Shown here piece after piece: positions 1-64,000 of a stretch of 64,000 nucleotides of DNA (positions are counted from its first letter, which is position 1; the number at the start of each line of letters is the position of its first letter). The notes under the pieces were generated by a model that saw only the letters and a list, made by a program, of their open reading frames with translations, did not search any database and was not told the origin of the DNA. The DNA is from Streptomyces sp. Je 1-369. Lineage in GTDB: Bacteria; Actinomycetota; Actinomycetes; Streptomycetales; Streptomycetaceae. The stretch covers positions 3,873,254 through 3,937,253 of the forward strand of contig NZ_CP101750.1 in the NCBI RefSeq assembly GCF_026810505.1, read 5' to 3'. Both the position numbers and the translations under genes were made by a program.

Positions 1-371
1 ATGACCGGAAGGCCCGCCTCCGTCAGTTCGAGCAGATACTGCTTGCCCACCATGTCCGCCTTGCCGGTGAGCTGGTTGTAGACACGGGCCCCGCACCTGG
101 CCGCGCGTTCGGCGAAGTCGTCCCACTGCTCCTGGTAGTGGAGGACAGGGCCGCTGTTGCGGACGACCACCGCGTCGAAGGCGCCGGTCTCCATCAGAGG
201 CGCGGCGTCCAGCGGGTGGCACAGGGCCACGTCGAATTCCTCGCGGAGGCGAGTGGTGAGGTAGATGTCCTCGTCGCAGTAGCGGCGGCCCTTCGCCTGG
301 TAGGCGAGGTCCGTGACGAAGAGGACGCGGGGGCGGGGAGGCGGGCCTTCGCCGGGAAGTGCGGTGTGCAT
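1..371 (-). CDS. ATP-grasp-type protein, N-terminal part (cut by window start)
   Basis: Reading leftwards from ATG at 371 gives an uninterrupted frame of about 123 residues to the window edge. It starts MHTALPGEGPPPRPRVLFVT and later has the block NQLTGKADMVGKQYLLELTE followed by AGLPVI. A Rossmann-like opening strand followed by an asparagine, a GKADM-K-YL helix and aGLPvi is the usual layout of the pre-ATP-grasp domain in RimK and glutathione-synthetase-like ligases. The ATP-grasp domain itself would lie outside the window, so the substrate cannot be told. The gene is divergent from the lipoprotein gene at 398, with only 26 bp between the two starts. Confidence 0.55.
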   Translation of the reverse strand, partial: MHTALPGEGPPPRPRVLFVTDLAYQAKGRRYCDEDIYLTTRLREEFDVALCHPLDAAPLMETGAFDAVVVRNSGPVLHYQEQWDDFAERAARCGARVYNQLTGKADMVGKQYLLELTEAGLPV

Positions 372-397
372 CGCACAAGCGTGGCACAGTCGTACGC

Positions 398-1018
398 ATG
401 GCCACTTCGACGTACACAGCGCTCCGCAGGACGTCCCTGCCCGCCCTGCTCCTGTGCACCGCCGCCGTCCTCACCGCCTGCGGCGACGAACGCCCCGGAG
501 CCGCCGGGGCCCCGACTGCGAGGGACGACGGAACGGCCACCTCCCCCGGCGACTCCCCCAGCGCCTCCACCGGCGCCTCCCCCTACGTAGAACCCGGGGT
601 CATCGACGGCGCGCCCCACAACAGGGAGAACAACGCGTACCGGCGCCCCGGTGAGATGTCCGCCTCCGGGCACACGGACGCCCGGGCCGAGGCCGCCCGC
701 ATGGAGCCCGTCCTGAAGCGGCTGTGGAAGGCGGGGAAGTGGGACCCGGACAGCGTGCGTGCCGAACTCGTGGGCAAGCTGGGGTACAAGGACCTGGAGA
801 GGATGTCCGGGAGCGCCGAGCTGCACGGCGGCGAGCTGAGGGTCCAGGCGATGCACGGCGAGACCGAGGACGGCCTCACCCCCGAGGGGGCGCTGATCGG
901 CCTCTATGTCGGGGACGACGCCTGCGTGACCGCGCACATCCAGAAGTCCGACTACGAAGCCCAGGCGAACGGCCGCTTCCCGGAGACGGGTTGCATCACG
1001 CCTCCCACCGGGCATTGA
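398..1018 (+). CDS. putative secreted lipoprotein, 206 aa
   Basis: The N-terminus has a short basic segment, a hydrophobic stretch and the lipobox VLTAC (Cys at about residue 25), so it is predicted to be exported and lipid-anchored. A Ser/Thr/Pro/Gly-rich linker follows, then a folded part with KLGYKDLERMSG and a C-terminal region with two cysteines (GDDACVTAHI and ETGCITPP) that may form a disulphide. I do not recognise the family. ATG at 398 is preferred over the in-frame ATG at 359 because it sits directly before the signal peptide. The stop codon abuts the inverted-repeat element that begins at 1019. Confidence 0.75.
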   Translation: MATSTYTALRRTSLPALLLCTAAVLTACGDERPGAAGAPTARDDGTATSPGDSPSASTGASPYVEPGVIDGAPHNRENNAYRRPGEMSASGHTDARAEAARMEPVLKRLWKAGKWDPDSVRAELVGKLGYKDLERMSGSAELHGGELRVQAMHGETEDGLTPEGALIGLYVGDDACVTAHIQKSDYEAQANGRFPETGCITPPTGH

Positions 1019-1211
1019 GAGCCTGTGTCGTAACCCCGGTCGGATCAGTGGGCGCCGTCTGGTGCGTGCGATCGCAAGGCGCCGGGGCGTCCTCGATGGG
1101 GGTCCCCCCGGGCCCTTCAGGCCTGGGGGAGGAGCTACTAGGGCGTTTCGGCAACGCGGCGAGCGTGCGTGCCAGGCGGCGCCCACCCGGCCGGGGTTAC
1201 GACACAGGCTC
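1019..1211. repeat. 193-bp terminal-inverted-repeat element (MITE-like)
   Basis: The two ends are a perfect 21-bp inverted repeat (1019-1039 and 1191-1211, GAGCCTGTGTCGTAACCCCG plus G). The similarity continues inward imperfectly for about 30 more bases (GTGGGCGCCG on both arms). The centre has a second hairpin around GGGGGTCCCCCC and CCTGGGGGAGGA. It contains no coding frame. It is flanked on both sides by TGA (1016-1018 and 1212-1214), a possible 3-bp target duplication. The left TGA is also the stop codon of the lipoprotein gene. It looks like a non-autonomous mobile element of the type scattered through Streptomyces genomes. Confidence 0.65.
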
Positions 1212-1285
1212 TGACCCGCCCGGGTCCCCGGCCCGGCGACGTATATCCGTGGACAGGCCCACCCCGCACAACGAATAGTGCCGCC

Positions 1286-1681
1286 ATGACTTCTCTCGTG
1301 CGACACCTCACGTTCGACGCCCACGACGCCTACCGCCAGGGCGCTTTCTGGGCCGAGGTCCTCGACGGCTCCCTCGCCGACGACGACTACCCCGGCGACC
1401 CGGAGGCGCAGGTGCGGGCCGGTGGCCTCACTCTGCTCTTCGTGACCGTGCCGGACACCAAGTCCGTCAAGAACCGGCTGCACGTCGACCTCCAGCCGCA
1501 GGACCGCACGCGTGACGAGGAGGTCGAGCGGCTCCTCGCCCTTGGCGCGACCCTGCACGAGGACCACCGGAAGCCGAACGGCCGGGGCTGGGTCACCCTC
1601 ACCGACCTGGAGGGCAACGAGTTCTGCGTGGAGTGCAGCGCCGCCGAGCGGGCCGCCCTGACCGCCGCCGGAGCCAACTAG
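1286..1681 (+). CDS. VOC (glyoxalase-like) family protein, 131 aa
   Basis: A single vicinal-oxygen-chelate module: it opens MTSLVRHLTFDAHD, has the AFWAEVLDG segment typical of the first beta-alpha-beta unit, a central strand RLHVDLQP and ends with GWVTLTDLEGNEFCVE. The DLEGNEFCV block is the usual C-terminal signature of glyoxalase/bleomycin-resistance-like proteins, and its Glu is a probable metal ligand. No substrate can be inferred. The start ATG at 1286 is chosen because homology begins there. The stop overlaps by four bases the stop of the convergent acyl-CoA ligase. Confidence 0.8.
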   Translation: MTSLVRHLTFDAHDAYRQGAFWAEVLDGSLADDDYPGDPEAQVRAGGLTLLFVTVPDTKSVKNRLHVDLQPQDRTRDEEVERLLALGATLHEDHRKPNGRGWVTLTDLEGNEFCVECSAAERAALTAAGAN

Positions 1682-3276
1682 GGTCTCCGCAGGGCGCCCT
1701 TGACCACCTTCCCGCTCGCGTTCCTCGGCAGCTCCCTCACGAACTCGACGGTCCTCGGCACCTTGTAGTTCGCCATCTCGCGCCGGGCCCACGCGATGAG
1801 GTCGTCCGCCGTGACCACGGAGCCGGGGCGCCGCACGACGTACGCCTTGCCGACCTCGCCGAGCCGCGGATCGGGTACGCCGATCACCGCGACGTCGGCG
1901 ACGGCGGGGTGCACGCCGAGGAGCTGCTCTATCTCGGCGGGGTAGGCGTTGAAGCCGCCGACGATGAACATGTCCTTGATGCGGTCCGTGATGCGCAGGT
2001 TGCCCGCCACGTCGAGGACGCCGACGTCGCCGGTGCGCAGCCAGCCGTCGGGGGTCACGCACCGCCGCGTCCCCTCGGGGTCCTCGAAGTAGCCCCGCAT
2101 GACGTGGTGGCCGCGGACGAGGACCTCACCGGGGTGGCCCGGCGCGAGTGGCTCGCCGCCGGGGGCCACCACCCGTACCTCCGTGTCGGGGATGGCACGG
2201 CCCGACGTCGCGGCGATGACGTCGACCGGGTCGCCGCGCCGGCACATGGTGACGATGCCGCTCGCCTCCGAAAGTCCGTACGCGGTAAGGACGGTGGCGA
2301 TGCGCAGCTCCGCCCGCAGCCGTTCCATCAGTTGCAGCGGCACCACCGCGGCGCCGGTCACGACGAGGCGCAGCGCGGAGAGGTCGTGCTGGTCGCGGGA
2401 GGGGTGGTCGAGGATCGACTGGTGCAGGGTGGGCGGGCCCGGCAGGACCGAGATGCGTTCCGCGGCGACGTTGGCGAGGACCGTGTCGACGTTGAAGACC
2501 GGCTGCGGCACCATCGTCGCGCCGCGCATCAGGCACGCGATGATCCCTGCCTTGTAGCCGAAGGTGTGGAAGAACGGGTTCACGATCAGATAGCGGTCAC
2601 CCTCGCGCAGCCCGGCCAGGTCGCTCCACACGTCGTAGCAGCGCAGGGTCTGGGCGTGGGTGATGACGGCGCCCTTGGGGCGGCCGGTCGTGCCCGAGGT
2701 GAAGATGATGTCCGAGGGCGCGGAGCCTTCGACGGAGGCCGCGCGCGTACGGACCGCGTCCGCCGAGACCTTGTCGCCGCTCGCGAGGAAGTCCTTCCAG
2801 GTGCGGAAGGACTGCGGGGCGTCGTCGGCGAGGACGACGACCTGGTCGAGGTGGGGCAGGCCGGGCAGCGGTCCTTCGCCCGGCCCGTCGGCGGCGGCGC
2901 GGCGCAGCGAGGCGACGTACGACGTGCCGAGGAACGTGCCCGTGACGAAGAGGACCTTGGCGCGGCTGCGGGCCAGGACGTACGCCGCCTCGGCGCCCTT
3001 GAAGCGGGTGTTGAGGGGAACGAGGACCGCGCCCGCGCAGACGGCGCCGAGCGCGGAGACGATCCAGTCGAGGGTGTTGGGCGCCCAGACGGCGACGCGG
3101 TCGCCGGGTTCGACGCCGTTGGCCATGCAGGCGGCCGCGGCGTGCGCCACGCGCTCGCCCAGTTCCGCGTACGAGACGCGGGTGCGGCCCTCGACGACCG
3201 CCTCCCGCGCGCCGTACCGCTCGGCGGCCGCCCGTACGAGTCCCGGGATGCTGCCCCACTCCAGGTCGCCCCGCAT
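1678..3276 (-). CDS. AMP-forming acyl-CoA ligase (FadD3-like), 532 aa
   Basis: An ANL-superfamily ligase that would activate a carboxylic acid to its CoA thioester through an acyl-adenylate. Seen are the P-loop FTSGTTGRPKGAVITH, the motif TAYGLSEASG that closes over adenylate, GWLRTGDVG, the hinge RITDRIKDMFIVGGFN and the C-terminal catalytic lysine context RNASGKVVKGALR. The length is normal for the family. It resembles FadD3-type ligases of actinobacterial ring-acid catabolism, but the substrate is inference. ATG at 3276 is preferred to GTG at 3285 because GAGAGG lies 8 bases before it. Two CTGAC-N5-GTCAG operators lie in the divergent promoter region. Confidence 0.85.
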   Translation of the reverse strand: MRGDLEWGSIPGLVRAAAERYGAREAVVEGRTRVSYAELGERVAHAAAACMANGVEPGDRVAVWAPNTLDWIVSALGAVCAGAVLVPLNTRFKGAEAAYVLARSRAKVLFVTGTFLGTSYVASLRRAAADGPGEGPLPGLPHLDQVVVLADDAPQSFRTWKDFLASGDKVSADAVRTRAASVEGSAPSDIIFTSGTTGRPKGAVITHAQTLRCYDVWSDLAGLREGDRYLIVNPFFHTFGYKAGIIACLMRGATMVPQPVFNVDTVLANVAAERISVLPGPPTLHQSILDHPSRDQHDLSALRLVVTGAAVVPLQLMERLRAELRIATVLTAYGLSEASGIVTMCRRGDPVDVIAATSGRAIPDTEVRVVAPGGEPLAPGHPGEVLVRGHHVMRGYFEDPEGTRRCVTPDGWLRTGDVGVLDVAGNLRITDRIKDMFIVGGFNAYPAEIEQLLGVHPAVADVAVIGVPDPRLGEVGKAYVVRRPGSVVTADDLIAWARREMANYKVPRTVEFVRELPRNASGKVVKGALRRP

Positions 3277-3297
3277 CGCATGCACCTCTCCCGCTAG

Positions 3298-3312
3298 CTG
3301 ACTAACCGTCAG
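3298..3312. promoter_or_regulatory. operator-like palindrome, site A
   Basis: CTGACTAACCGTCAG: both 5-base half-sites are perfect. It lies 22 bp from the acyl-CoA ligase start on the minus strand and in the 5' region of the thiolase operon. It belongs to the repeated motif described in the findings. Confidence 0.7.
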
Positions 3313-3324
3313 ATTAGCTGTAGC

Positions 3325-3339
3325 CTGACGCGCTGTCAG
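3325..3339. promoter_or_regulatory. operator-like palindrome, site B
   Basis: CTGACGCGCTGTCAG: perfect half-sites, centred 27 bp from site A. Two sites in one divergent promoter suggest that both transcription units are controlled together. Confidence 0.7.
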
Positions 3340-3380
3340 CAGTCATGACACGCTCGCGACCGGCGGAGGTGCCGTTGCCC

Positions 3381-4532
3381 ATGGCTTCACTCAAGGACGC
3401 CACAGCGATAGTCGGGATCGGCCAGACTCCGTTCGCGAAACAACTCCAAGCAAGCGAGAAGGAGTTGGCGTGCCGGGCGATCGTCGCCGCGCTCGACGAC
3501 GCCGGCATCGCGCCGTCCGAGGTCGACGCCTTCGCCTCGTACACGATGGAGGAGACCGACGAGGTCGAGGTCGCCAAGGCCGTCGGCGCGGGCGACGTCA
3601 CCTTCTTCAGCAAGGTCGGCTACGGCGGCGGCGGTTCCTGCGCCACGGTCGCCCACCTCGCCTCCGCCATCGCCACCGGGCAGGCGAGCGTCGGCATCGC
3701 CTGGCGCTCCCGCAAACGCGGCAGCGGCCCCCGCCCCTGGAAGAACACGGCGGTCCAACTCCCCACGCCCGCCCAGTGGACGCGCCCCTTCGGCCTGCTC
3801 CGCCCCGCCGACGAGATCGCGATGCTCGCCCGCCGCCACATGCACGAGTACGGCACGACCCGCGACCACCTCTTCAACGTCGCCCTCGCCTGCCGCAACC
3901 GGGCCAACCAGAACCCGGCCGCGATGATGTACGAGCGGCCACTGACCCGCGACATGTATATGACGTCGCGCTGGATCAGCGAACCGCTCTGTCTCTTCGA
4001 CAACTGCCTGGAGACGGACGGCGCACTGGCCTGCGTGATCGTCTCCGCGGAACGGGCGCGCGACGGCCGACAGAAGCCGGTGTACGTCCACTCCGTCGCG
4101 CAGGGCCTGCCCGCCCAGCACCACGGCATGGTCAACTACTGGACCGACGACCCGCTCTCGGGCCCGGCCTGGACGGCCGCCCGACACCTGTGGAAACAGG
4201 CGGACTTCGGCCCGCAGGACGTGGACGTCGCCCAGATCTACGACGCGTTCACCCCGCTCATCCCGCTCTCCCTGGAGGGTTACGGCTTCTGCGACCGCGG
4301 TGAGGGCGGCGCGTTCACGGAGGGCGGCGCCCTGGAGAGCGGCGGCCGCCTCCCCATCAACACGGGCGGCGGCGGCCTCAGCGAGGCGTACGTCCACGGC
4401 TTCAACCTCATCAACGAGGGCGTGAAGCAACTGCGGGGCACGAGCACGGCGCAGGTGCCGGATGCGACGACGTGCCTGGTGACGGCGGGAGAGGGCGTCC
4501 CCACCTCGGCGCTGCTCCTGAGGGCCCCGTAG
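3381..4532 (+). CDS. thiolase-like lipid-transfer protein (Ltp), 383 aa
   Basis: A thiolase-superfamily protein of the SCP-x/Ltp type. Visible landmarks are KDATAIVGIGQTPF at the start, GGGGSCATVAHLASAIATG (a cysteine where thiolases carry the nucleophile), HMHEYGTTRDH, DVAQIYDAFTPLIPLSLEGY and GEGGAFTEGGALESGG. In steroid side-chain catabolism such proteins pair with DUF35 partners as acyl-CoA retro-aldolases. The DUF35 gene directly downstream (4602) fits that arrangement. ATG at 3381 has GGAGGT about 11 bases upstream and homology starts there; the longer ATG at 3345 overlaps the operator area. First gene of a three-gene operon. Confidence 0.85.
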   Translation: MASLKDATAIVGIGQTPFAKQLQASEKELACRAIVAALDDAGIAPSEVDAFASYTMEETDEVEVAKAVGAGDVTFFSKVGYGGGGSCATVAHLASAIATGQASVGIAWRSRKRGSGPRPWKNTAVQLPTPAQWTRPFGLLRPADEIAMLARRHMHEYGTTRDHLFNVALACRNRANQNPAAMMYERPLTRDMYMTSRWISEPLCLFDNCLETDGALACVIVSAERARDGRQKPVYVHSVAQGLPAQHHGMVNYWTDDPLSGPAWTAARHLWKQADFGPQDVDVAQIYDAFTPLIPLSLEGYGFCDRGEGGAFTEGGALESGGRLPINTGGGGLSEAYVHGFNLINEGVKQLRGTSTAQVPDATTCLVTAGEGVPTSALLLRAP

Positions 4533-4601
4533 GGGGCCTTTCAGGGGCGCGGGGAACTGCGCGACCAGCCACGACGGACCGCACCCGGGAGAGAAGAGAC
4601 C

Positions 4602-5057
4602 ATGGCAGACGCGACGGCAAAGACGGACCCCCTCCTGACGCCCACGCAGGACGAGGACGGCGCCCCCTTCTGGACCTACGCCGCCCGAGGCGAGCTACGG
4701 ATACAGGCCTGCACCGCCTGCGACAAACTCCGCTTCCCCCCACGCCCCTGCTGCCCTGACTGCCAGTCCTTCGACAGCACCTGGCGCAGGATGAGCGGAA
4801 AGGGCCGCATCTGGTCGTACGTCTTCCCCCACCCCCCGCTCCTCCCTGCCTACGCCGAACACGCCCCGTACAACGCGATCATCGTCGAGCTCGCCGACGC
4901 CCCGCGCATCCGCCTCGTCGGCAACCTCGTCGCCGCGCCGGACGCCCCCCTGAACTCGATCGCCCCGGAACGCCTCCGCATCGGCGCGAAGGTGCAGGTC
5001 GTCTTCGCGGACGTCGGCGGGACCGTGGTCCCGCGCTGGGTCCTGGAGCGCCCGTGA
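4602..5057 (+). CDS. DUF35 zinc-ribbon/OB-fold protein, Ltp partner, 151 aa
   Basis: A rubredoxin-like zinc ribbon (CTACDKLRFPPRPCCPDC, residues about 36-53) is followed by an OB-fold (DUF35) with GKGRIWSYVF and GAKVQVVFADVGG. Family members act as small subunits for thiolase-like aldolases or acyl-CoA hydratases and are thought to hold the CoA part. The position 69 bp behind the Ltp gene and the GTGA overlap with the crotonase gene make a complex with its neighbours likely. Confidence 0.85.
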   Translation: MADATAKTDPLLTPTQDEDGAPFWTYAARGELRIQACTACDKLRFPPRPCCPDCQSFDSTWRRMSGKGRIWSYVFPHPPLLPAYAEHAPYNAIIVELADAPRIRLVGNLVAAPDAPLNSIAPERLRIGAKVQVVFADVGGTVVPRWVLERP

Positions 5058-5842
5058 CCTCCGCGGCCGGGGCCCTGCGCACGGAGGCCGACAACGACAC
5101 GGGCGTCGCGGTCCTGACCCTGGACCGCCCGGAGCGCCACAACGCGATCGACGTACGGACGGCGGACGAACTGGCGGCGACCTGGCGCCGCTACCGGTTC
5201 GACGACTCGATACGGGCCGTCGTCGTGACCGGCGCGGGCGTGCAGGCGTTCTGCACCGGCATCGACCGGGACGCGGACGTCCCGCAGCCCACCTCCCCGT
5301 ACACGATCGACGATCCGCTCCTCGCGATCGGCCCGAAGGCCAACGACTACTGGAAGCCGGTGATCGCCGCGGTCAACGGCATGGCGTGCGGCGGCGCGTT
5401 CTACCTTCTCGGGGAGTCCGAGTTCGTCGTGGCGGACGAGCACGCCACGTTCTTCGACCCGCACACCACGTACGGGATGGTCAGCGCGTACGAGACGATC
5501 CACATGGCGCAGCGCATGCCGTTCGGCGAGGTCGCGAGGATGGCGCTGATGGGCACGGCCGAACGGGTCACGGCCCGCCGTGCCTACGAGACGGGGCTGG
5601 TCTCGGAGCTGACGCCGTCCGGCGGGGCGGTCGCCGCGGCCGTCCGTGCCGCCGAGACCATCGCCTCGTACCCCACGGAGGCCGTCCAGGGCACGGTACG
5701 GGCCCTCTGGTCGGCCAAGGAGGCCGCCCGCACGCAGGCCCTCGCGCACGCGCCCCACCTGATCGCCCTCGGCAACCTGCCGCGGGACCGGCAGGCGGAG
5801 CTGTTCACGCACCGCGGGAGCGGCGGCTTCCGCACGAGGTGA
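5054..5842 (+). CDS. crotonase (enoyl-CoA hydratase/isomerase family), 262 aa
   Basis: Crotonase fold: TLDRPERHNAID, the CoA-binding FCTGIDRDAD loop and the oxyanion segment NGMACGGAFYLL. Starts at GTG 5054, overlapping the DUF35 stop (GTGA). Where hydratases have P-E-x-x-x-G-L, this protein reads FDPHTTYGMV, so the first catalytic Glu seems replaced by His. It may be an isomerase, hydrolase or C-C lyase rather than a simple hydratase. Cotranscribed with the Ltp and DUF35 genes, so probably part of the same beta-oxidation or ring-opening step. Confidence 0.82.
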   Translation: MTSAAGALRTEADNDTGVAVLTLDRPERHNAIDVRTADELAATWRRYRFDDSIRAVVVTGAGVQAFCTGIDRDADVPQPTSPYTIDDPLLAIGPKANDYWKPVIAAVNGMACGGAFYLLGESEFVVADEHATFFDPHTTYGMVSAYETIHMAQRMPFGEVARMALMGTAERVTARRAYETGLVSELTPSGGAVAAAVRAAETIASYPTEAVQGTVRALWSAKEAARTQALAHAPHLIALGNLPRDRQAELFTHRGSGGFRTR

Positions 5843-5877
5843 GGGAGCCGGGGCAGGCGGGACTTCCGACACAGGCC

Positions 5878-8271
<2,394 letters not shown>

Positions 8272-8453
8272 TTGCCCTGCCACCTCCCCGTACGCGGCCG
8301 CCGAAGAAGACAGCCCCGTGCAGCGTCTCACCACCGAGCCGCTACGGCGGCACGCACCCTGATTCTTCCTGTCCGGGGCGACGGTTGCGAACCCGGGGCG
8401 GGATCGGGGTGTCTACGGACAAAACCCCGCCTCCGGGCTCCCGGGACGCCCGC

Positions 8454-9281
8454 TCAGCCCTGGAGGACCGCGAAGGTCGCCCCTTGGTTGTCCGTGAAGA
8501 CCGCGATCCGGCCGTACGGGGTGTCGGCCGGCGGGGTCTGTACGCGCCCGCCGAGGCGGGTCACCGTGGCGGCGCTCGCGTCGGCGTCGGCCACGTTGAA
8601 GTAGACGAGGAAGTGCGCGGGCATCCGCGCGGCGACGTACCGGTCGGACGCGGGGACGGCCGGGGTGAGCCCCGCCAGGATGCTGCGTCCGCCGATCGCG
8701 GTGTCGGGGCCCGGCTCGAAGCCCGCGGGCGACCAGATACGGAAGTCCTCGCCGTCGAGATCGAGGTCGAGACCGCCGTAGCCGAAGACGTGCTCGTAGA
8801 ACGGGTCGACCAGGTCCTTGTCCCGTGAGTACACCTCGGTCCAGCAGTACGAACCGGGCTTCCCCAGCTTTCCGAAGCCCTGGTGCGTGCCCGCCTGCCA
8901 GAGCCCGAAGACGGCGCCCTCGGGATCGGCGGCGAGCCCCATGGTCCCGTAGGGCCCCACGGGCATGACGTCCGTGATCACCGAGCCGCCCGCGTCCTTG
9001 ATGCGCTCGGCCAGCGCGGCGGCGTCGGGGCTCGCCAGGTACACCGTCCATACGGTGGGCATGCGGCCGTCGGCCTTGGGGGCGAGCGCGGCGACGGGGA
9101 GGCCGTCGCTGTACGCCTGCGTGTAGTGCCCGTACTCCGGTCCGGAACCGGAGTCGAAAGTCCACCCGAAGAGCTCACCGTAGAACCGCTTGCCGCCCGC
9201 CACGTCGGGCAGCATGGCGTCGGCCCAGCAGGGCACGCCCTCCGCGTATCCGCCCCCTGTGTTCCGCTCCGCGTAGTCCAT
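8454..9281 (-). CDS. two-domain VOC protein (Cfp30B-like), 275 aa
   Basis: Two tandem glyoxalase-like modules. The first has GVPCWADAMLPDVAGGKRFY and ends with ADPEGAVFGLWQAGTH; the second begins GSYCWTEVYSRDKD and ends with TDNQGATFAVLQG. The pattern xPCWxDL plus D-x-x-G-A-x-F is the hallmark of the mycobacterial Cfp30B-like group, of unknown reaction. ATG at 9281 is taken because homology starts with MDYAERN; upstream codons (to 9407) are low-complexity Pro/Arg. Confidence 0.8.
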   Translation of the reverse strand: MDYAERNTGGGYAEGVPCWADAMLPDVAGGKRFYGELFGWTFDSGSGPEYGHYTQAYSDGLPVAALAPKADGRMPTVWTVYLASPDAAALAERIKDAGGSVITDVMPVGPYGTMGLAADPEGAVFGLWQAGTHQGFGKLGKPGSYCWTEVYSRDKDLVDPFYEHVFGYGGLDLDLDGEDFRIWSPAGFEPGPDTAIGGRSILAGLTPAVPASDRYVAARMPAHFLVYFNVADADASAATVTRLGGRVQTPPADTPYGRIAVFTDNQGATFAVLQG

Positions 9282-9476
9282 GCAAGTCAAGCTAATGGCC
9301 CGCTCCGGTCCCCGCAGCACCAGAAATCGAACGCTTGGCTCATTTTCGCGGGGCGCGGGTCGGGATGCGCGCGGGGGTGCGGGGCGGGGCTCGACCGGCC
9401 GCTCCATCCGCCCCGCTCACGCGCCTCAACCCCATTTGCACTCGGCCGAATCGCGCTCCGATCACCCCTCGGTAAG

Positions 9477-9491
9477 CTGACGGCATGACAG
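9477..9491. promoter_or_regulatory. near-match operator over the TetR start codon
   Basis: CTGACGGCATGACAG differs from CTGAC-N5-GTCAG at one half-site base and covers the ATG of the TetR gene (9485). TAAGCT at 9473-9478 could be the -10 box of a leaderless transcript. This would suit autorepression, but one site with a mismatch may be chance. Confidence 0.35.
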
Positions 9492-10132
9492 GACAGGTAC
9501 GTACCGTCGACGGCCGCGTGGCCGGTCGGCGCGGTCAGGCGACGCGTCAGAAGCTGCTCGACTGCCTCAGCGAGATGCTCAGCTCCTCGCCCTACCGGGA
9601 CGTCAAAGTCATCGACGTCGCCCGGAAGGCGGGGACTTCACCAGCGACCTTCTACCAGTACTTCCCGGATGTCGAAGGCGCCGTCCTGGAGATCGCGGAG
9701 CAAATGGCCGCGGAGGGCGCCGAGTTGACCCAGCTCCTCGACGGGCGCTCCTGGGTCGGCAAGGCGGGCTGGCAGACCTCCCAGGACCTGGTCGAGGGCT
9801 TCCTCGACTTCTGGCGCAAGAACGACGCGATCCTCCGCGTCGTCGATCTGGGCGCCGCCGAAGGCGACAAGCGCTTCTACAAAATCAGGATGAAGATCCT
9901 CAACTCGGTCAACAACTCCCTTACGGACACCGTCAAGGAACTCCAGGCCAAGGGCAAGGTCGACAAGGACATCAGCCCCACGGCGATGGCGGGCTCCCTG
10001 GTCGCGATGCTCGCGGCGGTCGCCTCCCACCAGCGGGGCTTCCAGACGTGGGGCGTGAAGCAGGCCGAACTCAAGCCCAACCTGGCGATGTTGGTACATC
10101 TGGGCGTAACGGGTAAGAAGCCCACAAAGTAG
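9485..10132 (+). CDS. TetR-family transcriptional regulator, 215 aa
   Basis: N-terminal helix-turn-helix (residues about 17-65) with GQATRQKLLDCLSEML, VIDVARKAGTSPATFYQYF and the following helix start PDVEGAVLEIAEQM. The C-terminal ligand domain is helical (KNDAILRVVDLGAAEGDKRF). No Shine-Dalgarno is visible, so the mRNA may be leaderless. It is the only TetR gene inside the catabolic region, and a near-copy of the shared palindrome covers its start. It is the best candidate for the repressor of that regulon; this is inference. A hairpin terminator follows at 10175. Confidence 0.85.
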   Translation: MTGQVRTVDGRVAGRRGQATRQKLLDCLSEMLSSSPYRDVKVIDVARKAGTSPATFYQYFPDVEGAVLEIAEQMAAEGAELTQLLDGRSWVGKAGWQTSQDLVEGFLDFWRKNDAILRVVDLGAAEGDKRFYKIRMKILNSVNNSLTDTVKELQAKGKVDKDISPTAMAGSLVAMLAAVASHQRGFQTWGVKQAELKPNLAMLVHLGVTGKKPTK

Positions 10133-10174
10133 CCGCTTCCCTCGTTCTTCCTCTTACCCGGTCCTGTCAGCCCG

Positions 10175-10202
10175 ACGGCGGATCACTTCGGTGGTCCGCC
10201 GT
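10175..10202. terminator. bidirectional hairpin terminator
   Basis: A 12-bp stem with a single G-U wobble closes a TTCG tetraloop (ACGGCGGATCAC-TTCG-GTGGTCCGCCGT). It lies between the convergent TetR and DDN-reductase genes. Confidence 0.7.
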
Positions 10203-10224
10203 TGTGGTCGGGACCCGCCCGTAC

Positions 10225-10704
10225 TCAACCCCGGCGTTCCAGCCGGAACAGCCGTATCTCCCGCTCCACCCGCGCCTGGTACGCGGCGTACGGCGGCCAG
10301 AACCTCAGCGCCGCCGCCCAGACCTCGGCCCGCTCCTCCCCCGACAGGAGCCGCGCCCGCACCGGGATGTCGGTGCCCCGCCAGTTCACCTCGACTTCGG
10401 GGTCGGCCAGCAGATTGACGGTCCACGCGGGATGCCCGGGCCGCCCGAAGTTCGACCCGACGAGCACCCAGCTCCGCCCGCCCTCCTCCGGCATGCAGGC
10501 CAGCGGCGTCCGCCTCGGCACCCCGCTCTTCGCGCCGCGCGCGGTCAGGATGACGCCGGGCAGCATTCGCGCGCTCGGCAGCACCTTGCCCCGGGTCAGC
10601 CGGTGCACGGTCCGGTCCATGGCGGGGATGAAGTGCGGCGCGACCTTGGCGAAGGCGCGGGTGGACGACACCTTCTGCACGAGCCGCAGCCCGGCCCCCG
10701 CCAT
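10225..10704 (-). CDS. DDN-family F420-dependent nitroreductase/quinone reductase-like protein, 159 aa
   Basis: A small split-barrel flavin-type protein. The segments LTARGAKSGVPRRTPLAC, SWVLVGSNFGRPGHPAW and ADPEVEVNWRGTDIPVRA follow the deazaflavin-dependent nitroreductase (Ddn/Rv3547) family, which binds F420 and reduces quinones or enones. Its start ATG shares one base with the stop of the acyl-CoA dehydrogenase gene (TGATG), so it is translationally coupled. It may reduce a double bond in the same pathway; the partner substrate is unknown. Confidence 0.8.
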   Translation of the reverse strand: MAGAGLRLVQKVSSTRAFAKVAPHFIPAMDRTVHRLTRGKVLPSARMLPGVILTARGAKSGVPRRTPLACMPEEGGRSWVLVGSNFGRPGHPAWTVNLLADPEVEVNWRGTDIPVRARLLSGEERAEVWAAALRFWPPYAAYQARVEREIRLFRLERRG

Positions 10705-11975
10705 CAGACGGCCTCCTCAGCTTCGGCTTCGGCTTCGGCTTCGGCTTCGGCTTCGGCTTCGGCTTCGGCTTCGGCTTCGGCGGACTCGAAGAGACCGGCC
10801 CGCTCCGCCGCCCGAGCCCGCAGCCGGTGCACGGGACCGAAGAGGAGGTCGTCGCCGGACGCCCGCTTGAAGTACAGGTGCGCCTCGTGCTCCCAGGTGA
10901 AGCCGATGCCGCCGTGCAGCTGCACCGCTTCGGACGCGGCGGTCCGCAGCGCGTCGAGCGCCTGCGCCAGCGCCAGCCCGCCCGCCCGCTCGGCGCCCTG
11001 TCCGCCGAACCCGGCGGCCTCGGCGCCCGCGGCCCACGCCGCGTAGTAGGCGGCCGACCGCGCCGCCTGCACCTGTACGTACACGTCGGCGAGCCGGTGC
11101 TTGACCGCCTGGAAGGACCCGATCGTGCGCCCGAACTGCTCGCGCTGCTGCACGTACTCGACAGTGCGCTCCAGAGCGCGTTCGGCCGCCCCGACGGCCT
11201 CCGCGGCGACGACGGTGGCCGCGACGTCCCCCACGGCGGCGAGCGCGCCCGGCACGTCCGCGTCGTCGGCACCCAGCAACTCCGCCTCGACATCGCGCAG
11301 TTCGACGCGAGCCTGCGTACGGGTCTCGTCGAGGCAGGTCTGCCGGGCCCGCACCATGCCCGGCGCGCCTTCCCGTACGAGGAAGAGGAGCGTACGGGAC
11401 CGGGCGAACCCGCCCGCGTGCGCGGCGACGACGAGCAGCCCCGCGCTGTGCCCGTCGATGACCTGCTCGGCCTGCCCGTACAGCCGCCACGTCCCGTCGA
11501 CCGGCCGCGCCTGCACGCCGCCCGCCCGGCCGCCGCCCGCCCAGTCGCCGCGGTTGTCGCCGACGAGCCCGAGGGCCGTGGCGAGCCCGGTGCCGGGGAC
11601 GGCGAGGGCGGCACTCAGCTCACCGGCGGCGATGCGCGGCAGGTGGGCGGCGCGCTGCTCGGCGGTGCCGAGGGCGAGGATCAGCGGGGCGGCGAGTACG
11701 GCGGTGGCGAGGAGCGGTGTCGGCGCGAGGGCGCGTCCCAGTTCCTCGACGCCGAGGGCGAGCTCCGCGACCGTGCAGCCCACGCCGCCGCAGGCCTCGG
11801 GCAGAGCGAGGCCGGGCAGCCCGAGCTGTTCGGCGAGCGCGGTCCACAGGGCGGTGTCGTGGCCGTCCGGCGTGCGCACGGCCGCCTTGACCTCGTCGGG
11901 CCCGCACCGTTTGGAGATCACTTCGCGAAGGGTGCGGCGGATCTCGCCCTGCTCCGCGCTGAAGGCGGCGTCCAT
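10704..11975 (-). CDS. acyl-CoA dehydrogenase with Ala-Glu repeat tail, 423 aa
   Basis: ACAD fold: N-terminal helical domain (MDAAFSAEQGEIRRTLREVI), middle strand domain with ALAVPGTGLAT, and C-terminal domain with QQREQFGRTIGSFQAVKHRL and QLHGGIGFTWEHEAHLYFKR. The ending matches FadE-type subunits used on CoA esters of rings and branched chains. The last 28 or so residues are an (Ala-Glu)n run encoded by ten copies of a 6-bp unit. ATG at 11975 has GGGGAGGAG just upstream; a longer frame begins at 12005. Operator site C lies 50 bp upstream. Divergent from the second Ltp gene. Confidence 0.85.
   Translation of the reverse strand: MDAAFSAEQGEIRRTLREVISKRCGPDEVKAAVRTPDGHDTALWTALAEQLGLPGLALPEACGGVGCTVAELALGVEELGRALAPTPLLATAVLAAPLILALGTAEQRAAHLPRIAAGELSAALAVPGTGLATALGLVGDNRGDWAGGGRAGGVQARPVDGTWRLYGQAEQVIDGHSAGLLVVAAHAGGFARSRTLLFLVREGAPGMVRARQTCLDETRTQARVELRDVEAELLGADDADVPGALAAVGDVAATVVAAEAVGAAERALERTVEYVQQREQFGRTIGSFQAVKHRLADVYVQVQAARSAAYYAAWAAGAEAAGFGGQGAERAGGLALAQALDALRTAASEAVQLHGGIGFTWEHEAHLYFKRASGDDLLFGPVHRLRARAAERAGLFESAEAEAEAEAEAEAEAEAEAEAEEAV
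10721..10780. repeat. hexanucleotide microsatellite, 10 x CTTCGG, in coding sequence
   Basis: Ten exact tandem copies of CTTCGG. On the minus strand they encode alternating Ala and Glu at the C-terminus of the acyl-CoA dehydrogenase. A six-base unit changes the protein by two residues per copy without shifting frame, so the tail length could vary between strains. Confidence 0.95.
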
Positions 11976-12024
11976 CGGCAGGCTCCTCCCCGAGGCCCCG
12001 GGCACGGCGGCCCGGGTGCCAGAT

Positions 12025-12039
12025 CTGACGGGCCGTCAT
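12025..12039. promoter_or_regulatory. operator-like palindrome, site C
   Basis: CTGACGGGCCGTCAT: one mismatch in the last base, preceded by AGAT as at site E. It lies 50 bp upstream of the acyl-CoA dehydrogenase start (minus strand). Confidence 0.65.
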
Positions 12040-12108
12040 GTTAGGCCGGTGGCGACGATATGCACAGAGTGTGGACCGTGACCGCACCCCTCCTCCGTAG
12101 GCGTCTAC

Positions 12109-12123
12109 CTGATGTACCGTCAG
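12109..12123. promoter_or_regulatory. operator-like palindrome, site D
   Basis: CTGATGTACCGTCAG: one mismatch. It ends 4 bp before the Ltp start at 12128. TACCGT inside it is spaced like the -10 box of a leaderless mRNA, so bound protein would block the promoter directly. Confidence 0.65.
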
Positions 12124-12127
12124 TTTT

Positions 12128-13309
12128 ATGACCCCTGCCGCCCGTTCCGGCTCCGCCCGCAAGGTCGCCGTCGTCGGTGTCGCCCTCTCGGACTGCGGCC
12201 GCGTCGACGAGGCGACGCCGTACGCGCTGCACGCCCAGGCGGCCCGCCGCGCACTCACCGACTCCGGCCTGTCCCGCGACGTCATCGACGGCATCGCGTC
12301 GGCGGGCCTCGGGACGCTGGCCCCGGTGGAGGTCGCCGAGTACCTGGGCCTGCGTCCGCGCTGGGTGGACTCGACCTCGGTCGGCGGCGCCACCTGGGAG
12401 GTCATGGCCGCGCACGCGACGGACGCGATAGCGGCGGGCCGGGCGAACGCCGTACTCTTGGTCTACGGCTCGACGGCCCGCGCCGACATCAAGGCACGCC
12501 GTCGTACGTCGAACCTCTCCTTCGGCGCGCGCGGCCCGCTCCAGTTCGAGGTCCCGTACGGGCACTCCCTGATCGCCAAGTACGCGATGGCCGCCCGCCG
12601 CCACATGCACGAGTACGGCACGACGCTGGAACAGCTCGCCTCCGTCGCCGTGCAGGCGCGGGCGAACGCGGCCACCAACCCCGACGCGATGTTCCGCGAC
12701 CCGATCACGGTCGACGACGTCCTGGGCGGCCCGATGATCGCCGACCCCTTTACGAAGCTGCACTGCTGCATTCGGTCCGACGGTGGCGCGGCGGTGCTGC
12801 TCGTGGCGGAGGAGTACGTACGGGACTGCGCGTCCGCGCCGGTGTGGGTGCTCGGCGCGGGCGAGCACGTCTCGCACACGACGATGTCCGAGTGGGACGA
12901 CTTCACGGTGTCCCCGGCGGCGGTCAGCGGCCGCCTCGCCTTCGAGCGGGCGGGGGTACGGCCTTCGGACATCGACATCGCGGAGATCTACGACGCCTTC
13001 ACGTACATGACCCTGGTGACGCTGGAGGACCTCGGCTTCTGCGAGAAGGGCGAGGGGGGTCCCTTCGTGGAGAAGGGCCGCCTGCTCCGGGACGGTGGCC
13101 TGCCGACGAACACGGACGGCGGCGGCCTCTCCGCCCAGCACCCCGGCATGCGGGGCCTGTTCCTGCTGGTCGAGGCGGTACGTCAACTCAGGGGGCAGGC
13201 GGGCGACGGCCAGGTCCGCCGACCTGACGGCACCCTGCCCGAACTGGCGGTGGCGTCAGGAACGGGCGGGTGGTTCTGCTCGTCAGGGACGGTCGTACTC
13301 GGGCGCTGA
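12128..13309 (+). CDS. second thiolase-like lipid-transfer protein (Ltp), 393 aa
   Basis: Same family as the gene at 3381: KVAVVGVALSDCGRVDEATP, HMHEYGTTLEQLASVAVQAR, DIAEIYDAFTYMTLVTLEDL, GEGGPFVEKGRLLRDGG and NTDGGGLSAQHPGMRG. Where the other copy has GGSCATVAH this one reads GGATWEVMAAH, so the thiolase nucleophile cysteine is absent. That favours an aldolase-type role over thiolysis. The likely DUF35 partner is encoded 3.2 kb away at 16466. No Shine-Dalgarno is seen, and operator site D touches the start. The 3' end overlaps the convergent DUF397 gene by 27 bp. Confidence 0.85.
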   Translation: MTPAARSGSARKVAVVGVALSDCGRVDEATPYALHAQAARRALTDSGLSRDVIDGIASAGLGTLAPVEVAEYLGLRPRWVDSTSVGGATWEVMAAHATDAIAAGRANAVLLVYGSTARADIKARRRTSNLSFGARGPLQFEVPYGHSLIAKYAMAARRHMHEYGTTLEQLASVAVQARANAATNPDAMFRDPITVDDVLGGPMIADPFTKLHCCIRSDGGAAVLLVAEEYVRDCASAPVWVLGAGEHVSHTTMSEWDDFTVSPAAVSGRLAFERAGVRPSDIDIAEIYDAFTYMTLVTLEDLGFCEKGEGGPFVEKGRLLRDGGLPTNTDGGGLSAQHPGMRGLFLLVEAVRQLRGQAGDGQVRRPDGTLPELAVASGTGGWFCSSGTVVLGR

Positions 13310-13540
13310 CCCGAGGAACGTGGTCCACGCGGTGGGCGTGACCGTGAAGGTGGGACCGCCCTCGTGGGCGGTCTTGGAGTCGCGGATGTGGATGGCGTGG
13401 GGGCAGGCGGCTACCTCGACGCACTCGCCGCCCTCGTTACTGCTGTAGCTCGACTTGCGCCAGGTGTAGGCGACTTCGACGCAATTAGTGCCTTCATTGC
13501 CGCTGTAGCTGCTCTTGAACCACGCCAGCTCGGCGTTCAT
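13283..13540 (-). CDS. DUF397 protein with duplicated motif, 85 aa
   Basis: DUF397 proteins are small partners of XRE regulators in Streptomyces. Here the conserved block occurs twice: WFKSSYSGNEGTNCVEVA at about residue 7 and WRKSSYSSNEGGECVEVA at about residue 27, followed by the usual IRDSKTAHEGG and a Trp/Phe-rich end. The ATG overlaps the stop of the XRE gene upstream (ATGA), so the pair is cotranscribed. The tail runs 27 bp into the end of the Ltp gene on the other strand. Confidence 0.88.
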   Translation of the reverse strand: MNAELAWFKSSYSGNEGTNCVEVAYTWRKSSYSSNEGGECVEVAACPHAIHIRDSKTAHEGGPTFTVTPTAWTTFLGSAPEYDRP

Positions 13541-14382
13541 AGCTGTCCCGCCATTCTCTCGATCAGTTCCGCAGACGCTCGTGGCGTAAGTGCCTGCGCC
13601 CGCAAGGCGCCGAAACGGCCGATGAGTTGATTTACCTCTTGTGGCTTTGAGATCAACCTACCGGTGATCTGCCCTTCGTCGTAGGAGAAGTTACGGCCTT
13701 CGGGCGTGCTCAGCAGTTGGATCGCCCCGTGGACTCCCGCATGCTCACGGGTTTCCGTCGGCATCACTTGCACCTTCAGGTGACGCAGGGTGCGCACGCA
13801 CTCCAGCACATGCAGCAATTGCTTCCGCAGCACCTCACGACCACCGATAGGGCGCCTGAGTACCGACTCCTCGATGACGTAACCGATCATGGGCGGTGGG
13901 GTACGGGCCAGTACCGCTTGTCGCTCCAGCCGTGCCACCACGTTCTTCTCGATCTCGCCCTCGGTCATCTGCGGCACGCGCTCCTCGTACAGGGCACGGA
14001 TGTAGTCCTCGGTCTGCAATAGCCCTGGGAAGACCATGGTTTCGTATCCGTCGACACTGGCCGCCGTCTTCTGGAGCCGCACCCAGCCCACATACGTAGG
14101 CGGATACTTCTCCTCCTCCATCAGCGGGATGCAGGACTTCAGCGCACCCCGCGCGTCCAGAACCGAGTCCGCGTCGTCCAAGTAGTTGGACGTCGGGATG
14201 CGCTCCGCCCGCTCGTACGCGCCCGCCAGGGACTCCGACACCAGGAGCCGCCCGGCGACGTCCTTGCGGGACAGCCCTGACCGCTCGCGGAAGTTCCTGA
14301 GCAGGCCTCCCACCAGCCTCCGGGCCGGGGACGGCACGGCCGTGTCCGCCCGTTCGGTCGTCGTCTTCTCACCCATCACCAC
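13537..14382 (-). CDS. XRE-family regulator with DUF5753 domain, 281 aa
   Basis: N-terminal helix-turn-helix (residues about 24-75: LVGGLLRNFRERSGLSRKDV, SLAGAYERAERIP) and a C-terminal DUF5753 domain with TMVFPGLLQTEDYIRAL, LERQAVLARTPPPMIGYVIE and FSYDEGQITGRLI. This WhiJ/Scr1-like group works with the DUF397 partner downstream. Start taken at GTG 14382, with GGACGG 7 bases before it; ATG at 14376 is the alternative. Divergent from the small gene at 14466. Confidence 0.88.
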   Translation of the reverse strand: MVMGEKTTTERADTAVPSPARRLVGGLLRNFRERSGLSRKDVAGRLLVSESLAGAYERAERIPTSNYLDDADSVLDARGALKSCIPLMEEEKYPPTYVGWVRLQKTAASVDGYETMVFPGLLQTEDYIRALYEERVPQMTEGEIEKNVVARLERQAVLARTPPPMIGYVIEESVLRRPIGGREVLRKQLLHVLECVRTLRHLKVQVMPTETREHAGVHGAIQLLSTPEGRNFSYDEGQITGRLISKPQEVNQLIGRFGALRAQALTPRASAELIERMAGQL

Positions 14383-14465
14383 AACGCCACCGTCCTGTCC
14401 ACGCCCTGCCGATGTGTTCCCTGCGCCTCTGGTAACGCTACGCAGTCACCCCGACTCTCGTAGTC

Positions 14466-14873
14466 ATGACGACCGAACACACCCCTGATTGGGTACCCGC
14501 CTCCGGCCTCCAACTCCGTCTCACCGGCGTGCACTTTGATGCCATCCGGGTTCGAGGCGTACGCGGGGAGGCCGTCCTGCACCACCTCGGCACGCTCACG
14601 GAGGGCGACCCCGGGCCCGTCATCCGCGAGGTGTCGGGCGGCCGCTGGAACTACTTCCTGCTCGCGCCGGGGACGAGCAAGGACTTCGACTGGCCGCCGG
14701 GGGCCACGTGTCTCGGGCCCGCCGCGCGGGACCAGTACGTCGGCGTTCCCGCGCCGCACGGCAACACCTTTCCGCTGAGCTGGCGGTGCGGGCCGCCACG
14801 GCAGGGGGTGTTCGTGGACGGCGAGCTGCTGCACGGCGTACTCATGGCGCAGCTCGTCGGAGAACCGGAGTGA
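14466..14873 (+). CDS. conserved hypothetical protein, 135 aa
   Basis: No family recognised. The protein is soluble, rich in Gly/Pro/Trp, with SGGRWNYFLLAPGTSKDFDW and a Cys near ATCLGPAARD. It is divergent from the XRE/DUF397 pair at 83 bp, so it may be a target of that regulator. The codon pattern is normal for the genome. The stop overlaps an in-frame GTG of the next gene (GTGA at 14870). Confidence 0.65.
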   Translation: MTTEHTPDWVPASGLQLRLTGVHFDAIRVRGVRGEAVLHHLGTLTEGDPGPVIREVSGGRWNYFLLAPGTSKDFDWPPGATCLGPAARDQYVGVPAPHGNTFPLSWRCGPPRQGVFVDGELLHGVLMAQLVGEPE

Positions 14874-14908
14874 ACGAAGCAGTCGGCGGTCCGCGCCACA
14901 ATCGACGC

Positions 14909-15598
14909 ATGACTGCACCCGCACCTCAGCAGGAGACCTTCCGTACGCTGCTCCGGTCCCAGAAGGTCTGGGACACCGAACTCCCGGCCTTCGACGCGGC
15001 ACATGCCCCGGCCGAACCGCTGCCCCTCTTCCACGCGTGGTTCGCGTCGGCGGTCGCGGCCGGGCAGCCCGAGCCGCACACCATGCAGCTGGCGACGGTC
15101 GCGGAGGACGGCGGTCCCGACGTACGGACCGTGATGCTGCACGACGCGGACGAGCACGGCTGGCACTTCGCCACGCACGCGAGCAGCACGAAGGGCCGCC
15201 AGCTCGCGGCCCGCCCGGAGGCCGCCCTGCACTTCTACTGGGCGGCGCAGGGTCGCCAGATCCGGGTCAGGGGCCGCGTCACGACGGCCCCGCACGCCGA
15301 GAGCCTCGCCGACCTGCACGCCCGGTCGACCGGGGCGCTGGCGGCGGCGCTGGTGGGCCGCCAGAGCGAGGTCCTCTCCTCGTACGAGGAGCTGGCGGCG
15401 TCGTCCGCCACCGCCTGGGAGCGCGCGCGGGCGGAGCCGGACGCGGACGCGCCGACGTGGACGCTGTACGTCCTGGACCCCGTGGAGGCGGAGTTCTTCC
15501 AGGGCGACGCACAACGCCGTCACGTACGGCTGCGGTACCGGAGGGGCGACGGTGGCGACGGCGGCGACGGCTGGGTCAAGGAGTTGCTGTGGCCGTGA
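14909..15598 (+). CDS. PNPOx-like flavin oxidase (PdxH family paralogue), 229 aa
   Basis: Split-barrel FMN protein resembling pyridoxamine-phosphate oxidase: TMQLATVAEDGGPDVRTVML, GWHFATHASSTKGRQLAARP, ALHFYWAAQGRQIRVRGRV, then the C-terminal WTLYVLDPVEAEFFQGDAQR and VRLRYRR. The true pdxH lies at 60225, so this is a second, probably functionally different copy. ATG 14909 agrees with homology. GTG 14870, coupled to the previous stop, is a plausible alternative. Overlaps the convergent GNAT gene by 23 bp. Confidence 0.8.
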   Translation: MTAPAPQQETFRTLLRSQKVWDTELPAFDAAHAPAEPLPLFHAWFASAVAAGQPEPHTMQLATVAEDGGPDVRTVMLHDADEHGWHFATHASSTKGRQLAARPEAALHFYWAAQGRQIRVRGRVTTAPHAESLADLHARSTGALAAALVGRQSEVLSSYEELAASSATAWERARAEPDADAPTWTLYVLDPVEAEFFQGDAQRRHVRLRYRRGDGGDGGDGWVKELLWP

Positions 15599-16475
15599 AG
15601 TCCCACTGGGCGAAGTCCACGACCGGCCGGTACCCGAGACGCTGGTAGAGGCGGTTGCTCGTCGGGTTGGCCAGGTCCGTGAAGAGCAGGACCTCCGCCG
15701 CGCCCGCGTCGAGCGCGGCACGGGTGACCGCCGCGGTGGCGGCGCCTCCGTATCCGCGGCCACGCAGGTCGGCGGGGGTGTAGACGGGGGCGACGCGGAC
15801 CTGGTCCGCGATGCGGTGGGTGGCGCCGGCCATGGCGGCCGGCGTGCCGTCGGGGGTTTCCCAGAGGGTGACGCCGCCGTAGGCGATACGGGAGTCCGCC
15901 CACGCGTGCGGATCCATCGCGGGGCGTTCGTGGGCGGCCCGGCCGAACTCCTCGTACCAGCGCGCCAGCAGGTCCCGGTCCGCCGCGGTGGCCACGCGGG
16001 CACGGCCGGACGGTGCGGGGTCGGGCGGGGTGAGGGCGTCGAGCCGGTACAGGCGCTGGCGCATGCCGAGGGCGACGGAGGCCCCGGTGTGCTTCTCCCA
16101 GGCCCGGGCGAACGTCTCCGCTGTGGCGCGGTCGGCGGCGACGCCTGGCAGGTCCGGGCCGACCTCGGCGAGCTGCCGGGCGAGGGCTTCGGCGGCCTCG
16201 GGGGCGACGGGGCCGAGGGCGACGCGGTGCGGGGGCGTCCGGAGGAAGGCGCCGCGGACGGTGCCGTCGGAGTCGGCGTACGTACCGAAGAGGGGTTCCC
16301 CGTCGCCGTACGCCCGAAGCCCACGCTGCCGGAGGGTCTCCGTGACGCTGAGCAGGACGGTGTGCACGGCGGGCTCGGAGTGCAGGAACTCCTCGGCCCG
16401 GGCGAGGAACCCGTCGAGGTCGGTGGTCAGCCGCCAGTCGGCGGATTCCGTTGTCTCCATCGTCTCTATGCGCAT
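15576..16475 (-). CDS. GNAT-family N-acetyltransferase, 299 aa
   Basis: The C-terminal half is a GNAT domain: RVAPVYTPADLRGRGYGGAA contains the acetyl-CoA pyrophosphate loop R-G-x-G-x-G, followed by LLFTDLANPTSNRLYQRLGY, the usual end. The N-terminal half (LDGFLARAEEFLHSEPAVHT) is the weaker domain often found before it in actinobacterial members. The substrate is unknown. The start overlaps the end of the DUF35 gene upstream by 10 bp, so both sit in one transcript. Confidence 0.85.
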   Translation of the reverse strand: MRIETMETTESADWRLTTDLDGFLARAEEFLHSEPAVHTVLLSVTETLRQRGLRAYGDGEPLFGTYADSDGTVRGAFLRTPPHRVALGPVAPEAAEALARQLAEVGPDLPGVAADRATAETFARAWEKHTGASVALGMRQRLYRLDALTPPDPAPSGRARVATAADRDLLARWYEEFGRAAHERPAMDPHAWADSRIAYGGVTLWETPDGTPAAMAGATHRIADQVRVAPVYTPADLRGRGYGGAATAAVTRAALDAGAAEVLLFTDLANPTSNRLYQRLGYRPVVDFAQWDFTATATP

Positions 16476-16945
16476 GCACCAGTATCCGCAGGCCGGAACA
16501 GCGCGACCGCCACCCCTTCCACCCCTTCCGCCGCTTCACGGAACGTCACGCACACGGGCATCCCGATCCGCAGCTCCCCGTGCTCGCAGTCGACGACCTC
16601 CGTCATCATGCGGGGGCCCTCGGCGAGATCGACGACCGCGGCGACGTAGGGGACGCGGCTGCCGAACGGTGGGAGGTCGTTGCGGTGCACGACCGACCAC
16701 GTATAGAGCGTGGCGCGGCCGCTCGCCTCCTCCCAGGAGACGTCCTCGCTCCAGCAGCGCGGGCAGAACTCGCGCGGGTAGTGGTGCGCCGCCCCGCACG
16801 CCCCGCAGCGGCGAACCAGCAAACGCCCCTCGGCGGCCGCGTCCCAGTAGGGCCGGGTGAAGGCGTCGACCTCAGGAAGATCGAAGCGCGGCTCGACGCT
16901 CGGCTCCGTACTCAGCTTCTCCGTACTCAGCTTCTCCGTGCCCAT
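16466..16945 (-). CDS. DUF35 zinc-ribbon/OB-fold protein, second copy, 159 aa
   Basis: Zinc ribbon CGACGAAHHYPREFCPRC at about residues 47-64, then an OB-fold with GRATLYTWSVVHRND and PYVAAVVDLAEGP. It is the likely partner of the Ltp at 12128. The N-terminus carries a small duplication (TEKLSTEKLSTE) from a 15-bp direct repeat at about 16912-16941. Operator site E lies 80 bp upstream. First gene of a unit with the GNAT gene. Confidence 0.85.
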   Translation of the reverse strand: MGTEKLSTEKLSTEPSVEPRFDLPEVDAFTRPYWDAAAEGRLLVRRCGACGAAHHYPREFCPRCWSEDVSWEEASGRATLYTWSVVHRNDLPPFGSRVPYVAAVVDLAEGPRMMTEVVDCEHGELRIGMPVCVTFREAAEGVEGVAVALFRPADTGACA

Positions 16946-17024
16946 AAGAGGAGTCCGATCGCGGAAGGGGAAGAGAACCGGCCAAAGCCGCGCCCGGCGT
17001 ACCTCGACCGTCGGCCACGCAGAT

Positions 17025-17039
17025 CTGACGGTAGGTCAG
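17025..17039. promoter_or_regulatory. operator-like palindrome, site E
   Basis: CTGACGGTAGGTCAG: perfect half-sites, preceded by AGAT as at site C. It lies in the divergent region between the DUF35 gene (minus) and the monooxygenase gene (plus, start 137 bp away). Confidence 0.7.
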
Positions 17040-17175
17040 TTCAACGTACGAGCCACCAAGTCCGCAAGAGCCGTACGCCACCCCGCACACACACCCCGCA
17101 CACCCGTGATCAATTCGCAATCGCTTTCGGACTTGACCGTCACCCATCAAGTAATCACACGGTTACTCTCCAGTC

Positions 17176-18333
17176 ATGGCCGACTCGACCCCTCCGCTTA
17201 CGCTCGTGCAGGACCGCCCCGTGTACGTCATCGGCGGCGGACCCGGCGGGCTCGCCGCCGCGGCAGCCCTGCACGCACGCGGCGTCCGCGCGGTCGTCCT
17301 GGAGAAGGCCGACCACGTCGGCGCCTCCTGGCGCGGCCACTACGACCGCCTCCACCTGCACACCACGCGCCGCCTCTCCGCTCTTCCCGGGCTCTCCATC
17401 CCACGGTCGTCCGGCCGCTGGGTGTCGCGCGACGACGTCGTCCGCTACCTGGAGAAGTACGCGGAGCACCACCAGCTCGACGTCGTCACCGGCGTCGAGG
17501 TGACCGGCCTGGAACGCACCGACGACGGCACCGGCTGGCTGCTGCGCGCCACGGGCGGGCGCGAACTCCTGGGCAGCGCGGTGGTCATCGCCACCGGCTA
17601 CAACCACACGCCCCACCTCCCGGACTGGCCCGGCCGCGACACCTACACCGGCGAACTCCTGCACGCCGCCGACTACCGCAACCCCCGCCCCCACACCGGC
17701 AAGGACGTCCTCGTCGTCGGCGTCGGCAACACCGGCGCCGAGATCGCCGTCGACCTCGCCGAGGGCGGCGCCACCCGGGTCCGCCTCGCGGTGCGCACCG
17801 CGCCGCACATCGTGCGCCGCTCCACGCTGGGCTGGCCCGCCCAGCGCACCGGCATCCTGTGCCGCAGGCTGCCGGTCGCCCTGGTGGACCGGCTCGCGCG
17901 GCCCATCGCCCGGGTCGGCGTGCCCGACCTCACCACACGGGGGCTGCCGCGCCCCGACACCGGCCTGTACTCACGCGCCAAGCAGGGCTCGATCCCGGTG
18001 CAGGACGTCGGCCTGATAGACGCCGTGCGCAAGGGGCGGGTCGAGCCGGTCGCGGCGGTCGAGTCGTTCGAGGACGGCAAGGTCGCCCTCGCCGACGGCA
18101 CGAGAATCGGCCCGGACGTCGTCATCGCGGCGACGGGCTACCGGCGTGCCCTCGAAGGGCTCGTCGGCGACCTCGGCGTCCTCGACACCCGCGGCCGCCC
18201 GACCTGCCACGGCCGCCGCACCCCGAAGCACACCCCCGGCCTGTACTTCACCGGCTTCACCAACCCCATCAGCGGCATGCTCCGCGAACTGGCCCGCGAC
18301 GCCGAGAAGATCGCGAAGGCGATAGCCCACTGA
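17176..18333 (+). CDS. flavin-containing monooxygenase, 385 aa
   Basis: FAD-binding GxGxxG in VYVIGGGPGGLAAAAAL (residue about 16), a second Rossmann motif for NADPH in VLVVGVGNTGAEIAVDL, and between them the FMO fingerprint YTGELLHAADY (x-G-x3-H-x3-Y). ATGYRR marks the C-terminal hallmark. Such enzymes oxygenate N or S atoms or carry out Baeyer-Villiger ring expansion of ketones. In this neighbourhood a Baeyer-Villiger step on a cyclic ketone is attractive but unproven. The next operon starts 158 bp downstream. Confidence 0.85.
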   Translation: MADSTPPLTLVQDRPVYVIGGGPGGLAAAAALHARGVRAVVLEKADHVGASWRGHYDRLHLHTTRRLSALPGLSIPRSSGRWVSRDDVVRYLEKYAEHHQLDVVTGVEVTGLERTDDGTGWLLRATGGRELLGSAVVIATGYNHTPHLPDWPGRDTYTGELLHAADYRNPRPHTGKDVLVVGVGNTGAEIAVDLAEGGATRVRLAVRTAPHIVRRSTLGWPAQRTGILCRRLPVALVDRLARPIARVGVPDLTTRGLPRPDTGLYSRAKQGSIPVQDVGLIDAVRKGRVEPVAAVESFEDGKVALADGTRIGPDVVIAATGYRRALEGLVGDLGVLDTRGRPTCHGRRTPKHTPGLYFTGFTNPISGMLRELARDAEKIAKAIAH

Positions 18334-18388
18334 CCGCACCCGACGAGAAGATCCCGGGCCCGCGCAGCCTTTACGCGCAGCACCATTC

Positions 18389-18403
18389 CTGACGTGGCGT
18401 CAG
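18389..18403. promoter_or_regulatory. operator-like palindrome, site F
   Basis: CTGACGTGGCGTCAG: perfect half-sites, 88 bp before the start of the NDP-forming acyl-CoA synthetase. Confidence 0.7.
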
Positions 18404-18412
18404 TTCAGTAAT

Positions 18413-18427
18413 CTGACTGTGTGTCAG
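18413..18427. promoter_or_regulatory. operator-like palindrome, site G
   Basis: CTGACTGTGTGTCAG: perfect half-sites, centred 24 bp after site F. Two more GTCAGGTAAG-like half-sites follow near 18424 and 18453. Confidence 0.7.
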
Positions 18428-18491
18428 GTAAGGCCTCAGGGCCTCAGGCAAGGCGTCAGGTAAGTGCTGTCACACAGGAGCGGGCGGACCG

Positions 18492-20717
18492 ATGCTTGGA
18501 TCTACTCACGGCACCTTCACCACCGACCCCCGCCGCGCCCATGTCGTGGCCTGCGGCGAACTCCCTCCCCACGCCGTCCACGGCAGAGCCGTCACGGCGG
18601 ACGACCTGGACGTCAGCGGCCGACCGCTGTACGCCGGCGTACCCGACCTCGACCGCTTCTTCCGCCCCGCCTCCGTCGCCGTCGTCGGCGCGTCGGACGC
18701 CGAGGGGCGCCCCAACACCGGCATCACCCGGCAGCTCATCGCCTGGGCCGAACGCGTCGGCGCGCGCCTGCACCCCGTGCACCCCACCCGTCAGTCGGTC
18801 TTCGGCATCCCCTGCTTCCCTTCCGTCGCGGACCTGCCCGAACAGGTCGACCTGGCCGTACTCCTGGTCGGCGACCCGCTGCCCGTCATCGAGCGGCTCG
18901 CCGAGGAGAAGGTGCGGTTCGCCGTCGCCTTCGCCTCCGGGTTCGCCGAGACCGGCGAGGAGGGCGCGGCCGCCCAGGCGCGGCTCACGGCCGCCGTCCA
19001 GCGCTCCGGCCTCAGGCTGCTCGGCCCCAACACCAACCTCAACGCCTTCGAGGAGTTCCGCGAGGACCTCGAAGGACCCGCCATCGCGCTGATCACCCAG
19101 TCCGGCCACCAGGGGCGCCCCCTCTTCACGATGCAGGAACTCGGCGTACGCCTCTCGCACTGGGCGCCCACCGGCAACGAAGCCGACCTGGAGACCTCCG
19201 ACTTCATCTCCTACTTCGCCGAGCGCCCCGAGGTCGGCGCCATCGCCTGCTACGTCGAGGGCCTCAAGGACGGCCGCGCCTTCCTGCTCGCCGCCGACCG
19301 GGCGGCCCGGCGCGGGGTGCCCGTCGTCGCCGTGAAGGTCGGCCGCACCGAGACCGGCGCCCGCACGGCCGCCTCACACACCGGCAAGCTGACCGGCGCC
19401 GACACGGTGGTGGACGCGGCGATGCGGCAGTTCGGCGTGATCCGCGTCGACGGGCTCGACGAGCTCCAGGACACCTCCGCGCTCCTCGCGCGGGCGCGGA
19501 AGCCGATGGCGGACGGCGTCGTCGTGTATTCGATCTCGGGCGGCACGGGCGCGCACTTCGCGGACCTGGCGACCGAGGCCGGGCTCGCCCTGCCCACGCT
19601 CTCCGCCGACCGGCAGGCGGAGCTGCACCAGTGGATACCCGAGTACCTGAACGTCGCCAACCCCGTCGACAACGGCGGGCATCCCGTCGGCGACTGGCGC
19701 GGCCGGAAGATCATCGACGCGATCCTGGACGACCCGGAGGTGGGGGTGCTGATCTGCCCCATCACCGGACCGTTCCCTCCCATGAGCGACAAGCTCGCGC
19801 AGGACCTGGTGGACGCGGCGGAGCAGACGGACAAACTGGTGTGCGTGGTGTGGGGCTCGCCGGTCGGCACGGAGGAGGCCTACCGCACGACGCTCCTCGG
19901 CTCCTCGCGCGTCGCGACGTTCCGCACCTTCGCCAACTGCATCACGGCGGTACGCGCCTATCTGGACCACCACCGCTTCACGGCCCACTACCGCTCGCCC
20001 TTCGACGAGGCGCCGCGCACCCCCTCCCCGTCCTTCCGCAAGGCTCAGGCCCTGATGCGGCCGGGCCAGCAGCTCAGCGAGCACGCGGCGAAGCAGCTGC
20101 TGCGCGCGTACGGGATCAGGGTGCCGCGCGAGCAGCTGGTGACCAGCGCGGCGGCGGCCGTCAGGGCGGCCGGGCTCGTCGGCTACCCGGTCGTCATGAA
20201 GGCCTCGGGGGCGCGGCTCGCGCACAAGACCGAGCTGGGCCTGGTGAAGATCGGCCTGACCTCGGCGAGCCAGGTGCGGGACGCCTACCGGGAGCTCACG
20301 GACATCGCCCGCTACGAGGGCGTCGAGCTCGACGGCATCCTGGTCTGCCAGATGGTCGAGCGGGGCGTCGAGATGGTCGTCGGCGTCGCGCACGACCCGC
20401 TGTTCGGGCCGACGGTGACGGTGGGGCTCGGCGGTGTCCTCGTGGAGGTGCTGCGGGACGCGGCCGTGCGGGTGCCGCCCTTCGGGGAGGACCAGGCGAA
20501 GGCGATGCTGTCGGAGCTGCGCGGGCGTGCGCTGCTCGACGGGGTCAGGGGCGCGGCGCCCGCCGACGTCGACGCGCTCGTCGAGGTCGTGCTGCGGGTG
20601 CAGCGCATGGCCCTGGAACTCGGCGACGACCTCGCGGAGCTGGACATCAACCCGCTGATGGTGCTGCCGCGGGGGCAGGGAGCGGTGGCACTCGACGCAC
20701 TGGCCGTCTGCCGCTAG
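18492..20717 (+). CDS. NDP-forming acyl-CoA synthetase (ACS/ATP-grasp fusion), 741 aa
   Basis: Three modules: a CoA-binding Rossmann domain (about residues 55-150, FFRPASVAVVGASDAEGRPN), a succinyl-CoA-ligase-like middle with the phosphohistidine motif AASHTGKLTG, and a C-terminal ATP-grasp (about 515-735, SEHAAKQLLRAYGIRVP, GYPVVMKASGARLAHKTELG, LDINPLMVLP). It interconverts acyl-CoA and acid with ADP/ATP. In a degradation regulon it may activate a substrate or salvage an acyl-CoA product. AGGAG lies 11 bases before the ATG. Sites F and G lie upstream. The crotonase gene follows after 157 bp and may be in the same unit. Confidence 0.88.
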   Translation: MLGSTHGTFTTDPRRAHVVACGELPPHAVHGRAVTADDLDVSGRPLYAGVPDLDRFFRPASVAVVGASDAEGRPNTGITRQLIAWAERVGARLHPVHPTRQSVFGIPCFPSVADLPEQVDLAVLLVGDPLPVIERLAEEKVRFAVAFASGFAETGEEGAAAQARLTAAVQRSGLRLLGPNTNLNAFEEFREDLEGPAIALITQSGHQGRPLFTMQELGVRLSHWAPTGNEADLETSDFISYFAERPEVGAIACYVEGLKDGRAFLLAADRAARRGVPVVAVKVGRTETGARTAASHTGKLTGADTVVDAAMRQFGVIRVDGLDELQDTSALLARARKPMADGVVVYSISGGTGAHFADLATEAGLALPTLSADRQAELHQWIPEYLNVANPVDNGGHPVGDWRGRKIIDAILDDPEVGVLICPITGPFPPMSDKLAQDLVDAAEQTDKLVCVVWGSPVGTEEAYRTTLLGSSRVATFRTFANCITAVRAYLDHHRFTAHYRSPFDEAPRTPSPSFRKAQALMRPGQQLSEHAAKQLLRAYGIRVPREQLVTSAAAAVRAAGLVGYPVVMKASGARLAHKTELGLVKIGLTSASQVRDAYRELTDIARYEGVELDGILVCQMVERGVEMVVGVAHDPLFGPTVTVGLGGVLVEVLRDAAVRVPPFGEDQAKAMLSELRGRALLDGVRGAAPADVDALVEVVLRVQRMALELGDDLAELDINPLMVLPRGQGAVALDALAVCR

Positions 20718-20874
20718 CCCGCCACCGAGGGCACAGGCCCGGACCCGGACTCGGACCCGGCCCCCGGACAACCAGCCGCGCAACGCCCCGGGCCGGGCCC
20801 CCGCACGTCTCAGCGCCCTGCGCTCACGTACACGCTTCCGCGCCGCAACCCACCCAAAACGGAGCCACTTGCCC

Positions 20875-21732
20875 ATGACCGCCTCCCCCGCCCCCGCCCC
20901 CGACAACCGACCGGCCGAGCACGCGGCCGATCCCCTCACCACATTGATACGGCACACCACTGACAACGCCGTCTCGTGGATCACGCTCAACCGGCCCGAT
21001 GCCATGAACGCCCTCACCTGGGACCAGCGCGAACGCGTCATCGCGCTGCTCGGCGACGCCTCCGCCGACCCCGCCGTACGAGCCGTCGTGATCACCGCGA
21101 CCGGCAAGGGCTTCTGCGCGGGCGCGGACCTGCGTGGTGTCCCCGCCGCCACGGCCGGGCAGGAGCGCATGGCCGGTGACGTCGCCCGCACCATCAAGCA
21201 GGGCGCCCAGCGGCTCGTATCCGCGGTCCTCGACTGCGAGAAGCCGGTCATCGCCGCGGTGAACGGCACGGCGGCCGGCATCGGCGCGCACCTCGCGTTC
21301 GCCTGCGATCTGGTCGTTGCCGCCGAACACGCCAAGTTCGTGGAGGTGTTCGTACGCCGTGGACTCGTGCCGGACGGCGGCGGCGCGTATCTGCTGCCGC
21401 GGCTCGTCGGGCCGCAGCGCGCCAAGGAGCTGATGTTCTTCGGCGACGCCGTGCCGGCCGCCGACGCCGAGAGGATGGGGCTCGTCAACCGTGTCGTACC
21501 GGCCAACGATCTTGAGAAGACGGCACGGGAGTGGGCGGAACGCCTCGCCGTCGGGCCCACCCGCGCCCTCGCCCTGACAAAGCAGCTGGTCAACGCGTCC
21601 CTGGAGTCGGACCGCGCGACCGCCTTCGCCGCCGAGGCCGCGGCGCAGGAGATCAACATGACGACGGCGGACGCGAGGGAAGGTGTGACGAGCTTCGTCG
21701 AACGCCGCACACCCACGTACCGCGGCCGCTGA
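20875..21732 (+). CDS. enoyl-CoA hydratase/isomerase (PaaG-like crotonase), 285 aa
   Basis: Crotonase fold with TLNRPDAMNALT, KGFCAGADLRG and oxyanion loop NGTAAGIGAHLAFA. The active-site loop reads RRGLVPDGGGAYLLPRLVG, i.e. the Asp-type loop of PaaG and delta3-delta2 isomerases rather than the Glu-type of hydratases, so isomerase activity is more likely. ATG at 20875 is preferred to TTG at 20869. The gene end lies inside a 23-bp tandem repeat, so the last residues (TYRGR) are encoded by the first repeat copy. Confidence 0.85.
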   Translation: MTASPAPAPDNRPAEHAADPLTTLIRHTTDNAVSWITLNRPDAMNALTWDQRERVIALLGDASADPAVRAVVITATGKGFCAGADLRGVPAATAGQERMAGDVARTIKQGAQRLVSAVLDCEKPVIAAVNGTAAGIGAHLAFACDLVVAAEHAKFVEVFVRRGLVPDGGGAYLLPRLVGPQRAKELMFFGDAVPAADAERMGLVNRVVPANDLEKTAREWAERLAVGPTRALALTKQLVNASLESDRATAFAAEAAAQEINMTTADAREGVTSFVERRTPTYRGR

Positions 21733-21805
21733 CATCCATGTACCGCGGCCGCTGACATCCACGTACCGCGGTCGTTGACATCCACGTACCGCGGCCGCTG
21801 ACGCC
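21714..21805. repeat. 4 x 23-bp tandem repeat spanning the stop codon
   Basis: Four copies of a unit of the form CACGTACCGCGGCCGCTGAC plus ATC (21714-21736, 21737-21759, 21760-21782, 21783-21805) with few changes. The first copy codes for the crotonase C-terminus and its TGA; each following copy repeats the stop. Each unit contains the palindrome CCGCGG. Confidence 0.9.
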
Positions 21806-21846
21806 CGCGGGTCCGGACCAAAGCCTTTCGGCCACGGGGTTCCCAT

Positions 21847-21861
21847 CTGACGGCCCGTCAG
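21847..21861. promoter_or_regulatory. operator-like palindrome, site H
   Basis: CTGACGGCCCGTCAG: perfect half-sites and the most symmetrical copy. It ends 5 bp before the ATG of the flavin reductase at 21867, again with no room for a ribosome-binding site. Confidence 0.7.
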
Positions 21862-21866
21862 CTTCA

Positions 21867-22493
21867 ATGGGTGGCGTGATGGGACACGCAGGGATGGCGG
21901 CCACCGCTGTTCGATACCTCAGGTCGGTCGGGGCCCGCACCACCACGGCGCCCGTCGAGGTGCTACCGCGCCCTCAGCTGCGGGCGGTCGGCGACGACGA
22001 GCGCGCGCCGCTCGACCGGGGCGAGTTCCGGCGTGTGCTGGGGAACTTCGCGACGGGCGTCACCGTCATCACGTCGCCGCCCGACGAGGACGGCGGGCCC
22101 GCGGGCTTCGCCTGCCAGTCGTTCGCCTCGCTCTCCCTGGACCCGCCCCTCGTGTCGTTCATGGTGGCGCGTACGTCGACGACGTGGCCGCGCATCGCGC
22201 GCGCCGGTGTCTTCTGCGTCAACATCCTGGGCGCCGACCAGGGCGACCTGTGCCGCGGCTTCGCGGTGAGCGGCGCCGACAAGTTCGCCGGGGTGGTGTA
22301 CGACGCGGCGCCGGTCTCCGGATCGCCGCGCCTCGCCGGGGCGCCCGCCTGGGTCGACTGCACGATCCAGGCCGTGCACACCGGCGGCGACCACCTCATC
22401 GTCGTCGGCCGGGTGGACGCCCTCGGCGCGACCGCGGACGACGCCGACCCGCTCCTGTTCCACCGGGGAACGTTCGGCCGCTTCACCCGCTGA
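21867..22493 (+). CDS. flavin reductase (HsaB/HpaC-like), 208 aa
   Basis: FMN-binding split barrel of the flavin-reductase family: FRRVLGNFATGVTVITSPP, GFACQSFASLSLDPPLVSFM, FCVNILGADQGDLCRGFAVS and the C-terminal VDALGATADDADPLLFHRGT with FGRF. These enzymes supply reduced flavin to two-component monooxygenases such as HsaA. No oxygenase of that type is in the window, so the partner must lie elsewhere. The first 35 or so residues are unusual for the family, so an internal start is possible, but the operator touching ATG 21867 supports a leaderless mRNA from there. Confidence 0.85.
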   Translation: MGGVMGHAGMAATAVRYLRSVGARTTTAPVEVLPRPQLRAVGDDERAPLDRGEFRRVLGNFATGVTVITSPPDEDGGPAGFACQSFASLSLDPPLVSFMVARTSTTWPRIARAGVFCVNILGADQGDLCRGFAVSGADKFAGVVYDAAPVSGSPRLAGAPAWVDCTIQAVHTGGDHLIVVGRVDALGATADDADPLLFHRGTFGRFTR

Positions 22494-22532
22494 GGGCCTC
22501 ACCCGCTGAGGGCGCGCCTCACCCGCTGACGG
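22483..22532. repeat. 3-copy repeat spanning two convergent stop codons
   Basis: TCACCCGCTGAGGG at 22483 and 22499 and TCACCCGCTGACGG at 22519, spaced 16 and 20 bp. The first includes the stop of the flavin reductase. The third supplies the stop (TCA on the plus strand) of the convergent MFS gene. Confidence 0.8.
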
Positions 22533-23856
22533 CGACCGCACCCGGTACCGTCCCGGCCCGCCGGATCACCAGCACCATCAGCGCCGCCGCCGCGCACAGC
22601 GCCCCCGAGGCGTACCAGATCACGTCGTACGAGCCGAAGACGTCCCGCGCCACCCCGCCGAGGAACGCGACGAGACCCGCGCCCACCTGGTGCGAGGCGA
22701 GCACCCAGCCGAAGACGATCGCGCTGTCGTCGCCGTACTGCTCGCGGCAGAGCGCGAGCGTGGGTGGGACGGTCGCCACCCAGTCCAGGCCGTAGAAGAC
22801 GATGAAGAAGATCATCGGCGGCCGGACGTCCGGCGCGAGCAGCATCGGCAGGAAGAGCAGCGAGACGCCGCGCAGCGCGTAGTAGACGGCGAGCAGGCGC
22901 CGCGAGTCGAAGCGGTCCGTGAACCAGCCCGACGCGACGGTCCCGACGATGTCGAAGATCCCTATGACGGCGAGCAGGGAGGCGGCGGCCCGCGGCCCCA
23001 TGCCGTGGTCGTGCGCGGCAGGTATGAAGTGGGTCTGGATGAGCCCGTTCGTCGAGGCGCCGCAGATCGCGAAGGACCCGGCGAGCAGCCAGAAGGGGCC
23101 GGTGCGGGCGGCCTTGAACAGCACGGTGATCGCGCGCCGTGCCGCGCCGGGTACGGGCGGCGGCTTCGGGACGAACTCCTGCGACCCGTACGGCTTCTGG
23201 CCGACGTCCGCCGGGTGGTCGCGCAGCAGCAGCCAGACGAAGGGGACGACCGCGAGGGCCGCGAGCGCGACCGTCACGGCGGCGGGCCGCCACTTGTACG
23301 TGTCCACGATCCAGGAAAGCAGCGGGAGGAAGATCAACTGACCCGACGCGGAGGCCGCGGTGAGGATGCCGCTGACGAGCCCGCGCCGCTCGGTGAACCA
23401 CCGGTTGGTGACGGTGGCGGCGAAGGCGAGCGCCATCGAACCCGACCCGAGCCCGACGAGCAGCCCCCAGCAGAGCAGCAGCTGCCACACGGAGTCCATG
23501 AACACGGTCAGGCCGGAGCCGCAGGCGATCACGACCAGCGCGACCGCGACGACCTTGCGGATGCCGAAGCGGTCCATGAGCGCGGCGGCGAACGGCGCGG
23601 TCAGGCCGTACAGCGCGAGGTTGACGGAGACCGCGAGTCCGACGGTGCCGCGCGACCAGCCGAAGTCGTCATTGAGCGGGTCGAAGAGCAGACCGGGGAG
23701 GGAACGGAACGCGGCGGCGCCGATGATCGTCACGAACGTGACGGCGGCGACGAACCATGCGCGGTGGATACGGGGTGTACGGCGCCTGGGCGCGCCCGGC
23801 GGGGTGGAGCTGCCGTCCCCGGCATCCCGCGCGGGCGTCTCGGTTGTCTGGGTCAC
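22519..23856 (-). CDS. MFS transporter (monocarboxylate/OFA-like), 445 aa
   Basis: About twelve hydrophobic segments. The loop after helix 2 reads AALMDRFGIRKVVA (MFS motif A-like), and ADVGQKPYG lies in the central cytoplasmic loop. The shape resembles the oxalate/formate and monocarboxylate porter group, so an organic acid could be the cargo. It faces the flavin reductase tail to tail and is divergent from the GlxA-type regulator. No CTGAC-N5-GTCAG site was seen at its promoter, so membership in the catabolic regulon is not supported. Confidence 0.85.
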   Translation of the reverse strand: MTQTTETPARDAGDGSSTPPGAPRRRTPRIHRAWFVAAVTFVTIIGAAAFRSLPGLLFDPLNDDFGWSRGTVGLAVSVNLALYGLTAPFAAALMDRFGIRKVVAVALVVIACGSGLTVFMDSVWQLLLCWGLLVGLGSGSMALAFAATVTNRWFTERRGLVSGILTAASASGQLIFLPLLSWIVDTYKWRPAAVTVALAALAVVPFVWLLLRDHPADVGQKPYGSQEFVPKPPPVPGAARRAITVLFKAARTGPFWLLAGSFAICGASTNGLIQTHFIPAAHDHGMGPRAAASLLAVIGIFDIVGTVASGWFTDRFDSRRLLAVYYALRGVSLLFLPMLLAPDVRPPMIFFIVFYGLDWVATVPPTLALCREQYGDDSAIVFGWVLASHQVGAGLVAFLGGVARDVFGSYDVIWYASGALCAAAALMVLVIRRAGTVPGAVAVSG

Positions 23857-23927
23857 GTCATAAAGGATCGAGAATCGGCCGTGCCGGAACGAGTGGCCCG
23901 GAGGACAGCCTTCGCTAGGATCGGGCC

Positions 23928-24977
23928 ATGGCCGATCCAGCCGTTCCCGCCACCTCGTCCACCACCGCCACCTCGTCCACCGCCCCCGACGGCACGCCCG
24001 GTCGGCGCCACCGCGTCGTCGTCCTCGCCCTGGACGGCGTGATCCCCTTCGAACTCGGCATCCCGCAACGCATCTTCAAGGGCGCGCGCACTCCGGAGGG
24101 GCGACGGCTGTACGAGGTGGTGACCTGCTCCGTCCGCCCGCCGGGCCCCGTCCGCACGGACGCCGACTTCGCGATCGTCGTCGAGCACGGCCCCGAGGCA
24201 CTGGCCACCGCGGACACGGTCGTCATCCCGGCGTCGTACGAGCTGGGCCCTGTGCACGAGGAGGGCCGCCTCACCGACGAACTGGCCGACGCCCTCGGTC
24301 ACATCCGGCCGGGTACGCGGCTGATGGCCATCTGCACGGGCGGGTACATCCTCGCGGCGGCAGGTCTCCTGGACGGACGACCCGCCACCACGCACTGGTC
24401 GTCCGCCGACCACTTCCAGGCACTCTTCCCCCGGGTCGAGGTGGACGCTGACGTGCTGTTCATCGACGACGGCGACATCCTCACGTCGGCGGGCGTGGCC
24501 GCGGGCATCGACCTGTGCCTGCATGTCGTACGCCGCGACCACGGCACCGCCGTCGCCAACGAGGTGGCACGCCGTACCGTCGTACCGCCGCACAGGGACG
24601 GCGGTCAGGCCCAGTACATCCACCGCCCGCTGCCCGAACCGCAGTTGGCCACGACGCGTTCGGTACGCGCCTGGGCGCTCGGCCGGCTCGACCGGCCGCT
24701 GCAACTGCGCGACATGGCCGCGCAGGAGTCGATGTCGGTCCGCACGTTCACCCGGCGGTTCCGCGAGGAGGTCGGCGTGAGCCCCGGCCAGTGGCTGACG
24801 CAGCAGCGCGTGGAGCGGGCGCGGCACCTCCTCGAATCGACGGACCTCTCCGTCGACCAGGTGGCGGCGGACGCGGGCTTCGGTACGGCGCAGTCGATGC
24901 GGCAGCACCTTCAGGCCGCGCTAGGGGTCACGCCGACGGCCTACCGCCGAACCTTCCGCGACGTCCCCACGCACTGA
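23928..24977 (+). CDS. GlxA-family AraC-type regulator, 349 aa
   Basis: N-terminal DJ-1/PfpI-like domain (VVLALDGVIPFELGIPQRIF, and LMAICTGGYILAAAGLLDGR with the nucleophile-elbow Cys) and a C-terminal AraC double helix-turn-helix (LQLRDMAAQESMSVRTFTRR, VSPGQWLTQQRVERARHLLE, DQVAADAGFGTAQSMRQHLQ, GVTPTAYRRTFR). Members act as transcription activators. The divergent MFS gene 71 bp away is the likely target. The 3' end overlaps the convergent MFS gene at 24921 by 57 bp. Confidence 0.88.
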   Translation: MADPAVPATSSTTATSSTAPDGTPGRRHRVVVLALDGVIPFELGIPQRIFKGARTPEGRRLYEVVTCSVRPPGPVRTDADFAIVVEHGPEALATADTVVIPASYELGPVHEEGRLTDELADALGHIRPGTRLMAICTGGYILAAAGLLDGRPATTHWSSADHFQALFPRVEVDADVLFIDDGDILTSAGVAAGIDLCLHVVRRDHGTAVANEVARRTVVPPHRDGGQAQYIHRPLPEPQLATTRSVRAWALGRLDRPLQLRDMAAQESMSVRTFTRRFREEVGVSPGQWLTQQRVERARHLLESTDLSVDQVAADAGFGTAQSMRQHLQAALGVTPTAYRRTFRDVPTH

Positions 24978-26186
24978 GCCCGCCCCCGCATCCGCCCCCG
25001 TGTCCGCGTCTGCGTCCGCGTACCGGACGACGACCGGCTTCACTTCGCCCGCCACCCCCACCAGGGTGAGGGCGACACCCAGTCCCACGCCCGCCAGGAT
25101 CGCCGTCGACGGCGACACGACGCTGAGCAGGCCACCGGCGAGGGACCCGCTGGCCGCGTAACCGGCGCCGACGGCCGCGTACATCACCGAGTAGCCCGCG
25201 GCGAGGGCGCTGGGCGGCAGCGCGTCGCGCAGCGACAGGTTCCGGGTCAGCATGACGCCCGCCTGCAGCACACCGGCGGCCGCGAGCGCGGCGAACAGCC
25301 AGGCGACGCCGGGCAGTACGGCGACGAGGGCGAGACATCCGGAGACGCCGAACATCAGCACCATGCTCTGCGTACGCAGCCGTCCCGGCCAGCGCCGCAG
25401 CCCGTACACGAACGATCCGACCGCCGAGCCGACCGCGAGCGCCACGAGCAGCGGGCCCGCCCAGCCGATGTCGATGCCGCGCTGCTCCAGGAGCGCGGGC
25501 AGCACCAGTTCGGCGAGCGCCAGCATCGACAGGCTCGCCGCGCCCGTCACGAACAGCGGCCAGGCGCGCGCGAGGATCCGCGCCATGGACTCGCCGCCGC
25601 GGTCGTCGGCGTCCGCCCGCCAGCCCGCGGGCAGCATCCAGAGGCCCGCCACGGAGCCGGTCATCAGCAGTCCGGCCAGGAGCGGGGGCAGCGCCGGGGA
25701 GACGCCGAGGGCGAGCCCCGTGACGGCGGCGGGCGCGACCGCCCAGATGGTGAACGTCAGCATCGACTCGACGGCCAGTGCCTGGGCGACGGCCGCCTCC
25801 GGCACGATGCTCGTCAGCAGGGTGCGGAAGGCGCCCGGGGCGGCGGCCGGGGCGGCACCTGCGACGAAGGCGCAGGCGCCCAGGGCGACGGGGTGCGCGT
25901 CGTGCAGGACCCCGAGCCCCACGAAGGCGAGGCCGCCGATCCCGAGCCCCACGGCCATCTCGGTCCGCGCCCGCTCCGCCCGGATCCGCATCCCCAGGAG
26001 AGGGGCGCCGATGATCTCCCCCACGACGTACGCGGCGGCGAGCACGGCACCGAGCACGTACCCACCGGGCCGCTCCCGCACGAGGAACACGAGCGCGAGG
26101 GGCGCGGCCGCGACGGGCATGCGCGCCCCGACAGCCACGATCCCCCACCGGACGACACCCCACGACCTGACCGCCGAATACCCCAC
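24921..26186 (-). CDS. MFS transporter, 421 aa
   Basis: About twelve transmembrane segments (e.g. PLALVFLVRERPGGYVLGAV, GAPLLGMRIRAERARTEMAV), with a charged central loop DADDRGGESMARILARAW. Ala/Gly-rich, of the drug-exporter-like type common in Streptomyces. The C-terminal tail is low complexity (DADADTGADAGAGS) and runs into the end of the GlxA gene, so the true end could be less conserved than the core. Cargo unknown. Confidence 0.8.
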   Translation of the reverse strand: MGYSAVRSWGVVRWGIVAVGARMPVAAAPLALVFLVRERPGGYVLGAVLAAAYVVGEIIGAPLLGMRIRAERARTEMAVGLGIGGLAFVGLGVLHDAHPVALGACAFVAGAAPAAAPGAFRTLLTSIVPEAAVAQALAVESMLTFTIWAVAPAAVTGLALGVSPALPPLLAGLLMTGSVAGLWMLPAGWRADADDRGGESMARILARAWPLFVTGAASLSMLALAELVLPALLEQRGIDIGWAGPLLVALAVGSAVGSFVYGLRRWPGRLRTQSMVLMFGVSGCLALVAVLPGVAWLFAALAAAGVLQAGVMLTRNLSLRDALPPSALAAGYSVMYAAVGAGYAASGSLAGGLLSVVSPSTAILAGVGLGVALTLVGVAGEVKPVVVRYADADADTGADAGAGSVRGDVAEGSAVGRRRDP

Positions 26187-26273
26187 CCCCCGAACCTACC
26201 GACCCCCGCCCCGCGGAGCCTCGCGATTTTTCCGCGAGGGCTTCCGCGCGAGGGTGCCGGGGGGGCACGCCTC

Positions 26274-27323
26274 TCAGAACGTCAGGACCCCCCGCGCCAC
26301 CCTCCCCGCCGCCGCGTCCGCCACCGCCGCCGCGAAGTCCTCCACCGGATACGTCGCCGTCACCAGTTCGTCCAGGAGCAGGCGTCCGTCCCGGTACAGG
26401 TCCGCGTACAGCGCGAAGTCACGCTGCGGCCGCGAACTCCCGTACCGACAGCCCAGAATGGACTTGTCCAGGAACATCGACGCGACCACGAACGACGCCT
26501 CGGCCGTCGCCCCCGGCATCCCCAGGAGCACGGCCTGACCGTGCCGGTCCAGGAGGTTCACCGCTTCCCGTACCAGCTCGACCCGCCCCACGCACTCGAA
26601 GGCGTGGTCCACTCCGTGGGGCAGCACCTCCCGCACCCCCTCCGTCGAGGCGAAGAAGTGCGTCGCCCCGAAGCGCCGCGCCACCGCCTCCTTCTCCGGG
26701 TTCGCGTCGACCGCGACGATCACCCCCGCCCCCGCGATCCGCGCGCCCTGCAACACGTTGAGCCCGATCCCACCCGTGCCGATCACCACCACCGTGTCGC
26801 CCCGGTCGACCTTCGCGCGGTTCAGCGCCGCGCCCACCCCCGTCACCACGGCGCAGCCGATCAGCGCCGCGGACGTCAGCGGAATGTCGTCCGGGATCTT
26901 CACGGCCTGTACGCCCTTCACGATCGTGCGTTCCGCGAAGGAGGAGTTCGCCGCGAACTGGTACACCGGCTTGCCGCCCCGCGTGAACGGCTGGTCCGGC
27001 GTCCCGATGGCCTTGCGGCACATGGTCGGCCGCCCACGGTGGCACTCCCCGCACGCACCGCAGTTGGCGATCGTGGACAGCGCCACGTGGTCCCCCGGCG
27101 CCACATGCGCCACCCCCGCCCCCACCGCCTCGACGACCCCCGCGCCCTCGTGCCCGAGCACCACCGGCGGCGGAAACGGAATGGTCCCGTCGATCACCGA
27201 CAGGTCGCTGTGACACAGCCCGGCCGCCGCCACCGCGACCAGCACCTCCCCGGGCCCCGGAGCACGTACCTCCAGATCGTCGACGACCTCGACCCGCGCC
27301 CCGTCGAAGACAACGCCCCTCAT
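26274..27323 (-). CDS. zinc-dependent alcohol dehydrogenase, 349 aa
   Basis: Medium-chain dehydrogenase: catalytic zinc ligands in AAAGLCHSDLSVIDG and GHEGAGVVEAVG, structural zinc in CGACGECHRGRPTMC, and NAD-binding VVVIGTGGIGLNVLQGARIA. The 349-residue length and FECVGR ending fit the class III-like and mycothiol/coenzyme-dependent subgroups. ATG at 27323; upstream codons of the open frame are not conserved-looking. It follows the acyl-CoA dehydrogenase by 10 bp and is probably cotranscribed, so it may oxidise an alcohol from the same substrate. Confidence 0.87.
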   Translation of the reverse strand: MRGVVFDGARVEVVDDLEVRAPGPGEVLVAVAAAGLCHSDLSVIDGTIPFPPPVVLGHEGAGVVEAVGAGVAHVAPGDHVALSTIANCGACGECHRGRPTMCRKAIGTPDQPFTRGGKPVYQFAANSSFAERTIVKGVQAVKIPDDIPLTSAALIGCAVVTGVGAALNRAKVDRGDTVVVIGTGGIGLNVLQGARIAGAGVIVAVDANPEKEAVARRFGATHFFASTEGVREVLPHGVDHAFECVGRVELVREAVNLLDRHGQAVLLGMPGATAEASFVVASMFLDKSILGCRYGSSRPQRDFALYADLYRDGRLLLDELVTATYPVEDFAAAVADAAAGRVARGVLTF

Positions 27324-27333
27324 CCCGCACCCC

Positions 27334-28662
27334 TCACCGAGGCCCCCTGGCCTCTCTCGGCAGACCGAGCACCCGCTCGGCGATGATGTTCCGCTGCACT
27401 TCGTCCGATCCGCCGTAGACGGTGTCGGCACGGCTGAACAGGAACAGCCGTTGCAGAGCGTCGAGTTCGTACGGAGCGTCCGCGCGCCAGTCCCCCGGCC
27501 CCACCGCCGCCGACGGCCCCCGTACGGCCATCGCCAGCTCCCCGAGCCGCTGATGCCACCGCCCCCACAGCAACTTGGCCACACTGGGCGCACCGACGGC
27601 CGCGCCGCCTCCGACCCCGACCCCAGCCTCGGCCGCCCCGGCACTCCCCAACGTCCGCAGCGCGTTCCACCGCATCACCCGCAGCTCCGCCCACTGCCGC
27701 ACCAACCGCTCCCGCACCACCGGGTCGTCGACCGCCCCGCCCGCCACGGCCTCCCGTACGACCGCCGCCAGCTCCTCCGCGAAGCCGATCTGCTGCACCA
27801 GCGTGGACACGCCCCGCTCGAAGCCGAGGAGCCCCATGGCGACCCGCCACCCGTTGCCGACGCCGCCCACCACATGGGCCGCACGCGCGCGTGCACCGTC
27901 GAAGAAGACCTCGTTGAACTCACTGGTCCCGGTCAGCTGCCGGATGGGCCGGACCTCGATCCGCCCGGGCTGGTCCATGGGCACGAGCAGAAACGACAGC
28001 CCTTCGTGAGGCCGCGCCCCACCTCCACCCCCGTTCCCGTCTCCCCCTGAACCCCCCGAACCCCCTGCCCCCTCCGTCCGCGCCAGCACGAAGCACCAGT
28101 CCGCCTCATGCGCCAGCGACGTCCAGATCTTCTGCCCGGTCACCCGGAAGTCGCCCGCCCCGTCCCGCTCCGCCCGCGTCCGCACGCCCGCGAGATCGGA
28201 CCCGGCGCCGGGCTCGCTGTACCCCTGGCACCACAGCGCCTCGCCCCGCGCGATCGGCGGCAGGAACTCGTCCCGCTGCTCCTGGCTCCCGTACGCGAGG
28301 AGCGTCGGCGCGAGCAGGTTCTCGCCGATGTGCCCGTACCGCCCGGGCGCCCGCACGCGCGCGTACTCCTCGGCCCAGACCACCTGCTGGGTCAGCGTGG
28401 CCCGCCGATTCCCGTACACGCCCACACCCGCACCCGACTCCGTACCGGAGCCCGCACCCGAGCCCCCGTCCCACCCGAGCCCGATCCATCCCCCGCTGCC
28501 CAACTCCCTTTCCCACGCCCGACGCTGAGCGCCTCCCTCGTGCTCGCTCCCCGGCCCGCCCCGCCCCACCGCGGCGGCGAACTCCCCGGTGAGGTGCTCC
28601 GCGAGCCACGCCCGCGCCTCCGCCCGGAACGCCTCGTCCGCGGCCCCGAACCCAAACTCCAT
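27334..28662 (-). CDS. acyl-CoA dehydrogenase with Gly/Ser-rich insertions, 442 aa
   Basis: ACAD with GEALWCQGYSEPGAGSDLAG, KIWTSLAHEADWCFVLART, RQLTGTSEFNEVFFDG, SRADTVYGGSDEVQRNIIAE. The segment around SEPGAGSDLA is the flavin/substrate loop. Two inserts stand out: GGSGAGSGTESGAGVGVY at about residue 66 and a Gly-rich run at about residue 196. They lengthen the protein by about 40 residues against the usual 380-400. Followed at 10 bp by the zinc alcohol dehydrogenase and preceded by the SDR gene on the same strand. Confidence 0.87.
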   Translation of the reverse strand: MEFGFGAADEAFRAEARAWLAEHLTGEFAAAVGRGGPGSEHEGGAQRRAWERELGSGGWIGLGWDGGSGAGSGTESGAGVGVYGNRRATLTQQVVWAEEYARVRAPGRYGHIGENLLAPTLLAYGSQEQRDEFLPPIARGEALWCQGYSEPGAGSDLAGVRTRAERDGAGDFRVTGQKIWTSLAHEADWCFVLARTEGAGGSGGSGGDGNGGGGGARPHEGLSFLLVPMDQPGRIEVRPIRQLTGTSEFNEVFFDGARARAAHVVGGVGNGWRVAMGLLGFERGVSTLVQQIGFAEELAAVVREAVAGGAVDDPVVRERLVRQWAELRVMRWNALRTLGSAGAAEAGVGVGGGAAVGAPSVAKLLWGRWHQRLGELAMAVRGPSAAVGPGDWRADAPYELDALQRLFLFSRADTVYGGSDEVQRNIIAERVLGLPREARGPR

Positions 28663-28716
28663 CAGCCCATCCCCACCCTTCCGCCAGCCAGCCAGCCAGC
28701 CAGCCGGACGCCCTGC

Positions 28717-29628
28717 CTACGCGTTCGGCCGCTCCTTGCCCGCCGCCGCCTTCGCCATCGCCTCCAGCTGCGCCAGCAACGGCATCGGGTCGGTGCCGAC
28801 CGTCCCGGGCAGGAAGTCCGCGATCTTCTCGGGGGTCCAGGCCCCGTCGGCGTACCCCGCGCGCAGCTCGCGCGGCTGTGCCCAGACGGCGATCTTGGGG
28901 CCCGCGATCGTGTAGACCTGGCCGGTGATCCTCTCCTCGCGGGCCCGGTCGCTCAGCAGATAGACGACGAGCGCGGCGACGTCCTCCGGCTCACCGATCT
29001 CCTTCAGCTCCATGGGAACGTTCGCCGACATCCGCGTACGGGCGACGGGCGCCACCGCGTTCGCGGTCACCCCGTACTTGTGCAGCCCCAGCGCCGCGCT
29101 CCGCACCAGCGAGATGATGCCGCCCTTCGCGGCGCTGTAGTTGGCCTGCGCGACCGAGCCCTGGTGGTTGCCGCTGGTGAAGCCGACCAACGTGCCCGAG
29201 CCCTGCTTCCGCATCACCGCGGACGCCGCGCGGAACACCGTGAACGTGCCCTTGAGGTGTGTGGCGACGACCGGGTCCCACTCCTCCTCGGACATGTTGA
29301 ACAGCATCCGTTCGCGCAGGATCCCGGCGACGCACACCACTCCGTCCACCCGCCCGTACTCGGCGAGTGCGACGTCGACGACGCGCTGGCCGCCCGCCAT
29401 GGTCGAGATGTCGTCCGCGACGGCGACGGCCTCGCCGCCCGCGGCCCGGATCTCCTTGACCACGGCGTCCGCTATCTCGCTGGCCGGCTCGGCGCCCTCC
29501 ATGGAGACGCCGTAGTCGTTGACGACGACTTTCGCCCCCTCGGTCGCCGCGGCGAGGGCGACGGCCCTGCCGATGCCGCGTCCGGCGCCGGTCACGGCGA
29601 CCACCTTGCCTGCCAAGAAGTTCCCCAC
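28717..29628 (-). CDS. short-chain dehydrogenase/reductase (3-hydroxyacyl-CoA or hydroxysteroid type), 303 aa
   Basis: NAD-binding TGAGRGIGRAV (residue about 14), GRVDGVVCVAGI, active-site Ser in LVGFTSGNHQG and YSAAKGG (Tyr-x3-Lys). The extended N-terminal half VNDYGVSMEGAEPASEIADA is typical of the hydroxyacyl-CoA dehydrogenase unit of peroxisomal MFE-2 and of actinobacterial 17-beta-HSD-like proteins. It would oxidise a 3-hydroxyacyl-CoA in beta-oxidation. GTG start at 29628; operator site I is 22 bp upstream. Confidence 0.85.
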   Translation of the reverse strand: MGNFLAGKVVAVTGAGRGIGRAVALAAATEGAKVVVNDYGVSMEGAEPASEIADAVVKEIRAAGGEAVAVADDISTMAGGQRVVDVALAEYGRVDGVVCVAGILRERMLFNMSEEEWDPVVATHLKGTFTVFRAASAVMRKQGSGTLVGFTSGNHQGSVAQANYSAAKGGIISLVRSAALGLHKYGVTANAVAPVARTRMSANVPMELKEIGEPEDVAALVVYLLSDRAREERITGQVYTIAGPKIAVWAQPRELRAGYADGAWTPEKIADFLPGTVGTDPMPLLAQLEAMAKAAAGKERPNA

Positions 29629-29650
29629 GCCCGGCCCCTTCCCGAGGTTT

Positions 29651-29665
29651 CTGACGGACCGTTAG
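29651..29665. promoter_or_regulatory. operator-like palindrome, site I
   Basis: CTGACGGACCGTTAG: one mismatch. It lies between the divergent SDR and cyclase genes. A further GTCAG half-site lies at 29678-29682. Confidence 0.65.
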
Positions 29666-29717
29666 ATTCTATGACCCGTCAGACACCCGAAGACAAGCCC
29701 CGCGGAGGACCCAGACC

Positions 29718-30668
29718 ATGCCAGTCCCCAGCGCCAAGCCCCCGCCCCTCCCTCCCGTGTTCCACGACATCGCCAAACGCGTGTCGAACTGGGGCCGTTG
29801 GGGCGCCGATGACGAGATCGGGACGCTCAACCTCATCACCGACGACGTCGTACGCGCCGCATCCGCCGAGGTCCGCACCGGCCGCCGCATCCCGCTCGCG
29901 CTCCCACTGAAGGAGGACGGCGTACAGACGGGACTGATCCCCGGGCGCGTGAATCCCCTGCACACCATGGTGCAGATCAACCAGGAGCTCTTCGGGCCCG
30001 GCACGGTCGCCACCAGCGACGACGCCGTGACGATGGGGCTCCAGACGGCGACCCACTGGGACGCCCTCACCCACGCCTCACACTCGGGAAAGATCTACAA
30101 CGGCCGCCCCGCGGACAGCATCACGGCCCACGCGGGCGCCCGCTACAGCGGCATCGACAAGGCCCGGCACGTCGTCTCGCGCGGCGTCCTCCTGGACGTG
30201 GCCCGCGCCAAGGGGCTCGACCGGCTGTCCGGCGACCACGCCGTCACGCCCGAAGACCTCGACGAAGCCGCGGAGTTCGGGCGTGTCACGGTCCGCGCGG
30301 GCGACATCGTGCTCGTACGCACGGGGCAGATGCAGGTCTATCTCGCGGGTGACAAACACGCGTACGGCTATCCGTCGCCCGGCCTCTCGGTGCGTACGCC
30401 CGAGTGGTTCCACGCGCGGGACGTCGCGGCGGTCGCGAACGACACCCTGACCTTCGAGATCTTCCCGCCGGAGATCGAGAACCTGTGGCTGCCCGTGCAC
30501 GCGCTCCACCTCGTCGAGATGGGCATGATCCAGGGCCAGAACTGGAATCTGGAAAACTTGTCCACAGCCTGTGCAGAACTTTCCCGCTACACGTTCCTGC
30601 TGTGCGCGATGCCGGAGCCGTTCACGGGCGGAACGGGCACTCCGGTGGCGCCGGTCGCGATTCTCTGA
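29718..30668 (+). CDS. cyclase family protein (kynurenine-formamidase-like hydrolase), 316 aa
   Basis: Metal-dependent hydrolase of the cyclase superfamily: SNWGRWGADDEIGTLNLITD, TATHWDALTHASHSGKIYNG (the His-x-Asp-x3-His metal motif), SRGVLLDVARAKG and HALHLVEMGM. Relatives open lactam or ring amide bonds, and some open cyclic ketones. Because it shares operator site I with the SDR and lies among acyl-CoA genes, a ring-opening role in the pathway is a reasonable guess. GAGGACC lies before the ATG. Confidence 0.82.
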   Translation: MPVPSAKPPPLPPVFHDIAKRVSNWGRWGADDEIGTLNLITDDVVRAASAEVRTGRRIPLALPLKEDGVQTGLIPGRVNPLHTMVQINQELFGPGTVATSDDAVTMGLQTATHWDALTHASHSGKIYNGRPADSITAHAGARYSGIDKARHVVSRGVLLDVARAKGLDRLSGDHAVTPEDLDEAAEFGRVTVRAGDIVLVRTGQMQVYLAGDKHAYGYPSPGLSVRTPEWFHARDVAAVANDTLTFEIFPPEIENLWLPVHALHLVEMGMIQGQNWNLENLSTACAELSRYTFLLCAMPEPFTGGTGTPVAPVAIL

Positions 30669-30970
30669 CGCTCACCCGCCGAACCGCGAAACCACGGAAG
30701 GCGGCGCGTCGGATGTCGCCCCCAGTACGCCACCACGCACGCCGCCGACCGGCTTCGAAAGGGCGACCCACATTGCGCCAAGGACCCGCGGATCTGCGCC
30801 CGCGAGCCCTCGACGTCCCCTCACGGCGAATCGCTGCACACAAGCGTGATCAATCGGACACGGTACGTCAATACCGTGTCGGGGATTAATGAACTACGTC
30901 CCTTTTGCCCCACCAGCGCACGGGAGCGCGCACGGCAGCACAGGACGGCGCATGCGGGCTCCCGACGGCG
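30669..30970. other. 302-bp intergenic region with a 9-bp inverted repeat
   Basis: No credible gene. It lies between the convergent cyclase and RsbW-like genes. The notable element is GACACGGTA (30857-30865) and TACCGTGTC (30872-30880), a perfect 9-bp inverted repeat with a 6-base loop. It may be a terminator or a protein site. Confidence 0.5.
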
Positions 30971-31690
30971 TCACACCGCTTCGTAGGCGATGTCGGCGTC
31001 CCCGAACGCCACCCGGTTGCGGACCGCCTTGTCGTACGCGGCCCCGTCGCACGCGGTCACGCCGTGGGGTGTCGTCGCATCGCAGGCCGTCGGCCCGTAC
31101 GCCATGCCGCCGCCGTATGCCGCGCCTCCATACGCCACCCCCCCGTAGGCCAAGTCGTGGGACGGGTCGTGGACGGGGTCCCGCACCAGGCCGCCCGCCG
31201 GACCGCGCGCGGCCGGGGCGCACGCCTCGTCGTACGTCGGCCCGTCGTGGGTCGTGCCCTCGAACTCCACCGCCGCGACGCCCGGCTCGCACCGGTCGAC
31301 CTCGCACCAGATGCTCTTGCCCGCACCCTCGGGCTGCCAGCCCCAGCGGTCGGCGAGACCGTCGACCAGTTCCAGGCCGCGGCCGTTGGTGTCGTCACCG
31401 TCCGCGTGCCGCTGTGCGGGCGGGCATGAGCTGGTGTCGGCCACCTCGACCCTGACCGTCCCGGGGGCGTCGGCGAGGACGCGCGGGAGCAGCATGCGCA
31501 GCACGGCCGGACAGCCGGTGTGCACAACCGCGTTGGTGACGAGTTCCGAGATCAACAGGATCAGCGTCTCGGCGACCGGCTCATCGGCCTCTATCCCGGA
31601 GCCCGCGAGCCTGGACCGCGCCCATCGCCTGGCCCTCCCCACCTCTGCGGGGTCGGCCCCGACCTCCAGCTGAACTTGAAGCACCTGCAC
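30971..31690 (-). CDS. RsbW-like ATP-binding protein with Tyr/Gly-rich tail, 239 aa
   Basis: GHKL ATPase of the anti-sigma/serine-kinase type: N-box ISELVTNAVVHTG (residue about 48), VEVADTSS and GRGLELVDGLADRWGW. The domain ends near residue 135. The remaining 100 residues are low complexity with repeats such as YGGVAYGGAAYGGGMAYG and ACD/AYD units, which I have not seen as a named domain. Single-domain RsbW-like proteins are abundant in Streptomyces and usually have lost sigma binding. GTG start at 31690. No partner gene is adjacent. Confidence 0.8.
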   Translation of the reverse strand: MQVLQVQLEVGADPAEVGRARRWARSRLAGSGIEADEPVAETLILLISELVTNAVVHTGCPAVLRMLLPRVLADAPGTVRVEVADTSSCPPAQRHADGDDTNGRGLELVDGLADRWGWQPEGAGKSIWCEVDRCEPGVAAVEFEGTTHDGPTYDEACAPAARGPAGGLVRDPVHDPSHDLAYGGVAYGGAAYGGGMAYGPTACDATTPHGVTACDGAAYDKAVRNRVAFGDADIAYEAV

Positions 31691-32132
31691 CGCTCACACC
31701 ATCCGAACCGGCGGACACATCGCCTCGCGACTCCACAGGGTCACGGAACGTGATCCCCTTGGGAGACAGCATGATTGACGTTCAGTCACCCCAACAAGCG
31801 CTTCGGGCATATTCCAGCGCGAAGGAGTACGCGTACTGCATACTGTGCGACGCGTGCCGCGGGGGGTCGAACAGGCGGCGGCTGGGCCCCGCCCTGCGCC
31901 ACGAGCGGTGCGCATCGCCGGATCCGGCGCCACCACATGGGCAACACCGGCATGGTTCGGCCTCAGGACCACTCGCATCTCACACAAGGTACCCGAGCCG
32001 GACACCGACTCCATGCCGTGACGAGTCACGCGTAGGACACAACCCGATATCGACGCTGAGTAGTCCCCGCCGGGGCAGCGTCAGAGGTACGAAACAACGG
32101 GCAAAGCACCTGATATCGGGCAGACCAATTTT
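31691..32132. other. 442-bp intergenic region, possible small leaderless ORF
   Basis: It separates the RsbW-like gene from the acyl-CoA dehydrogenase pair. A partial palindrome GTCACG-GAA-CGTGAT lies at about 31740-31754. A 55-codon plus-strand frame (GTG 31854 to TGA 32021) has TACTGT seven bases before its GTG, as in leaderless genes, but only moderate GC at third positions. It is not convincing without comparison. Nothing else was recognised. Confidence 0.4.
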
Positions 32133-32972
32133 TCAGAGCGCCTCGGCGAGCTCCTCCTCGGCGGCCCGCGCCGACCGCCCGAGCTCGGCCCGCACCCACG
32201 CCCGCTTGAGGTGCAGATGTACGTCGGACTCCCAGGTGAATCCCATGCCGCCGTGCACCTGAAGGCAATCCCGCGCGTTGCGCACCGCCGCGTCGTCGGC
32301 CAGCAGCTTGGCGGCCGACGCGTCCAGGCGGTCCCCGGTGACGGCCGCCGCGTACACGGCGCCGCGGGCGAGCTCCGCGCGTACGAGCATCTGTGCGCAG
32401 AGGTGCTTCACCGCTTGGAACGCGCCGATCGGCCGCCCGAACTGCTCGCGCCGCCGGGCGTGTTGGACGGCCGTCTCACAGGTGCGTGCGGCGCTGCCGA
32501 GCTGTTCCGCCGCGTAGAGGAGCGCGCCGCGGTCGAGGCTGCCGACGTCGGGGACGCGGTGCAGCGGCGTCAGCGGGTCGACGGACCGCAGGGGGACGGC
32601 GCCGGTCGTGTCGCCCTGGACCACGTCCGCCTCCTCCAGCCACGGCACCAGCGCGCCGTCGACGGCGGTCACCACGGCCTCCCCCGTCGCGGCCCCCGGG
32701 ACGACCCCCGCCGCAAGGAACGTCGCGACGGCGGGTCCCGGCAGCAGCGCCCGCCCCGCCTCCTCGAAGACCAACACGGCCTCCGGCAGCCCCAGTCCGA
32801 CCCCGCCCTCCGCCTCGGGCAGCGCGAGCGAGAAGAAGCCCGCGTCGCCCAGCTCGCGCCAGAGCGCGCGGTCGATCCGGTCCGTGGCGTCCCGCAGCGA
32901 GAAGCGACCCTCGAGGAGCTCCCGCATCCCGGCTTTCAACGCCCGCTCGTCGTCGTTGAGTTGGAAGTCCAT
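32133..32972 (-). CDS. short acyl-CoA dehydrogenase subunit, 279 aa
   Basis: ACAD-like: N-terminal MDFQLNDDERALKAGMRELL, then SLALPEAEGGVGLGLPEAVL, and C-terminal RREQFGRPIGAFQAVKHLCA and CLQVHGGMGFTWESDVHLHL. At 279 residues it is about 100 short of a normal ACAD; the middle beta-domain is nearly gone. This resembles the reduced subunits of heterotetrameric FadE pairs in steroid catabolism. The ACAD directly upstream (32981) would be its partner. ATG 32972 has GAGGG before it; GTG 32984 overlapping the previous stop is the alternative. Confidence 0.82.
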   Translation of the reverse strand: MDFQLNDDERALKAGMRELLEGRFSLRDATDRIDRALWRELGDAGFFSLALPEAEGGVGLGLPEAVLVFEEAGRALLPGPAVATFLAAGVVPGAATGEAVVTAVDGALVPWLEEADVVQGDTTGAVPLRSVDPLTPLHRVPDVGSLDRGALLYAAEQLGSAARTCETAVQHARRREQFGRPIGAFQAVKHLCAQMLVRAELARGAVYAAAVTGDRLDASAAKLLADDAAVRNARDCLQVHGGMGFTWESDVHLHLKRAWVRAELGRSARAAEEELAEAL

Positions 32973-32980
32973 ACCGACCC

Positions 32981-34123
32981 TCACCGTCCCTTCGGGAGGC
33001 CCAGGATGCGCTCGGCCACGATGTTCTCCTGGATCTGCGAGGTGCCCGCGGCGATCGTGTACGACAGCGAGGAGAGGCGGTCGAGGGTCCACTCGTGGGC
33101 GAGGTCGAGTGCGCCCGCGCCGAGCACCTCGGCGGCGGCGTCGTACAGCTCCTGCCGCGCGTGCGAGTAGCTCAGCTTGAAGACCGAGCCGCCCACGCCG
33201 GGGACCCCGCCGGTGCGCTGCGCCTCGCTCACGTTCCACTGCGTGAGCCGCCACAGCGCGGCGAACTCGGCGCTCAGCCGCCCGAGCCTGCGCCGCAGCG
33301 CCGGGTCGCCCCAGCGGCCGTTCCCGCGGGCCTCGCGGGCCAGCTCGCCGAGGACGCGCCGGCAGGCCACCACCTCCCCCACGAAGGCGGTGCCCCGCTC
33401 GTACGACAGGGTCACCATCGTCACGCGCCAGCCGTCGTTCTCCTCGCCGACCCGGTTCGCCACCGGGACGCGCACGTCGTCGAGGAACATCTCGGCGAAC
33501 TCCGTGGACCCCGCGAGCGTGCGCAGCGGCCGCACGGTGATGCCGGGGGCGTCCATCGGCATGGCGAGCCAGGTGATGCCCCGGTGCTTCGGTACGGCCT
33601 CGCTGACCGGTGTCGTCCGCACCAGGAGCTCGCACCAGTCGGCGACCTCCGCGTGGGAGGTCCAGATCTTGGAGCCGCTCACCACGTAGTGGTCGCCGTC
33701 CCGCCACGCGCGCGTGCGCAGCGACGCGAGGTCGGATCCGGCGTCGGGCTCGCTGAAGCCCTGGCACCACACCTCGTCGCCGCGCAGAACGGGCGCGAGC
33801 CAGCGGTCCCGCTGTTCCGGTGTGCCTTCGGAGGCGATGGTCGGGCCCGCGTGGAGCAGGCCCACGAAATTGGCCCCTACGTAGGGGGCGCCCGCCTTTT
33901 CCGTCTCCTCCAGGAAAATGAGGCGCTGCGTGGGGGATGCGTCCCAGTGCACCTCTCCGTAGCCCGCGTCGTACAGCAGGCGCTGCCACGCGGTGTCGTA
34001 GGCGCGCCGTCCCGGCCAGTCCTGGGGGGAGGGCTTGGCGGGGAGCTTGGGCAGCACGAGGGAGAGCCAGTCGCGCAGCCCGGCCCGGAAGGCCTCCTCC
34101 TCGTCGGTGTACGTGAGGTCCAT
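32981..34123 (-). CDS. acyl-CoA dehydrogenase, 380 aa
   Basis: Full-length ACAD: MDLTYTDEEEAFRAGLRDWL, GDEVWCQGFSEPDAGSDLAS, SKIWTSHAEVADWCELLVRT, RTLAGSTEFAEMFLDDVRVP and IAAGTSQIQENIVAERILGL. The C-terminal AAGTSQIQ block carries the FAD-contact region. GGAGG precedes ATG 34123; upstream codons of the open frame are spurious. It nearly abuts the short ACAD gene, suggesting an alpha-beta enzyme. Operator site J is 44 bp upstream. Confidence 0.88.
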   Translation of the reverse strand: MDLTYTDEEEAFRAGLRDWLSLVLPKLPAKPSPQDWPGRRAYDTAWQRLLYDAGYGEVHWDASPTQRLIFLEETEKAGAPYVGANFVGLLHAGPTIASEGTPEQRDRWLAPVLRGDEVWCQGFSEPDAGSDLASLRTRAWRDGDHYVVSGSKIWTSHAEVADWCELLVRTTPVSEAVPKHRGITWLAMPMDAPGITVRPLRTLAGSTEFAEMFLDDVRVPVANRVGEENDGWRVTMVTLSYERGTAFVGEVVACRRVLGELAREARGNGRWGDPALRRRLGRLSAEFAALWRLTQWNVSEAQRTGGVPGVGGSVFKLSYSHARQELYDAAAEVLGAGALDLAHEWTLDRLSSLSYTIAAGTSQIQENIVAERILGLPKGR

Positions 34124-34167
34124 GCGGTGCGTACCTCCGGCCTCGGTCGTCACGACTGACGGCTGAA

Positions 34168-34182
34168 CTGATGGTTCGTCAG
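34168..34182. promoter_or_regulatory. operator-like palindrome, site J
   Basis: CTGATGGTTCGTCAG: one mismatch. An extra CTGACGG half-site lies just left at 34156. Upstream of the acyl-CoA dehydrogenase pair. Confidence 0.65.
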
Positions 34183-34245
34183 GCGGCAGGCTAGCCCCGC
34201 ACCCCTGGACCGACAAGGCGCCGGGGCTTACGCTCGCGGCACGAA

Positions 34246-34260
34246 CTGACGATGTGTCAG
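34246..34260. promoter_or_regulatory. operator-like palindrome, site K
   Basis: CTGACGATGTGTCAG: perfect half-sites, 31 bp before the acyl-CoA ligase start at 34292. Confidence 0.7.
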
Positions 34261-34291
34261 GTCGGGGTGTGTGGGCCCGGGAGGGGATCGC

Positions 34292-35893
34292 ATGAGGACC
34301 TCGGTGAACGAGACCGCGTACGCACTGGGCGAGTCCCGCACCCTCTGGGAACTCATCGCGCGCCGCGCCGACCTCACCCCCGACAGGCCCGTCCTCGTGG
34401 AGGCGGCAGCCGAGCCCTCCGCCGACCGCACGCTCACCTTCGGCGGGCTGCGGGACCGCGCCGAGCGCGTCGCCGCCGGACTGTACGAGAGGGGCGTGCG
34501 GCCCGGCACGGTCGTCGCCTGGCAGCTGCCCACCCGCATCGAGACCGCCCTGCTCTCCTTCGCCCTCGCCCGGATAGGTGCCGTCCAGTCGCCCCTGATC
34601 CCCTTCCTGCGGGACCGCGAGGTCGGCTACGCGCTGCGGGAGTCGAAGGCGGAGTTCTTCGCCGTGCCGGGCGTCTGGCGCGGTTTCGACCACACGGAGA
34701 TGGCCCGCAGGCTCTGCGCGGAGGGCGAGAGCGACATCGAGGTCTTCGAGGTGTACGCGTCGCTGCCCGAGGCCGACCCCGCCGTACTGCCACCGCCGCC
34801 CTCCGACGGCACGGCGGTGCGCTGGATCTACTGGACCTCCGGCACCACGTCCGACCCCAAGGGCGTCCTGCACACCGACCGTTCACTGATCGCGGGCGGC
34901 TCGTGCCTGGCCCACGCCCTGCACCTCGCGGAGTCGGACGTCGGCTCGATGGCGTTCCCCTTCGCCCACATCGCGGGCCCCGACTACACCGTGATGCTGC
35001 TGCTCTACGGCTTCCCCGCCGTCATGTTCGAGCACTTCGCGCTGCCCGCCTCACTCGACGGCTACCGGCGGCACGGCGTGACCGTGGCGGGCGGTTCGAC
35101 GGCGTTCTACTCGATGTTCCTCACCGAGCAGCGCCAACTGCCCGAAGGGCAGAAGGTCATCCCTACGCTGCGACTCCTCGCGGGCGGCGGCGCGCCCAAG
35201 CCGCCGGAGGTGTACCACGCGGTGGTGCGCGAGATGGGGTGTCAGCTCACGCACGGGTACGGCATGACGGAGGTGCCGATGATCACGATGGGCGCCCCCG
35301 ACGACACTCCGGAGAACCTCGCCACGACGGAAGGCCTGCCCCCAGAGGGCATGGAGATCCGCATCACGGACGCGGCGGGCAACGAGCTGCCGCCCGACAC
35401 GGACGGCGCGGTGCGGCTGCGCGGGGAGGCCGTCTGCCAGGGCTATCTGGACCCGGCGCAGAGCGCGGACGCCTTCGACGCCGACGGATTCCTGATCACC
35501 GGAGACCTCGGGCACCTCAGGAAGACCGGCCACCTCGTCCTCACCGGACGGGCGAAGGACATCATCATCCGCAAGGGGGAGAACATCTCCGCCAAGGAGA
35601 TAGAGGATCTGCTCCACCAGCACCCGGCCGTCGGCGAGGCGGCCGTGATCGGCCTGCCCGACCCCGAACGCGGGGAACGCGTCTGCGCGGTCGTCGAACA
35701 GCGTGCGGGCACCGGTGAGTTGTCCCTCGCGGTCATCACCGCGTACCTGCGTGGGGAAGGCCTCTCCACCTACAAGCTGCCGGAACAGCTGGAGCTGGTC
35801 GAGGCGCTTCCCCGCAACGAGACACTGCGCAAGGTCCTCAAGTACAAGCTGCGGGAGCGCTTCTCCGCCGCGTCCGCTACTCGGGAACGGTGA
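34292..35893 (+). CDS. AMP-forming acyl-CoA ligase (cyclohexanecarboxylate-CoA-ligase-like), 533 aa
   Basis: ANL ligase: IYWTSGTTSDPKGVLHTDRS (P-loop), HGYGMTEVPMITMGAP, GFLITGDLGHL, LTGRAKDIIIRKGENISAKE and the lysine region LRKVLKYKLRERF. The unusual TSDPKG P-loop variant and SLIAGGSCLAHALHL recall AliA-type cyclohexanecarboxylate ligases, so an alicyclic acid substrate is possible. ATG 34292 has GGGAGGGG 6 bases before it. The end overlaps the convergent EF-hand gene by 17 bp. Confidence 0.86.
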   Translation: MRTSVNETAYALGESRTLWELIARRADLTPDRPVLVEAAAEPSADRTLTFGGLRDRAERVAAGLYERGVRPGTVVAWQLPTRIETALLSFALARIGAVQSPLIPFLRDREVGYALRESKAEFFAVPGVWRGFDHTEMARRLCAEGESDIEVFEVYASLPEADPAVLPPPPSDGTAVRWIYWTSGTTSDPKGVLHTDRSLIAGGSCLAHALHLAESDVGSMAFPFAHIAGPDYTVMLLLYGFPAVMFEHFALPASLDGYRRHGVTVAGGSTAFYSMFLTEQRQLPEGQKVIPTLRLLAGGGAPKPPEVYHAVVREMGCQLTHGYGMTEVPMITMGAPDDTPENLATTEGLPPEGMEIRITDAAGNELPPDTDGAVRLRGEAVCQGYLDPAQSADAFDADGFLITGDLGHLRKTGHLVLTGRAKDIIIRKGENISAKEIEDLLHQHPAVGEAAVIGLPDPERGERVCAVVEQRAGTGELSLAVITAYLRGEGLSTYKLPEQLELVEALPRNETLRKVLKYKLRERFSAASATRER

Positions 35894-36389
35894 AGTACTG
35901 CGCGAAGGCCGTCACGACCTCCTGCTCCGAGACGCGGCCGTCGCCGTCCGCGTCCAGAGCACCGGCCACCGCGGACGCGACGTCCTCGGGCACGCCCAGT
36001 GCCCTCAGCGCGCGCCCGGCCTCGGCCGGGGCCACCGTGCCGTCCGCGTCGGCGCCCGCGACGCCGATCGCGGCGTGCAGGAACGGCCGCGCGATCTCCG
36101 CGAACCGCTCGGGGTTGTCGCGCAGCCGCTTCACCGCGCCGCCCACGAACTCGTCGCGGGTGATCCGCTGGTCACCGTCACGGTCCGCGATCCCCGCCAT
36201 GCCCTGCCAGAACGCCTCGGCCCCGATGTAGAGGGCCTGGCCCTTCTCGGACCGCGCCGTGGCGCCGAACTCCGCGCACAGGGCGGCCGCCGCCGTGCTG
36301 AAGTCCTCACGGGAGATGTAGCCGTTGCCGTCCTGGTCGAAGGTGGCGAACCGGGCCGCGATCCTACGCTCGTACTCGGCACTGTCCAT
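35877..36389 (-). CDS. EF-hand calcium-binding protein (calerythrin-like), 170 aa
   Basis: Four EF-hand loops are visible: DQDGNGYISRED (residue about 18), DRDGDQRITRDE (about 69), ADADGTVAPAEA (about 112, degenerate at the first positions) and DADGDGRVSEQE (about 146). Length and spacing match the sarcoplasmic-type bacterial calcium buffers (calerythrin, CabB-like). It has no signal peptide, so it is cytoplasmic and probably a calcium buffer or sensor. No operator of the catabolic regulon is near its start. Confidence 0.9.
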   Translation of the reverse strand: MDSAEYERRIAARFATFDQDGNGYISREDFSTAAAALCAEFGATARSEKGQALYIGAEAFWQGMAGIADRDGDQRITRDEFVGGAVKRLRDNPERFAEIARPFLHAAIGVAGADADGTVAPAEAGRALRALGVPEDVASAVAGALDADGDGRVSEQEVVTAFAQYFTVPE

Positions 36390-36499
36390 GATTTTCGGGC
36401 CGCCTCACTTCCGCGGTTGGGTACGTGTTCAGGGGCTGTTTCCCCAGCTGCGAGCGTACGTGCTGACGGCCGCCCGGAGGCGGGAAAGCGGCGCTTGTG

Positions 36500-36874
36500 T
36501 CAGGCGGAGAGCGGGGTGGCGCCGTCGTCCAGGGCCGCCGGCACGTCGGGGAAGACCTCGAAGAGGCGGCGTACGCCGAGTGCCGCGAGGACGCGGTTCA
36601 CGTGTGAGCCGTCCTCCGCGCCCTTGGCGGGCAGTATCAGCCGCAGCCTGCCCTGGAAGGAGCGGATGAGGCGGCGCGTGGCGATCAGCACGCCGACGCC
36701 GCTGGAGTCGCAGAACAGCACTTCGGAGAGGTCGAGCACGATGCGGCGGCGGCCGTCGGCGACAGCGTCGTGCACGCGCTGGCGCAGCACGGGCGAGGTC
36801 AGCAGGTCCATCTCGCCGGACACGCACAGCACGGCCCAGCCCTCCTGCTCGCCCACGGTCACCTTGAGCGTCAC
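36500..36874 (-). CDS. STAS-domain anti-sigma factor antagonist, 124 aa
   Basis: Single STAS domain: VLCVSGEMDLLTSPVLRQRV, RIVLDLSEVLFCDSSGVGVL with the phosphorylatable Ser in DSSG, and LGVRRLFEVFPDVPAAL. It is a member of the SpoIIAA/RsbV/BldG class that releases sigma factors by binding RsbW-type kinases. No cognate kinase is adjacent; the RsbW-like protein at 30971 is the nearest candidate but 5 kb away. Confidence 0.88.
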   Translation of the reverse strand: MTLKVTVGEQEGWAVLCVSGEMDLLTSPVLRQRVHDAVADGRRRIVLDLSEVLFCDSSGVGVLIATRRLIRSFQGRLRLILPAKGAEDGSHVNRVLAALGVRRLFEVFPDVPAALDDGATPLSA

Positions 36875-36986
36875 GCGCCACGCCTCTCGCTCGCCGTTGC
36901 CTGCTCCGCGCCTGCGGAGTGATTGCGGAGTGATCCGGAAGCAGTCCTTACGTTTCGTTCTGCTTCAGCTGCCCCACCTGTCCCCC

Positions 36987-37121
36987 ATGAAACACCAGCA
37001 GGCCACCGTCAATATCATCCGGCCTCCGGCAGAGTGCGCGCTTTGCCGCAAACAGGAGTGCGCTGTCAGCGGTGCCGACTACATTCAGGAGAGGGCAGAA
37101 CCCGAAGTACCGTTCGAGTAG
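36987..37121 (+). CDS. possible small Cys-containing protein, 44 aa
   Basis: An open frame upstream of the sigma factor gene: MKHQQATVNIIRPPAECALC and then RKQEC. It has three cysteines in C-x2-C-x4-C spacing. Third-position GC is lower than in neighbouring genes and no Shine-Dalgarno is seen, so it may be a leader region rather than a gene. Confidence 0.3.
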   Translation: MKHQQATVNIIRPPAECALCRKQECAVSGADYIQERAEPEVPFE

Positions 37122-37172
37122 GCAGCAGAAGCAGAGCAGAAGCAGTACCAGGCAAGCGCACGAGGGGGCCGC

Positions 37173-37769
37173 ATGCCGATGGACGCGCCGCGGCGCTGGG
37201 ACCGCCGCATGCAGCAGCGGCTCGCGCACGGGGAGGCCGCCGCGCTGGGCGAGTTGTACGACAGGTTCGCCTCGCTCGTGCACGGCCTGGCCCACCGCGT
37301 CCTCGGCGACGAGAGCGCCGCCGACCGCATCACCCGCGAGGTCTTCGGCCACGTCTGGGAGAACCCCGACGCGTACGACCCGCGGCAGGGCCCACTGCGC
37401 TCCTGGATCGCCACGCTCACCCACCAGCGCGCCGTCCACCGGCTCCGCCAGACCGAGTCCGCCGCCCTCGCCCTCGGCGGCGCGGGCACCGAGGAGGACC
37501 TGGAGCGCAAGGTCCGCCGCGCCTCGGCCGCCGCCCGCGCGGACTACATCGTCACGGCCATGCCCACCCCGCTGCGCGCCGCCCTCGAACTGGCCTACTT
37601 CCAGCGCCGCGACTACCGCCAGACGGCCGCCGACCTCGGCGTCACCGAGGACGAGGCCCGTCGCAGACTCCGGCTCGGCCTGCAACTCCTCGCCACGGCC
37701 AACGACACCGGGCCCCCGCCCGCCACCCGCACCCACGACACCCCGCCCGGTCCCGGAGCCGCGCTGTGA
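37173..37769 (+). CDS. ECF-type RNA polymerase sigma factor, 198 aa
   Basis: Region 2 is visible as GELYDRFASLVHGLAHRVLG, ITREVFGHVWENPDAYDPRQ and GPLRSWIATLTHQRAVHRLR; region 4 as TPLRAALELAYFQRRDYRQT and AADLGVTEDEARRRLRLGLQ. The C-terminus is a short Pro/Thr tail. GAGGGGG precedes the ATG. The stop overlaps the GTG start of the anti-sigma gene (GTGA), so the two are translationally coupled. The inducing signal is unknown. Confidence 0.9.
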   Translation: MPMDAPRRWDRRMQQRLAHGEAAALGELYDRFASLVHGLAHRVLGDESAADRITREVFGHVWENPDAYDPRQGPLRSWIATLTHQRAVHRLRQTESAALALGGAGTEEDLERKVRRASAAARADYIVTAMPTPLRAALELAYFQRRDYRQTAADLGVTEDEARRRLRLGLQLLATANDTGPPPATRTHDTPPGPGAAL

Positions 37770-39073
37770 CCGGCACCGACCGCCCCGAACCGCACGAGGA
37801 ACAGCCCGACCGCCACCAGCACGCGGACCACACGGACGGCACCGCGCCACGCATACCGATGCCGCGCGCCTCCCTGGAGGACACCGGAAAGACCCTGCCC
37901 GACCCGCCGCCGGCACCCGAGCCGCTCGTCCTGGAGCACCGCGTCCTGAAATCCCTGCTCGGCGCCTGGGCGCTCGCCGCCTGCTCCACGGAGGAGGCCA
38001 CCGCCGTCGAGGAGCACCTGGGCGACTGCGGCCCGTGCGCGGAGGAAGCGCTCCGGCTGCGCGACGCCGTCGGCCTGCTCCACCCCGAGGAGAGCCTCGA
38101 CCTCGACCCCGGTCTGCGCACCCGCGTCCTGGAGAGCTGCCTCGGCCGCCGCCCGCCGCGCATCCCGGTGCCGGAGTGGGCCGTTCCGTACGACGCGGAG
38201 ACCGCCCGCCTCGACGCGCTGCTCCAGGACATCGGCGACGCGGAATGGCACGCACCGGTGCGGCTCCGCTGGTTCGACGACGACGGGCCGGTCAGCAGGA
38301 AGACCACCGTCGCCGGGGTCATCTCGCACCTCCTCGCGGTCGACGGCATGGTCGGACTCGCCCTCGGCCTCGACGACCCGCTCGGCCCGCAGGTCAGAGT
38401 CGCGCAGGACCCCTCCCACCGCACGGAGGCGTACTGGCGGGCGTCGCACTTCCCGCCCACCCGCGCGGTGCGCACCCCGTGGCGCGACCAGACGCACGAA
38501 CTGATCCGCACCGTGTCGTTCGCGGGCGGCGGGTCGGGGCGCCTCCCGGTGCCGTACGGAACGGTGCCCGTCCCCGGCGGCACCGGACCCGAGCAGCAGC
38601 AGACCATCGAGCTGCCGCTGCGGGACTCCCTGGTGGACCGCGCCTTCGAGTGCTGGATCCACGCGGGCGACATCGCCGACGCGGTCGACTACCCGTACGC
38701 GCCGCCCGCGCCCCGGCACCTCCACCGCATGATCGACCTCGCCGCCCGGCTGCTCCCCGGCACGCTCGCCGAGCGCCGCCGCTCCGGGCTCGCCACCCCG
38801 CCGCGCCGGCTGGTCGCGGCGGGCGCACCGGGCCGCAGCCTGCGCCTGGAGATCGAGGGTCTCGGCGGCGGCGAGTGGCTCATCCCGCTCGACTCCCCCG
38901 CGGCCACCGGCTCGCGGGAGCACGAGGTCGCGCACGTGGCGCTGGACGGCGTCGAGTTCTGCCGGCTCGCCGCGGGCCACGTATCGCCGGAGGAGGCGGC
39001 CGCGGGCCAGGACGGAGACCGCGAGGCGATCCGCGACGTGCTGTTCGCGGCGGCGTCGCTGAGCCGGATGTAG
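37766..39073 (+). CDS. zinc anti-sigma factor fused to MDMPI/DinB-like domain, 435 aa
   Basis: The N-terminal part (residues about 60-110) has the ZAS motif EEHLGDCGPCAEEALRLRD (His-x3-Cys-x2-Cys), which binds zinc and the cognate sigma factor. The remaining 300 residues are a mycothiol-dependent maleylpyruvate-isomerase-like (DinB-fold) domain: VSRKTTVAGVISHLLAVDGM, DRAFECWIHAGDIADAVDYP. No membrane helix was seen, so it is a cytoplasmic anti-sigma, possibly sensing thiols or electrophiles through the MDMPI part. Coupled to the ECF sigma gene by GTGA. Convergent with purU. Confidence 0.86.
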   Translation: MTGTDRPEPHEEQPDRHQHADHTDGTAPRIPMPRASLEDTGKTLPDPPPAPEPLVLEHRVLKSLLGAWALAACSTEEATAVEEHLGDCGPCAEEALRLRDAVGLLHPEESLDLDPGLRTRVLESCLGRRPPRIPVPEWAVPYDAETARLDALLQDIGDAEWHAPVRLRWFDDDGPVSRKTTVAGVISHLLAVDGMVGLALGLDDPLGPQVRVAQDPSHRTEAYWRASHFPPTRAVRTPWRDQTHELIRTVSFAGGGSGRLPVPYGTVPVPGGTGPEQQQTIELPLRDSLVDRAFECWIHAGDIADAVDYPYAPPAPRHLHRMIDLAARLLPGTLAERRRSGLATPPRRLVAAGAPGRSLRLEIEGLGGGEWLIPLDSPAATGSREHEVAHVALDGVEFCRLAAGHVSPEEAAAGQDGDREAIRDVLFAAASLSRM

Positions 39074-39114
39074 CGCGGTCCGGGGTTCCCCGGGCTTCGG
39101 CCCTCCGGCTCGGC

Positions 39115-39996
39115 TCAGGCGAAGACGACCGTGCGGCGGCCGTTCAGGAGGATCCGGCGCTCGGCGTGCCACTTCACGGCCCGCGCCAGCGCCTGGCACT
39201 CCACATCACGGCCGATCGCGACCAGCTCGTCGGGGGTGACGCCGTGGCCGACCCGCTCGACCTCCTGCTCGATGATCGGGCCCTCGTCGAGGTCGGCCGT
39301 CACGTAGTGCGCGGTCGCGCCGATCAGCTTCACGCCGCGGGCGTGCGCCTGGTGGTACGGCTTCGCGCCCTTGAAGCTCGGCAGGAACGAGTGGTGGATG
39401 TTGATGATCCGCCCGCTGAGCTCCTTGCACAGGTCGTCCGAGAGGACCTGCATGTAGCGGGCGAGGACGACGAGCTCCACGTCCAGCGAACGCACGAGGT
39501 CGAGCAGCTGCGCCTCGGCCTCGGGCTTGTTCTCCTTCGTCACCGGGATGTGGTGGAAGGGGATGTCGTACGACGCGACGAGCTCGGCGAAGTCCCGGTG
39601 GTTGGAGACGACCGCGGCGATCTCCACGGGCAGCGCGCCGATCCGGGAGCGGAACAGCAGGTCGTTCAGGCAGTGCCCGAACTTCGACACCAGCAGGACC
39701 ACGCGCATCTTGTCCTCGACGCGGTTGATCTGCCAGTCCATGTGGAACGAGTCGCCGACCGCGGCGAAGCTCGCCCGCAGCTTCTCGACGGTCACCGGGG
39801 CCTCGGCCGAGAAGTGGACGCGCATGAAGAACAGTCCGGTGTCGTGGTCGCCGAACTGCTGGCTGTCCTCGATGTTGCAGCCGGTCATGAAGAGGTAGCT
39901 CGACACGGCGTGCACGATGCCCTGCTTGTCGGGGCACGAGAGGGTGAGGACGTACTGCTCAGCGGGGGCGGCGGGCGCGGTGGACTGCTCGTTCAT
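39115..39996 (-). CDS. purU: formyltetrahydrofolate deformylase
   Basis: Hydrolyses 10-formyl-THF to THF and formate, balancing the one-carbon pool. N-terminal ACT domain (YVLTLSCPDKQGIVHAVSSY, DTGLFFMRVHF) and a C-terminal formyltransferase-fold domain with AAVVSNHRDFAEL, INIHHSFLPSFKGAKPYHQA (catalytic His) and GATAHYVTADLDEGPIIEQE (catalytic Asp). The length of 293 is standard. ATG 39996 starts at the MNEQST segment; the frame is open to 40062 but unlike the family. Confidence 0.95.
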   Translation of the reverse strand: MNEQSTAPAAPAEQYVLTLSCPDKQGIVHAVSSYLFMTGCNIEDSQQFGDHDTGLFFMRVHFSAEAPVTVEKLRASFAAVGDSFHMDWQINRVEDKMRVVLLVSKFGHCLNDLLFRSRIGALPVEIAAVVSNHRDFAELVASYDIPFHHIPVTKENKPEAEAQLLDLVRSLDVELVVLARYMQVLSDDLCKELSGRIINIHHSFLPSFKGAKPYHQAHARGVKLIGATAHYVTADLDEGPIIEQEVERVGHGVTPDELVAIGRDVECQALARAVKWHAERRILLNGRRTVVFA

Positions 39997-40039
39997 GCGG
40001 CCAAGGTTCCCACAGCGGACACCGCCGACGGCAATCGTC

Positions 40040-40089
40040 CCGTCAGGCGGACGTGCCGTCACGCGGGCCGTGCCGTCAGGCGGACCGTG
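40040..40089. repeat. 3-copy 16/17-bp tandem repeat at a gene end
   Basis: CCGTCAGGCGGACGTG, CCGTCACGCGGGCCGTG and CCGTCAGGCGGACCGTG follow each other directly (40040, 40056, 40073). The third copy contains the stop codon (TCA on plus, 40076-40078) of the minus-strand hypothetical gene; the others repeat a TGA downstream of it. Confidence 0.8.
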
Positions 40090-40576
40090 TCATGATCCGC
40101 AGCACCTCCAGGGTCTGCGGCGGTACGTCCGGGTCCTCGCCGTCACCGGCCGCGAGACGCACGTGCGCGTCGCGGGCCGCGCGGACCGCCTCGGGCCACC
40201 CCGGGTGCTCCAGATAGACGGAGACCAGCGCGTCGGGCCCGACCTCGTGCATGATCCGCAGCACCCTCAGCACGGCCGTGTCGACGAGCGCCGCCTCCTG
40301 CGGGTCACGGAAGATCGTCCCGACGTATTTCTCCGCGGACCAGTTGTCCAGCCACGTGTCCTCGACCAGCCGGTACACGGCGTCGGTCACGTCCCCGTAC
40401 TCCTCGCGCCCCGCGAGCCAGCACTCCCGCTGGAAGTCGGGGTCGGAGAGCATGTGCAGCGCCGAGCGCACGTTGCTGCGCCAGCGCCACCACGGCATGT
40501 CGTTGGTCGGCATGCCGCCCATGGTGCTGGAGCGACGGCCGCGACGGGAAGACTTCTCCGAATCTTGCACGGTCAT
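40076..40576 (-). CDS. conserved hypothetical protein, 166 aa
   Basis: An acidic soluble protein with MPTNDMPWWRWRSNVRSALH, YRLVEDTWLDNWSAEKYVGT and AALVDTAVLRVLRIMHEVGP. Trp-rich, alpha-helical looking. No named domain recognised. A start at the internal MPTND (about residue 22) is also possible because the first 21 residues are basic low complexity. Divergent from the substrate-binding lipoprotein gene at 40695. Confidence 0.7.
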   Translation of the reverse strand: MTVQDSEKSSRRGRRSSTMGGMPTNDMPWWRWRSNVRSALHMLSDPDFQRECWLAGREEYGDVTDAVYRLVEDTWLDNWSAEKYVGTIFRDPQEAALVDTAVLRVLRIMHEVGPDALVSVYLEHPGWPEAVRAARDAHVRLAAGDGEDPDVPPQTLEVLRIMTRSA

Positions 40577-40694
40577 GGATCGTACGTTCCCACTCCACGC
40601 ACGCGAACCGGACCCCGCCCGTTCACTTTCATGTCACTGTCCGTTGAAGACGAGTCACTCCACGGTTGGCCGCGCAACGGAATCGTGCAGGGAC

Positions 40695-41969
40695 ATGACC
40701 GGCTGGCGACGCACCTTCCTCCCCCGCCCCTCCCGAACCGCAGCGCTCTCGGCGGCCGCCGTGGCGGCGTGTGCGTCGCTCATATCCGGCTGTGGGGTCA
40801 TCCCCGGAACCACGGGGGGTTCCGGGGACGGCCCCGTCACCGTGATGACCTGGGCACCCGAGAAGACCAAGGCCACCAACAAGCCCGGCGTCCCCGCCAT
40901 GGCGCAGGCGTACGCCCGCTGGGTCAACGCCCACGGCGGGCTCGGCGGGCGCGAGCTCAAGGTCCTCACCTGCAACGACCACAACGACCCGGTCGGCGCC
41001 GCGGAGTGCGCGCGGCAGGCGGTCGACAACGACGTGGTGGCGGTCGTCGGCGCGTACAGCCAGCACGGCCGCTCATTCCTCGGCCCGCTCGAAGTCGCGG
41101 GCATCCCCTACATCGGCGGCTACGGCGTCACCGACGACGAGTTCAGCAGCCCCCTCTCGTACCCCGTCAACGGCGGCGAACCGGCCCTCCTCGCGGGCAA
41201 CGGCCGACAGCTCGCCGCCCGCTGCGACCGGGTCTCTCTCGTCCGCCCCGACACCCTCGCCGGGGACGAGCTCCCCAAGCTGCTCAACCAGGGCCTCGCC
41301 GACGGCCACCACAAGCCCGTCTCCGACATCCGCGCCCCCGAGGACGGCACCGACCTCACGCCGCAGGCCGAGCGGGCGCTGAAGGACGCGGGGGCGGACA
41401 ACGGCTGTGTGACGGCGGCGCTCGGGGCGCGCACGGACACGTTCTACGACTCGTTCCGGCGAACCAAGGACGACTATCCGCCGGTCCGCATCTCCTCCGT
41501 GCTCGGCAGCGTCGACCAGTCCCTGATCGACCGCACGGGCGGCGCGAGCGGGCCCTACGAAGGGGCGTACGTCACCGGCTGGTACCCGGCGGCGGGCGAC
41601 GCGCGGTGGGACCGGATGCGGGACGTCATCCGTGAGCAGGCGTTCGGCGACAACCGGGTCGACGCCTCGGACGCGGGCGTCCAGACGACGTGGATCGCGT
41701 ACACGGTCCTGAAGCAGGCCGTCGAGTCGCTCGACGGCGGCGAGGTGTCGTCCCGCACGCTGCGCCGCGCCCTCGACGGCGGCCTGCGGGTCGAGACGGG
41801 CGGCCTCACGCCGCCGCTGAGCTGGCGCTTCGAGGACCTGCTCGCCGCCAGCGAGTTCCCGCGCCTGATCAACTCGGGCGTCACGTTCCAGATGGTGCGG
41901 GACGGGAGGCTCGTACCGGCGCGGGAGGGCTTCGTGAACGTGGAGAAGACGCTGGAGCAGACGGCGTAA
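40695..41969 (+). CDS. periplasmic-binding-type lipoprotein (branched-chain amino acid/amide family), 424 aa
   Basis: Twin-arginine-like start (MTGWRRTFLPRPSRTA), hydrophobic segment and lipobox LISGC, then a type I periplasmic-binding fold: VNAHGGLGGRELKVLTCND, VVAVVGAYSQHGRSFLGPLE and GIPYIGGYGVTDDEF. This is the Peripla_BP_6 family (LivJ-like). No permease or ATPase gene is adjacent, so it may act as a sensor or serve a remote transporter. Confidence 0.85.
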   Translation: MTGWRRTFLPRPSRTAALSAAAVAACASLISGCGVIPGTTGGSGDGPVTVMTWAPEKTKATNKPGVPAMAQAYARWVNAHGGLGGRELKVLTCNDHNDPVGAAECARQAVDNDVVAVVGAYSQHGRSFLGPLEVAGIPYIGGYGVTDDEFSSPLSYPVNGGEPALLAGNGRQLAARCDRVSLVRPDTLAGDELPKLLNQGLADGHHKPVSDIRAPEDGTDLTPQAERALKDAGADNGCVTAALGARTDTFYDSFRRTKDDYPPVRISSVLGSVDQSLIDRTGGASGPYEGAYVTGWYPAAGDARWDRMRDVIREQAFGDNRVDASDAGVQTTWIAYTVLKQAVESLDGGEVSSRTLRRALDGGLRVETGGLTPPLSWRFEDLLAASEFPRLINSGVTFQMVRDGRLVPAREGFVNVEKTLEQTA

Positions 41970-41984
41970 CCCGCCCGCGTCTCC

Positions 41985-44459
41985 CTACAGCTGGGTCTTG
42001 TTGCGCTCGGTGAGGGTGTACTTCCGGGCGATCGCGTTCCAGTGGTTGGCGGCCTGCTCCTTGGCCGTGGTCGCCGAGCCGCTCTCACGGTTGCCGGCCG
42101 CGGCCTGCGGGGTGTTGCGGGCGCGGCCCTTGTGGCAGCCCTTCTTGCCCGCGACCTGGTCCGCCCAGGCGGCATAGTGGTTGTCGGCCGCCGCGGAGGC
42201 CTTCCATGCCTTGTTGAGGGAGGCCGTCAGCTGGTCGTTGGCGGGCAGCTTGTCGACCTTCAGACCGGCGAGCCGGGTGACGAGGCCGTTGCGCTGCTTG
42301 GCGGCGGCACGGAGGTCCTTGGCCGACTGGCCCAGGTTCTGGCACTTGCCGACGTTGCGTACGGCGGCGATGACCGAGTCGCGGCTGTTGTTGCTGTCGG
42401 CGAGCAGCTTGTCCAGGGCGACGGCCTGCTCCTCGGCGGGGTCGGCGGACGGCGAGGGGCGCTCGTCGGGCTCGCCGGAGGCGGAGACGGGCTGCCCGTC
42501 GTCACTCTTGTCGTCCTCGCCGCCGCCGGAGCTGAGGAGTGCGCCCGCGCCGATGCCGAGCACGGCGATGCCGACGCCGACGGCGGCGATCAGCGGCACC
42601 TTCGACCCGGTGCGGTTGCGCCGCCCTCCGCCTCCGCGGCCGCCACCGACGGGCTCGGGGGCGGGTGTGGGCGCCGGGCCCTGTGCCTGGACGCGGGGCA
42701 TCTGCTGGGTCGAGGCGGGGCCTTCCGCCTCCGGCTCGGTACGGAAGAGACTGTCGAACTCGGCGGGCGGCTGCCGGTCGCCGGGGGCGCCGGGGCGGAT
42801 GCCGTAGGGGGCGGCGGCGGGCTCGGGCGGCGTGGCGGGTGCCGTGGGCCCCGCGGGTACGGGCGCGATGAACTGGGTGGGATCACTGTCGGACCCGGCG
42901 CCCGGCCCGTTGGCCCGCCCGTTGCCCCGCCCCAGGAACTGCGTGGCATCGCCGGCGGGAGCCTCGGGGGGCAGGGCGCCGGGCCCTACGGGCGGTATGT
43001 ACTGCGTGACGCCTTCGTCGGCGGCGACGGGCGGTATGTACTGCGTGGCGCCCTCGTCGGCGGCGACGGGCGGTATGTACTGCGTGGCGTCGCTGTCGGA
43101 ACCGACACCCGGCGCGTCGACGGCCGGCAACGGCACGCTCCGGCCCGCGGATGCGGGCGGCAGCTGTTGCGGTTGCGGTTGCGCGTCGGGGGCCTGCGGC
43201 GCGGCGTGCGCGCCGTGTCTGGGCTGCGAGGAGGGGGGCTGCGGCTGCTCGGGGCGGGGGGCGGCATGCGCACCGTGCGCCTGCTGCGCCCCGTACGCGC
43301 CCTGCCCCTGCGGGGCGGCGTGCGCGCCGTGGCCCGCTCCGGGCTGGGGCTGGTGCGCGCCTTGCCCGTAGGGGCCGACCTGGGAGTCGTAGCCGCCCTG
43401 CGGGGCAGCACCGGGGCCTGACTGGGGGTAGCCGTAGCCGGGCTGGGGAGCGGCGGGGCTGGACTGATGGCCGCCGCCGACGCCGGACGGCTGGGCGCCG
43501 GGGCCCGACTGCGGGTAGCCGTATCCGGGCTGCGCGGCGCCGGGCTGCTGAGCACCCTGACCGAACTGCTGAGCACCGGAACCGGGCTGCTGGGCGCCGG
43601 GGCCCGACTGGGGGTAGCCCTGTCCGGCCTGCGGGGCGCCGTGCGCGGGCAGCGGGGCGCCGGAACCGGGCTGCTGGGCGCCGGGGCCCGACTGCGGGTA
43701 GCCGTAGCCGGGCTGCGCGGCGCCGGGCTGCTGAGCACCCTGACCGAACTGCTGAGCACCGGAACCGGGCTGCTGGGCGCCGGGGCCCGACTGGGGGTAG
43801 CCCTGTCCGGGCTGCTGGGCGCCGTACCCGGGCTGCTGGGCGCCAGGGCCCGACTGCGGGTAGCCGTAGCCGGGCTGGGGGGTGCCAGGGCCGAGCTGCT
43901 GGTCGCTGACGGCGCCGGGCGGGTGGGCGCCGGGGTCCGTCTGCGGGAAGCCGTAACCGGACTGCGCGGCTTCGGGCCTGCCGCCGGGGCCGGGCTGCGG
44001 CGCACCGTAACCGGGCTGCTGAGCGCCGGGGCCCGACTGCGGGTAGCCGTATCCGGGCGGCTGGGTGCCGGGGTCCGTCTGCGGGAAGCCGTACCCCGGC
44101 TGCGGTATGCCCTGGCCCGGGGGCTGCGCGCCGTACCCCGGCTGTGGGGTGCCGTAGTTCTGCTGTTGGCCGCCGTACGGCCCTCCGTGCTGGCCGCCCT
44201 GCTGGGTGTAGTCGGTCTCCGGGGGGAGGGGCTGGGCGGGGGGTGTGGACCATTCCTGGCCCTGGCCCGGGGAGGGCGGGCCCGATGAGTCGGGGCCCCA
44301 CGGCTCGCCCCACGGCGTGCCGCCCGCCGGGGTGGTGTGCCGGCCCGCGGTGCCGGGGAACAGCGGCTCGCTGCCGTCCGCGGGCAGCACCACGCCCTCG
44401 TGGGCGGGCCGCTGCTGCGGATCGGAAGAAGCAGCGCCCTGACCGCTCTGCTGCGTCAC
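41985..44459 (-). CDS. large Gln/Pro/Gly-repeat membrane protein, 824 aa
   Basis: From the N-terminus: about 380 residues of degenerate repeats such as QPGYGYPQSGPGAQQPG, a His/Ala/Gln-rich stretch, then five T-Q-[YF] motifs (TQYIPPV three times, TQFLGR, TQFIAPV, roughly residues 455-545), a basic patch GRRNRTGSKV, one membrane helix LIAAVGVGIAVLGIGAGALL and a helical C-terminal domain of about 140 residues (AVRNVGKCQNLGQSAKDLRA). Topology is probably an N-terminal cytoplasmic tail and an external C-terminal domain. The TQ motifs look like phospho-Thr/FHA ligands. The function is unknown. TAGGAG precedes GTG 44459. Confidence 0.85.
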   Translation of the reverse strand: MTQQSGQGAASSDPQQRPAHEGVVLPADGSEPLFPGTAGRHTTPAGGTPWGEPWGPDSSGPPSPGQGQEWSTPPAQPLPPETDYTQQGGQHGGPYGGQQQNYGTPQPGYGAQPPGQGIPQPGYGFPQTDPGTQPPGYGYPQSGPGAQQPGYGAPQPGPGGRPEAAQSGYGFPQTDPGAHPPGAVSDQQLGPGTPQPGYGYPQSGPGAQQPGYGAQQPGQGYPQSGPGAQQPGSGAQQFGQGAQQPGAAQPGYGYPQSGPGAQQPGSGAPLPAHGAPQAGQGYPQSGPGAQQPGSGAQQFGQGAQQPGAAQPGYGYPQSGPGAQPSGVGGGHQSSPAAPQPGYGYPQSGPGAAPQGGYDSQVGPYGQGAHQPQPGAGHGAHAAPQGQGAYGAQQAHGAHAAPRPEQPQPPSSQPRHGAHAAPQAPDAQPQPQQLPPASAGRSVPLPAVDAPGVGSDSDATQYIPPVAADEGATQYIPPVAADEGVTQYIPPVGPGALPPEAPAGDATQFLGRGNGRANGPGAGSDSDPTQFIAPVPAGPTAPATPPEPAAAPYGIRPGAPGDRQPPAEFDSLFRTEPEAEGPASTQQMPRVQAQGPAPTPAPEPVGGGRGGGGRRNRTGSKVPLIAAVGVGIAVLGIGAGALLSSGGGEDDKSDDGQPVSASGEPDERPSPSADPAEEQAVALDKLLADSNNSRDSVIAAVRNVGKCQNLGQSAKDLRAAAKQRNGLVTRLAGLKVDKLPANDQLTASLNKAWKASAAADNHYAAWADQVAGKKGCHKGRARNTPQAAAGNRESGSATTAKEQAANHWNAIARKYTLTERNKTQL
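43410..44170. repeat. coding DNA repeats (Gln-Pro-Gly-Tyr units)
   Basis: Blocks of about 30-60 bp recur with small changes, for instance those reading CTGGGCGCCGGGGCCCGACT. A longer unit of about 180 bp containing CTGAGCACCCTGACCGAACT occurs twice (about 43545 and 43730). They encode the repetitive N-terminal part of the 41985 gene, a likely site of slippage and length variation. Confidence 0.8.
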
Positions 44460-44650
44460 CGGGACTCCTACACCTGGGGGGACCTACGGAACCGTCGGGT
44501 CACGCTACCGGGTCGCCACATCCCTCTGCCACGCAGCTCAGAACGCCGCTCTCCGCGCGGGGGCGGCAGTAACAAAACCTCCCTGTCAGACGCTGTTGTG
44601 GGGTGGTAGTGGGCGGTAGTGGGGCGGTACAGGGGCGTACCCCTCGGAAT

Positions 44651-46039
44651 TCATGCCGCCTGGACGTCCAGGCGCGCTCCGAACTCCCGTACCACCGGCT
44701 CCTCCCGGTACGGATGCAGCCGCTCCTGGAAGTCCTCCAGGTACTCCGCACCCCGGTTCGACCGCAGCGTGCCGAGGAGTTCGACCGCCTTCAGGCCCGT
44801 GTGGCAGGCCTGTTCCACCTCGCGCCGCTGCACCTGCGCCGTCGCCAGGAGGACCAGGCCGATCGCCCTGCGGCGCGCCCGCGTCTCCGGGTGACCGTCC
44901 AGGGACTCCTGGGCACTCCGCGCCGCCGCGTCCGCCTGGCCCAAGTCCCGGTGACAATGCGCCATTTCATCGGCCAGATATGCGTGGTCGAAGTGGCGGA
45001 TCCAGACCGGGTCGTCGCCGGAGTCGTCCGCGACGGCCGCCCGGTCCATCGCCTCGACCGCCCGCCCCGCCACCGCCTGCGTGGCCCGCACGTCCCCGAG
45101 CAGCGCGTGCCCCCGCGCCTCCGCGGCGTAGAACATCGCCTCCGCGCGGGGCGTGACCCTCCCGCGTGTCCCCTCCTGTGCGGCCCGCGCCAACTGCGCG
45201 ATCTCGCGCGGGTTCCCGAGCTGCGCGGCGAGGTGACTCATCGACGCCGCAAGTACGTACCCTCCGTACCCCCGGTCGCCCGCCGCCTGGGCCAGCCGGA
45301 GCGCCTGGATGTAGTAGCGCTGGGCGAGGCCCGGCTGCCCCGTGTCGACCGCCATGTACCCGGCGAGCTCCGTCAACCGGGCGACCGCGGCGAAGAGTTC
45401 CCGCCCGACCGCCTCCCGGTAGGAGCCCGCGAGCAGCCCGGAGACCACGGAGTTGAGGTAGTGCACGACGACCGGCCGCACATGACCGCTGCCGAACTGG
45501 TGGTCCAGCTGCGTCAGCGCCTCCGTCATCGCCTTGACCGCCGCCACGTCCGCCATCCCGACGCCCGGCCCCGCGGACCTGCCGACCTGCGAGTCCGGCG
45601 AGGAGATCAGCCAGTCGCGGCTGGGTTCGACGAGCGCGGACGCGGCCACGGACGACCCGGAGAGGAAGTCGCGACGGCCGACGTCGCTGCGCCACAGCTC
45701 GCAGACCTGCTCAATGGCGCCAAGGACGGTCGGCGAGAACTGCAGACCGACACCGGAGGCGAGGTTCTTGCCGTTCGCCATGCCGATCTCGTCGATGGTG
45801 ACGGTACGGCCCAGCTTGCGGCCGAGCGCCTCCGCGATGATGCCGGGAGCCCGTCCGCGCGGCTGCTGACCGCGCAGCCAGCGGGCCACGGACGTCTTGT
45901 CGTAGCGCAGGTCGAGGCCGTGCTCGGCACCGCACATGTTGACCCTGCGGGCCAGACCGGCGTTGGAACAGCCGGCTTCCTGAATGAGCGCCTGCAGCCG
46001 TTCATTGGGCTGTCGCGCGACGAGTGGCCTGGCGGCCAT
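44651..46039 (-). CDS. XRE-type regulator with TPR-like C-terminus, 462 aa
   Basis: The N-terminal DNA-binding part (NERLQALIQEAGCSNAGLAR, YDKTSVARWLRGQQPRGRAP) is followed by helical TPR-like repeats (GYMAVDTGQPGLAQRYYIQA, SHLAAQLGNPREIAQLARAA, CHTGLKAVELLGTLRSNRGA). The composition matches the Streptomyces family that includes NsdA-like developmental regulators. CAGGGGGT precedes ATG 46039. It is divergent from the Prim-Pol gene across a region with 12-bp repeats. Confidence 0.87.
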   Translation of the reverse strand: MAARPLVARQPNERLQALIQEAGCSNAGLARRVNMCGAEHGLDLRYDKTSVARWLRGQQPRGRAPGIIAEALGRKLGRTVTIDEIGMANGKNLASGVGLQFSPTVLGAIEQVCELWRSDVGRRDFLSGSSVAASALVEPSRDWLISSPDSQVGRSAGPGVGMADVAAVKAMTEALTQLDHQFGSGHVRPVVVHYLNSVVSGLLAGSYREAVGRELFAAVARLTELAGYMAVDTGQPGLAQRYYIQALRLAQAAGDRGYGGYVLAASMSHLAAQLGNPREIAQLARAAQEGTRGRVTPRAEAMFYAAEARGHALLGDVRATQAVAGRAVEAMDRAAVADDSGDDPVWIRHFDHAYLADEMAHCHRDLGQADAAARSAQESLDGHPETRARRRAIGLVLLATAQVQRREVEQACHTGLKAVELLGTLRSNRGAEYLEDFQERLHPYREEPVVREFGARLDVQAA

Positions 46040-46415
46040 GGCGTACCCCCTGTGTGCACCGTGGACCATCGGAACGGGCGGCCGCCGTGGACCGCCTCAG
46101 GGTGATCAATGCCCTTGGGGCAGGGTGAAGATGCGCCACAAAAGAAGCAAAAGAACCCATAAAGAACTACAAGCGCCAAACTGTGCGGTCTTGGGTTCCT
46201 CCGAGGTGTCCTTACGAGGGTTCCTCTCAGGGTTCCTCTTAAGGTTCCTCCCAGGCGTCCTTCGATTGCCCGACACGTGGCTACCCGCACCCGGCAGTCA
46301 ATCCCCCCGCGCGCCCCCACCCATGCACCCATGCGCCCCACTCGCAGGATCGATGCTCCTCCCCCGCCCTCGCGTGCGCCCGTAACCCGAGGTGGCACCG
46401 GGAGTTGAGAACGTC
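46040..46415. promoter_or_regulatory. 376-bp divergent regulatory region
   Basis: No gene. An A-rich stretch (about 46128-46165, with ACAAAAGAAGCAAAAGAAC) is rare in this genome. It is followed by the array of GGTTCCTC repeats. Both divergent genes (XRE-TPR and Prim-Pol) likely take their promoters from here. Confidence 0.6.
46194..46262. repeat. array of 12-bp direct repeats (GGTTCCTC core)
   Basis: Exact GGTTCCTC at 46194, 46219, 46231 and 46243, with degenerate copies GGTGTCCT near 46205 and GGCGTCCT near 46254. All are spaced about 12 bp, just over one helical turn. This looks like a cooperative binding array for a regulator, possibly the XRE-TPR protein encoded next to it. Confidence 0.75.
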
Positions 46416-47075
46416 GTGGAAGAGACCATCGGAGTCACGTCAGCCGCGCAGATCCCGAAGCAGCGCGGAGAAGCCTTGCTCGACACGGCCGTGCGGTACG
46501 CGGAGGAGCGTCACTGGGACGTGTTCCCCGGGACCTGGCTCGAGTCCGTCGAGGGCGTCGAGCAGTGCTCGTGCGGGGAAACCGCGTGCGACGCGCCCGG
46601 CGCACACCCCGCGCGCGAGGACTGGGCGACCCAGGCCACCGGCAGCGCGACCGTGGCCCGGCGGCTCTGGCAGAAGCAGCCCAAGGCGTCGATCCTGCTG
46701 CCCACCGGGCGCACGTTCGACGCGATCGACGTGCCCGAGACCGCCGGTTTCCTCGCGCTCGCCCGCATGGAGCGGATGGAGCTCACCCTCGGCCCCGTGA
46801 CCTGCACGCCCGACCGCCGCATGCAGTTCTTCGTACTGCCCGGCGCCACGGCCAAGGTCCCCGACCTCGTGCGCAAGCTGGGGTGGCCGCCCGCCGCCAT
46901 CGACCTGATCGCGCTCGGCGAGGGGACGTACGTCGCCGGGCCCCCGACCCGCTTCGGAGCCATCGGCGCCGTCCAGTGGGCCTGCCGCCCCACCGTCGCC
47001 AACCGCTGGCTGCCGGACGCCGAGGAGATCATCTCGCCGCTGGCCTACGCATGCGGCAGGGAAGCGCGCCGCTGA
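46416..47075 (+). CDS. bifunctional primase/polymerase (Prim-Pol)-like protein, 219 aa
   Basis: Resembles the N-terminal Prim-Pol domain (PF09250 type) found alone in Streptomyces: LDTAVRYAEERHWDVFPGTW, a Cys cluster CSCGETACDAPGAHPAREDW, ILLPTGRTFDAIDVPETAG (D-x-D-like) and GEGTYVAGPPTRFGAIG. As a free-standing domain it is probably not a replicative primase; a regulatory or nucleotide-binding role is more likely. GTG 46416 has GGGAG 10 bases upstream; GTG 46392 is the alternative. It lies just upstream of the ABC operon. Confidence 0.8.
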   Translation: MEETIGVTSAAQIPKQRGEALLDTAVRYAEERHWDVFPGTWLESVEGVEQCSCGETACDAPGAHPAREDWATQATGSATVARRLWQKQPKASILLPTGRTFDAIDVPETAGFLALARMERMELTLGPVTCTPDRRMQFFVLPGATAKVPDLVRKLGWPPAAIDLIALGEGTYVAGPPTRFGAIGAVQWACRPTVANRWLPDAEEIISPLAYACGREARR

Positions 47076-47164
47076 ACGACGCCCGCCCGGGGGAGCCGCC
47101 GCCGACGTATCGTGCGGACACGGCGGACACCACGGACACGGCGGGCTCAGTGGAGGGCGGCACG

Positions 47165-47965
47165 GTGACGGAAGCGGCGACGGGCGCGGGGACGGAAACG
47201 TCGGCGGTACGGATCCAGGGGCTCTGGAAGCGGTTCGGTGAGCAGGTCGCCGTCGCCGGGATCGATCTCTCCCTGCCCGCGGGCAAGTTCATCGGCCTGG
47301 TCGGACCCAACGGCGCGGGCAAGACCACCACCCTCTCCATGGTCACCGGCCTCCTGCGGCCCGACCAGGGCACCGTCGAGGTCGTCGGCCACGACGTGTG
47401 GCGCGACCCCGTCGAGGTCAAGGCCCGCATCGGCGTACTCCCCGAGGGCCTGCGCCTCTTCGAGCGGCTCTCGGGGCGCGAACTACTCGCGTACACCGGA
47501 AGGCTGCGCGGGCTGCCCGGCGCCGAGGTCGACAAACGGGCCACCCAGCTCCTGGACGTACTCGACCTCGCGGGCGCCCAGCACAAACTCGTCGTCGACT
47601 ACTCGACCGGCATGCGCAAGAAGACCGGCCTCGCCGCCGCGCTCCTCCACAACCCCGAAGTACTCTTCCTCGACGAGCCGTTCGAAGGCGTCGACCCCGT
47701 CTCCGCACAGACCATCCGCGGCGTCCTGGAGCGCTACACCGCCTCCGGCGCGACCGTCGTCTTCTCCTCGCACGTCATGGAGCTCGTCGAATCCCTCTGC
47801 GACTGGGTCGCCGTCATGGCCGCGGGACGCATCCGCGCACACGGCACCCTCGCCGAGGTGCGGGGCGCCGCACCCTCGCTGCAGCAGGCGTTCCTCGAAC
47901 TCGTCGGCGCGCACGGCCGCACCGCGGGCACCGACCTCGACTGGCTGGGCGGCGGCCCCCGATGA
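47165..47965 (+). CDS. ABC transporter ATP-binding protein (ABC-2 type), 266 aa
   Basis: Walker A GLVGPNGAGKTTTLSMVTGL, signature-like YSTGMRKKTGLAAALLHNPE, Walker B VLFLDEPFEGVDP and H-loop VVFSSHVMELVE. The signature is the STGM variant common in DrrA-like exporters. GTG 47165 is chosen because GGAGG lies 8 bases before it; the frame extends further upstream (ATG 47051). The stop overlaps the permease ATG (ATGA). Confidence 0.9.
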   Translation: MTEAATGAGTETSAVRIQGLWKRFGEQVAVAGIDLSLPAGKFIGLVGPNGAGKTTTLSMVTGLLRPDQGTVEVVGHDVWRDPVEVKARIGVLPEGLRLFERLSGRELLAYTGRLRGLPGAEVDKRATQLLDVLDLAGAQHKLVVDYSTGMRKKTGLAAALLHNPEVLFLDEPFEGVDPVSAQTIRGVLERYTASGATVVFSSHVMELVESLCDWVAVMAAGRIRAHGTLAEVRGAAPSLQQAFLELVGAHGRTAGTDLDWLGGGPR

Positions 47966-49581
47966 CCACGACCGACACCCCGACGGCGCGCACGTCCCCG
48001 GCGATCACGCCCGTCCTCATCCGCCTGAAGCTGTCCCTCCTGCGCAACGGCCTGCGCCAGTCCACGGGCCGCCGCGCCGCCTACATCGCGTCCGTCACCG
48101 TCGCGCTCCTCTTCGCCGCCCTCCAACTCCTCGGCCTCATCGCGCTGCGCGGCAACACGCACGCCGCGACGGTCTGCGTCCTGCTCGTGGGAGTGCTCGC
48201 CCTCGGCTGGGCGGTCATGCCGCTGTTCTTCCCGAGCGGCGACGAGACCCTCGACCCGACGCGCCTGGTGATGCTGCCGCTGCGGCCGCGCCCGCTCGTA
48301 CGGGCACTGCTCGCCGCCTCCCTCGTGGGCATCGGCCCCCTGTTCACGCTCTGCCTCGCGGCGGGCGCGGCGGTGGCCCTGGCCCACGGTGCGGCGGCGG
48401 CCGTCACCGGTGTCCTCGCGGTCGTCCTCACCCTCCTCGTCTGCGTGGCGCTGGCCCGCGCGGTCGCCGCCGCCAACATCCGCCTCCTCACCAGCCGCAA
48501 GGGCCGCGACCTCGCCGTCCTCAGCGGCCTGGTCGTCGCCGTCGGCGCGCAGGTGGTGAACTTCGGCGCGCAGAAGCTCGGTTCGTCCGGCCTGTCCACG
48601 CTCGACCCGGCCGCTGACGTCGTGCGCTGGATCCCGCCGTCCGCGGCGCTCGGCGCGGTCGACGCGGTCAGCGAGGGCGCGTACGCGACGGCGGCGGCCC
48701 AACTCGCCCTGACCGCCGCGGCCCTCCTGGCGCTCCTCACCGTCTGGCAGCGCAGCCTGACCCGTCTGATGACGACACCGGACGGCTCCACGATCGCGGC
48801 CGCCCAGCCGGACAAGGGCACGTCCCGCACGTCGGGCGCCCTCGGCGGGCTACTGCCCGCGGGCCGCACCGGAACGGTCATGGAACGCAGCCTCCGCTAC
48901 GTCTGGCGCGACCCGAAGACCAAGGCCGCCTGGGTGACGTCCCTCGCCATCGGCCTGATCGTGCCGCTCTTCAACGCCCTGCAAGGCACCGGGTCCGTCT
49001 ACTTCGCGTGCTTCGCGGCGGGCATGCTCGGCGTCCTCATGTACAACCAGTTCGGGCAGGACACGTCGGCGTTCTGGATGGTCGCGATGACGATCTCGTC
49101 GCCCCGCGACGCGTACGTGGAGCTGCGCGGCCGAGCCCTCGCGCTCCTCTTGATCACCCTCCCGTACGCCGCACTCGTCACCGCCCTGACGACCGCGATG
49201 CTCGGCGACTGGCCCGCCCTGCCGGAGGTGCTCGGCCTCTCCTTCGCGCTGCTCGGCGCGATGCTGGCCACGGGCGCGTGGTCCTCGGCCCGCTTCCCGT
49301 ACTCCATCCCGCAGGAGGGCTACAAGAACGTCGCCCCCGGTCAGGCCGGTCTCGCCTGGATCTCCATCGTCGGCGGCATGGTCGCGGCGGGGCTGCTGTG
49401 CGCGCCCGTCCTGGCCCTCACGATCTGGCTGCACGCGTCGGGCGCCACGTCCTGGACCTGGCTGCTGCTGCCGCTGGGCGCGGTCTACGGCGCGACGGTC
49501 ACGGAGCTGGGGCTGCGGCTCTCGGCGCCGCGGCTCGCGAGGCGCCTGCCGGAGATCCTCACGGCGGTGAGCAGAGGATGA
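47962..49581 (+). CDS. ABC transporter permease, 539 aa
   Basis: About twelve hydrophobic segments, e.g. AAYIASVTVALLFAALQLLG and TVCVLLVGVLALGWAVMPLF. The central cytoplasmic loop is MTTPDGSTIAAAQPDKG, and the second half starts VMERSLRYVWRDPKTKAAWV. It is the membrane half of the exporter with the ATPase at 47165. The substrate is unknown. Followed by a hairpin at 49588. Confidence 0.88.
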   Translation: MTTTDTPTARTSPAITPVLIRLKLSLLRNGLRQSTGRRAAYIASVTVALLFAALQLLGLIALRGNTHAATVCVLLVGVLALGWAVMPLFFPSGDETLDPTRLVMLPLRPRPLVRALLAASLVGIGPLFTLCLAAGAAVALAHGAAAAVTGVLAVVLTLLVCVALARAVAAANIRLLTSRKGRDLAVLSGLVVAVGAQVVNFGAQKLGSSGLSTLDPAADVVRWIPPSAALGAVDAVSEGAYATAAAQLALTAAALLALLTVWQRSLTRLMTTPDGSTIAAAQPDKGTSRTSGALGGLLPAGRTGTVMERSLRYVWRDPKTKAAWVTSLAIGLIVPLFNALQGTGSVYFACFAAGMLGVLMYNQFGQDTSAFWMVAMTISSPRDAYVELRGRALALLLITLPYAALVTALTTAMLGDWPALPEVLGLSFALLGAMLATGAWSSARFPYSIPQEGYKNVAPGQAGLAWISIVGGMVAAGLLCAPVLALTIWLHASGATSWTWLLLPLGAVYGATVTELGLRLSAPRLARRLPEILTAVSRG

Positions 49582-49587
49582 CGCAGG

Positions 49588-49661
49588 CGACCCGCGAGCC
49601 TGGGTCCCTGCCGCCCCGGGGCGGAGGAAGCCGGCCGGACGTACCGGCGGCTCGCGGGTCG
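49588..49661. terminator. long hairpin, probable bidirectional terminator
   Basis: A perfect 13-bp stem, CGACCCGCGAGCC (49588-49600) with GGCTCGCGGGTCG (49649-49661), encloses a second hairpin CCGCCCCGGGGCGG (49611-49624). It begins just after the ABC permease stop and also lies downstream of the minus-strand micro-ORF. A further inverted repeat GGCCGGC...GCCGGCC lies at about 49680-49711. Confidence 0.7.
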
Positions 49662-49741
49662 GGTGACTGCTTGAGTCTGGGCCGGCCGCACGCTCGTCAC
49701 TCGTGCCGGCCAGGCACCGCACTGGGTGTGGTGGCAGGCCG

Positions 49742-49780
49742 CTAGCCCGCAGCCACCTCTCGCGTCCGCAATGAAATCAC
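49742..49780 (-). CDS. possible 12-codon leader peptide or micro-ORF
   Basis: GTG 49780 to TAG 49742 encodes MISLRTREVAAG (GTG read as Met). Ten bases upstream is GGAGG, inside AGAAAGGAGGTGATCC, the exact complement of the 3' end of 16S rRNA. Flanking ATCACT and AGTGAT can pair so that the start codon lies in a stem and the Shine-Dalgarno in the loop. A HrdB-like promoter lies just upstream, and the hairpin at 49588-49661 would end the transcript. No gene on this strand follows, so this would be a free-standing short transcript. Confidence 0.5.
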   Translation of the reverse strand: MISLRTREVAAG

Positions 49781-49784
49781 TGCC

Positions 49785-49800
49785 GGATCACCTCCTTTCT
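49785..49800 (-). promoter_or_regulatory. near-perfect Shine-Dalgarno sequence
   Basis: On the minus strand AGAAAGGAGGTGATCC, 16 bases fully complementary to the end of 16S rRNA (GGATCACCTCCTTTCT). Ordinary genes here show 4-6 matching bases. Confidence 0.7.
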
Positions 49801-49812
49801 TCGAGTGATGAC

Positions 49813-49841
49813 ACCTTAGGAAGCTACGTCGGGCGGCTCAA
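49813..49841 (-). promoter_or_regulatory. HrdB-like promoter of the micro-ORF
   Basis: On the minus strand TTGAGC (49841-49836), a 17-base spacer and TAAGGT (49818-49813). Transcription would begin near 49806, giving a leader of about 25 bases before GTG 49780. Confidence 0.55.
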
Positions 49842-49976
49842 CCGATTTTTCGGGTAGACGTTCGCACAACGATTTCTCTCCAACTTCCGGGAACTTCCTG
49901 TGGGCTGCGTCACGTTCGAGTTGAATGATCTGACATGCGGTACGGGCAGATCGCGCAGGCCTGTAGGGGGTGCCAC

Positions 49977-51362
49977 GTGAGTGCTTCGCGGCGGAGCGGA
50001 ACCACTGACGAACTCGGTCCTGAAGAACCCGAGCCCGGGAGCGCCGAGCTGCTCGCGGCGCTGCTCGACGGGATGGACGCCGCGCTCTGCGCCTTCGACG
50101 CCGACGGTGTGGTGACGCACTGGAACCGCGAGGCCGAGCGGATCCTCGGGTGGACGGCAGCGGAGGCCGTCGGGCGGCACGGGTTCACCGGGTGGGCCGT
50201 GCGGCCCGCCGACGCCGGGGACGTCGAGGAGCGGCTGCTGTCCGCGATGGACGCGCCGGGGCGGCAGGTGCACGAGTTCGCGCTGGTCACCAAGGACGGC
50301 GGGCGGGTGCTCGTGCGGATGCAGTCGGCGTCCGTGCGGGGCGGGGACGGGAAGTCCTCCGGGGTGTACTGCGCGTTCAGCGAGGTCCACGCGCAGATCG
50401 ACCTGGAACGGTCCATCGCGCTGAGCGAGGCGCTGTTCGAGACGGCGTCGTGGGGCGTGGTCCTCGTCGACGCGGATCTGCGGCCCGCCGTCGTCAACGA
50501 ACACGCGGCCCGCGCTTTCGGAGTGGGCCGCAGCGCCGTCCTCGGGCGGCCGCTCGCCGATCTGCTCGGGCAGGGCGTCGAGGAGGTCGAGAGCGCGCTG
50601 ACGCACGTCCTCGCCGAGGGGACGCCGCCCGCGCCCGCGGAGCTGTGGGTGACGGTGCGGGCGCCCGGGGGCGGGGAGGGGGAGGACGACGGGGACCCGC
50701 GCCGGTGCTGGCGCAGCGGCTTCCTCCGGCTCGCCTCGCCGCTCGCGGAGGAGCCGGTGCCGCTGGGCGTCGGCTGGCTGTTCCTCGACGTGACGGAGGC
50801 CAAGCAGACGGAGCAGCTCGCGTCGCAGCTGCGGTTCCGCTCCCAGCAGCTGCACCGGGCGGCGCGGGCCACGGCGGAGTGCGAGGACCCGCTGGAGGCG
50901 GCGACGGTCCAACTGGACTTCGCGCTCGCCGGGTTCGCCGACCACGCGCTGGTGGATCTGGTGGCGGGCGAGAATCCGGTACGTCTGGTCCGTACGGCGG
51001 CGACGCCCGCGGGACCGCCGGGACCCTGCCGTCCCGTCGCCACGGCGGGCGTTCCCGTCCGCTACCCCGAAGGGCATCCCGCGCCGCAGAGCGTGGAGCG
51101 GGTGGGGTCCGTGCGGGCCAGTGCGGGGGTGGGGGCGTCGGCGGAGCGGGCGCGGGAGTGGGCGGCGGCTCGGCAGTGGCCCGAGGACTCGGTCCACGCG
51201 CTGTGTGCCGTCCTGCGGAGCCGGGGTCGCACGGTGGGCGTCGTGACGTTTCTCCGTGGGGCGGGGCGGGGGGCGTTCGACCGGTCGGACGCGATGTACG
51301 CGGAGAGCGTCGCGTCCCGCGTCGCCGCGTCCCTCGACCTGTCCCAGGCCCTCTCTCCCTAG
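49977..51362 (+). CDS. PAS-domain signalling protein, 461 aa
   Basis: Two PAS modules: LDGMDAALCAFDADGVVTHW and EAERILGWTAAEAVGRHGFT in the first, and LFETASWGVVLVDADLRPAV with GRPLADLLGQGVEE in the second. A GAF-like C-terminal half follows (LDFALAGFADHALVDLVAGE, VTFLRGAGRGAFDRSDAMYA). No kinase, cyclase or phosphatase output is present. It resembles the sensor part of Streptomyces PP2C phosphatases without the catalytic domain. GTG 49977 has AGGGGG 7 bases upstream. Confidence 0.82.
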   Translation: MSASRRSGTTDELGPEEPEPGSAELLAALLDGMDAALCAFDADGVVTHWNREAERILGWTAAEAVGRHGFTGWAVRPADAGDVEERLLSAMDAPGRQVHEFALVTKDGGRVLVRMQSASVRGGDGKSSGVYCAFSEVHAQIDLERSIALSEALFETASWGVVLVDADLRPAVVNEHAARAFGVGRSAVLGRPLADLLGQGVEEVESALTHVLAEGTPPAPAELWVTVRAPGGGEGEDDGDPRRCWRSGFLRLASPLAEEPVPLGVGWLFLDVTEAKQTEQLASQLRFRSQQLHRAARATAECEDPLEAATVQLDFALAGFADHALVDLVAGENPVRLVRTAATPAGPPGPCRPVATAGVPVRYPEGHPAPQSVERVGSVRASAGVGASAERAREWAAARQWPEDSVHALCAVLRSRGRTVGVVTFLRGAGRGAFDRSDAMYAESVASRVAASLDLSQALSP

Positions 51363-51382
51363 GGTCCGGTGGCCTACCTCTC

Positions 51383-51538
51383 CCGCCGCTTCGCGGCGGA
51401 TCACTCCCACCCGCCCACCCGTTCACCCCGCGACGTCCAGTGGGACTAGGGGCACCAAGACCGCCGCTTCGCGGCGGATGCCTCCCACCCGCCCGCCCGT
51501 TTACCCCGCGACGTCCCGTGGGAGTAGGGGCAGGGGGG
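51383..51538. repeat. 78-bp tandem duplication carrying terminator hairpins
   Basis: Two copies, each starting with the hairpin CCGCCGCTTCGCGGCGG (51383-51399 and 51461-51477) and continuing with CTCCCACCCGCC and CCCCGCGACGTCC. They lie between the convergent PAS and ABC permease genes, so they double a terminator. Confidence 0.85.
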
Positions 51539-51572
51539 CGGGGGTGGGTCCCGTCCGAGGCGTCCCGCCAGA

Positions 51573-52799
51573 TCACGTTGCGTGGAGCGCCAGCGTTGGG
51601 GACAAGCGGGCCGCCCGCACCGCCGGGTACAGGCCCGCCACCGTGCCGATCGCCAGGGTTGCCGCGAAGCCGCCTGCCATGGCCCAGGGTGGGACCACCC
51701 ACGGGAGGTCGCCCGAGAGTGCGTACGCTGCCGTGGCGGCGGCTCCGAGGGCTACGCCTGCCGCGCCGCCCAGGCCCGACAGCATCAGGGACTCCGTGAC
51801 GAACTGGATGCGGATCTGGCCCCGCGTCGCGCCCAGTGAGCGGCGCAGGCCTATCTCGTAGCGGCGCTCCAGGACCGAGATGATCATGGTGTTGGCCACG
51901 CCCACCCCTCCTACCAGCAGGGCTATTCCGCCCAGGCCCAGGAGGAGCGTCGAGAACGCGCCCTCCGTCGCCGCCTTCGCCTGAAGCGCCGCCGACGGGT
52001 CGGTGACCTGCACGTTTCGCGGGTTCTCCGGGTCGATGGACGCGGCGAGGAGCTTGCGGACGCTGTTGACCGTGGCGTCGGTGGAGCGTTCGTACACCGA
52101 GGTCGGGTGGCCGTCGAAGTCGAGGAACTTCTTCGACGCGTCCCAACCCGTAAGCGCCGACCGTTCGATGTCGGGTGCGAGCGGGAGCGGGTCCAGGATG
52201 CCGATCACCGTGAAGTAGCGGTCGTCCAGCCAGACCTGCCGGCCGGGTGACACGATGCCCAGGCGTTTCGCCGCCACGTGGCCCAGGACCACCGACGGGT
52301 AGCGGCTGTTCGCCGCGTTGAACCAGCTGCCGTGCGCCATGCGGCCCCGCAACACCTTCAGGAGGCCTTCCGTGGAGGCCCGTACCGAGATGCCGCCGGT
52401 CTCGTCCTTCGGGATCTTCTCGCTGCGCCGGACCGACCGTTCGAGGTCACCGGTCGCGCCCACGGACTCGACCCCGTCGACCCGCCCGACCCGCCCCGCC
52501 GCGTCCCGCGGCAGCGTCACCTTCTCACCGGAGAACATCGCTTCCCCCGGCGACGCCACCAGCATGTTCGTACCCAACTCGTCCAGCTCACGCATGAGTT
52601 GGGCTTTGCTCGACGATGAGATCCCTACCACCGCCACCATCGTCGCTATGCCTATCGCGATGCCCAGCGCCGACAGGACCACCCGCACCGGGCGGCTCCG
52701 CAGGCCCGCCGAGCCCACGTGCAGGACGTCGCGGGGGCCGAGGCGTGCCGCTCGGAGGGCGCGGCGGCCGCGCGCCCGCTCACCGTTGCGCGCCCTCAC
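51573..52799 (-). CDS. MacB-like ABC transporter permease (FtsX fold), 408 aa
   Basis: One N-terminal helix (VVLSALGIAIGIATMVAVVG), a large extracytoplasmic MacB-PCD-like domain (GEKVTLPRDAAGRVGRVDGV) and three C-terminal helices (LLLGLGGIALLVGGVGVANT, the E-RRYEIGLRRSLGAT loop). With the ATPase and adaptor upstream it forms a MacAB-type mechanotransmission pump. Starts at GTG 52799 overlapping the ATPase stop. Confidence 0.88.
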   Translation of the reverse strand: MRARNGERARGRRALRAARLGPRDVLHVGSAGLRSRPVRVVLSALGIAIGIATMVAVVGISSSSKAQLMRELDELGTNMLVASPGEAMFSGEKVTLPRDAAGRVGRVDGVESVGATGDLERSVRRSEKIPKDETGGISVRASTEGLLKVLRGRMAHGSWFNAANSRYPSVVLGHVAAKRLGIVSPGRQVWLDDRYFTVIGILDPLPLAPDIERSALTGWDASKKFLDFDGHPTSVYERSTDATVNSVRKLLAASIDPENPRNVQVTDPSAALQAKAATEGAFSTLLLGLGGIALLVGGVGVANTMIISVLERRYEIGLRRSLGATRGQIRIQFVTESLMLSGLGGAAGVALGAAATAAYALSGDLPWVVPPWAMAGGFAATLAIGTVAGLYPAVRAARLSPTLALHAT

Positions 52800-53515
52800 G
52801 CCGCGACCTCCGCGCCCCGCGTGTCCGCGACGACCTGCCCGTCCCTGATCCGTACCTGCCGCGGCAGGCGCCCGGCGATCTCCGTGTCGTGGGTGATGAC
52901 GGCGATGGTCGCGCCCTCCGCGTTCAGGTCGTGCAGCAGGGCCATGACGGCCTCGCCGGATTCGGAGTCGAGCGCGCCGGTGGGTTCGTCGGCCAGCAGC
53001 AGGTCGGGTTCGCCGACCACGGCGCGGGCGATGGCGACGCGCTGTTTCTGGCCGCCGGAGAGTTCGTGCGGGCGGTGCCGCATGCGGTCGGCGAGGCCTA
53101 CGCGTTCCAGGGCGTACGCGGCCCTGCGGCGCCGTTCCGCGCGGGAGAGACCGGAGTAGAGGAGTCCTTCGGCGACGTTGTCGCGGGCGCTGATGCCGGG
53201 GACCAGGTGGAACGCCTGGAAGACGAAGCCGATGTGGCGGGCCCGCAGGGCGGAGAGGCTGCGGTCGGTGAGCGTCGCGATGTCGTGGCCCGCGATGGCC
53301 ACCGAGCCCTGCGTGGGGCGGTCCAGCGTGCCCACGATGTGCAGGAGCGTCGACTTGCCGGAGCCGGACGGGCCGACGATGGCGAGGAGTTCACCCGCGT
53401 CGACGGTCAGGTCGACACCGCGGAGCGCGGCGACCCCGCCCGGGTACTCCTTGGTGACGCCGGACAGTTCCACGACGGTGGGAGCCGCGCTGATCGGCGT
53501 AGAAGAGTTGGTCAT
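52796..53515 (-). CDS. MacB/LolD-type ABC ATPase, 239 aa
   Basis: Walker A AIVGPSGSGKSTLLHIVGTL, Q-loop region GFVFQAFHLVPG, signature LSGGQKQRVAIARAVVGEPD, Walker B LLLADEPTGALDSESG and H-loop ITHD. Its ATG overlaps the stop of the adaptor gene (ATGA), and its stop overlaps the permease start, so all three are coupled. Confidence 0.92.
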   Translation of the reverse strand: MTNSSTPISAAPTVVELSGVTKEYPGGVAALRGVDLTVDAGELLAIVGPSGSGKSTLLHIVGTLDRPTQGSVAIAGHDIATLTDRSLSALRARHIGFVFQAFHLVPGISARDNVAEGLLYSGLSRAERRRRAAYALERVGLADRMRHRPHELSGGQKQRVAIARAVVGEPDLLLADEPTGALDSESGEAVMALLHDLNAEGATIAVITHDTEIAGRLPRQVRIRDGQVVADTRGAEVAA

Positions 53516-54582
53516 GGTTTCGGTACTCCTACCTTCGTGCCCTCCCGCAGCCCCCCGCCGCTCACCTCGACCCTGCCCTGCCCGAACATGCCGAGCTCGA
53601 CCTGCACGTCACGGGTGCGGCCGCCCTCGACGACCTGGACGCCGAAGCCGCCGCCCGGCAGTGCCAGGAGGGCGTTGACGGGGACGGAGAGGACGTTCTC
53701 GCGGGTCTCGCCGGTGAGGTTCACCGTGACCGGCGACTGGTCGAGGCCGTCGACCTCGCCGGGGTCGTCGAAGGTGACGGTGACGGGGATCCTGGGGGTC
53801 TTGTCGCTGGGGTCGTCGCCGGGCTCGGCGGTCTTGCCGACGGCGGCGACCTCGCCCTTGACCGTGGTGCCGTCCGGGAGCGTCACGGTGACCTTCGTGC
53901 CCTTCTTCGCCGAACCGCCCTCCGCCACGTCGAGCTGGACGCGTACGACACGTTCGGAGCCGGTCGTCGAGAGGACCGGCCTGCCCGGCGCGACCTGGTC
54001 GCCGACGGTCGAGCCCGCCGACTTCACGCGGACCGCGGAGGACTGGAAGGAGATCTGTTCGGGGCCGACACGGCCGGTCTGCTTGCCGTCGTGGGCCTTC
54101 TGCCACCGCTTGACCGCGGCCGCGGTGCCGTCGGTGTACGTCTGGTCGACGGCGAGCCCGGCGCCGTAGCCGAGGGCGACGAGGTTCTCCTCCAGCTGGC
54201 GCACGTCGTTGCCCTTGTCGCCGCTCTTCAGCGTGCGGTACATGGGCTCGGTGCCGTACATGAGGCGGACGGGGAGACCGTTGACCTCGTAGAGCCGCCC
54301 GTCGCGCCCGATGGTGGAGCCAGTGCCGGGGGACCAGGTGAGCGTGCCCGTCGTACCGGCGTTGATCTTGCGCTCTTTGGCGTAGCCGAGCGTGCCGTCG
54401 ACCTGCGTGCCGCTGCTGAGGTCACCGCGGTCGACGGACGCGGTGGCCGGTGGCAGGCCCGCCTCGCGGTGGCCTGCGTTCTCCTTGCCGCCCGCGTCGG
54501 CGAGCGCGCTGACGGCGATCCCGCCGCCGGTGACGGCGAGGAGGGCGACGACGGTGGCGACGACGGCGGTACGGCGCCTCAC
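53512..54582 (-). CDS. MacA-like efflux adaptor with peptidoglycan-binding domain, 356 aa
   Basis: One N-terminal membrane helix (TAVVATVVALLAVTGGGIAV), then a PG-binding repeat (SGDKGNDVRQLEENLVALGY, GTAAAVKRWQKAHDGKQTGR) and a barrel region of HlyD type (KGTKVTVTLPDGTTVKGEVA, LSVPVNALLALPGGGFGVQV). In Gram-positives such adaptors bridge the membrane permease and the cell wall. GTG 54582 overlaps the lipoprotein stop (GTGA); codons further upstream are spurious. Confidence 0.85.
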   Translation of the reverse strand: MRRRTAVVATVVALLAVTGGGIAVSALADAGGKENAGHREAGLPPATASVDRGDLSSGTQVDGTLGYAKERKINAGTTGTLTWSPGTGSTIGRDGRLYEVNGLPVRLMYGTEPMYRTLKSGDKGNDVRQLEENLVALGYGAGLAVDQTYTDGTAAAVKRWQKAHDGKQTGRVGPEQISFQSSAVRVKSAGSTVGDQVAPGRPVLSTTGSERVVRVQLDVAEGGSAKKGTKVTVTLPDGTTVKGEVAAVGKTAEPGDDPSDKTPRIPVTVTFDDPGEVDGLDQSPVTVNLTGETRENVLSVPVNALLALPGGGFGVQVVEGGRTRDVQVELGMFGQGRVEVSGGGLREGTKVGVPKP

Positions 54583-55091
54583 TTGACGATGCCCTTGCAC
54601 GCCTCGGCGGCCTTCTCCATCTTCTTGGCCTCGGCGCCCTTCGGCATGGGCTGGGCCCGCATCGCGCCGCCGTCGAACTTCGGGTCGGGCATGTTGAACC
54701 CGTTCTCGCGCATGCACTGGGCGTACTTGAGCATCTTGTCCTTGTCGGCCTGCGAGGGGCCCTTGCCCGACCGGCCGCCGCCCGCGCCGCACTTCTTCAG
54801 GGCGGCCTCCATCTTCTCCTTGCTCATGTCGCCGCCGATGGTGATGCCGCGGACGTCCTCACCGGACTTGGGCTCGGACACCTTGAGGCCCTGCTTGCGC
54901 AGGCACTCGCGCTCCTTGAACGCCTTGTCGGCGTCGGCGCCCTTGCCGCCGTCGGCGCTGTTCGCGGAGTCCGAGCCGGAGTCACCGGAGCAGGCCCCGG
55001 CGAACAGCGCGAGCGCGGCGATCCCCGACGCGAAGGCCACCGACCGGGCGCGGGTCGTACGGGCGGGGCGGGTCGTACGGGCGGTCCTCAT
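54579..55091 (-). CDS. lipoprotein with duplicated Cys motif, 170 aa
   Basis: Signal sequence and lipobox FAGAC, a Ser/Asp/Gly linker, then two related segments: ERECLRKQGLKVSEPK (residue about 62) and AQCMRENGFNMPDPKFDGG (about 124). Each has Cys, a following basic/aromatic helix and a Pro-rich turn; two more Cys (KKCGAG, EACKG) could pair with them. First gene of the pump operon, so it may be a ligand-binding or accessory subunit. No named domain known to me. Confidence 0.8.
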   Translation of the reverse strand: MRTARTTRPARTTRARSVAFASGIAALALFAGACSGDSGSDSANSADGGKGADADKAFKERECLRKQGLKVSEPKSGEDVRGITIGGDMSKEKMEAALKKCGAGGGRSGKGPSQADKDKMLKYAQCMRENGFNMPDPKFDGGAMRAQPMPKGAEAKKMEKAAEACKGIVK

Positions 55092-55212
55092 GAGGCTTCC
55101 CCTTCACATGTGGCGTGACTGACGCGCACAGGCTGGCGGGGAGCCGGGTTTCGTTTCTCTCAACGGAGACGCTTACACCGGCGAAAGGTCACTCTCGGGT
55201 ACACAGGGCGGC

Positions 55213-55881
55213 ATGCGCGTACTGCTGGTGGAGGACGAGGAATTCCTGGCCGAGATGATCGCCGACGGGCTGCGCCGTGACGCGCTCGCCGTCGACGTCG
55301 CCGCCGACGGCCTCACCGCGCTGCGGAAACTGCAGCTCGGCGAGTACGACGTACTGATCCTCGACCGCGACCTGCCGGGCGTGCACGGCGACGAGGTGTG
55401 CCGCCGGGTCGTCGAGCAGCGGCTCCTGACCCGGGTCCTGATGCTGACGGCGGCGGGCACGGTGCGTGACCGGGTGGCGGGTCTGGGGCTCGGCGCGGAC
55501 GACTATCTGACCAAGCCGTTCGTGTACGACGAGCTGCTCGCCCGCGTGCTCGCCCTCGGCCGCCGGGCCCGGCCCGCGCTGCCGCCGGTGATCGAACGGG
55601 CCGGGCTCGTCCTGGACACCGCGCGCCGCCAGGCAAGCAGGGATGGGCGGCATCTGGCGCTGTCCCGCAAGGAGTTCGCGGTCCTGGAGGCGCTCCTTCG
55701 GGCGGACGGCGCGGTGGTCAGCGGCGAGGACCTGATCGAGCAGGTCTGGGAGGAGGACACCAGCTACCGCACCAACGCGGTCCGCGTCACCCTCTCCAAG
55801 CTCCGCGCGAAGCTGGGCGAGCCGCCGGTGGTGGAGACGGTGCCGGGGGCCGGATACCGGATCGCGGGGCGGTCCCTGTGA
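55213..55881 (+). CDS. OmpR-family response regulator, 222 aa
   Basis: Receiver domain with acidic pocket LLVEDEEF, phospho-acceptor Asp in DVLILDRDLPGVHG and Lys in DYLTKPFVYDELLA, then a winged-helix DNA-binding domain (RHLALSRKEFAVLEALLRAD, NAVRVTLSKLRAKLG, GAGYRI). It is divergent from the pump operon by 121 bp and coupled to the kinase gene by GTGA, so it most likely controls the MacAB-like pump. Confidence 0.93.
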   Translation: MRVLLVEDEEFLAEMIADGLRRDALAVDVAADGLTALRKLQLGEYDVLILDRDLPGVHGDEVCRRVVEQRLLTRVLMLTAAGTVRDRVAGLGLGADDYLTKPFVYDELLARVLALGRRARPALPPVIERAGLVLDTARRQASRDGRHLALSRKEFAVLEALLRADGAVVSGEDLIEQVWEEDTSYRTNAVRVTLSKLRAKLGEPPVVETVPGAGYRIAGRSL

Positions 55882-57185
55882 ACACGTCGGCGAACACTTC
55901 GGCGAACACGTCGGCGCTACGAACCGCCGGGGCGCGGATGAGCAGCGAGCGGGCCCGCCTGACCGCCCTCTACGGAGGGCTGCTCGTGCTGGCGGGGGCG
56001 CTGCTCACGGGGCTCGTGTACCTGCTGGTGCAGCAGGGGTTGTACACGTCGATCAGTTCGGCCGTGACCACGGCGGTGCCGCGCGATCCGCTGCCGCCGT
56101 GGCGGCATGCCTCCCCGATGCCGGTGGCGTCCGCGGTGCCCGCGCAGCGCCTCCAGGGCACGACCCTGGACGTCGACAAGAGCGGTCTCGCCGTGACGAG
56201 GATCAGCGATCTCGCGGGCGAGGCGGCGCTCAGCCGGCTCCTGACGGTCTCGGTGATCGTCTTCACCGTGTACGCCGTCCTGTCGATCGCCCTCGCCTGG
56301 TGGATGGCGGGCCGGGTGCTCCGCCCGGTCGCGGTGATCACCAACATCGCGCGGCGGCTCTCCGGCGCCAACCTGCACGAGCGGATCGCCCTGGACGCGC
56401 CGCCGGGCGAGCTGAAGCACCTCGCGGACACCTTCGACGAGATGCTGGACCGCATAGAGCGTCTGGTCGGCGCGCAGCAGCGGTTCGCGGCGAACGCGGC
56501 GCACGAGCTGCGCACCCCGCTGGCCGTGCAGCGGGCGGCCGCCGAGATCGGTCTCGCCGGTGACCCGGACCCGGAACGCGTGGCGAGGATCCGTACGAAA
56601 CTCATCTCCGTCGCCGACGACAGCGAGCACCTCATCGAGGGGCTGCTGCTGCTCGCCGACTCCGAGCAGGGCCTGGAGCGGCGCGAGCCCGTCGCGGTGG
56701 ACGTCCTGGCGCACGCCGTCGCGGACGGTCTCGCCGAGGAGGCGGTACGGCGCGGCGTCACGGTGTCGGTGCGGGCGGCGCCGCTTACGGTGACGGGCGA
56801 CGGCGTGCTCCTCGACCGGCTGGTCCACAACCTGGTGGCGAACGCGGTGCGCTACAACACCCCGGAGGGCCGGGTGAGCGTCGTCGTCGGCGAGGACGGC
56901 ACGCTGGAGGTCGCCAACACGGGCCCGGCGGTCCCGCAGGACACCGTCCCGCACCTCTTCGAACCCTTCCGGCGCCTGCACGAGCGGACGCACGCGCGGG
57001 GCGAGGGGGCGGGCCTCGGTCTGTCGATCGTGGCGGCCATCGCGCGGGCGCACGAGGCGGAGGTGACGGCGGAGGCGAACGGGGCGGGCGGCGGTCTGAC
57101 GGTGCGGGTGGTCTTCGCCCCTGCCTCCGCCCTTGCCTCCGCCCCGGCTCCGGCTTCGGCTTCGGGCGGCACTCAGTGCCGGTAG
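55878..57185 (+). CDS. sensor histidine kinase, 435 aa
   Basis: Two membrane helices (LLVLAGALLTGLVYLLVQQG and LLTVSVIVFTVYAVLSIALA) enclose an external segment of about 70 residues. HAMP follows, then the H-box AANAAHELRTPLAVQRAAAE, N-box NLVANAVRYNTPEG and G-boxes GAGLGLSIVAAIA. The N-terminus has a triplicated NTSA unit from a 15-bp repeat. The C-terminal tail is Ala/Pro/Ser-rich. Probably senses envelope stress or a peptide antibiotic; inferred from the linked pump. Confidence 0.92.
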   Translation: MNTSANTSANTSALRTAGARMSSERARLTALYGGLLVLAGALLTGLVYLLVQQGLYTSISSAVTTAVPRDPLPPWRHASPMPVASAVPAQRLQGTTLDVDKSGLAVTRISDLAGEAALSRLLTVSVIVFTVYAVLSIALAWWMAGRVLRPVAVITNIARRLSGANLHERIALDAPPGELKHLADTFDEMLDRIERLVGAQQRFAANAAHELRTPLAVQRAAAEIGLAGDPDPERVARIRTKLISVADDSEHLIEGLLLLADSEQGLERREPVAVDVLAHAVADGLAEEAVRRGVTVSVRAAPLTVTGDGVLLDRLVHNLVANAVRYNTPEGRVSVVVGEDGTLEVANTGPAVPQDTVPHLFEPFRRLHERTHARGEGAGLGLSIVAAIARAHEAEVTAEANGAGGGLTVRVVFAPASALASAPAPASASGGTQCR

Positions 57186-57973
57186 AAGATGCGGTCCCGG
57201 TACTCCTGGAAGACCCGGCCGTTCCAGTCGTGCCCGCCGTCCACGTTCCCGGACCGCAGCACGGGCGGCTGGATGCCGCGCTCGGCGAGCTTCTCGATCG
57301 CCGCGGCCGTCATGGCCTGCATCAGCGCGTTGGTGACGACGCTCGACGCGGGCCCGAACGGAGCATCGACCCCTTCGAGGGAGAGCTCCGCGTCGCCGAC
57401 GCCGACCTTGGAGTCGACGATCACGTCGCAGTGGTCCTTCAGGAAGGTGCCGGAGACGTGCCGGGAGCGGGTCTCCGTCGCGTACGCCACCGACGTCACG
57501 CCGATGACCTTCAGGCCGAGCGCGCGGGCGTTCATGGCCATCTCCACGGGCAGCGAGTTCCGCCCGGAGAGCGAGATGATCACGAGTACGTCGCCGGGGC
57601 GGGCCGGCGAGGAGTCGAGGACCGCGCCCGCGAGGCCGTCGACCCGCTCCAGGGCGGAGCCCAGCGTGGCGGGCATCACGTCCACGCCGACCACTCCGGG
57701 CACGGCGAGCAGGTTGATGAGGCCGAGGCCGCCCGCGCGGTAGACGACGTCCTGGGCGGCCAGCGAGGAGTGCCCGGCGCCGAAGGCGAAGAGCCGCCCG
57801 CCGGACTCGACGGCGTCGGCGAGCAGCGCGCCCGCGTCGGCCACGCTGCCGGACTCCTCGTCACGTACTTTCCGGAGCAGTCCGATGGCGGCTTCGAAAT
57901 ACCGGTCCGCCGTCTTGCTCACGCCGTCTTCGCCGCTCACACTGCTCCCGCTCTTCGAGCTCATTCGCATCAC
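57173..57973 (-). CDS. SIS-domain sugar-phosphate-binding protein, 266 aa
   Basis: SIS fold: GRLFAFGAGHSSLAAQDVVY, VLVIISLSGRNSLPVEMAMN and VIGVTSVAYATETRS (typical S-G-x-N/S phosphosugar loop). It resembles UPF0309-type proteins. It may be an isomerase or a regulator. Of several possible starts, the first is used here; homology seems to begin near ADRYFEAAIGLL, so an internal GTG is possible. Tail-to-tail overlap with the kinase gene is 13 bp, and it is divergent from dmdR1. Confidence 0.85.
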   Translation of the reverse strand: MMRMSSKSGSSVSGEDGVSKTADRYFEAAIGLLRKVRDEESGSVADAGALLADAVESGGRLFAFGAGHSSLAAQDVVYRAGGLGLINLLAVPGVVGVDVMPATLGSALERVDGLAGAVLDSSPARPGDVLVIISLSGRNSLPVEMAMNARALGLKVIGVTSVAYATETRSRHVSGTFLKDHCDVIVDSKVGVGDAELSLEGVDAPFGPASSVVTNALMQAMTAAAIEKLAERGIQPPVLRSGNVDGGHDWNGRVFQEYRDRIFYRH

Positions 57974-58114
57974 GTTGCGGTCTGGACCAGTGCCCTGTCA
58001 ACACCGTCACAGGCCGGTACTGGGCGGGAATTCCACCGGCGCGGCACGGTTGTCAGTGGTATGCGTCAGAATTGAGGGCAGGGCCAGCGCACGAGCGAAT
58101 TCTGAGGGGCACCC

Positions 58115-58807
58115 ATGTCGGGGCTGATTGACACCACTGAGATGTATTTGCGCACCATCCTCGAGCTGGAGGAGGAAGGTGTGGTCCCCATGCGCGCCCG
58201 GATCGCGGAGCGGCTGGACCAGAGCGGACCGACGGTGAGCCAGACCGTGGCGCGCATGGAGCGCGACGGCCTGGTGGCCGTCGCGAGCGACCGTCACCTG
58301 GAGCTCACCGAGGAGGGCCGCAGGCTCGCCACGCGCGTGATGCGCAAGCACCGCCTGGCGGAGTGCCTGCTCGTCGACGTGATCGGGCTCGAATGGGAGC
58401 AGGTGCACGCCGAGGCCTGCCGCTGGGAGCACGTGATGAGCGAGGCCGTGGAGCGCCGCGTCCTGGAGCTGCTCCGCCACCCCACCGAGTCTCCGTACGG
58501 CAACCCGATCCCGGGCCTGGAGGAGCTGGGCGAGAAGGACGGCGCGGACCCGTTCCTGGACGAGGGCATGGTCTCCCTGACGGAGCTCGACCCGGGCTCC
58601 GAGGGCAAGACGGTCGTGGTGCGCCGCATCGGCGAGCCGATCCAGACGGACGCCCAGCTGATGTACACGCTGCGGCGGGCCGGTGTCCAGCCGGGCTCCG
58701 TGGTGAGCGTGACGGAGTCCGCGGGCGGCGTCCTGGTGGGCAGCAGCGGCGAGGCCGCCGAGCTGACCGCGGAGACCGCGTCGCACGTCTTCGTCGCCAA
58801 GCGCTGA
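58115..58807 (+). CDS. dmdR1: DtxR/IdeR-family iron-dependent regulator
   Basis: 230 residues with N-terminal winged helix (MSGLIDTTEMYLRTILELEE, GPTVSQTVARMERDGLVAV), a dimerisation/metal domain (HRLAECLLVDVIGLEWEQVH, CRWEHVMSEAVERRVLELL with the metal-binding Cys-x2-Glu-His) and a C-terminal SH3-like domain. The sequence is very close to what I recall for S. coelicolor DmdR1, the iron repressor of siderophore genes. An inverted repeat TCAGAATT/AATTCTGA (58066-58105) precedes it. The opposite strand is open over the whole gene. Confidence 0.93.
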   Translation: MSGLIDTTEMYLRTILELEEEGVVPMRARIAERLDQSGPTVSQTVARMERDGLVAVASDRHLELTEEGRRLATRVMRKHRLAECLLVDVIGLEWEQVHAEACRWEHVMSEAVERRVLELLRHPTESPYGNPIPGLEELGEKDGADPFLDEGMVSLTELDPGSEGKTVVVRRIGEPIQTDAQLMYTLRRAGVQPGSVVSVTESAGGVLVGSSGEAAELTAETASHVFVAKR

Positions 58808-59287
58808 GAAGGCAGTCAACCTCCGTTGTCGGAGAGGTAGTTGACAGGGTTCCGCGAGCTGCGCCGGATCTCGCGGAATCGAAGATTCAGTGTGCGGAAT
58901 CGCAGCGGCGGAGCGTTTTGCGTGCCAGGCTGTCGCGAGAGGCATATGACCTGAGGGCTCGGAAGGGGCTGGAGGATGTGCCCGTCTGGTGAGCGCGAAC
59001 AAGGCGAGGGCCCCGGCGCTCAAGAGCGCCGGGGCCTGTCCTCCCCTGTGCTGACCCGGAGCCCCGAGCTCTCAAGGTCATTCCCCACGGGCCGGTTTCC
59101 CCGAGCGGCCCGCCTCCCGTTGGAGATCTCCCCTCGGCCACGCCGGTCAATCCTTGAGCGTGGTCACCCGAACGAGGGGTGTTATCGGCGAACCGGCCGC
59201 TTTCGAAAACAGGTTCGATAGCGTGCGGGGGTGTGAGGCAGTACCAGGCGTGAAACCCGGGCGGAACCAAGGGGGGTGCCAGGAATC
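58808..59287. other. 480-bp structured intergenic region
   Basis: No convincing protein gene. It contains TTGACA at 58841, a 9-bp inverted repeat TTCCGCGAG/CTCGCGGAA (58850-58858, 58870-58878), GAATC-GAA-GATTC just after it and a strong hairpin at 59009. The order promoter-like box, structure, terminator is what a small RNA gene would look like. Confidence 0.5.
59009..59036. terminator. strong hairpin terminator
   Basis: A perfect 12-bp stem GGCCCCGGCGCT / AGCGCCGGGGCC with loop CAAG, about 200 bp after dmdR1 and 250 bp before the hydrolase gene. It could end a small RNA or read-through from dmdR1. Confidence 0.75.
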
Positions 59288-60151
59288 ATGGTGCGGCGCA
59301 TCGACGTGACGGGCGCGGGAGGCGTACACCTCGCCGCCTGGGAGTACGCCGACCCTCCCAAACTCAGGGAGGCCGACGCGGCACCCGGCGGGGTGCTGTT
59401 ACTGCACGGCCTGATGGGCCGCGCCTCCCACTGGACGGGCACCGCCCGCTGGCTCTCCGAGCGGCACCGCGCGGTCGCCCTCGACCAGCGCGGCCACGGC
59501 AGGAGCGAGAAGCCCACCGACGGCCCCTACACCCGCGATGCCTACGTGGACGACGCGGAAGCCGCCCTCGTCCAGCTCGACCTCGCGCCCGCCGTCCTCA
59601 TCGGCCACTCCATGGGCGCGCTCACCGCCTGGCAGCTCGCCGCGCGCCGCCCCGACCTCGTCCGGGGCCTCATCATCTGCGACATGCGGGCCTCCGCGCT
59701 CGGGGCCGCCTCCCAGCGGGAGTGGGAGGACTGGTTCAAGTCCTGGCCGGTGCCGTTCGCGACGCTCGCCGACGTACGCAAGTGGTTCGGCGAGGACGAC
59801 CCCTGGGTGGAGCGGCCCAACCCCGCGCGCGGGGAGTTCTTCGCCGAGGTGATGACGGAGGGCCCCGACGGCTGGCGGCCCGTCTTCGACCGCGCCCAGA
59901 TGCTCAGCTCCCGCGAGACGTGGGTGCACGACGCGCACTGGGAGGAGCTGATCCAGGTCCGCTGCCCCGCACTCGTCGTGCGCGGCCAGGACGGCGAGCT
60001 CGGCCGCGCGGAGTCCCAGGAGATGGTGCGGGTGCTCCCTCGCGGGGAGTACGCGGAGGTGGCCGACGCGGGGCACCTCGTGCACTACGACCAGCCGGAG
60101 GCGTGGCGGGCCGCCGTCGAACCGTTTCTGGACGGGGTCCTTGCGCGGTGA
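59288..60151 (+). CDS. alpha/beta-fold hydrolase, 287 aa
   Basis: Oxyanion region LLLHGLMGRASHWTGTARWL, nucleophile elbow LIGHSMGALTAWQLA (Ser), acid in VRGQDGELGR and His in DAGHLVHYDQPEAW. A complete triad, so an active esterase or C-C hydrolase; the substrate is unknown. ATG 59288 is used; GTG 59276 and GTG 59291 are alternatives, with AGGA only a few bases upstream. Confidence 0.87.
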   Translation: MVRRIDVTGAGGVHLAAWEYADPPKLREADAAPGGVLLLHGLMGRASHWTGTARWLSERHRAVALDQRGHGRSEKPTDGPYTRDAYVDDAEAALVQLDLAPAVLIGHSMGALTAWQLAARRPDLVRGLIICDMRASALGAASQREWEDWFKSWPVPFATLADVRKWFGEDDPWVERPNPARGEFFAEVMTEGPDGWRPVFDRAQMLSSRETWVHDAHWEELIQVRCPALVVRGQDGELGRAESQEMVRVLPRGEYAEVADAGHLVHYDQPEAWRAAVEPFLDGVLAR

Positions 60152-60224
60152 AACGCTGCCCCGTGCGTGGGGCGCCGCCTGATCGTGGCCTTCGGCCTGC
60201 TCGTCCCCAATCGCCGGACGGGCT

Positions 60225-60899
60225 CTATGGGCTCAGGCGTTCCACCCGCCAGGCCCGGTCGGCCTCCTCCCGCACGTACCGCAGGCGGTCGTGGAGGCGG
60301 TCCGGTCGGCCCTGCCAGAATTCGACCGCTCGGGGGTGGACCCGGTAGCCGCCCCAGTGCGGGGGGACCGGGACCTGTTCGCCCTCGGGGTAGCGGGACG
60401 CGAGGTCGGCGTAGGCGCGGTCGAGTTCGGTGCGTGAGGTGAGTACCGAGGACTGCGCGCTGGCCCAGGCGCCGAGCTGGGAGCCGTGCGGGCGGGTGCG
60501 GAAGTAGGCGACCGTCTCCTCGCGGCCGACGCGCTCCGCCGTGCCCGAGACGATCACCTGGCGGGCCACCGCGTGCCACGGGAAGAGCAGCGAGACGTAC
60601 GGGTTCGCGTCGAGCTCGCGAGCCTTGCGGGACTCGTAGTTGGTGAAGAAGACAAAGCCCCGCTCGTCGAAGCCCTTCAGGAGCACCGTGCGGGAGCTGG
60701 GCCGGCCCGCCGCGTCGGCCGTGGAGACGACCATGGCGTTCGGCTCGTGGACGGCGCCCCTGTCGCGCGCCGCCTCCTTGAACCAGAGCGCGAACTGGTC
60801 CATGGGCGTGGCGGGCAGCTCGGTTTCGGAGAGCCCGCCGGCGGCGTACTGCTCCCGCATGTCAGCCGGTTCCGGAAGAGGGGCGCTGGAGTCGGTCAC
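60225..60899 (-). CDS. pdxH: pyridoxamine 5'-phosphate oxidase
   Basis: Makes pyridoxal 5'-phosphate from PNP/PMP with FMN. Hallmarks: [110 protein letters not shown] and [10 protein letters not shown]. This is the complete PdxH pattern. GTG 60899 begins the conserved [18 protein letters not shown] part. The frame upstream is not conserved-looking. Divergent from the citrate synthase gene. Confidence 0.94.
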
Positions 60900-61233
60900 G
60901 CGGTCATCTTGCCGTATTTGCCACGGCCACAGGGGCGTCCGAGGAGGCGCACCGGCCCACGGGCAGGTGACGTGTGGCACTGAGTGCCGCATTCCATCGC
61001 CAAAGATGGCACCAACAGATATCGTCCTGCTGCCGCATCGGTTGGGTGACCACCAGCCTCACGGGGCATACCGGGAAGACCGTTCCGGACCGCGAGTCGC
61101 CGGATTCGCCGCACTTCGGCGGACACGACCGTGGAACCGGGCCGGAAACGCCCACTTTTGACACATGGTCATGAGCCGATCGCAACCCGGATCTCGCCAC
61201 CATCATGTCGAACCCATCACGAGGAGCCGCCTG
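60900..61233. promoter_or_regulatory. 334-bp divergent promoter region, pdxH and citrate synthase
   Basis: No gene. Small palindromes GGCACT-G-AGTGCC (60976-60988) and GCCA-AAGA-TGGC (about 61000-61011) lie on the pdxH side. TTGACA at 61158 lies on the citrate synthase side but without a clear -10 box at the usual distance. Confidence 0.5.
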
Positions 61234-62334
61234 ATGTCCGACTTCGTACCTGGCCTTGAGGGAGTCGTCGCGTTCGAGACGGAGATCGCCGAACCGGACA
61301 AGGAAGGCGGCGCGCTCCGCTACCGGGGCGTCGACATCGAGGACCTGGTCGGCCACGTCTCCTTCGGGAACGTGTGGGGCCTGCTCGTCGACGGCGCGTT
61401 CAACCCCGGTCTGCCGCCCGCCGAGCCCTTCCCGATCCCCGTGCACTCCGGTGACATCCGCGTCGACGTGCAGTCCGCCCTCGCCATGCTCGCCCCCGTG
61501 TGGGGCCTGCGGCCGCTGCTCGACATCGACGAGGAGCGCGCCCGCGAGGACCTGGCACGGGCCGCCGTCATGGCGCTCTCGTACGTGGCCCAGTCGGCCC
61601 GCGGGCAGGGCCTGCCGATGGTCCCGCAGCGGGAGATCGACAAGGCCGAGACGGTCGTCGAACGGTTCATGAAGCGGTGGCGCGGCGAGCCGGACCCCAA
61701 GCACGTCCAGGCCGTCGACGCGTACTGGACGTCGGCCGCCGAGCACGGCATGAACGCGTCCACGTTCACCGCCCGCGTCATCGCCTCCACCGGCGCGGAC
61801 GTGGCGGCGGCGCTGAGCGGGGCGGTCGGCGCGATGTCCGGGCCGCTGCACGGCGGCGCGCCCTCCCGGGTCCTCGGCATGATCGAGGAGATCGAGCGCA
61901 CGGGTGACGCGGTGGCGTACGTGAAGCAGGCCCTGGACAAGGGTGAGCGCCTGATGGGCTTCGGGCACCGGGTGTACCGGGCCGAGGACCCGCGGGCGCG
62001 GGTGCTCCGCCGCACCGCCCGTGAGCTGGGGGCGCCGCGGTTCGAGGTCGCGGAGGCGCTGGAGAAGGCGGCCCTCGACGAGCTGCACGCCCGTCGGCCC
62101 GACCGCGTCCTCGCCACGAACGTGGAGTTCTGGGCGGCGATCGTCCTGGACTTCGCGGAGGTCCCCGCGCACATGTTCACGTCGATGTTCACGTGTGCGC
62201 GGACCGCGGGCTGGTCGGCGCACATCCTTGAGCAGAAGCGGACGGGGCGCCTGGTGCGGCCGTCCGCCCGCTACGTGGGGCCCAGCTCCCGCAGCCCTCG
62301 GGAGATCGAGGGCCATGACGACATCGCGCGCTGA
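61234..62334 (+). CDS. citrate synthase-like protein (type II-like short form), 366 aa
   Basis: Condenses acetyl-CoA (or propionyl-CoA) with oxaloacetate. Seen are LEGVVAFETEIAEPDKEGGA, LRYRGVDIEDLVGHVSFGNV, GPLHGGAPSRVLGMIEEIER (catalytic His), MGFGHRVYRAEDPRARVLRR (catalytic His) and NVEFWAAIVLDFAEVPAHMF (catalytic Asp region), ending TCARTAGWSAHILEQ. At 366 residues it belongs to the shorter citrate/2-methylcitrate synthase group, so propionyl-CoA use is possible, which would fit nearby acyl-CoA catabolism. GAGGAG precedes ATG 61234. Confidence 0.9.
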   Translation: MSDFVPGLEGVVAFETEIAEPDKEGGALRYRGVDIEDLVGHVSFGNVWGLLVDGAFNPGLPPAEPFPIPVHSGDIRVDVQSALAMLAPVWGLRPLLDIDEERAREDLARAAVMALSYVAQSARGQGLPMVPQREIDKAETVVERFMKRWRGEPDPKHVQAVDAYWTSAAEHGMNASTFTARVIASTGADVAAALSGAVGAMSGPLHGGAPSRVLGMIEEIERTGDAVAYVKQALDKGERLMGFGHRVYRAEDPRARVLRRTARELGAPRFEVAEALEKAALDELHARRPDRVLATNVEFWAAIVLDFAEVPAHMFTSMFTCARTAGWSAHILEQKRTGRLVRPSARYVGPSSRSPREIEGHDDIAR

Positions 62335-62352
62335 CGCCGTCGTGCGCTGACG
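62328..62352. repeat. 2-copy repeat spanning the citrate synthase stop
   Basis: GCGCTGACG at 62328 and 62344, 16 bp apart. The first contains the TGA of the citrate synthase gene and the second repeats it. Confidence 0.6.
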
Positions 62353-62361
62353 TCCCCGGGC

Positions 62362-62961
62362 TCAGTCCTCCGCCCGCAACGCGGCCTCCACCAGCACCGT
62401 CCACTGCGTCACCACCCGGTCCCGCCGCGCCCCGTCGTCCGTCAACAGGTTCGCCAGGCCAAGGCCCCGCGCCATGTCCAGGAGGCCCTGGATCGTCTCC
62501 CGGACGCCGGGGCGCGACTCGTCCGCGTCGAGGAGGGACACCGCGATGCGATGCGTCTCGCGGCCCACGCGGGATTCGAGTTCCGTCACCCGCGTCCCCA
62601 GCGCGGCCTCGTTCGACGCGGCCACCCACAGGTGGAGCGCCGCGCGGAAGAGCGGGCCCGTGTAGAGGTCGACGAGGGCCGCGACCACGGACGCCCTGTC
62701 CTGCGCGGGCAGGGCACGCAGCGCCGTGGAGCGCTGCTCGGCGACGTACTCCACGGCCGCCGTGAACAGGTCCTCCCGCGTGGGGAAGTGGTGCTGCGCC
62801 GCGCCCCGCGAGACGCCCGCCCGCTCGGCGACCACCGAGACCGTGGAGCCCGCCCAGCCGTGTTCGGCCAGGCAGGACACCGCGGCCTCCAGGAGTTTCT
62901 GCCGGGTCGCGCGGCTGCGGTCCTGCTTGGGCGCCCGGTCGGCGGCGGTCACAGCACCCAT
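62362..62961 (-). CDS. TetR-family regulator, 199 aa
   Basis: N-terminal HTH: RSRATRQKLLEAAVSCLAEH, GSTVSVVAERAGVSRGAAQH and HFPTREDLFTAAVEYVAEQR. The C-terminal domain is helical (ALHLWVAASNEAALGTRVTE). The start overlaps the end of the crotonase gene by 13 bp, so it is the last gene of the operon with crotonase and acyl-CoA dehydrogenase and probably regulates it. It is a second, less likely candidate for the CTGAC-N5-GTCAG regulator, because no such site was seen near it. Confidence 0.9.
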   Translation of the reverse strand: MGAVTAADRAPKQDRSRATRQKLLEAAVSCLAEHGWAGSTVSVVAERAGVSRGAAQHHFPTREDLFTAAVEYVAEQRSTALRALPAQDRASVVAALVDLYTGPLFRAALHLWVAASNEAALGTRVTELESRVGRETHRIAVSLLDADESRPGVRETIQGLLDMARGLGLANLLTDDGARRDRVVTQWTVLVEAALRAED

Positions 62962-63683
62962 GGGCGCTCCCGTCGTTCGAGGAACGCCGCCATTCCCTCG
63001 CGCGCCTCGGCGGAGCCGAAGAGCCGCGCGGACAGGGCCGTGAGGGCGTCCGATTGGTCGTCGAATGCGTCGAGCACCCTAGCCGTGAGCAGCTTCTTCG
63101 TCGCGGCCAGGGCTCCCGGCGCCGCCGCGCGGAGCCCTTCGAGGAGGGGGGCGAGGGTGGCGTCGACGCCCGGTCCCGCGACCGTGACCAGGCCGATGCG
63201 GGCCGCTTCCGCCGCGTCGAAGCGCTCGCCGGCGAGGTAGTAGCGGGAGGCGGCGCTCGGATCGAGGCGGGGCAGGAGGGGGAGGGAGATCACGGCGGGG
63301 GCGACGCCGATGTGCACCTCCGTGAACGCGAAGGTCGAGGCGGGCCCGGCGGCCGCCAGGTCGCACGCGCCGAGCAGCCCGAGCCCGCCCGCCCGCACGT
63401 GCCCGTCCACCCGTGCGACGACCGGCTTGGGCAGCGCCACGATCTGCCGGAGCAGCGCCACGAACAGGGCGGGGTCCGGCGGCGCCTTCAGGTCGGCGCC
63501 CGAGCAGAACGTCGTCCCCGTGTGGGTGAGGAGGACCGCGCGGGTCGCGCCGTCCTCGCCGAGGTCGTCCAGCGCCTCGGCGAGGCCTTTGACCAGGTCC
63601 GCCGAGAGGGCGTTGCGGCGCTCGGGGGCGTCCAGGGTGACGGTGGTGATGCCGCGGGCCGGGGAGGAGACGGAGAGGCTCAT
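62949..63683 (-). CDS. enoyl-CoA hydratase/isomerase family protein, 244 aa
   Basis: Crotonase: TLDAPERRNALSADLVKGLA, GTTFCSGADLKAPPDPALFV, DGHVRAGGLGLLGACDLAAA (oxyanion hole) and FAFTEVHIGVAPAVISLPLL with Glu at the catalytic position. Likely a true hydratase, in contrast to the copy at 5054. It follows the acyl-CoA dehydrogenase by 10 bp and overlaps the TetR gene, so the three form one beta-oxidation operon. Confidence 0.88.
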   Translation of the reverse strand: MSLSVSSPARGITTVTLDAPERRNALSADLVKGLAEALDDLGEDGATRAVLLTHTGTTFCSGADLKAPPDPALFVALLRQIVALPKPVVARVDGHVRAGGLGLLGACDLAAAGPASTFAFTEVHIGVAPAVISLPLLPRLDPSAASRYYLAGERFDAAEAARIGLVTVAGPGVDATLAPLLEGLRAAAPGALAATKKLLTARVLDAFDDQSDALTALSARLFGSAEAREGMAAFLERRERPWVL

Positions 63684-63693
63684 GGGGGGCTCC

Positions 63694-64000
63694 TCAGTAG
63701 GACTTGGGCAGGCCCAGCGTCTGGTGCGAGACGTAGTTGAGGATCATTTCCCGGCTCACCGGGGCGATCCGTGCCACGCGGGACGCGACGATCAGCGACG
63801 CGAGCCCGAACTCCTTGGTCAGACCGTTGCCGCCCAGCGTGTGCACGGACTGGTCGACGGCCTTCACGCACGCGTCGGCGGCGGCGAGCTTCGCCATGTT
63901 GGCGGCCTCGCCCGCGCCGACGTCGTCGCCCTCGTCGTAGAGCCTGGCGGCCTTCTGCATCATCAGGCGCGCCAGTTCGATCTCCACGTGGGACTGGGCG
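63694..64000 (-). CDS. acyl-CoA dehydrogenase, C-terminal part (cut by window end)
   Basis: The last 100 or so residues of an ACAD: AQSHVEIELARLMMQKAARL at the edge, then KLAAADACVKAVDQSVHTLG, GNGLTKEFGLASLIVASRVA and the end SREMILNYVSHQTLGLPKSY. The HTLGGNGL block is the C-terminal flavin-adenine contact. The frame continues past 64000 without a stop. Confidence 0.87.
   Translation of the reverse strand, partial: AQSHVEIELARLMMQKAARLYDEGDDVGAGEAANMAKLAAADACVKAVDQSVHTLGGNGLTKEFGLASLIVASRVARIAPVSREMILNYVSHQTLGLPKSY

What the first reader, a model, noticed from the sequence alone, without database searches (positions are those of the whole stretch)
3298..34260. Eleven copies of CTGAC-N5-GTCAG mark an undescribed catabolic regulon
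The palindrome occurs at 3298, 3325, 12025, 12109, 17025, 18389, 18413, 21847, 29651, 34168 and 34246 (7 perfect half-site pairs, 4 with one mismatch). All lie between genes, in seven regions, and all seven flank acyl-CoA-type catabolic genes. None was seen at the unrelated interleaved genes (kinase, XRE/DUF397, EF-hand, sigma). A 10-base exact palindrome with a fixed spacer should be very rare by chance. The TetR at 9485 lies in the middle with a near-copy on its own start, so it is the likely repressor.
Basis: partly seen in the sequence, partly recalled or inferred. Interest (0 to 1): 0.87.

Follow-up and report, generated by a model that had tools for sequence, protein, structure and literature searches.

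The report
Third sterol-type TetR regulon in Streptomyces
A repeated 15-letter DNA palindrome in a Streptomyces chromosome is very probably the binding site of a nearby, uncharacterised TetR repressor that controls a set of acyl-CoA and sterol-side-chain-type breakdown genes, partly on the same promoters as the known cholesterol regulator KstR.

Summary
The window holds 7 perfect and 5 one-mismatch copies of CTGAC-N5-GTCAG (shuffles: 0.12 perfect, 2.9 with <=1 mismatch; no other spacer enriched). The genome has 34 perfect copies against 2 for the reversed pattern; 11 of the 34 lie in 67 kb around this cluster. In 80 Streptomyces loci the site recurs at operon heads (tetR 78 of 78 scored, ltp2-like 45 of 45, fadD3-like 43 of 44) and not at interleaved genes (kinase 0 of 70, nitroreductase 0 of 70). 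Of 19 non-Streptomyces tetR homologues read, 14 have a site within 300 bp of their start. The regulon reaches sterol-side-chain-type genes elsewhere: an igr-like operon (30 of 30 perfect) and CYP125-, FadE34- and Hsd4-like genes, several with a KstR-type box too. I conclude: a TetR/operator pair of which I saw no printed description, an extra layer on sterol/acyl-CoA catabolism. Binding, ligand and substrate are untested. One actinomycete order carries the palindrome chromosome-wide, unexplained.

The parts
3298..3312 (.). operator, perfect, fadD3-like/ltp2-like divergent promoter
   Evidence: conserved at fadD3-like 43/44 and ltp2-like 45/45 Streptomyces loci
3325..3339 (.). second operator, perfect, 27 bp from the first
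1678..3285 (-). FadD3-family acyl-CoA ligase
   Evidence: NCBIfam NF005801 795.9 bits, cut-off 657
3345..4532 (+). Ltp2-type lipid-transfer thiolase/aldolase (start approximate)
   Evidence: NCBIfam NF005892 579 bits, cut-off 469
4602..5057 (+). DUF35 / ChsH2 C-terminal-type partner
   Evidence: PF01796 and PF12172
5054..5842 (+). enoyl-CoA hydratase
   Evidence: NCBIfam, EchA19-like, below cut-off
9477..9491 (.). operator (1 mismatch) over the tetR start codon, directly after a TAnnnT -10-like hexamer (TAAGCT)
   Evidence: sequence; at -8 in 80/80 loci and 26/27 further Streptomyces
9485..10132 (+). TetR-family regulator P0001, proposed repressor
   Evidence: PF00440 26.8 bits (cut-off 24), PF19352 TetR_C_38 241 bits
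12025..12039 (.). operator, 1 mismatch, acyl-CoA dehydrogenase side
12109..12123 (.). operator, 1 mismatch, thiolase promoter
   Evidence: thiolase 72/72 loci with a site <=1 mismatch, 3 perfect
10704..12005 (-). acyl-CoA dehydrogenase, IpdE2-like (start approximate; ATG at 11975 likely)
   Evidence: NF050027 207 bits, below cut-off 450; PF00441, PF02771
12128..13309 (+). thiolase-like lipid-transfer protein
   Evidence: NF004811 408 bits, just below cut-off 421; PF22691
17025..17039 (.). operator, perfect
   Evidence: flavin monooxygenase promoter 21/31 loci
16466..16945 (-). DUF35 / ChsH2 C-terminal-type protein (promoter site in 7/47 relatives only)
   Evidence: PF01796, PF12172
17176..18333 (+). 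FAD-dependent monooxygenase-like
   Evidence: PF13738, PF00743
18389..18403 (.). operator, perfect
   Evidence: acyl-CoA synthetase promoter 20/20 loci with a perfect site
18413..18427 (.). second operator, perfect, 24 bp from the first
18492..20717 (+). ADP-forming-type acyl-CoA synthetase
   Evidence: PF13549, PF13607
20869..21732 (+). enoyl-CoA hydratase family protein
   Evidence: no model over cut-off
21847..21861 (.). operator, perfect
   Evidence: 1 of 1 scorable relative
21867..22493 (+). flavin reductase, HsaB-like
   Evidence: NF045630 190 bits, below cut-off 230
27334..28662 (-). acyl-CoA dehydrogenase
   Evidence: Pfam
28717..29628 (-). SDR oxidoreductase
29651..29665 (.). operator, 1 mismatch, SDR/cyclase divergent promoter (conservation not tested)
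29718..30668 (+). cyclase-family protein
   Evidence: PF04199
34168..34182 (.). operator, 1 mismatch, acyl-CoA dehydrogenase side
   Evidence: 1 of 1 scorable relative
34246..34260 (.). operator, perfect, CoA-ligase side
   Evidence: 1 of 1 scorable relative
32981..34123 (-). acyl-CoA dehydrogenase (start read as MDLTYTDEEEAF, approximate)
   Evidence: Pfam, translation
34292..35893 (+). acyl-CoA ligase (ATG at 34292 behind GGAGGGG, read from sequence)
   Evidence: PF00501, sequence

Best explanation
TetR 9485 (P0001) is the autoregulated repressor of this regulon. As a dimer it binds the dyad CTGACG-N3-CGTCAG (flanking A/T preferred), which lies over or just upstream of the start of its own gene and of each target operon; four of the window's promoter regions hold two operators 24-84 bp apart. 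It should come off when a pathway intermediate, most likely an acyl-CoA thioester of a sterol side-chain or similar polycyclic substrate, fills its C-terminal pocket. In Streptomyces the regulon joins the window's acyl-CoA genes to scattered sterol-side-chain-type genes (igr-like operon, CYP125-like, FadE34-like, Hsd4-like); several of these also carry a KstR-type box and so are probably under double TetR control. Shown in silico: enrichment, fixed spacer, conservation at operon heads, autoregulatory site, near-identical recognition helix, double sites. Inferred: binding, repression, ligand, substrate.
For: Enrichment and unique spacer (genome 34 vs 2). Site at -8 of tetR in 80/80 loci; 174 perfect sites in these loci against 0 for the reversed control, and 400 against 27 with <=1 mismatch. 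Operon heads yes, interleaved and intra-operon genes no. Of 25 non-Streptomyces genomes with a P0001 match I read the locus of 19; 14 have a site <=1 mismatch between -300 and +60 of the tetR start, where about 0.02 per locus would be expected from the shuffle rate; recognition stretch TSPATFYQYF or a one-letter variant. igr-like operon 30/30 perfect; in 10 of the 30 the site lies 17-270 bp from the ChsH2-like match instead of about 1.2-1.5 kb, so it appears to follow the operon head. CYP125-like promoter: CTGAC site and KstR-type box together in 21 of 21 readable loci. FadE34-like promoter: both in 3/3. In f14 (L159) the same TetR lies beside CoA-transferase, EchA20-like, IpdF-like and IpdE2-like genes with perfect sites in their divergent promoters; f12 (L161) is similar.
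Against: No binding or expression data. The 80 footprint loci are close relatives (90-98% TetR identity). Site/TetR co-occurrence inside families f14 and f18 is confounded with genus, and four weak-homologue f18 genomes were left out of that count. TetR-positive genomes outside Streptomyces can have few sites (G011 7, G022 5, G031 6) and Streptomyces G277 has only 1. Homologues in f4 (L162), f22 (L163), a divergent f18 one (L170) and two f13 ones (L166, L167) have no site near the start, and one Streptomyces (L143) lacks it. Ring-A gene hsaC was not found with the indirect model TIGR03213 in this genome, so full sterol use is not shown. Streptomyces ipdA loci have no perfect site (0 of 30; 4 have a one-mismatch site). 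17 of 61 Streptomyces lack an ipdA match yet hold 5-64 sites. At the igr-like loci the reversed pattern with <=1 mismatch also occurs somewhere in 12 of 30.
Confidence: 0.77

Rival explanations
1. Same repressor and operator, but the substrate is not a sterol: the window genes degrade some other cyclic or branched acid (terpenoid, cyclohexane-type, aromatic), and the sterol-type genes are secondary members.
For: hsaC not found; the window ligase at 34292 is nearest the cyclohexanecarboxylate ligase model, below cut-off; luciferase-like and amidohydrolase genes have sites close by; sites persist in Streptomyces without an ipdA match.
Against: Perfect, conserved sites on the igr-like operon; KstR-type double sites at CYP125-like and FadE34-like promoters; the ipd-type cluster in f14 and f12.
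Confidence: 0.35
2. A different regulator (KstR, the KstR2-like TetR beside the ipd genes, or the AraC-type at 23928) binds the palindrome.
For: KstR-type and KstR2-like genes are present in this genome, and KstR-type boxes lie next to several sites.
Against: No CTGAC site <=1 mismatch between 2725656 and 2738114, so none upstream of the KstR-type gene at 2728055, and no perfect one at ipdA; only one weak KstR-type box in the window, at 54694 outside the cluster; the site sits on tetR 9485 in 80/80 close relatives and near 14 of 19 distant homologues.
Confidence: 0.08
3. The palindrome is a dispersed genome element (uptake, nucleoid or terminator signal), not an operator; the cluster is a local accumulation.
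For: In order f13 it is chromosome-wide and largely genic or at convergent gene ends.
Against: In Streptomyces sites sit at operon heads and not at interleaved genes; 8 of the window's 12 sites are in divergent and 3 in tandem intergenic regions by my caller, 1 inside an over-extended start.
Confidence: 0.05

Closest known systems
KstR (sterol catabolism TetR)
   Same: Autoregulated TetR with a palindromic box at many scattered sterol genes; KstR-type boxes lie at the same promoters as CTGAC sites at the CYP125-like, FadE34-like, Hsd4-like and aldehyde-dehydrogenase genes.
   Different: Different protein (a KstR-type gene lies at 2728055, NF033703 203 bits, below cut-off 280) and a different box (TNGAAC-N2-GTTCNA type, recalled consensus).
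KstR2 (C/D-ring regulon: FadD3, Ipd)
   Same: In f14 and f12 the P0001-type TetR lies beside ipd-type genes, the place KstR2 has in mycobacteria (KstR2 placement recalled, KstR2 regulon mentioned in PMC4810484 passages); the window has a FadD3-family ligase.
   Different: A separate TetR that I recognise as KstR2-like sits beside the ipd-type genes in this Streptomyces (no NCBIfam model over cut-off); the recalled KstR2 consensus is unrelated.
KstR3 of Mycolicibacterium neoaurum (PMC10398937: outline with abstract, passages and section 6 read)
   Same: TetR negative regulator of a small sterol side-chain operon with aldolase, DUF35-type protein and acyl-CoA dehydrogenase.
   Different: What I read gives neither its operator nor its sequence, so orthology could not be tested; only one of the f4 genomes in the 296-genome sample has a P0001 match at 1e-15 (f4 as Mycobacteriaceae is my guess).
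EthR and other TetR repressors of solved structure
   Same: Nearest by HTH sequence and by fold (Foldseek E 1e-6, 16-18% identity; model mean pLDDT 71).
   Different: Sequence match confined to the HTH region for EthR; C-terminal family PF19352.
BkaR (PMC3920632, passages read)
   Same: Autoregulated TetR controlling acyl-CoA-type catabolism through a palindrome.
   Different: Operator GTTA(N)T(N4)A(N)TAAC, unrelated to CTGAC-N5-GTCAG.

Membership tests
TetR-family regulator | TetR_N HTH domain with variable C-terminal domain | tested here: met
   PF00440 26.8 bits (cut-off 24), PF19352 241 bits; all-helical model
TetR-family regulator | Autoregulatory palindrome over its own promoter | tested here: met
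   Site at -8 in 80/80 loci; in silico only
TetR-family regulator | Repression and ligand release | not testable with these tools
   Needs EMSA and a mutant
KstR regulon | Regulator matches the KstR model | tested here: not met
   P0001 does not list NF033703 at 1e-5; another gene, 2728055, does at 203 bits, below cut-off
KstR regulon | KstR-type box at targets (consensus recalled) | tested here: not met
   For the window operons: one weak box in the window, at 54694 outside the cluster. Present beside CTGAC sites at some other targets
KstR2 regulon | Controls ipd genes in the same genome | tested here: not met
   0 of 30 Streptomyces ipdA loci have a perfect CTGAC site; 4 of 30 have a one-mismatch site
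KstR2 regulon | KstR2 box at the window operons | not tested
   The recalled KstR2 box was scanned only in ipdA loci
KstR3 (M. neoaurum) | Orthologous protein sequence | not testable with these tools
   Sequence not in the text read
SlmA-type nucleoid factor (considered for f13) | Matches the SlmA model | tested here: not met
   P0001 30.8 bits vs cut-off 120; the f13 homologues themselves were not scanned

The most novel reading that the evidence does not exclude
One TetR/operator pair leads two lives: in Streptomyces it is a regulon switch stacked on KstR promoters. In one small actinomycete order (f13) the same TetR family, with the same recognition stretch in the four of five genomes read, has become a chromosome-wide binder with 232-473 perfect sites per genome, sparse in divergent promoters and favoured at convergent gene ends: a metabolic repressor turned into a nucleoid or transcription-boundary factor.
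Probability: 0.18. Interest if true: 0.85.

Novelty: new member of a known kind. Interest (0 to 1): 0.55.

Why it matters
It gives a testable regulator, operator and target list for acyl-CoA and sterol-type catabolism in Streptomyces. There, CYP125-, ChsH2- and IpdA-type matches turned out to be common: 45, 44 and 44 of 61 sampled species, whereas a 2016 survey reported the cholesterol pathway in 1 of more than 50 Streptomyces (PMC4810484, passages read); the full pathway was not shown here. Two different TetR boxes on one promoter, conserved across species, would be a clear case of layered TetR control. The f14/f12 arrangement suggests that regulators of steroid-type genes are swapped between lineages.

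Tried and rejected
Rejected: a plain chance cluster; KstR as the binder. No Rfam family reached its gathering score in window 1-36000. For f13 an RNA hairpin is not supported: two-mismatch sites at mirrored positions keep pairing about as often as in the control (G012 22 of 45 vs 35 of 56; G085 22 of 44 vs 15 of 34; G053 5 of 13 vs 2 of 3), although T is somewhat raised in the 10 bases 3' of perfect sites (0.19 vs 0.145 background). f13 was not used as support for the regulon because its sites are not promoter-like.

Weak or failed steps: the FadE34-like search gave 3 of 61 genomes because the first look scored only 33 of many candidates per genome. The N-terminal text match failed in 9 of 30 CYP125-like loci, which were left out, and no control was run for the KstR-type box there. 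In one search the acad and adh queries were in a wrong frame and give no data; xre, sdr, cyclase and acad2 gave no scorable loci, and hsaB, acad3 and fadD_b one each. My gene caller is crude and over-extends starts; within the 67-kb cluster it also flags 3864893 and 3868354 inside ORFs. TIGR03213 is an indirect test for hsaC. The structure model is of middling confidence. Six of 25 non-Streptomyces genomes with a TetR match were not read (G069, G130, G140, G162, G181, G251). Other papers of which I saw passages (PMC4482099, PMC3511530, PMC11667970, PMC7324645) showed no match to the motif there; PMC7593942 and PMC8708139 (passages) mention kstR3 only in passing. Capped literature listings: one search showed 20 of 42, 65 12 of 21, 76 12 of 25, 77 12 of 16, 98 12 of 353.
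Full report
OBSERVATION. With the copy at 9477 there are 12 sites with at most one mismatch, 7 perfect. 300 dinucleotide shuffles give on average 0.12 perfect sites and 2.93 with <=1 mismatch. N5 is the only enriched spacer: 7 against 0 or 1 for each other spacer from 0 to 20. At two mismatches there is no excess. The genome (8.82 Mb, one contig, window at 3873254-3937253) has 34 perfect sites, the reversed pattern 2. Eleven of the 34 lie in 3840785-3907513. With <=1 mismatch it is 324 against 167. The window's shuffle rate would give about 16 perfect hits per genome, so many of the 23 outside the cluster may be chance. My crude caller flags 11 of those 23 inside ORFs, including two over-extended starts (4352831, 2717642), and two of the 11 cluster sites (3864893, 3868354).

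WHAT THE GENES ARE. Next to sites lie a FadD3-family ligase and an Ltp2-type thiolase (both over their NCBIfam cut-offs), DUF35/ChsH2-C proteins, an IpdE2-like dehydrogenase and an HsaB-like flavin reductase (both below cut-off), an ADP-forming-type acyl-CoA synthetase, SDR, cyclase, further acyl-CoA dehydrogenases and a CoA ligase. Just upstream of the window, perfect sites lie at luciferase-like, SDR and amidohydrolase genes. Elsewhere, perfect sites lie upstream of an igr-like operon (acyl-CoA dehydrogenase, MaoC-ChsH2-type fusion, dehydrogenase-MaoC; 4352831), a MaoC/ADH/SDR set (2705532), a fused FadE34-like dehydrogenase (2717642), an amidohydrolase (4755451) and a ligase/hydratase pair (8388630). 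One-mismatch sites head an aldehyde dehydrogenase (2738114) and a P450 with a CYP125-like N-terminus (2749372). No NCBIfam model names that P450 CYP125; the name is by recognition. A CYP125 of Streptomyces peucetius is reported to hydroxylate cholesterol (PMC9728343: start of abstract in the search listing, and one passage).

WHO BINDS. The 9477 site covers the tetR start codon, ctgacggcATGacag, and overlaps TAAGCT, which fits a leaderless -10 box (sequence; my reading). It is at -8 in 80 of 80 loci and in 26 of 27 further Streptomyces. Of 25 non-Streptomyces genomes with a P0001 match at 1e-15 I read 19; 14 have a site <=1 mismatch between -300 and +60 of the start. The five without are f4 L162, f22 L163, the divergent f18 L170 and f13 L166 and L167. 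In f18 most of these sites lie 229-277 bp upstream, in f12 and f14 within 42 bp. The recognition stretch is TSPATFYQYF in most, with TSAATFYQYF (f18 G056) and TSSATFYQYF (f12) as one-letter variants that still have sites; L162, L163 and L170 have TSTATFYQYF, TSAATFYQYF and TSPGTFYHYF, so helix and site do not correlate strictly.

FOOTPRINT. Among orthologous promoters (>=60% identity, promoter inside the locus; out of 80 loci), sites <=1 mismatch are at fadD3-like 43/44, ltp2-like 45/45, tetR 78/78, thiolase 72/72 (3 perfect), acyl-CoA synthetase 20/20, flavin monooxygenase 21/31, DUF35b 7/47, VOC 6/22 (at the distance of the tetR operator), and hsaB-like, acad3 and fadD_b 1/1 each. There are none at DUF35a 0/47, ech 0/51, kinase 0/70, nitroreductase 0/70, GNAT 0/10, echPaaG 0/2; acad, xre, sdr, cyclase, acad2 and adh had no scorable loci. 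The reversed control gives 0 except kinase 1 and synthetase 3. The igr-like operon has a perfect site in 30/30 loci, and in 10 of them the site lies next to the ChsH2-like match instead of more than 1 kb upstream. The CYP125-like promoter has a CTGAC site (2 perfect, 19 with one mismatch) and a KstR-type box (>=8 of 10) in 21 of 21 readable loci of 30; the reversed CTGAC control gives 0. The FadE34-like promoter has both in 3/3. In f14 a fused dehydrogenase (Pfam) also has a perfect site about 100 bp upstream, 7 kb from a KstR-type gene.

COMPARISON ACROSS GENOMES. P0001 matches occur in 53 of 296 actinomycetes, 28 of 28 Streptomyces. In f14, TetR-positive genomes have 10-24 perfect sites, negative ones 1-15 (p 0.018); in f18, 2.6 against 1.4 per Mb (p 0.0013). 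Four weak-homologue f18 genomes were dropped, and genus is a confounder. Some TetR-positive genomes have few sites (G011 7, G022 5, G031 6, Streptomyces G277 1). In Streptomyces, genomes with an ipdA match (44 of 61) have more sites per Mb, 4.7 against 3.3 (p 0.0006).

MECHANISM. Best reading: a ligand-released TetR repressor whose operators lie over start regions. In Streptomyces a KstR-type TetR, a KstR2-like TetR and P0001 coexist: KstR-type and CTGAC boxes share some promoters, the ipdA loci show no perfect CTGAC site and neither a KstR-type nor a KstR2 box as scanned, and the window cluster has CTGAC sites only. In f14 and f12 the P0001-type TetR sits at ipd-type genes. Binding, repression, ligand and substrate are inferred. 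hsaC was not found, so side-chain or partial degradation, or another polycyclic substrate, is possible.

NOVELTY. Ten searches of the open-access PMC library showed no printed description of this operator or regulator in what was listed (several listings capped, and most subscription journals are not held). KstR3 of M. neoaurum is the closest named relative in function, but its sequence and operator were not in what I read. I rate it a new member of a known kind.

UNEXPLAINED. Order f13 (5 genomes held) has 232-473 perfect sites per genome, control 2-7. A 620-kb sample of G012 has 32 perfect and 125 one-mismatch sites, control 0 and 12. In a 755-kb f13 sample it is the strongest perfect dyad, 58.7 times expectation against 8.3 for the next unrelated one, leaving out runs of N and overlapping registers of the same motif. 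Many sites are genic (82 of 157 well inside called ORFs in G012). Intergenic ones favour convergent over divergent regions (perfect, three genomes pooled: 15 vs 1 against a background of 58 vs 87, p 3e-5; larger G012 sample 20 vs 5 against 60 vs 66, p 0.004), and there is no compensatory pairing. All five genomes have a P0001 match; the two loci viewed show no steroid genes that I recognise.

Noticed in passing
G012, G035, G053, G069, G085 (f13); L165, L166, L192-L211, L254-L272, L344-L363: Chromosome-wide dispersal of CTGAC-N5-GTCAG (232-473 perfect per genome, control 2-7), often genic or at convergent gene ends and sparse in divergent promoters; these genomes encode the same TetR family.
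   Followed up: partly
L153, L159, L160, L161 (f14, f12): The P0001-type TetR lies in or beside a cluster of CoA-transferase (Pfam-confirmed in L159 only), EchA20-like, IpdF-like and IpdE2-like genes, the place KstR2 has in mycobacteria (recalled).
   Followed up: partly
61 sampled Streptomyces; own genome near 2.70-2.75, 4.35 and 7.63 Mb: CYP125-like, ChsH2-like and IpdA-like matches occur in 45, 44 and 44 of 61 Streptomyces, far more than a 2016 survey suggested, yet hsaC was not found in this genome with TIGR03213.
   Followed up: partly
window 10721-10780: About ten units of the six-base repeat cttcgg near the C-terminal end of the acyl-CoA dehydrogenase gene, seen in the sequence.
   Followed up: no
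genome G338: Streptomyces G338 has 64 perfect sites in 7.3 Mb although no ipdA, ChsH2-like or CYP125-like match was found there.
   Followed up: no
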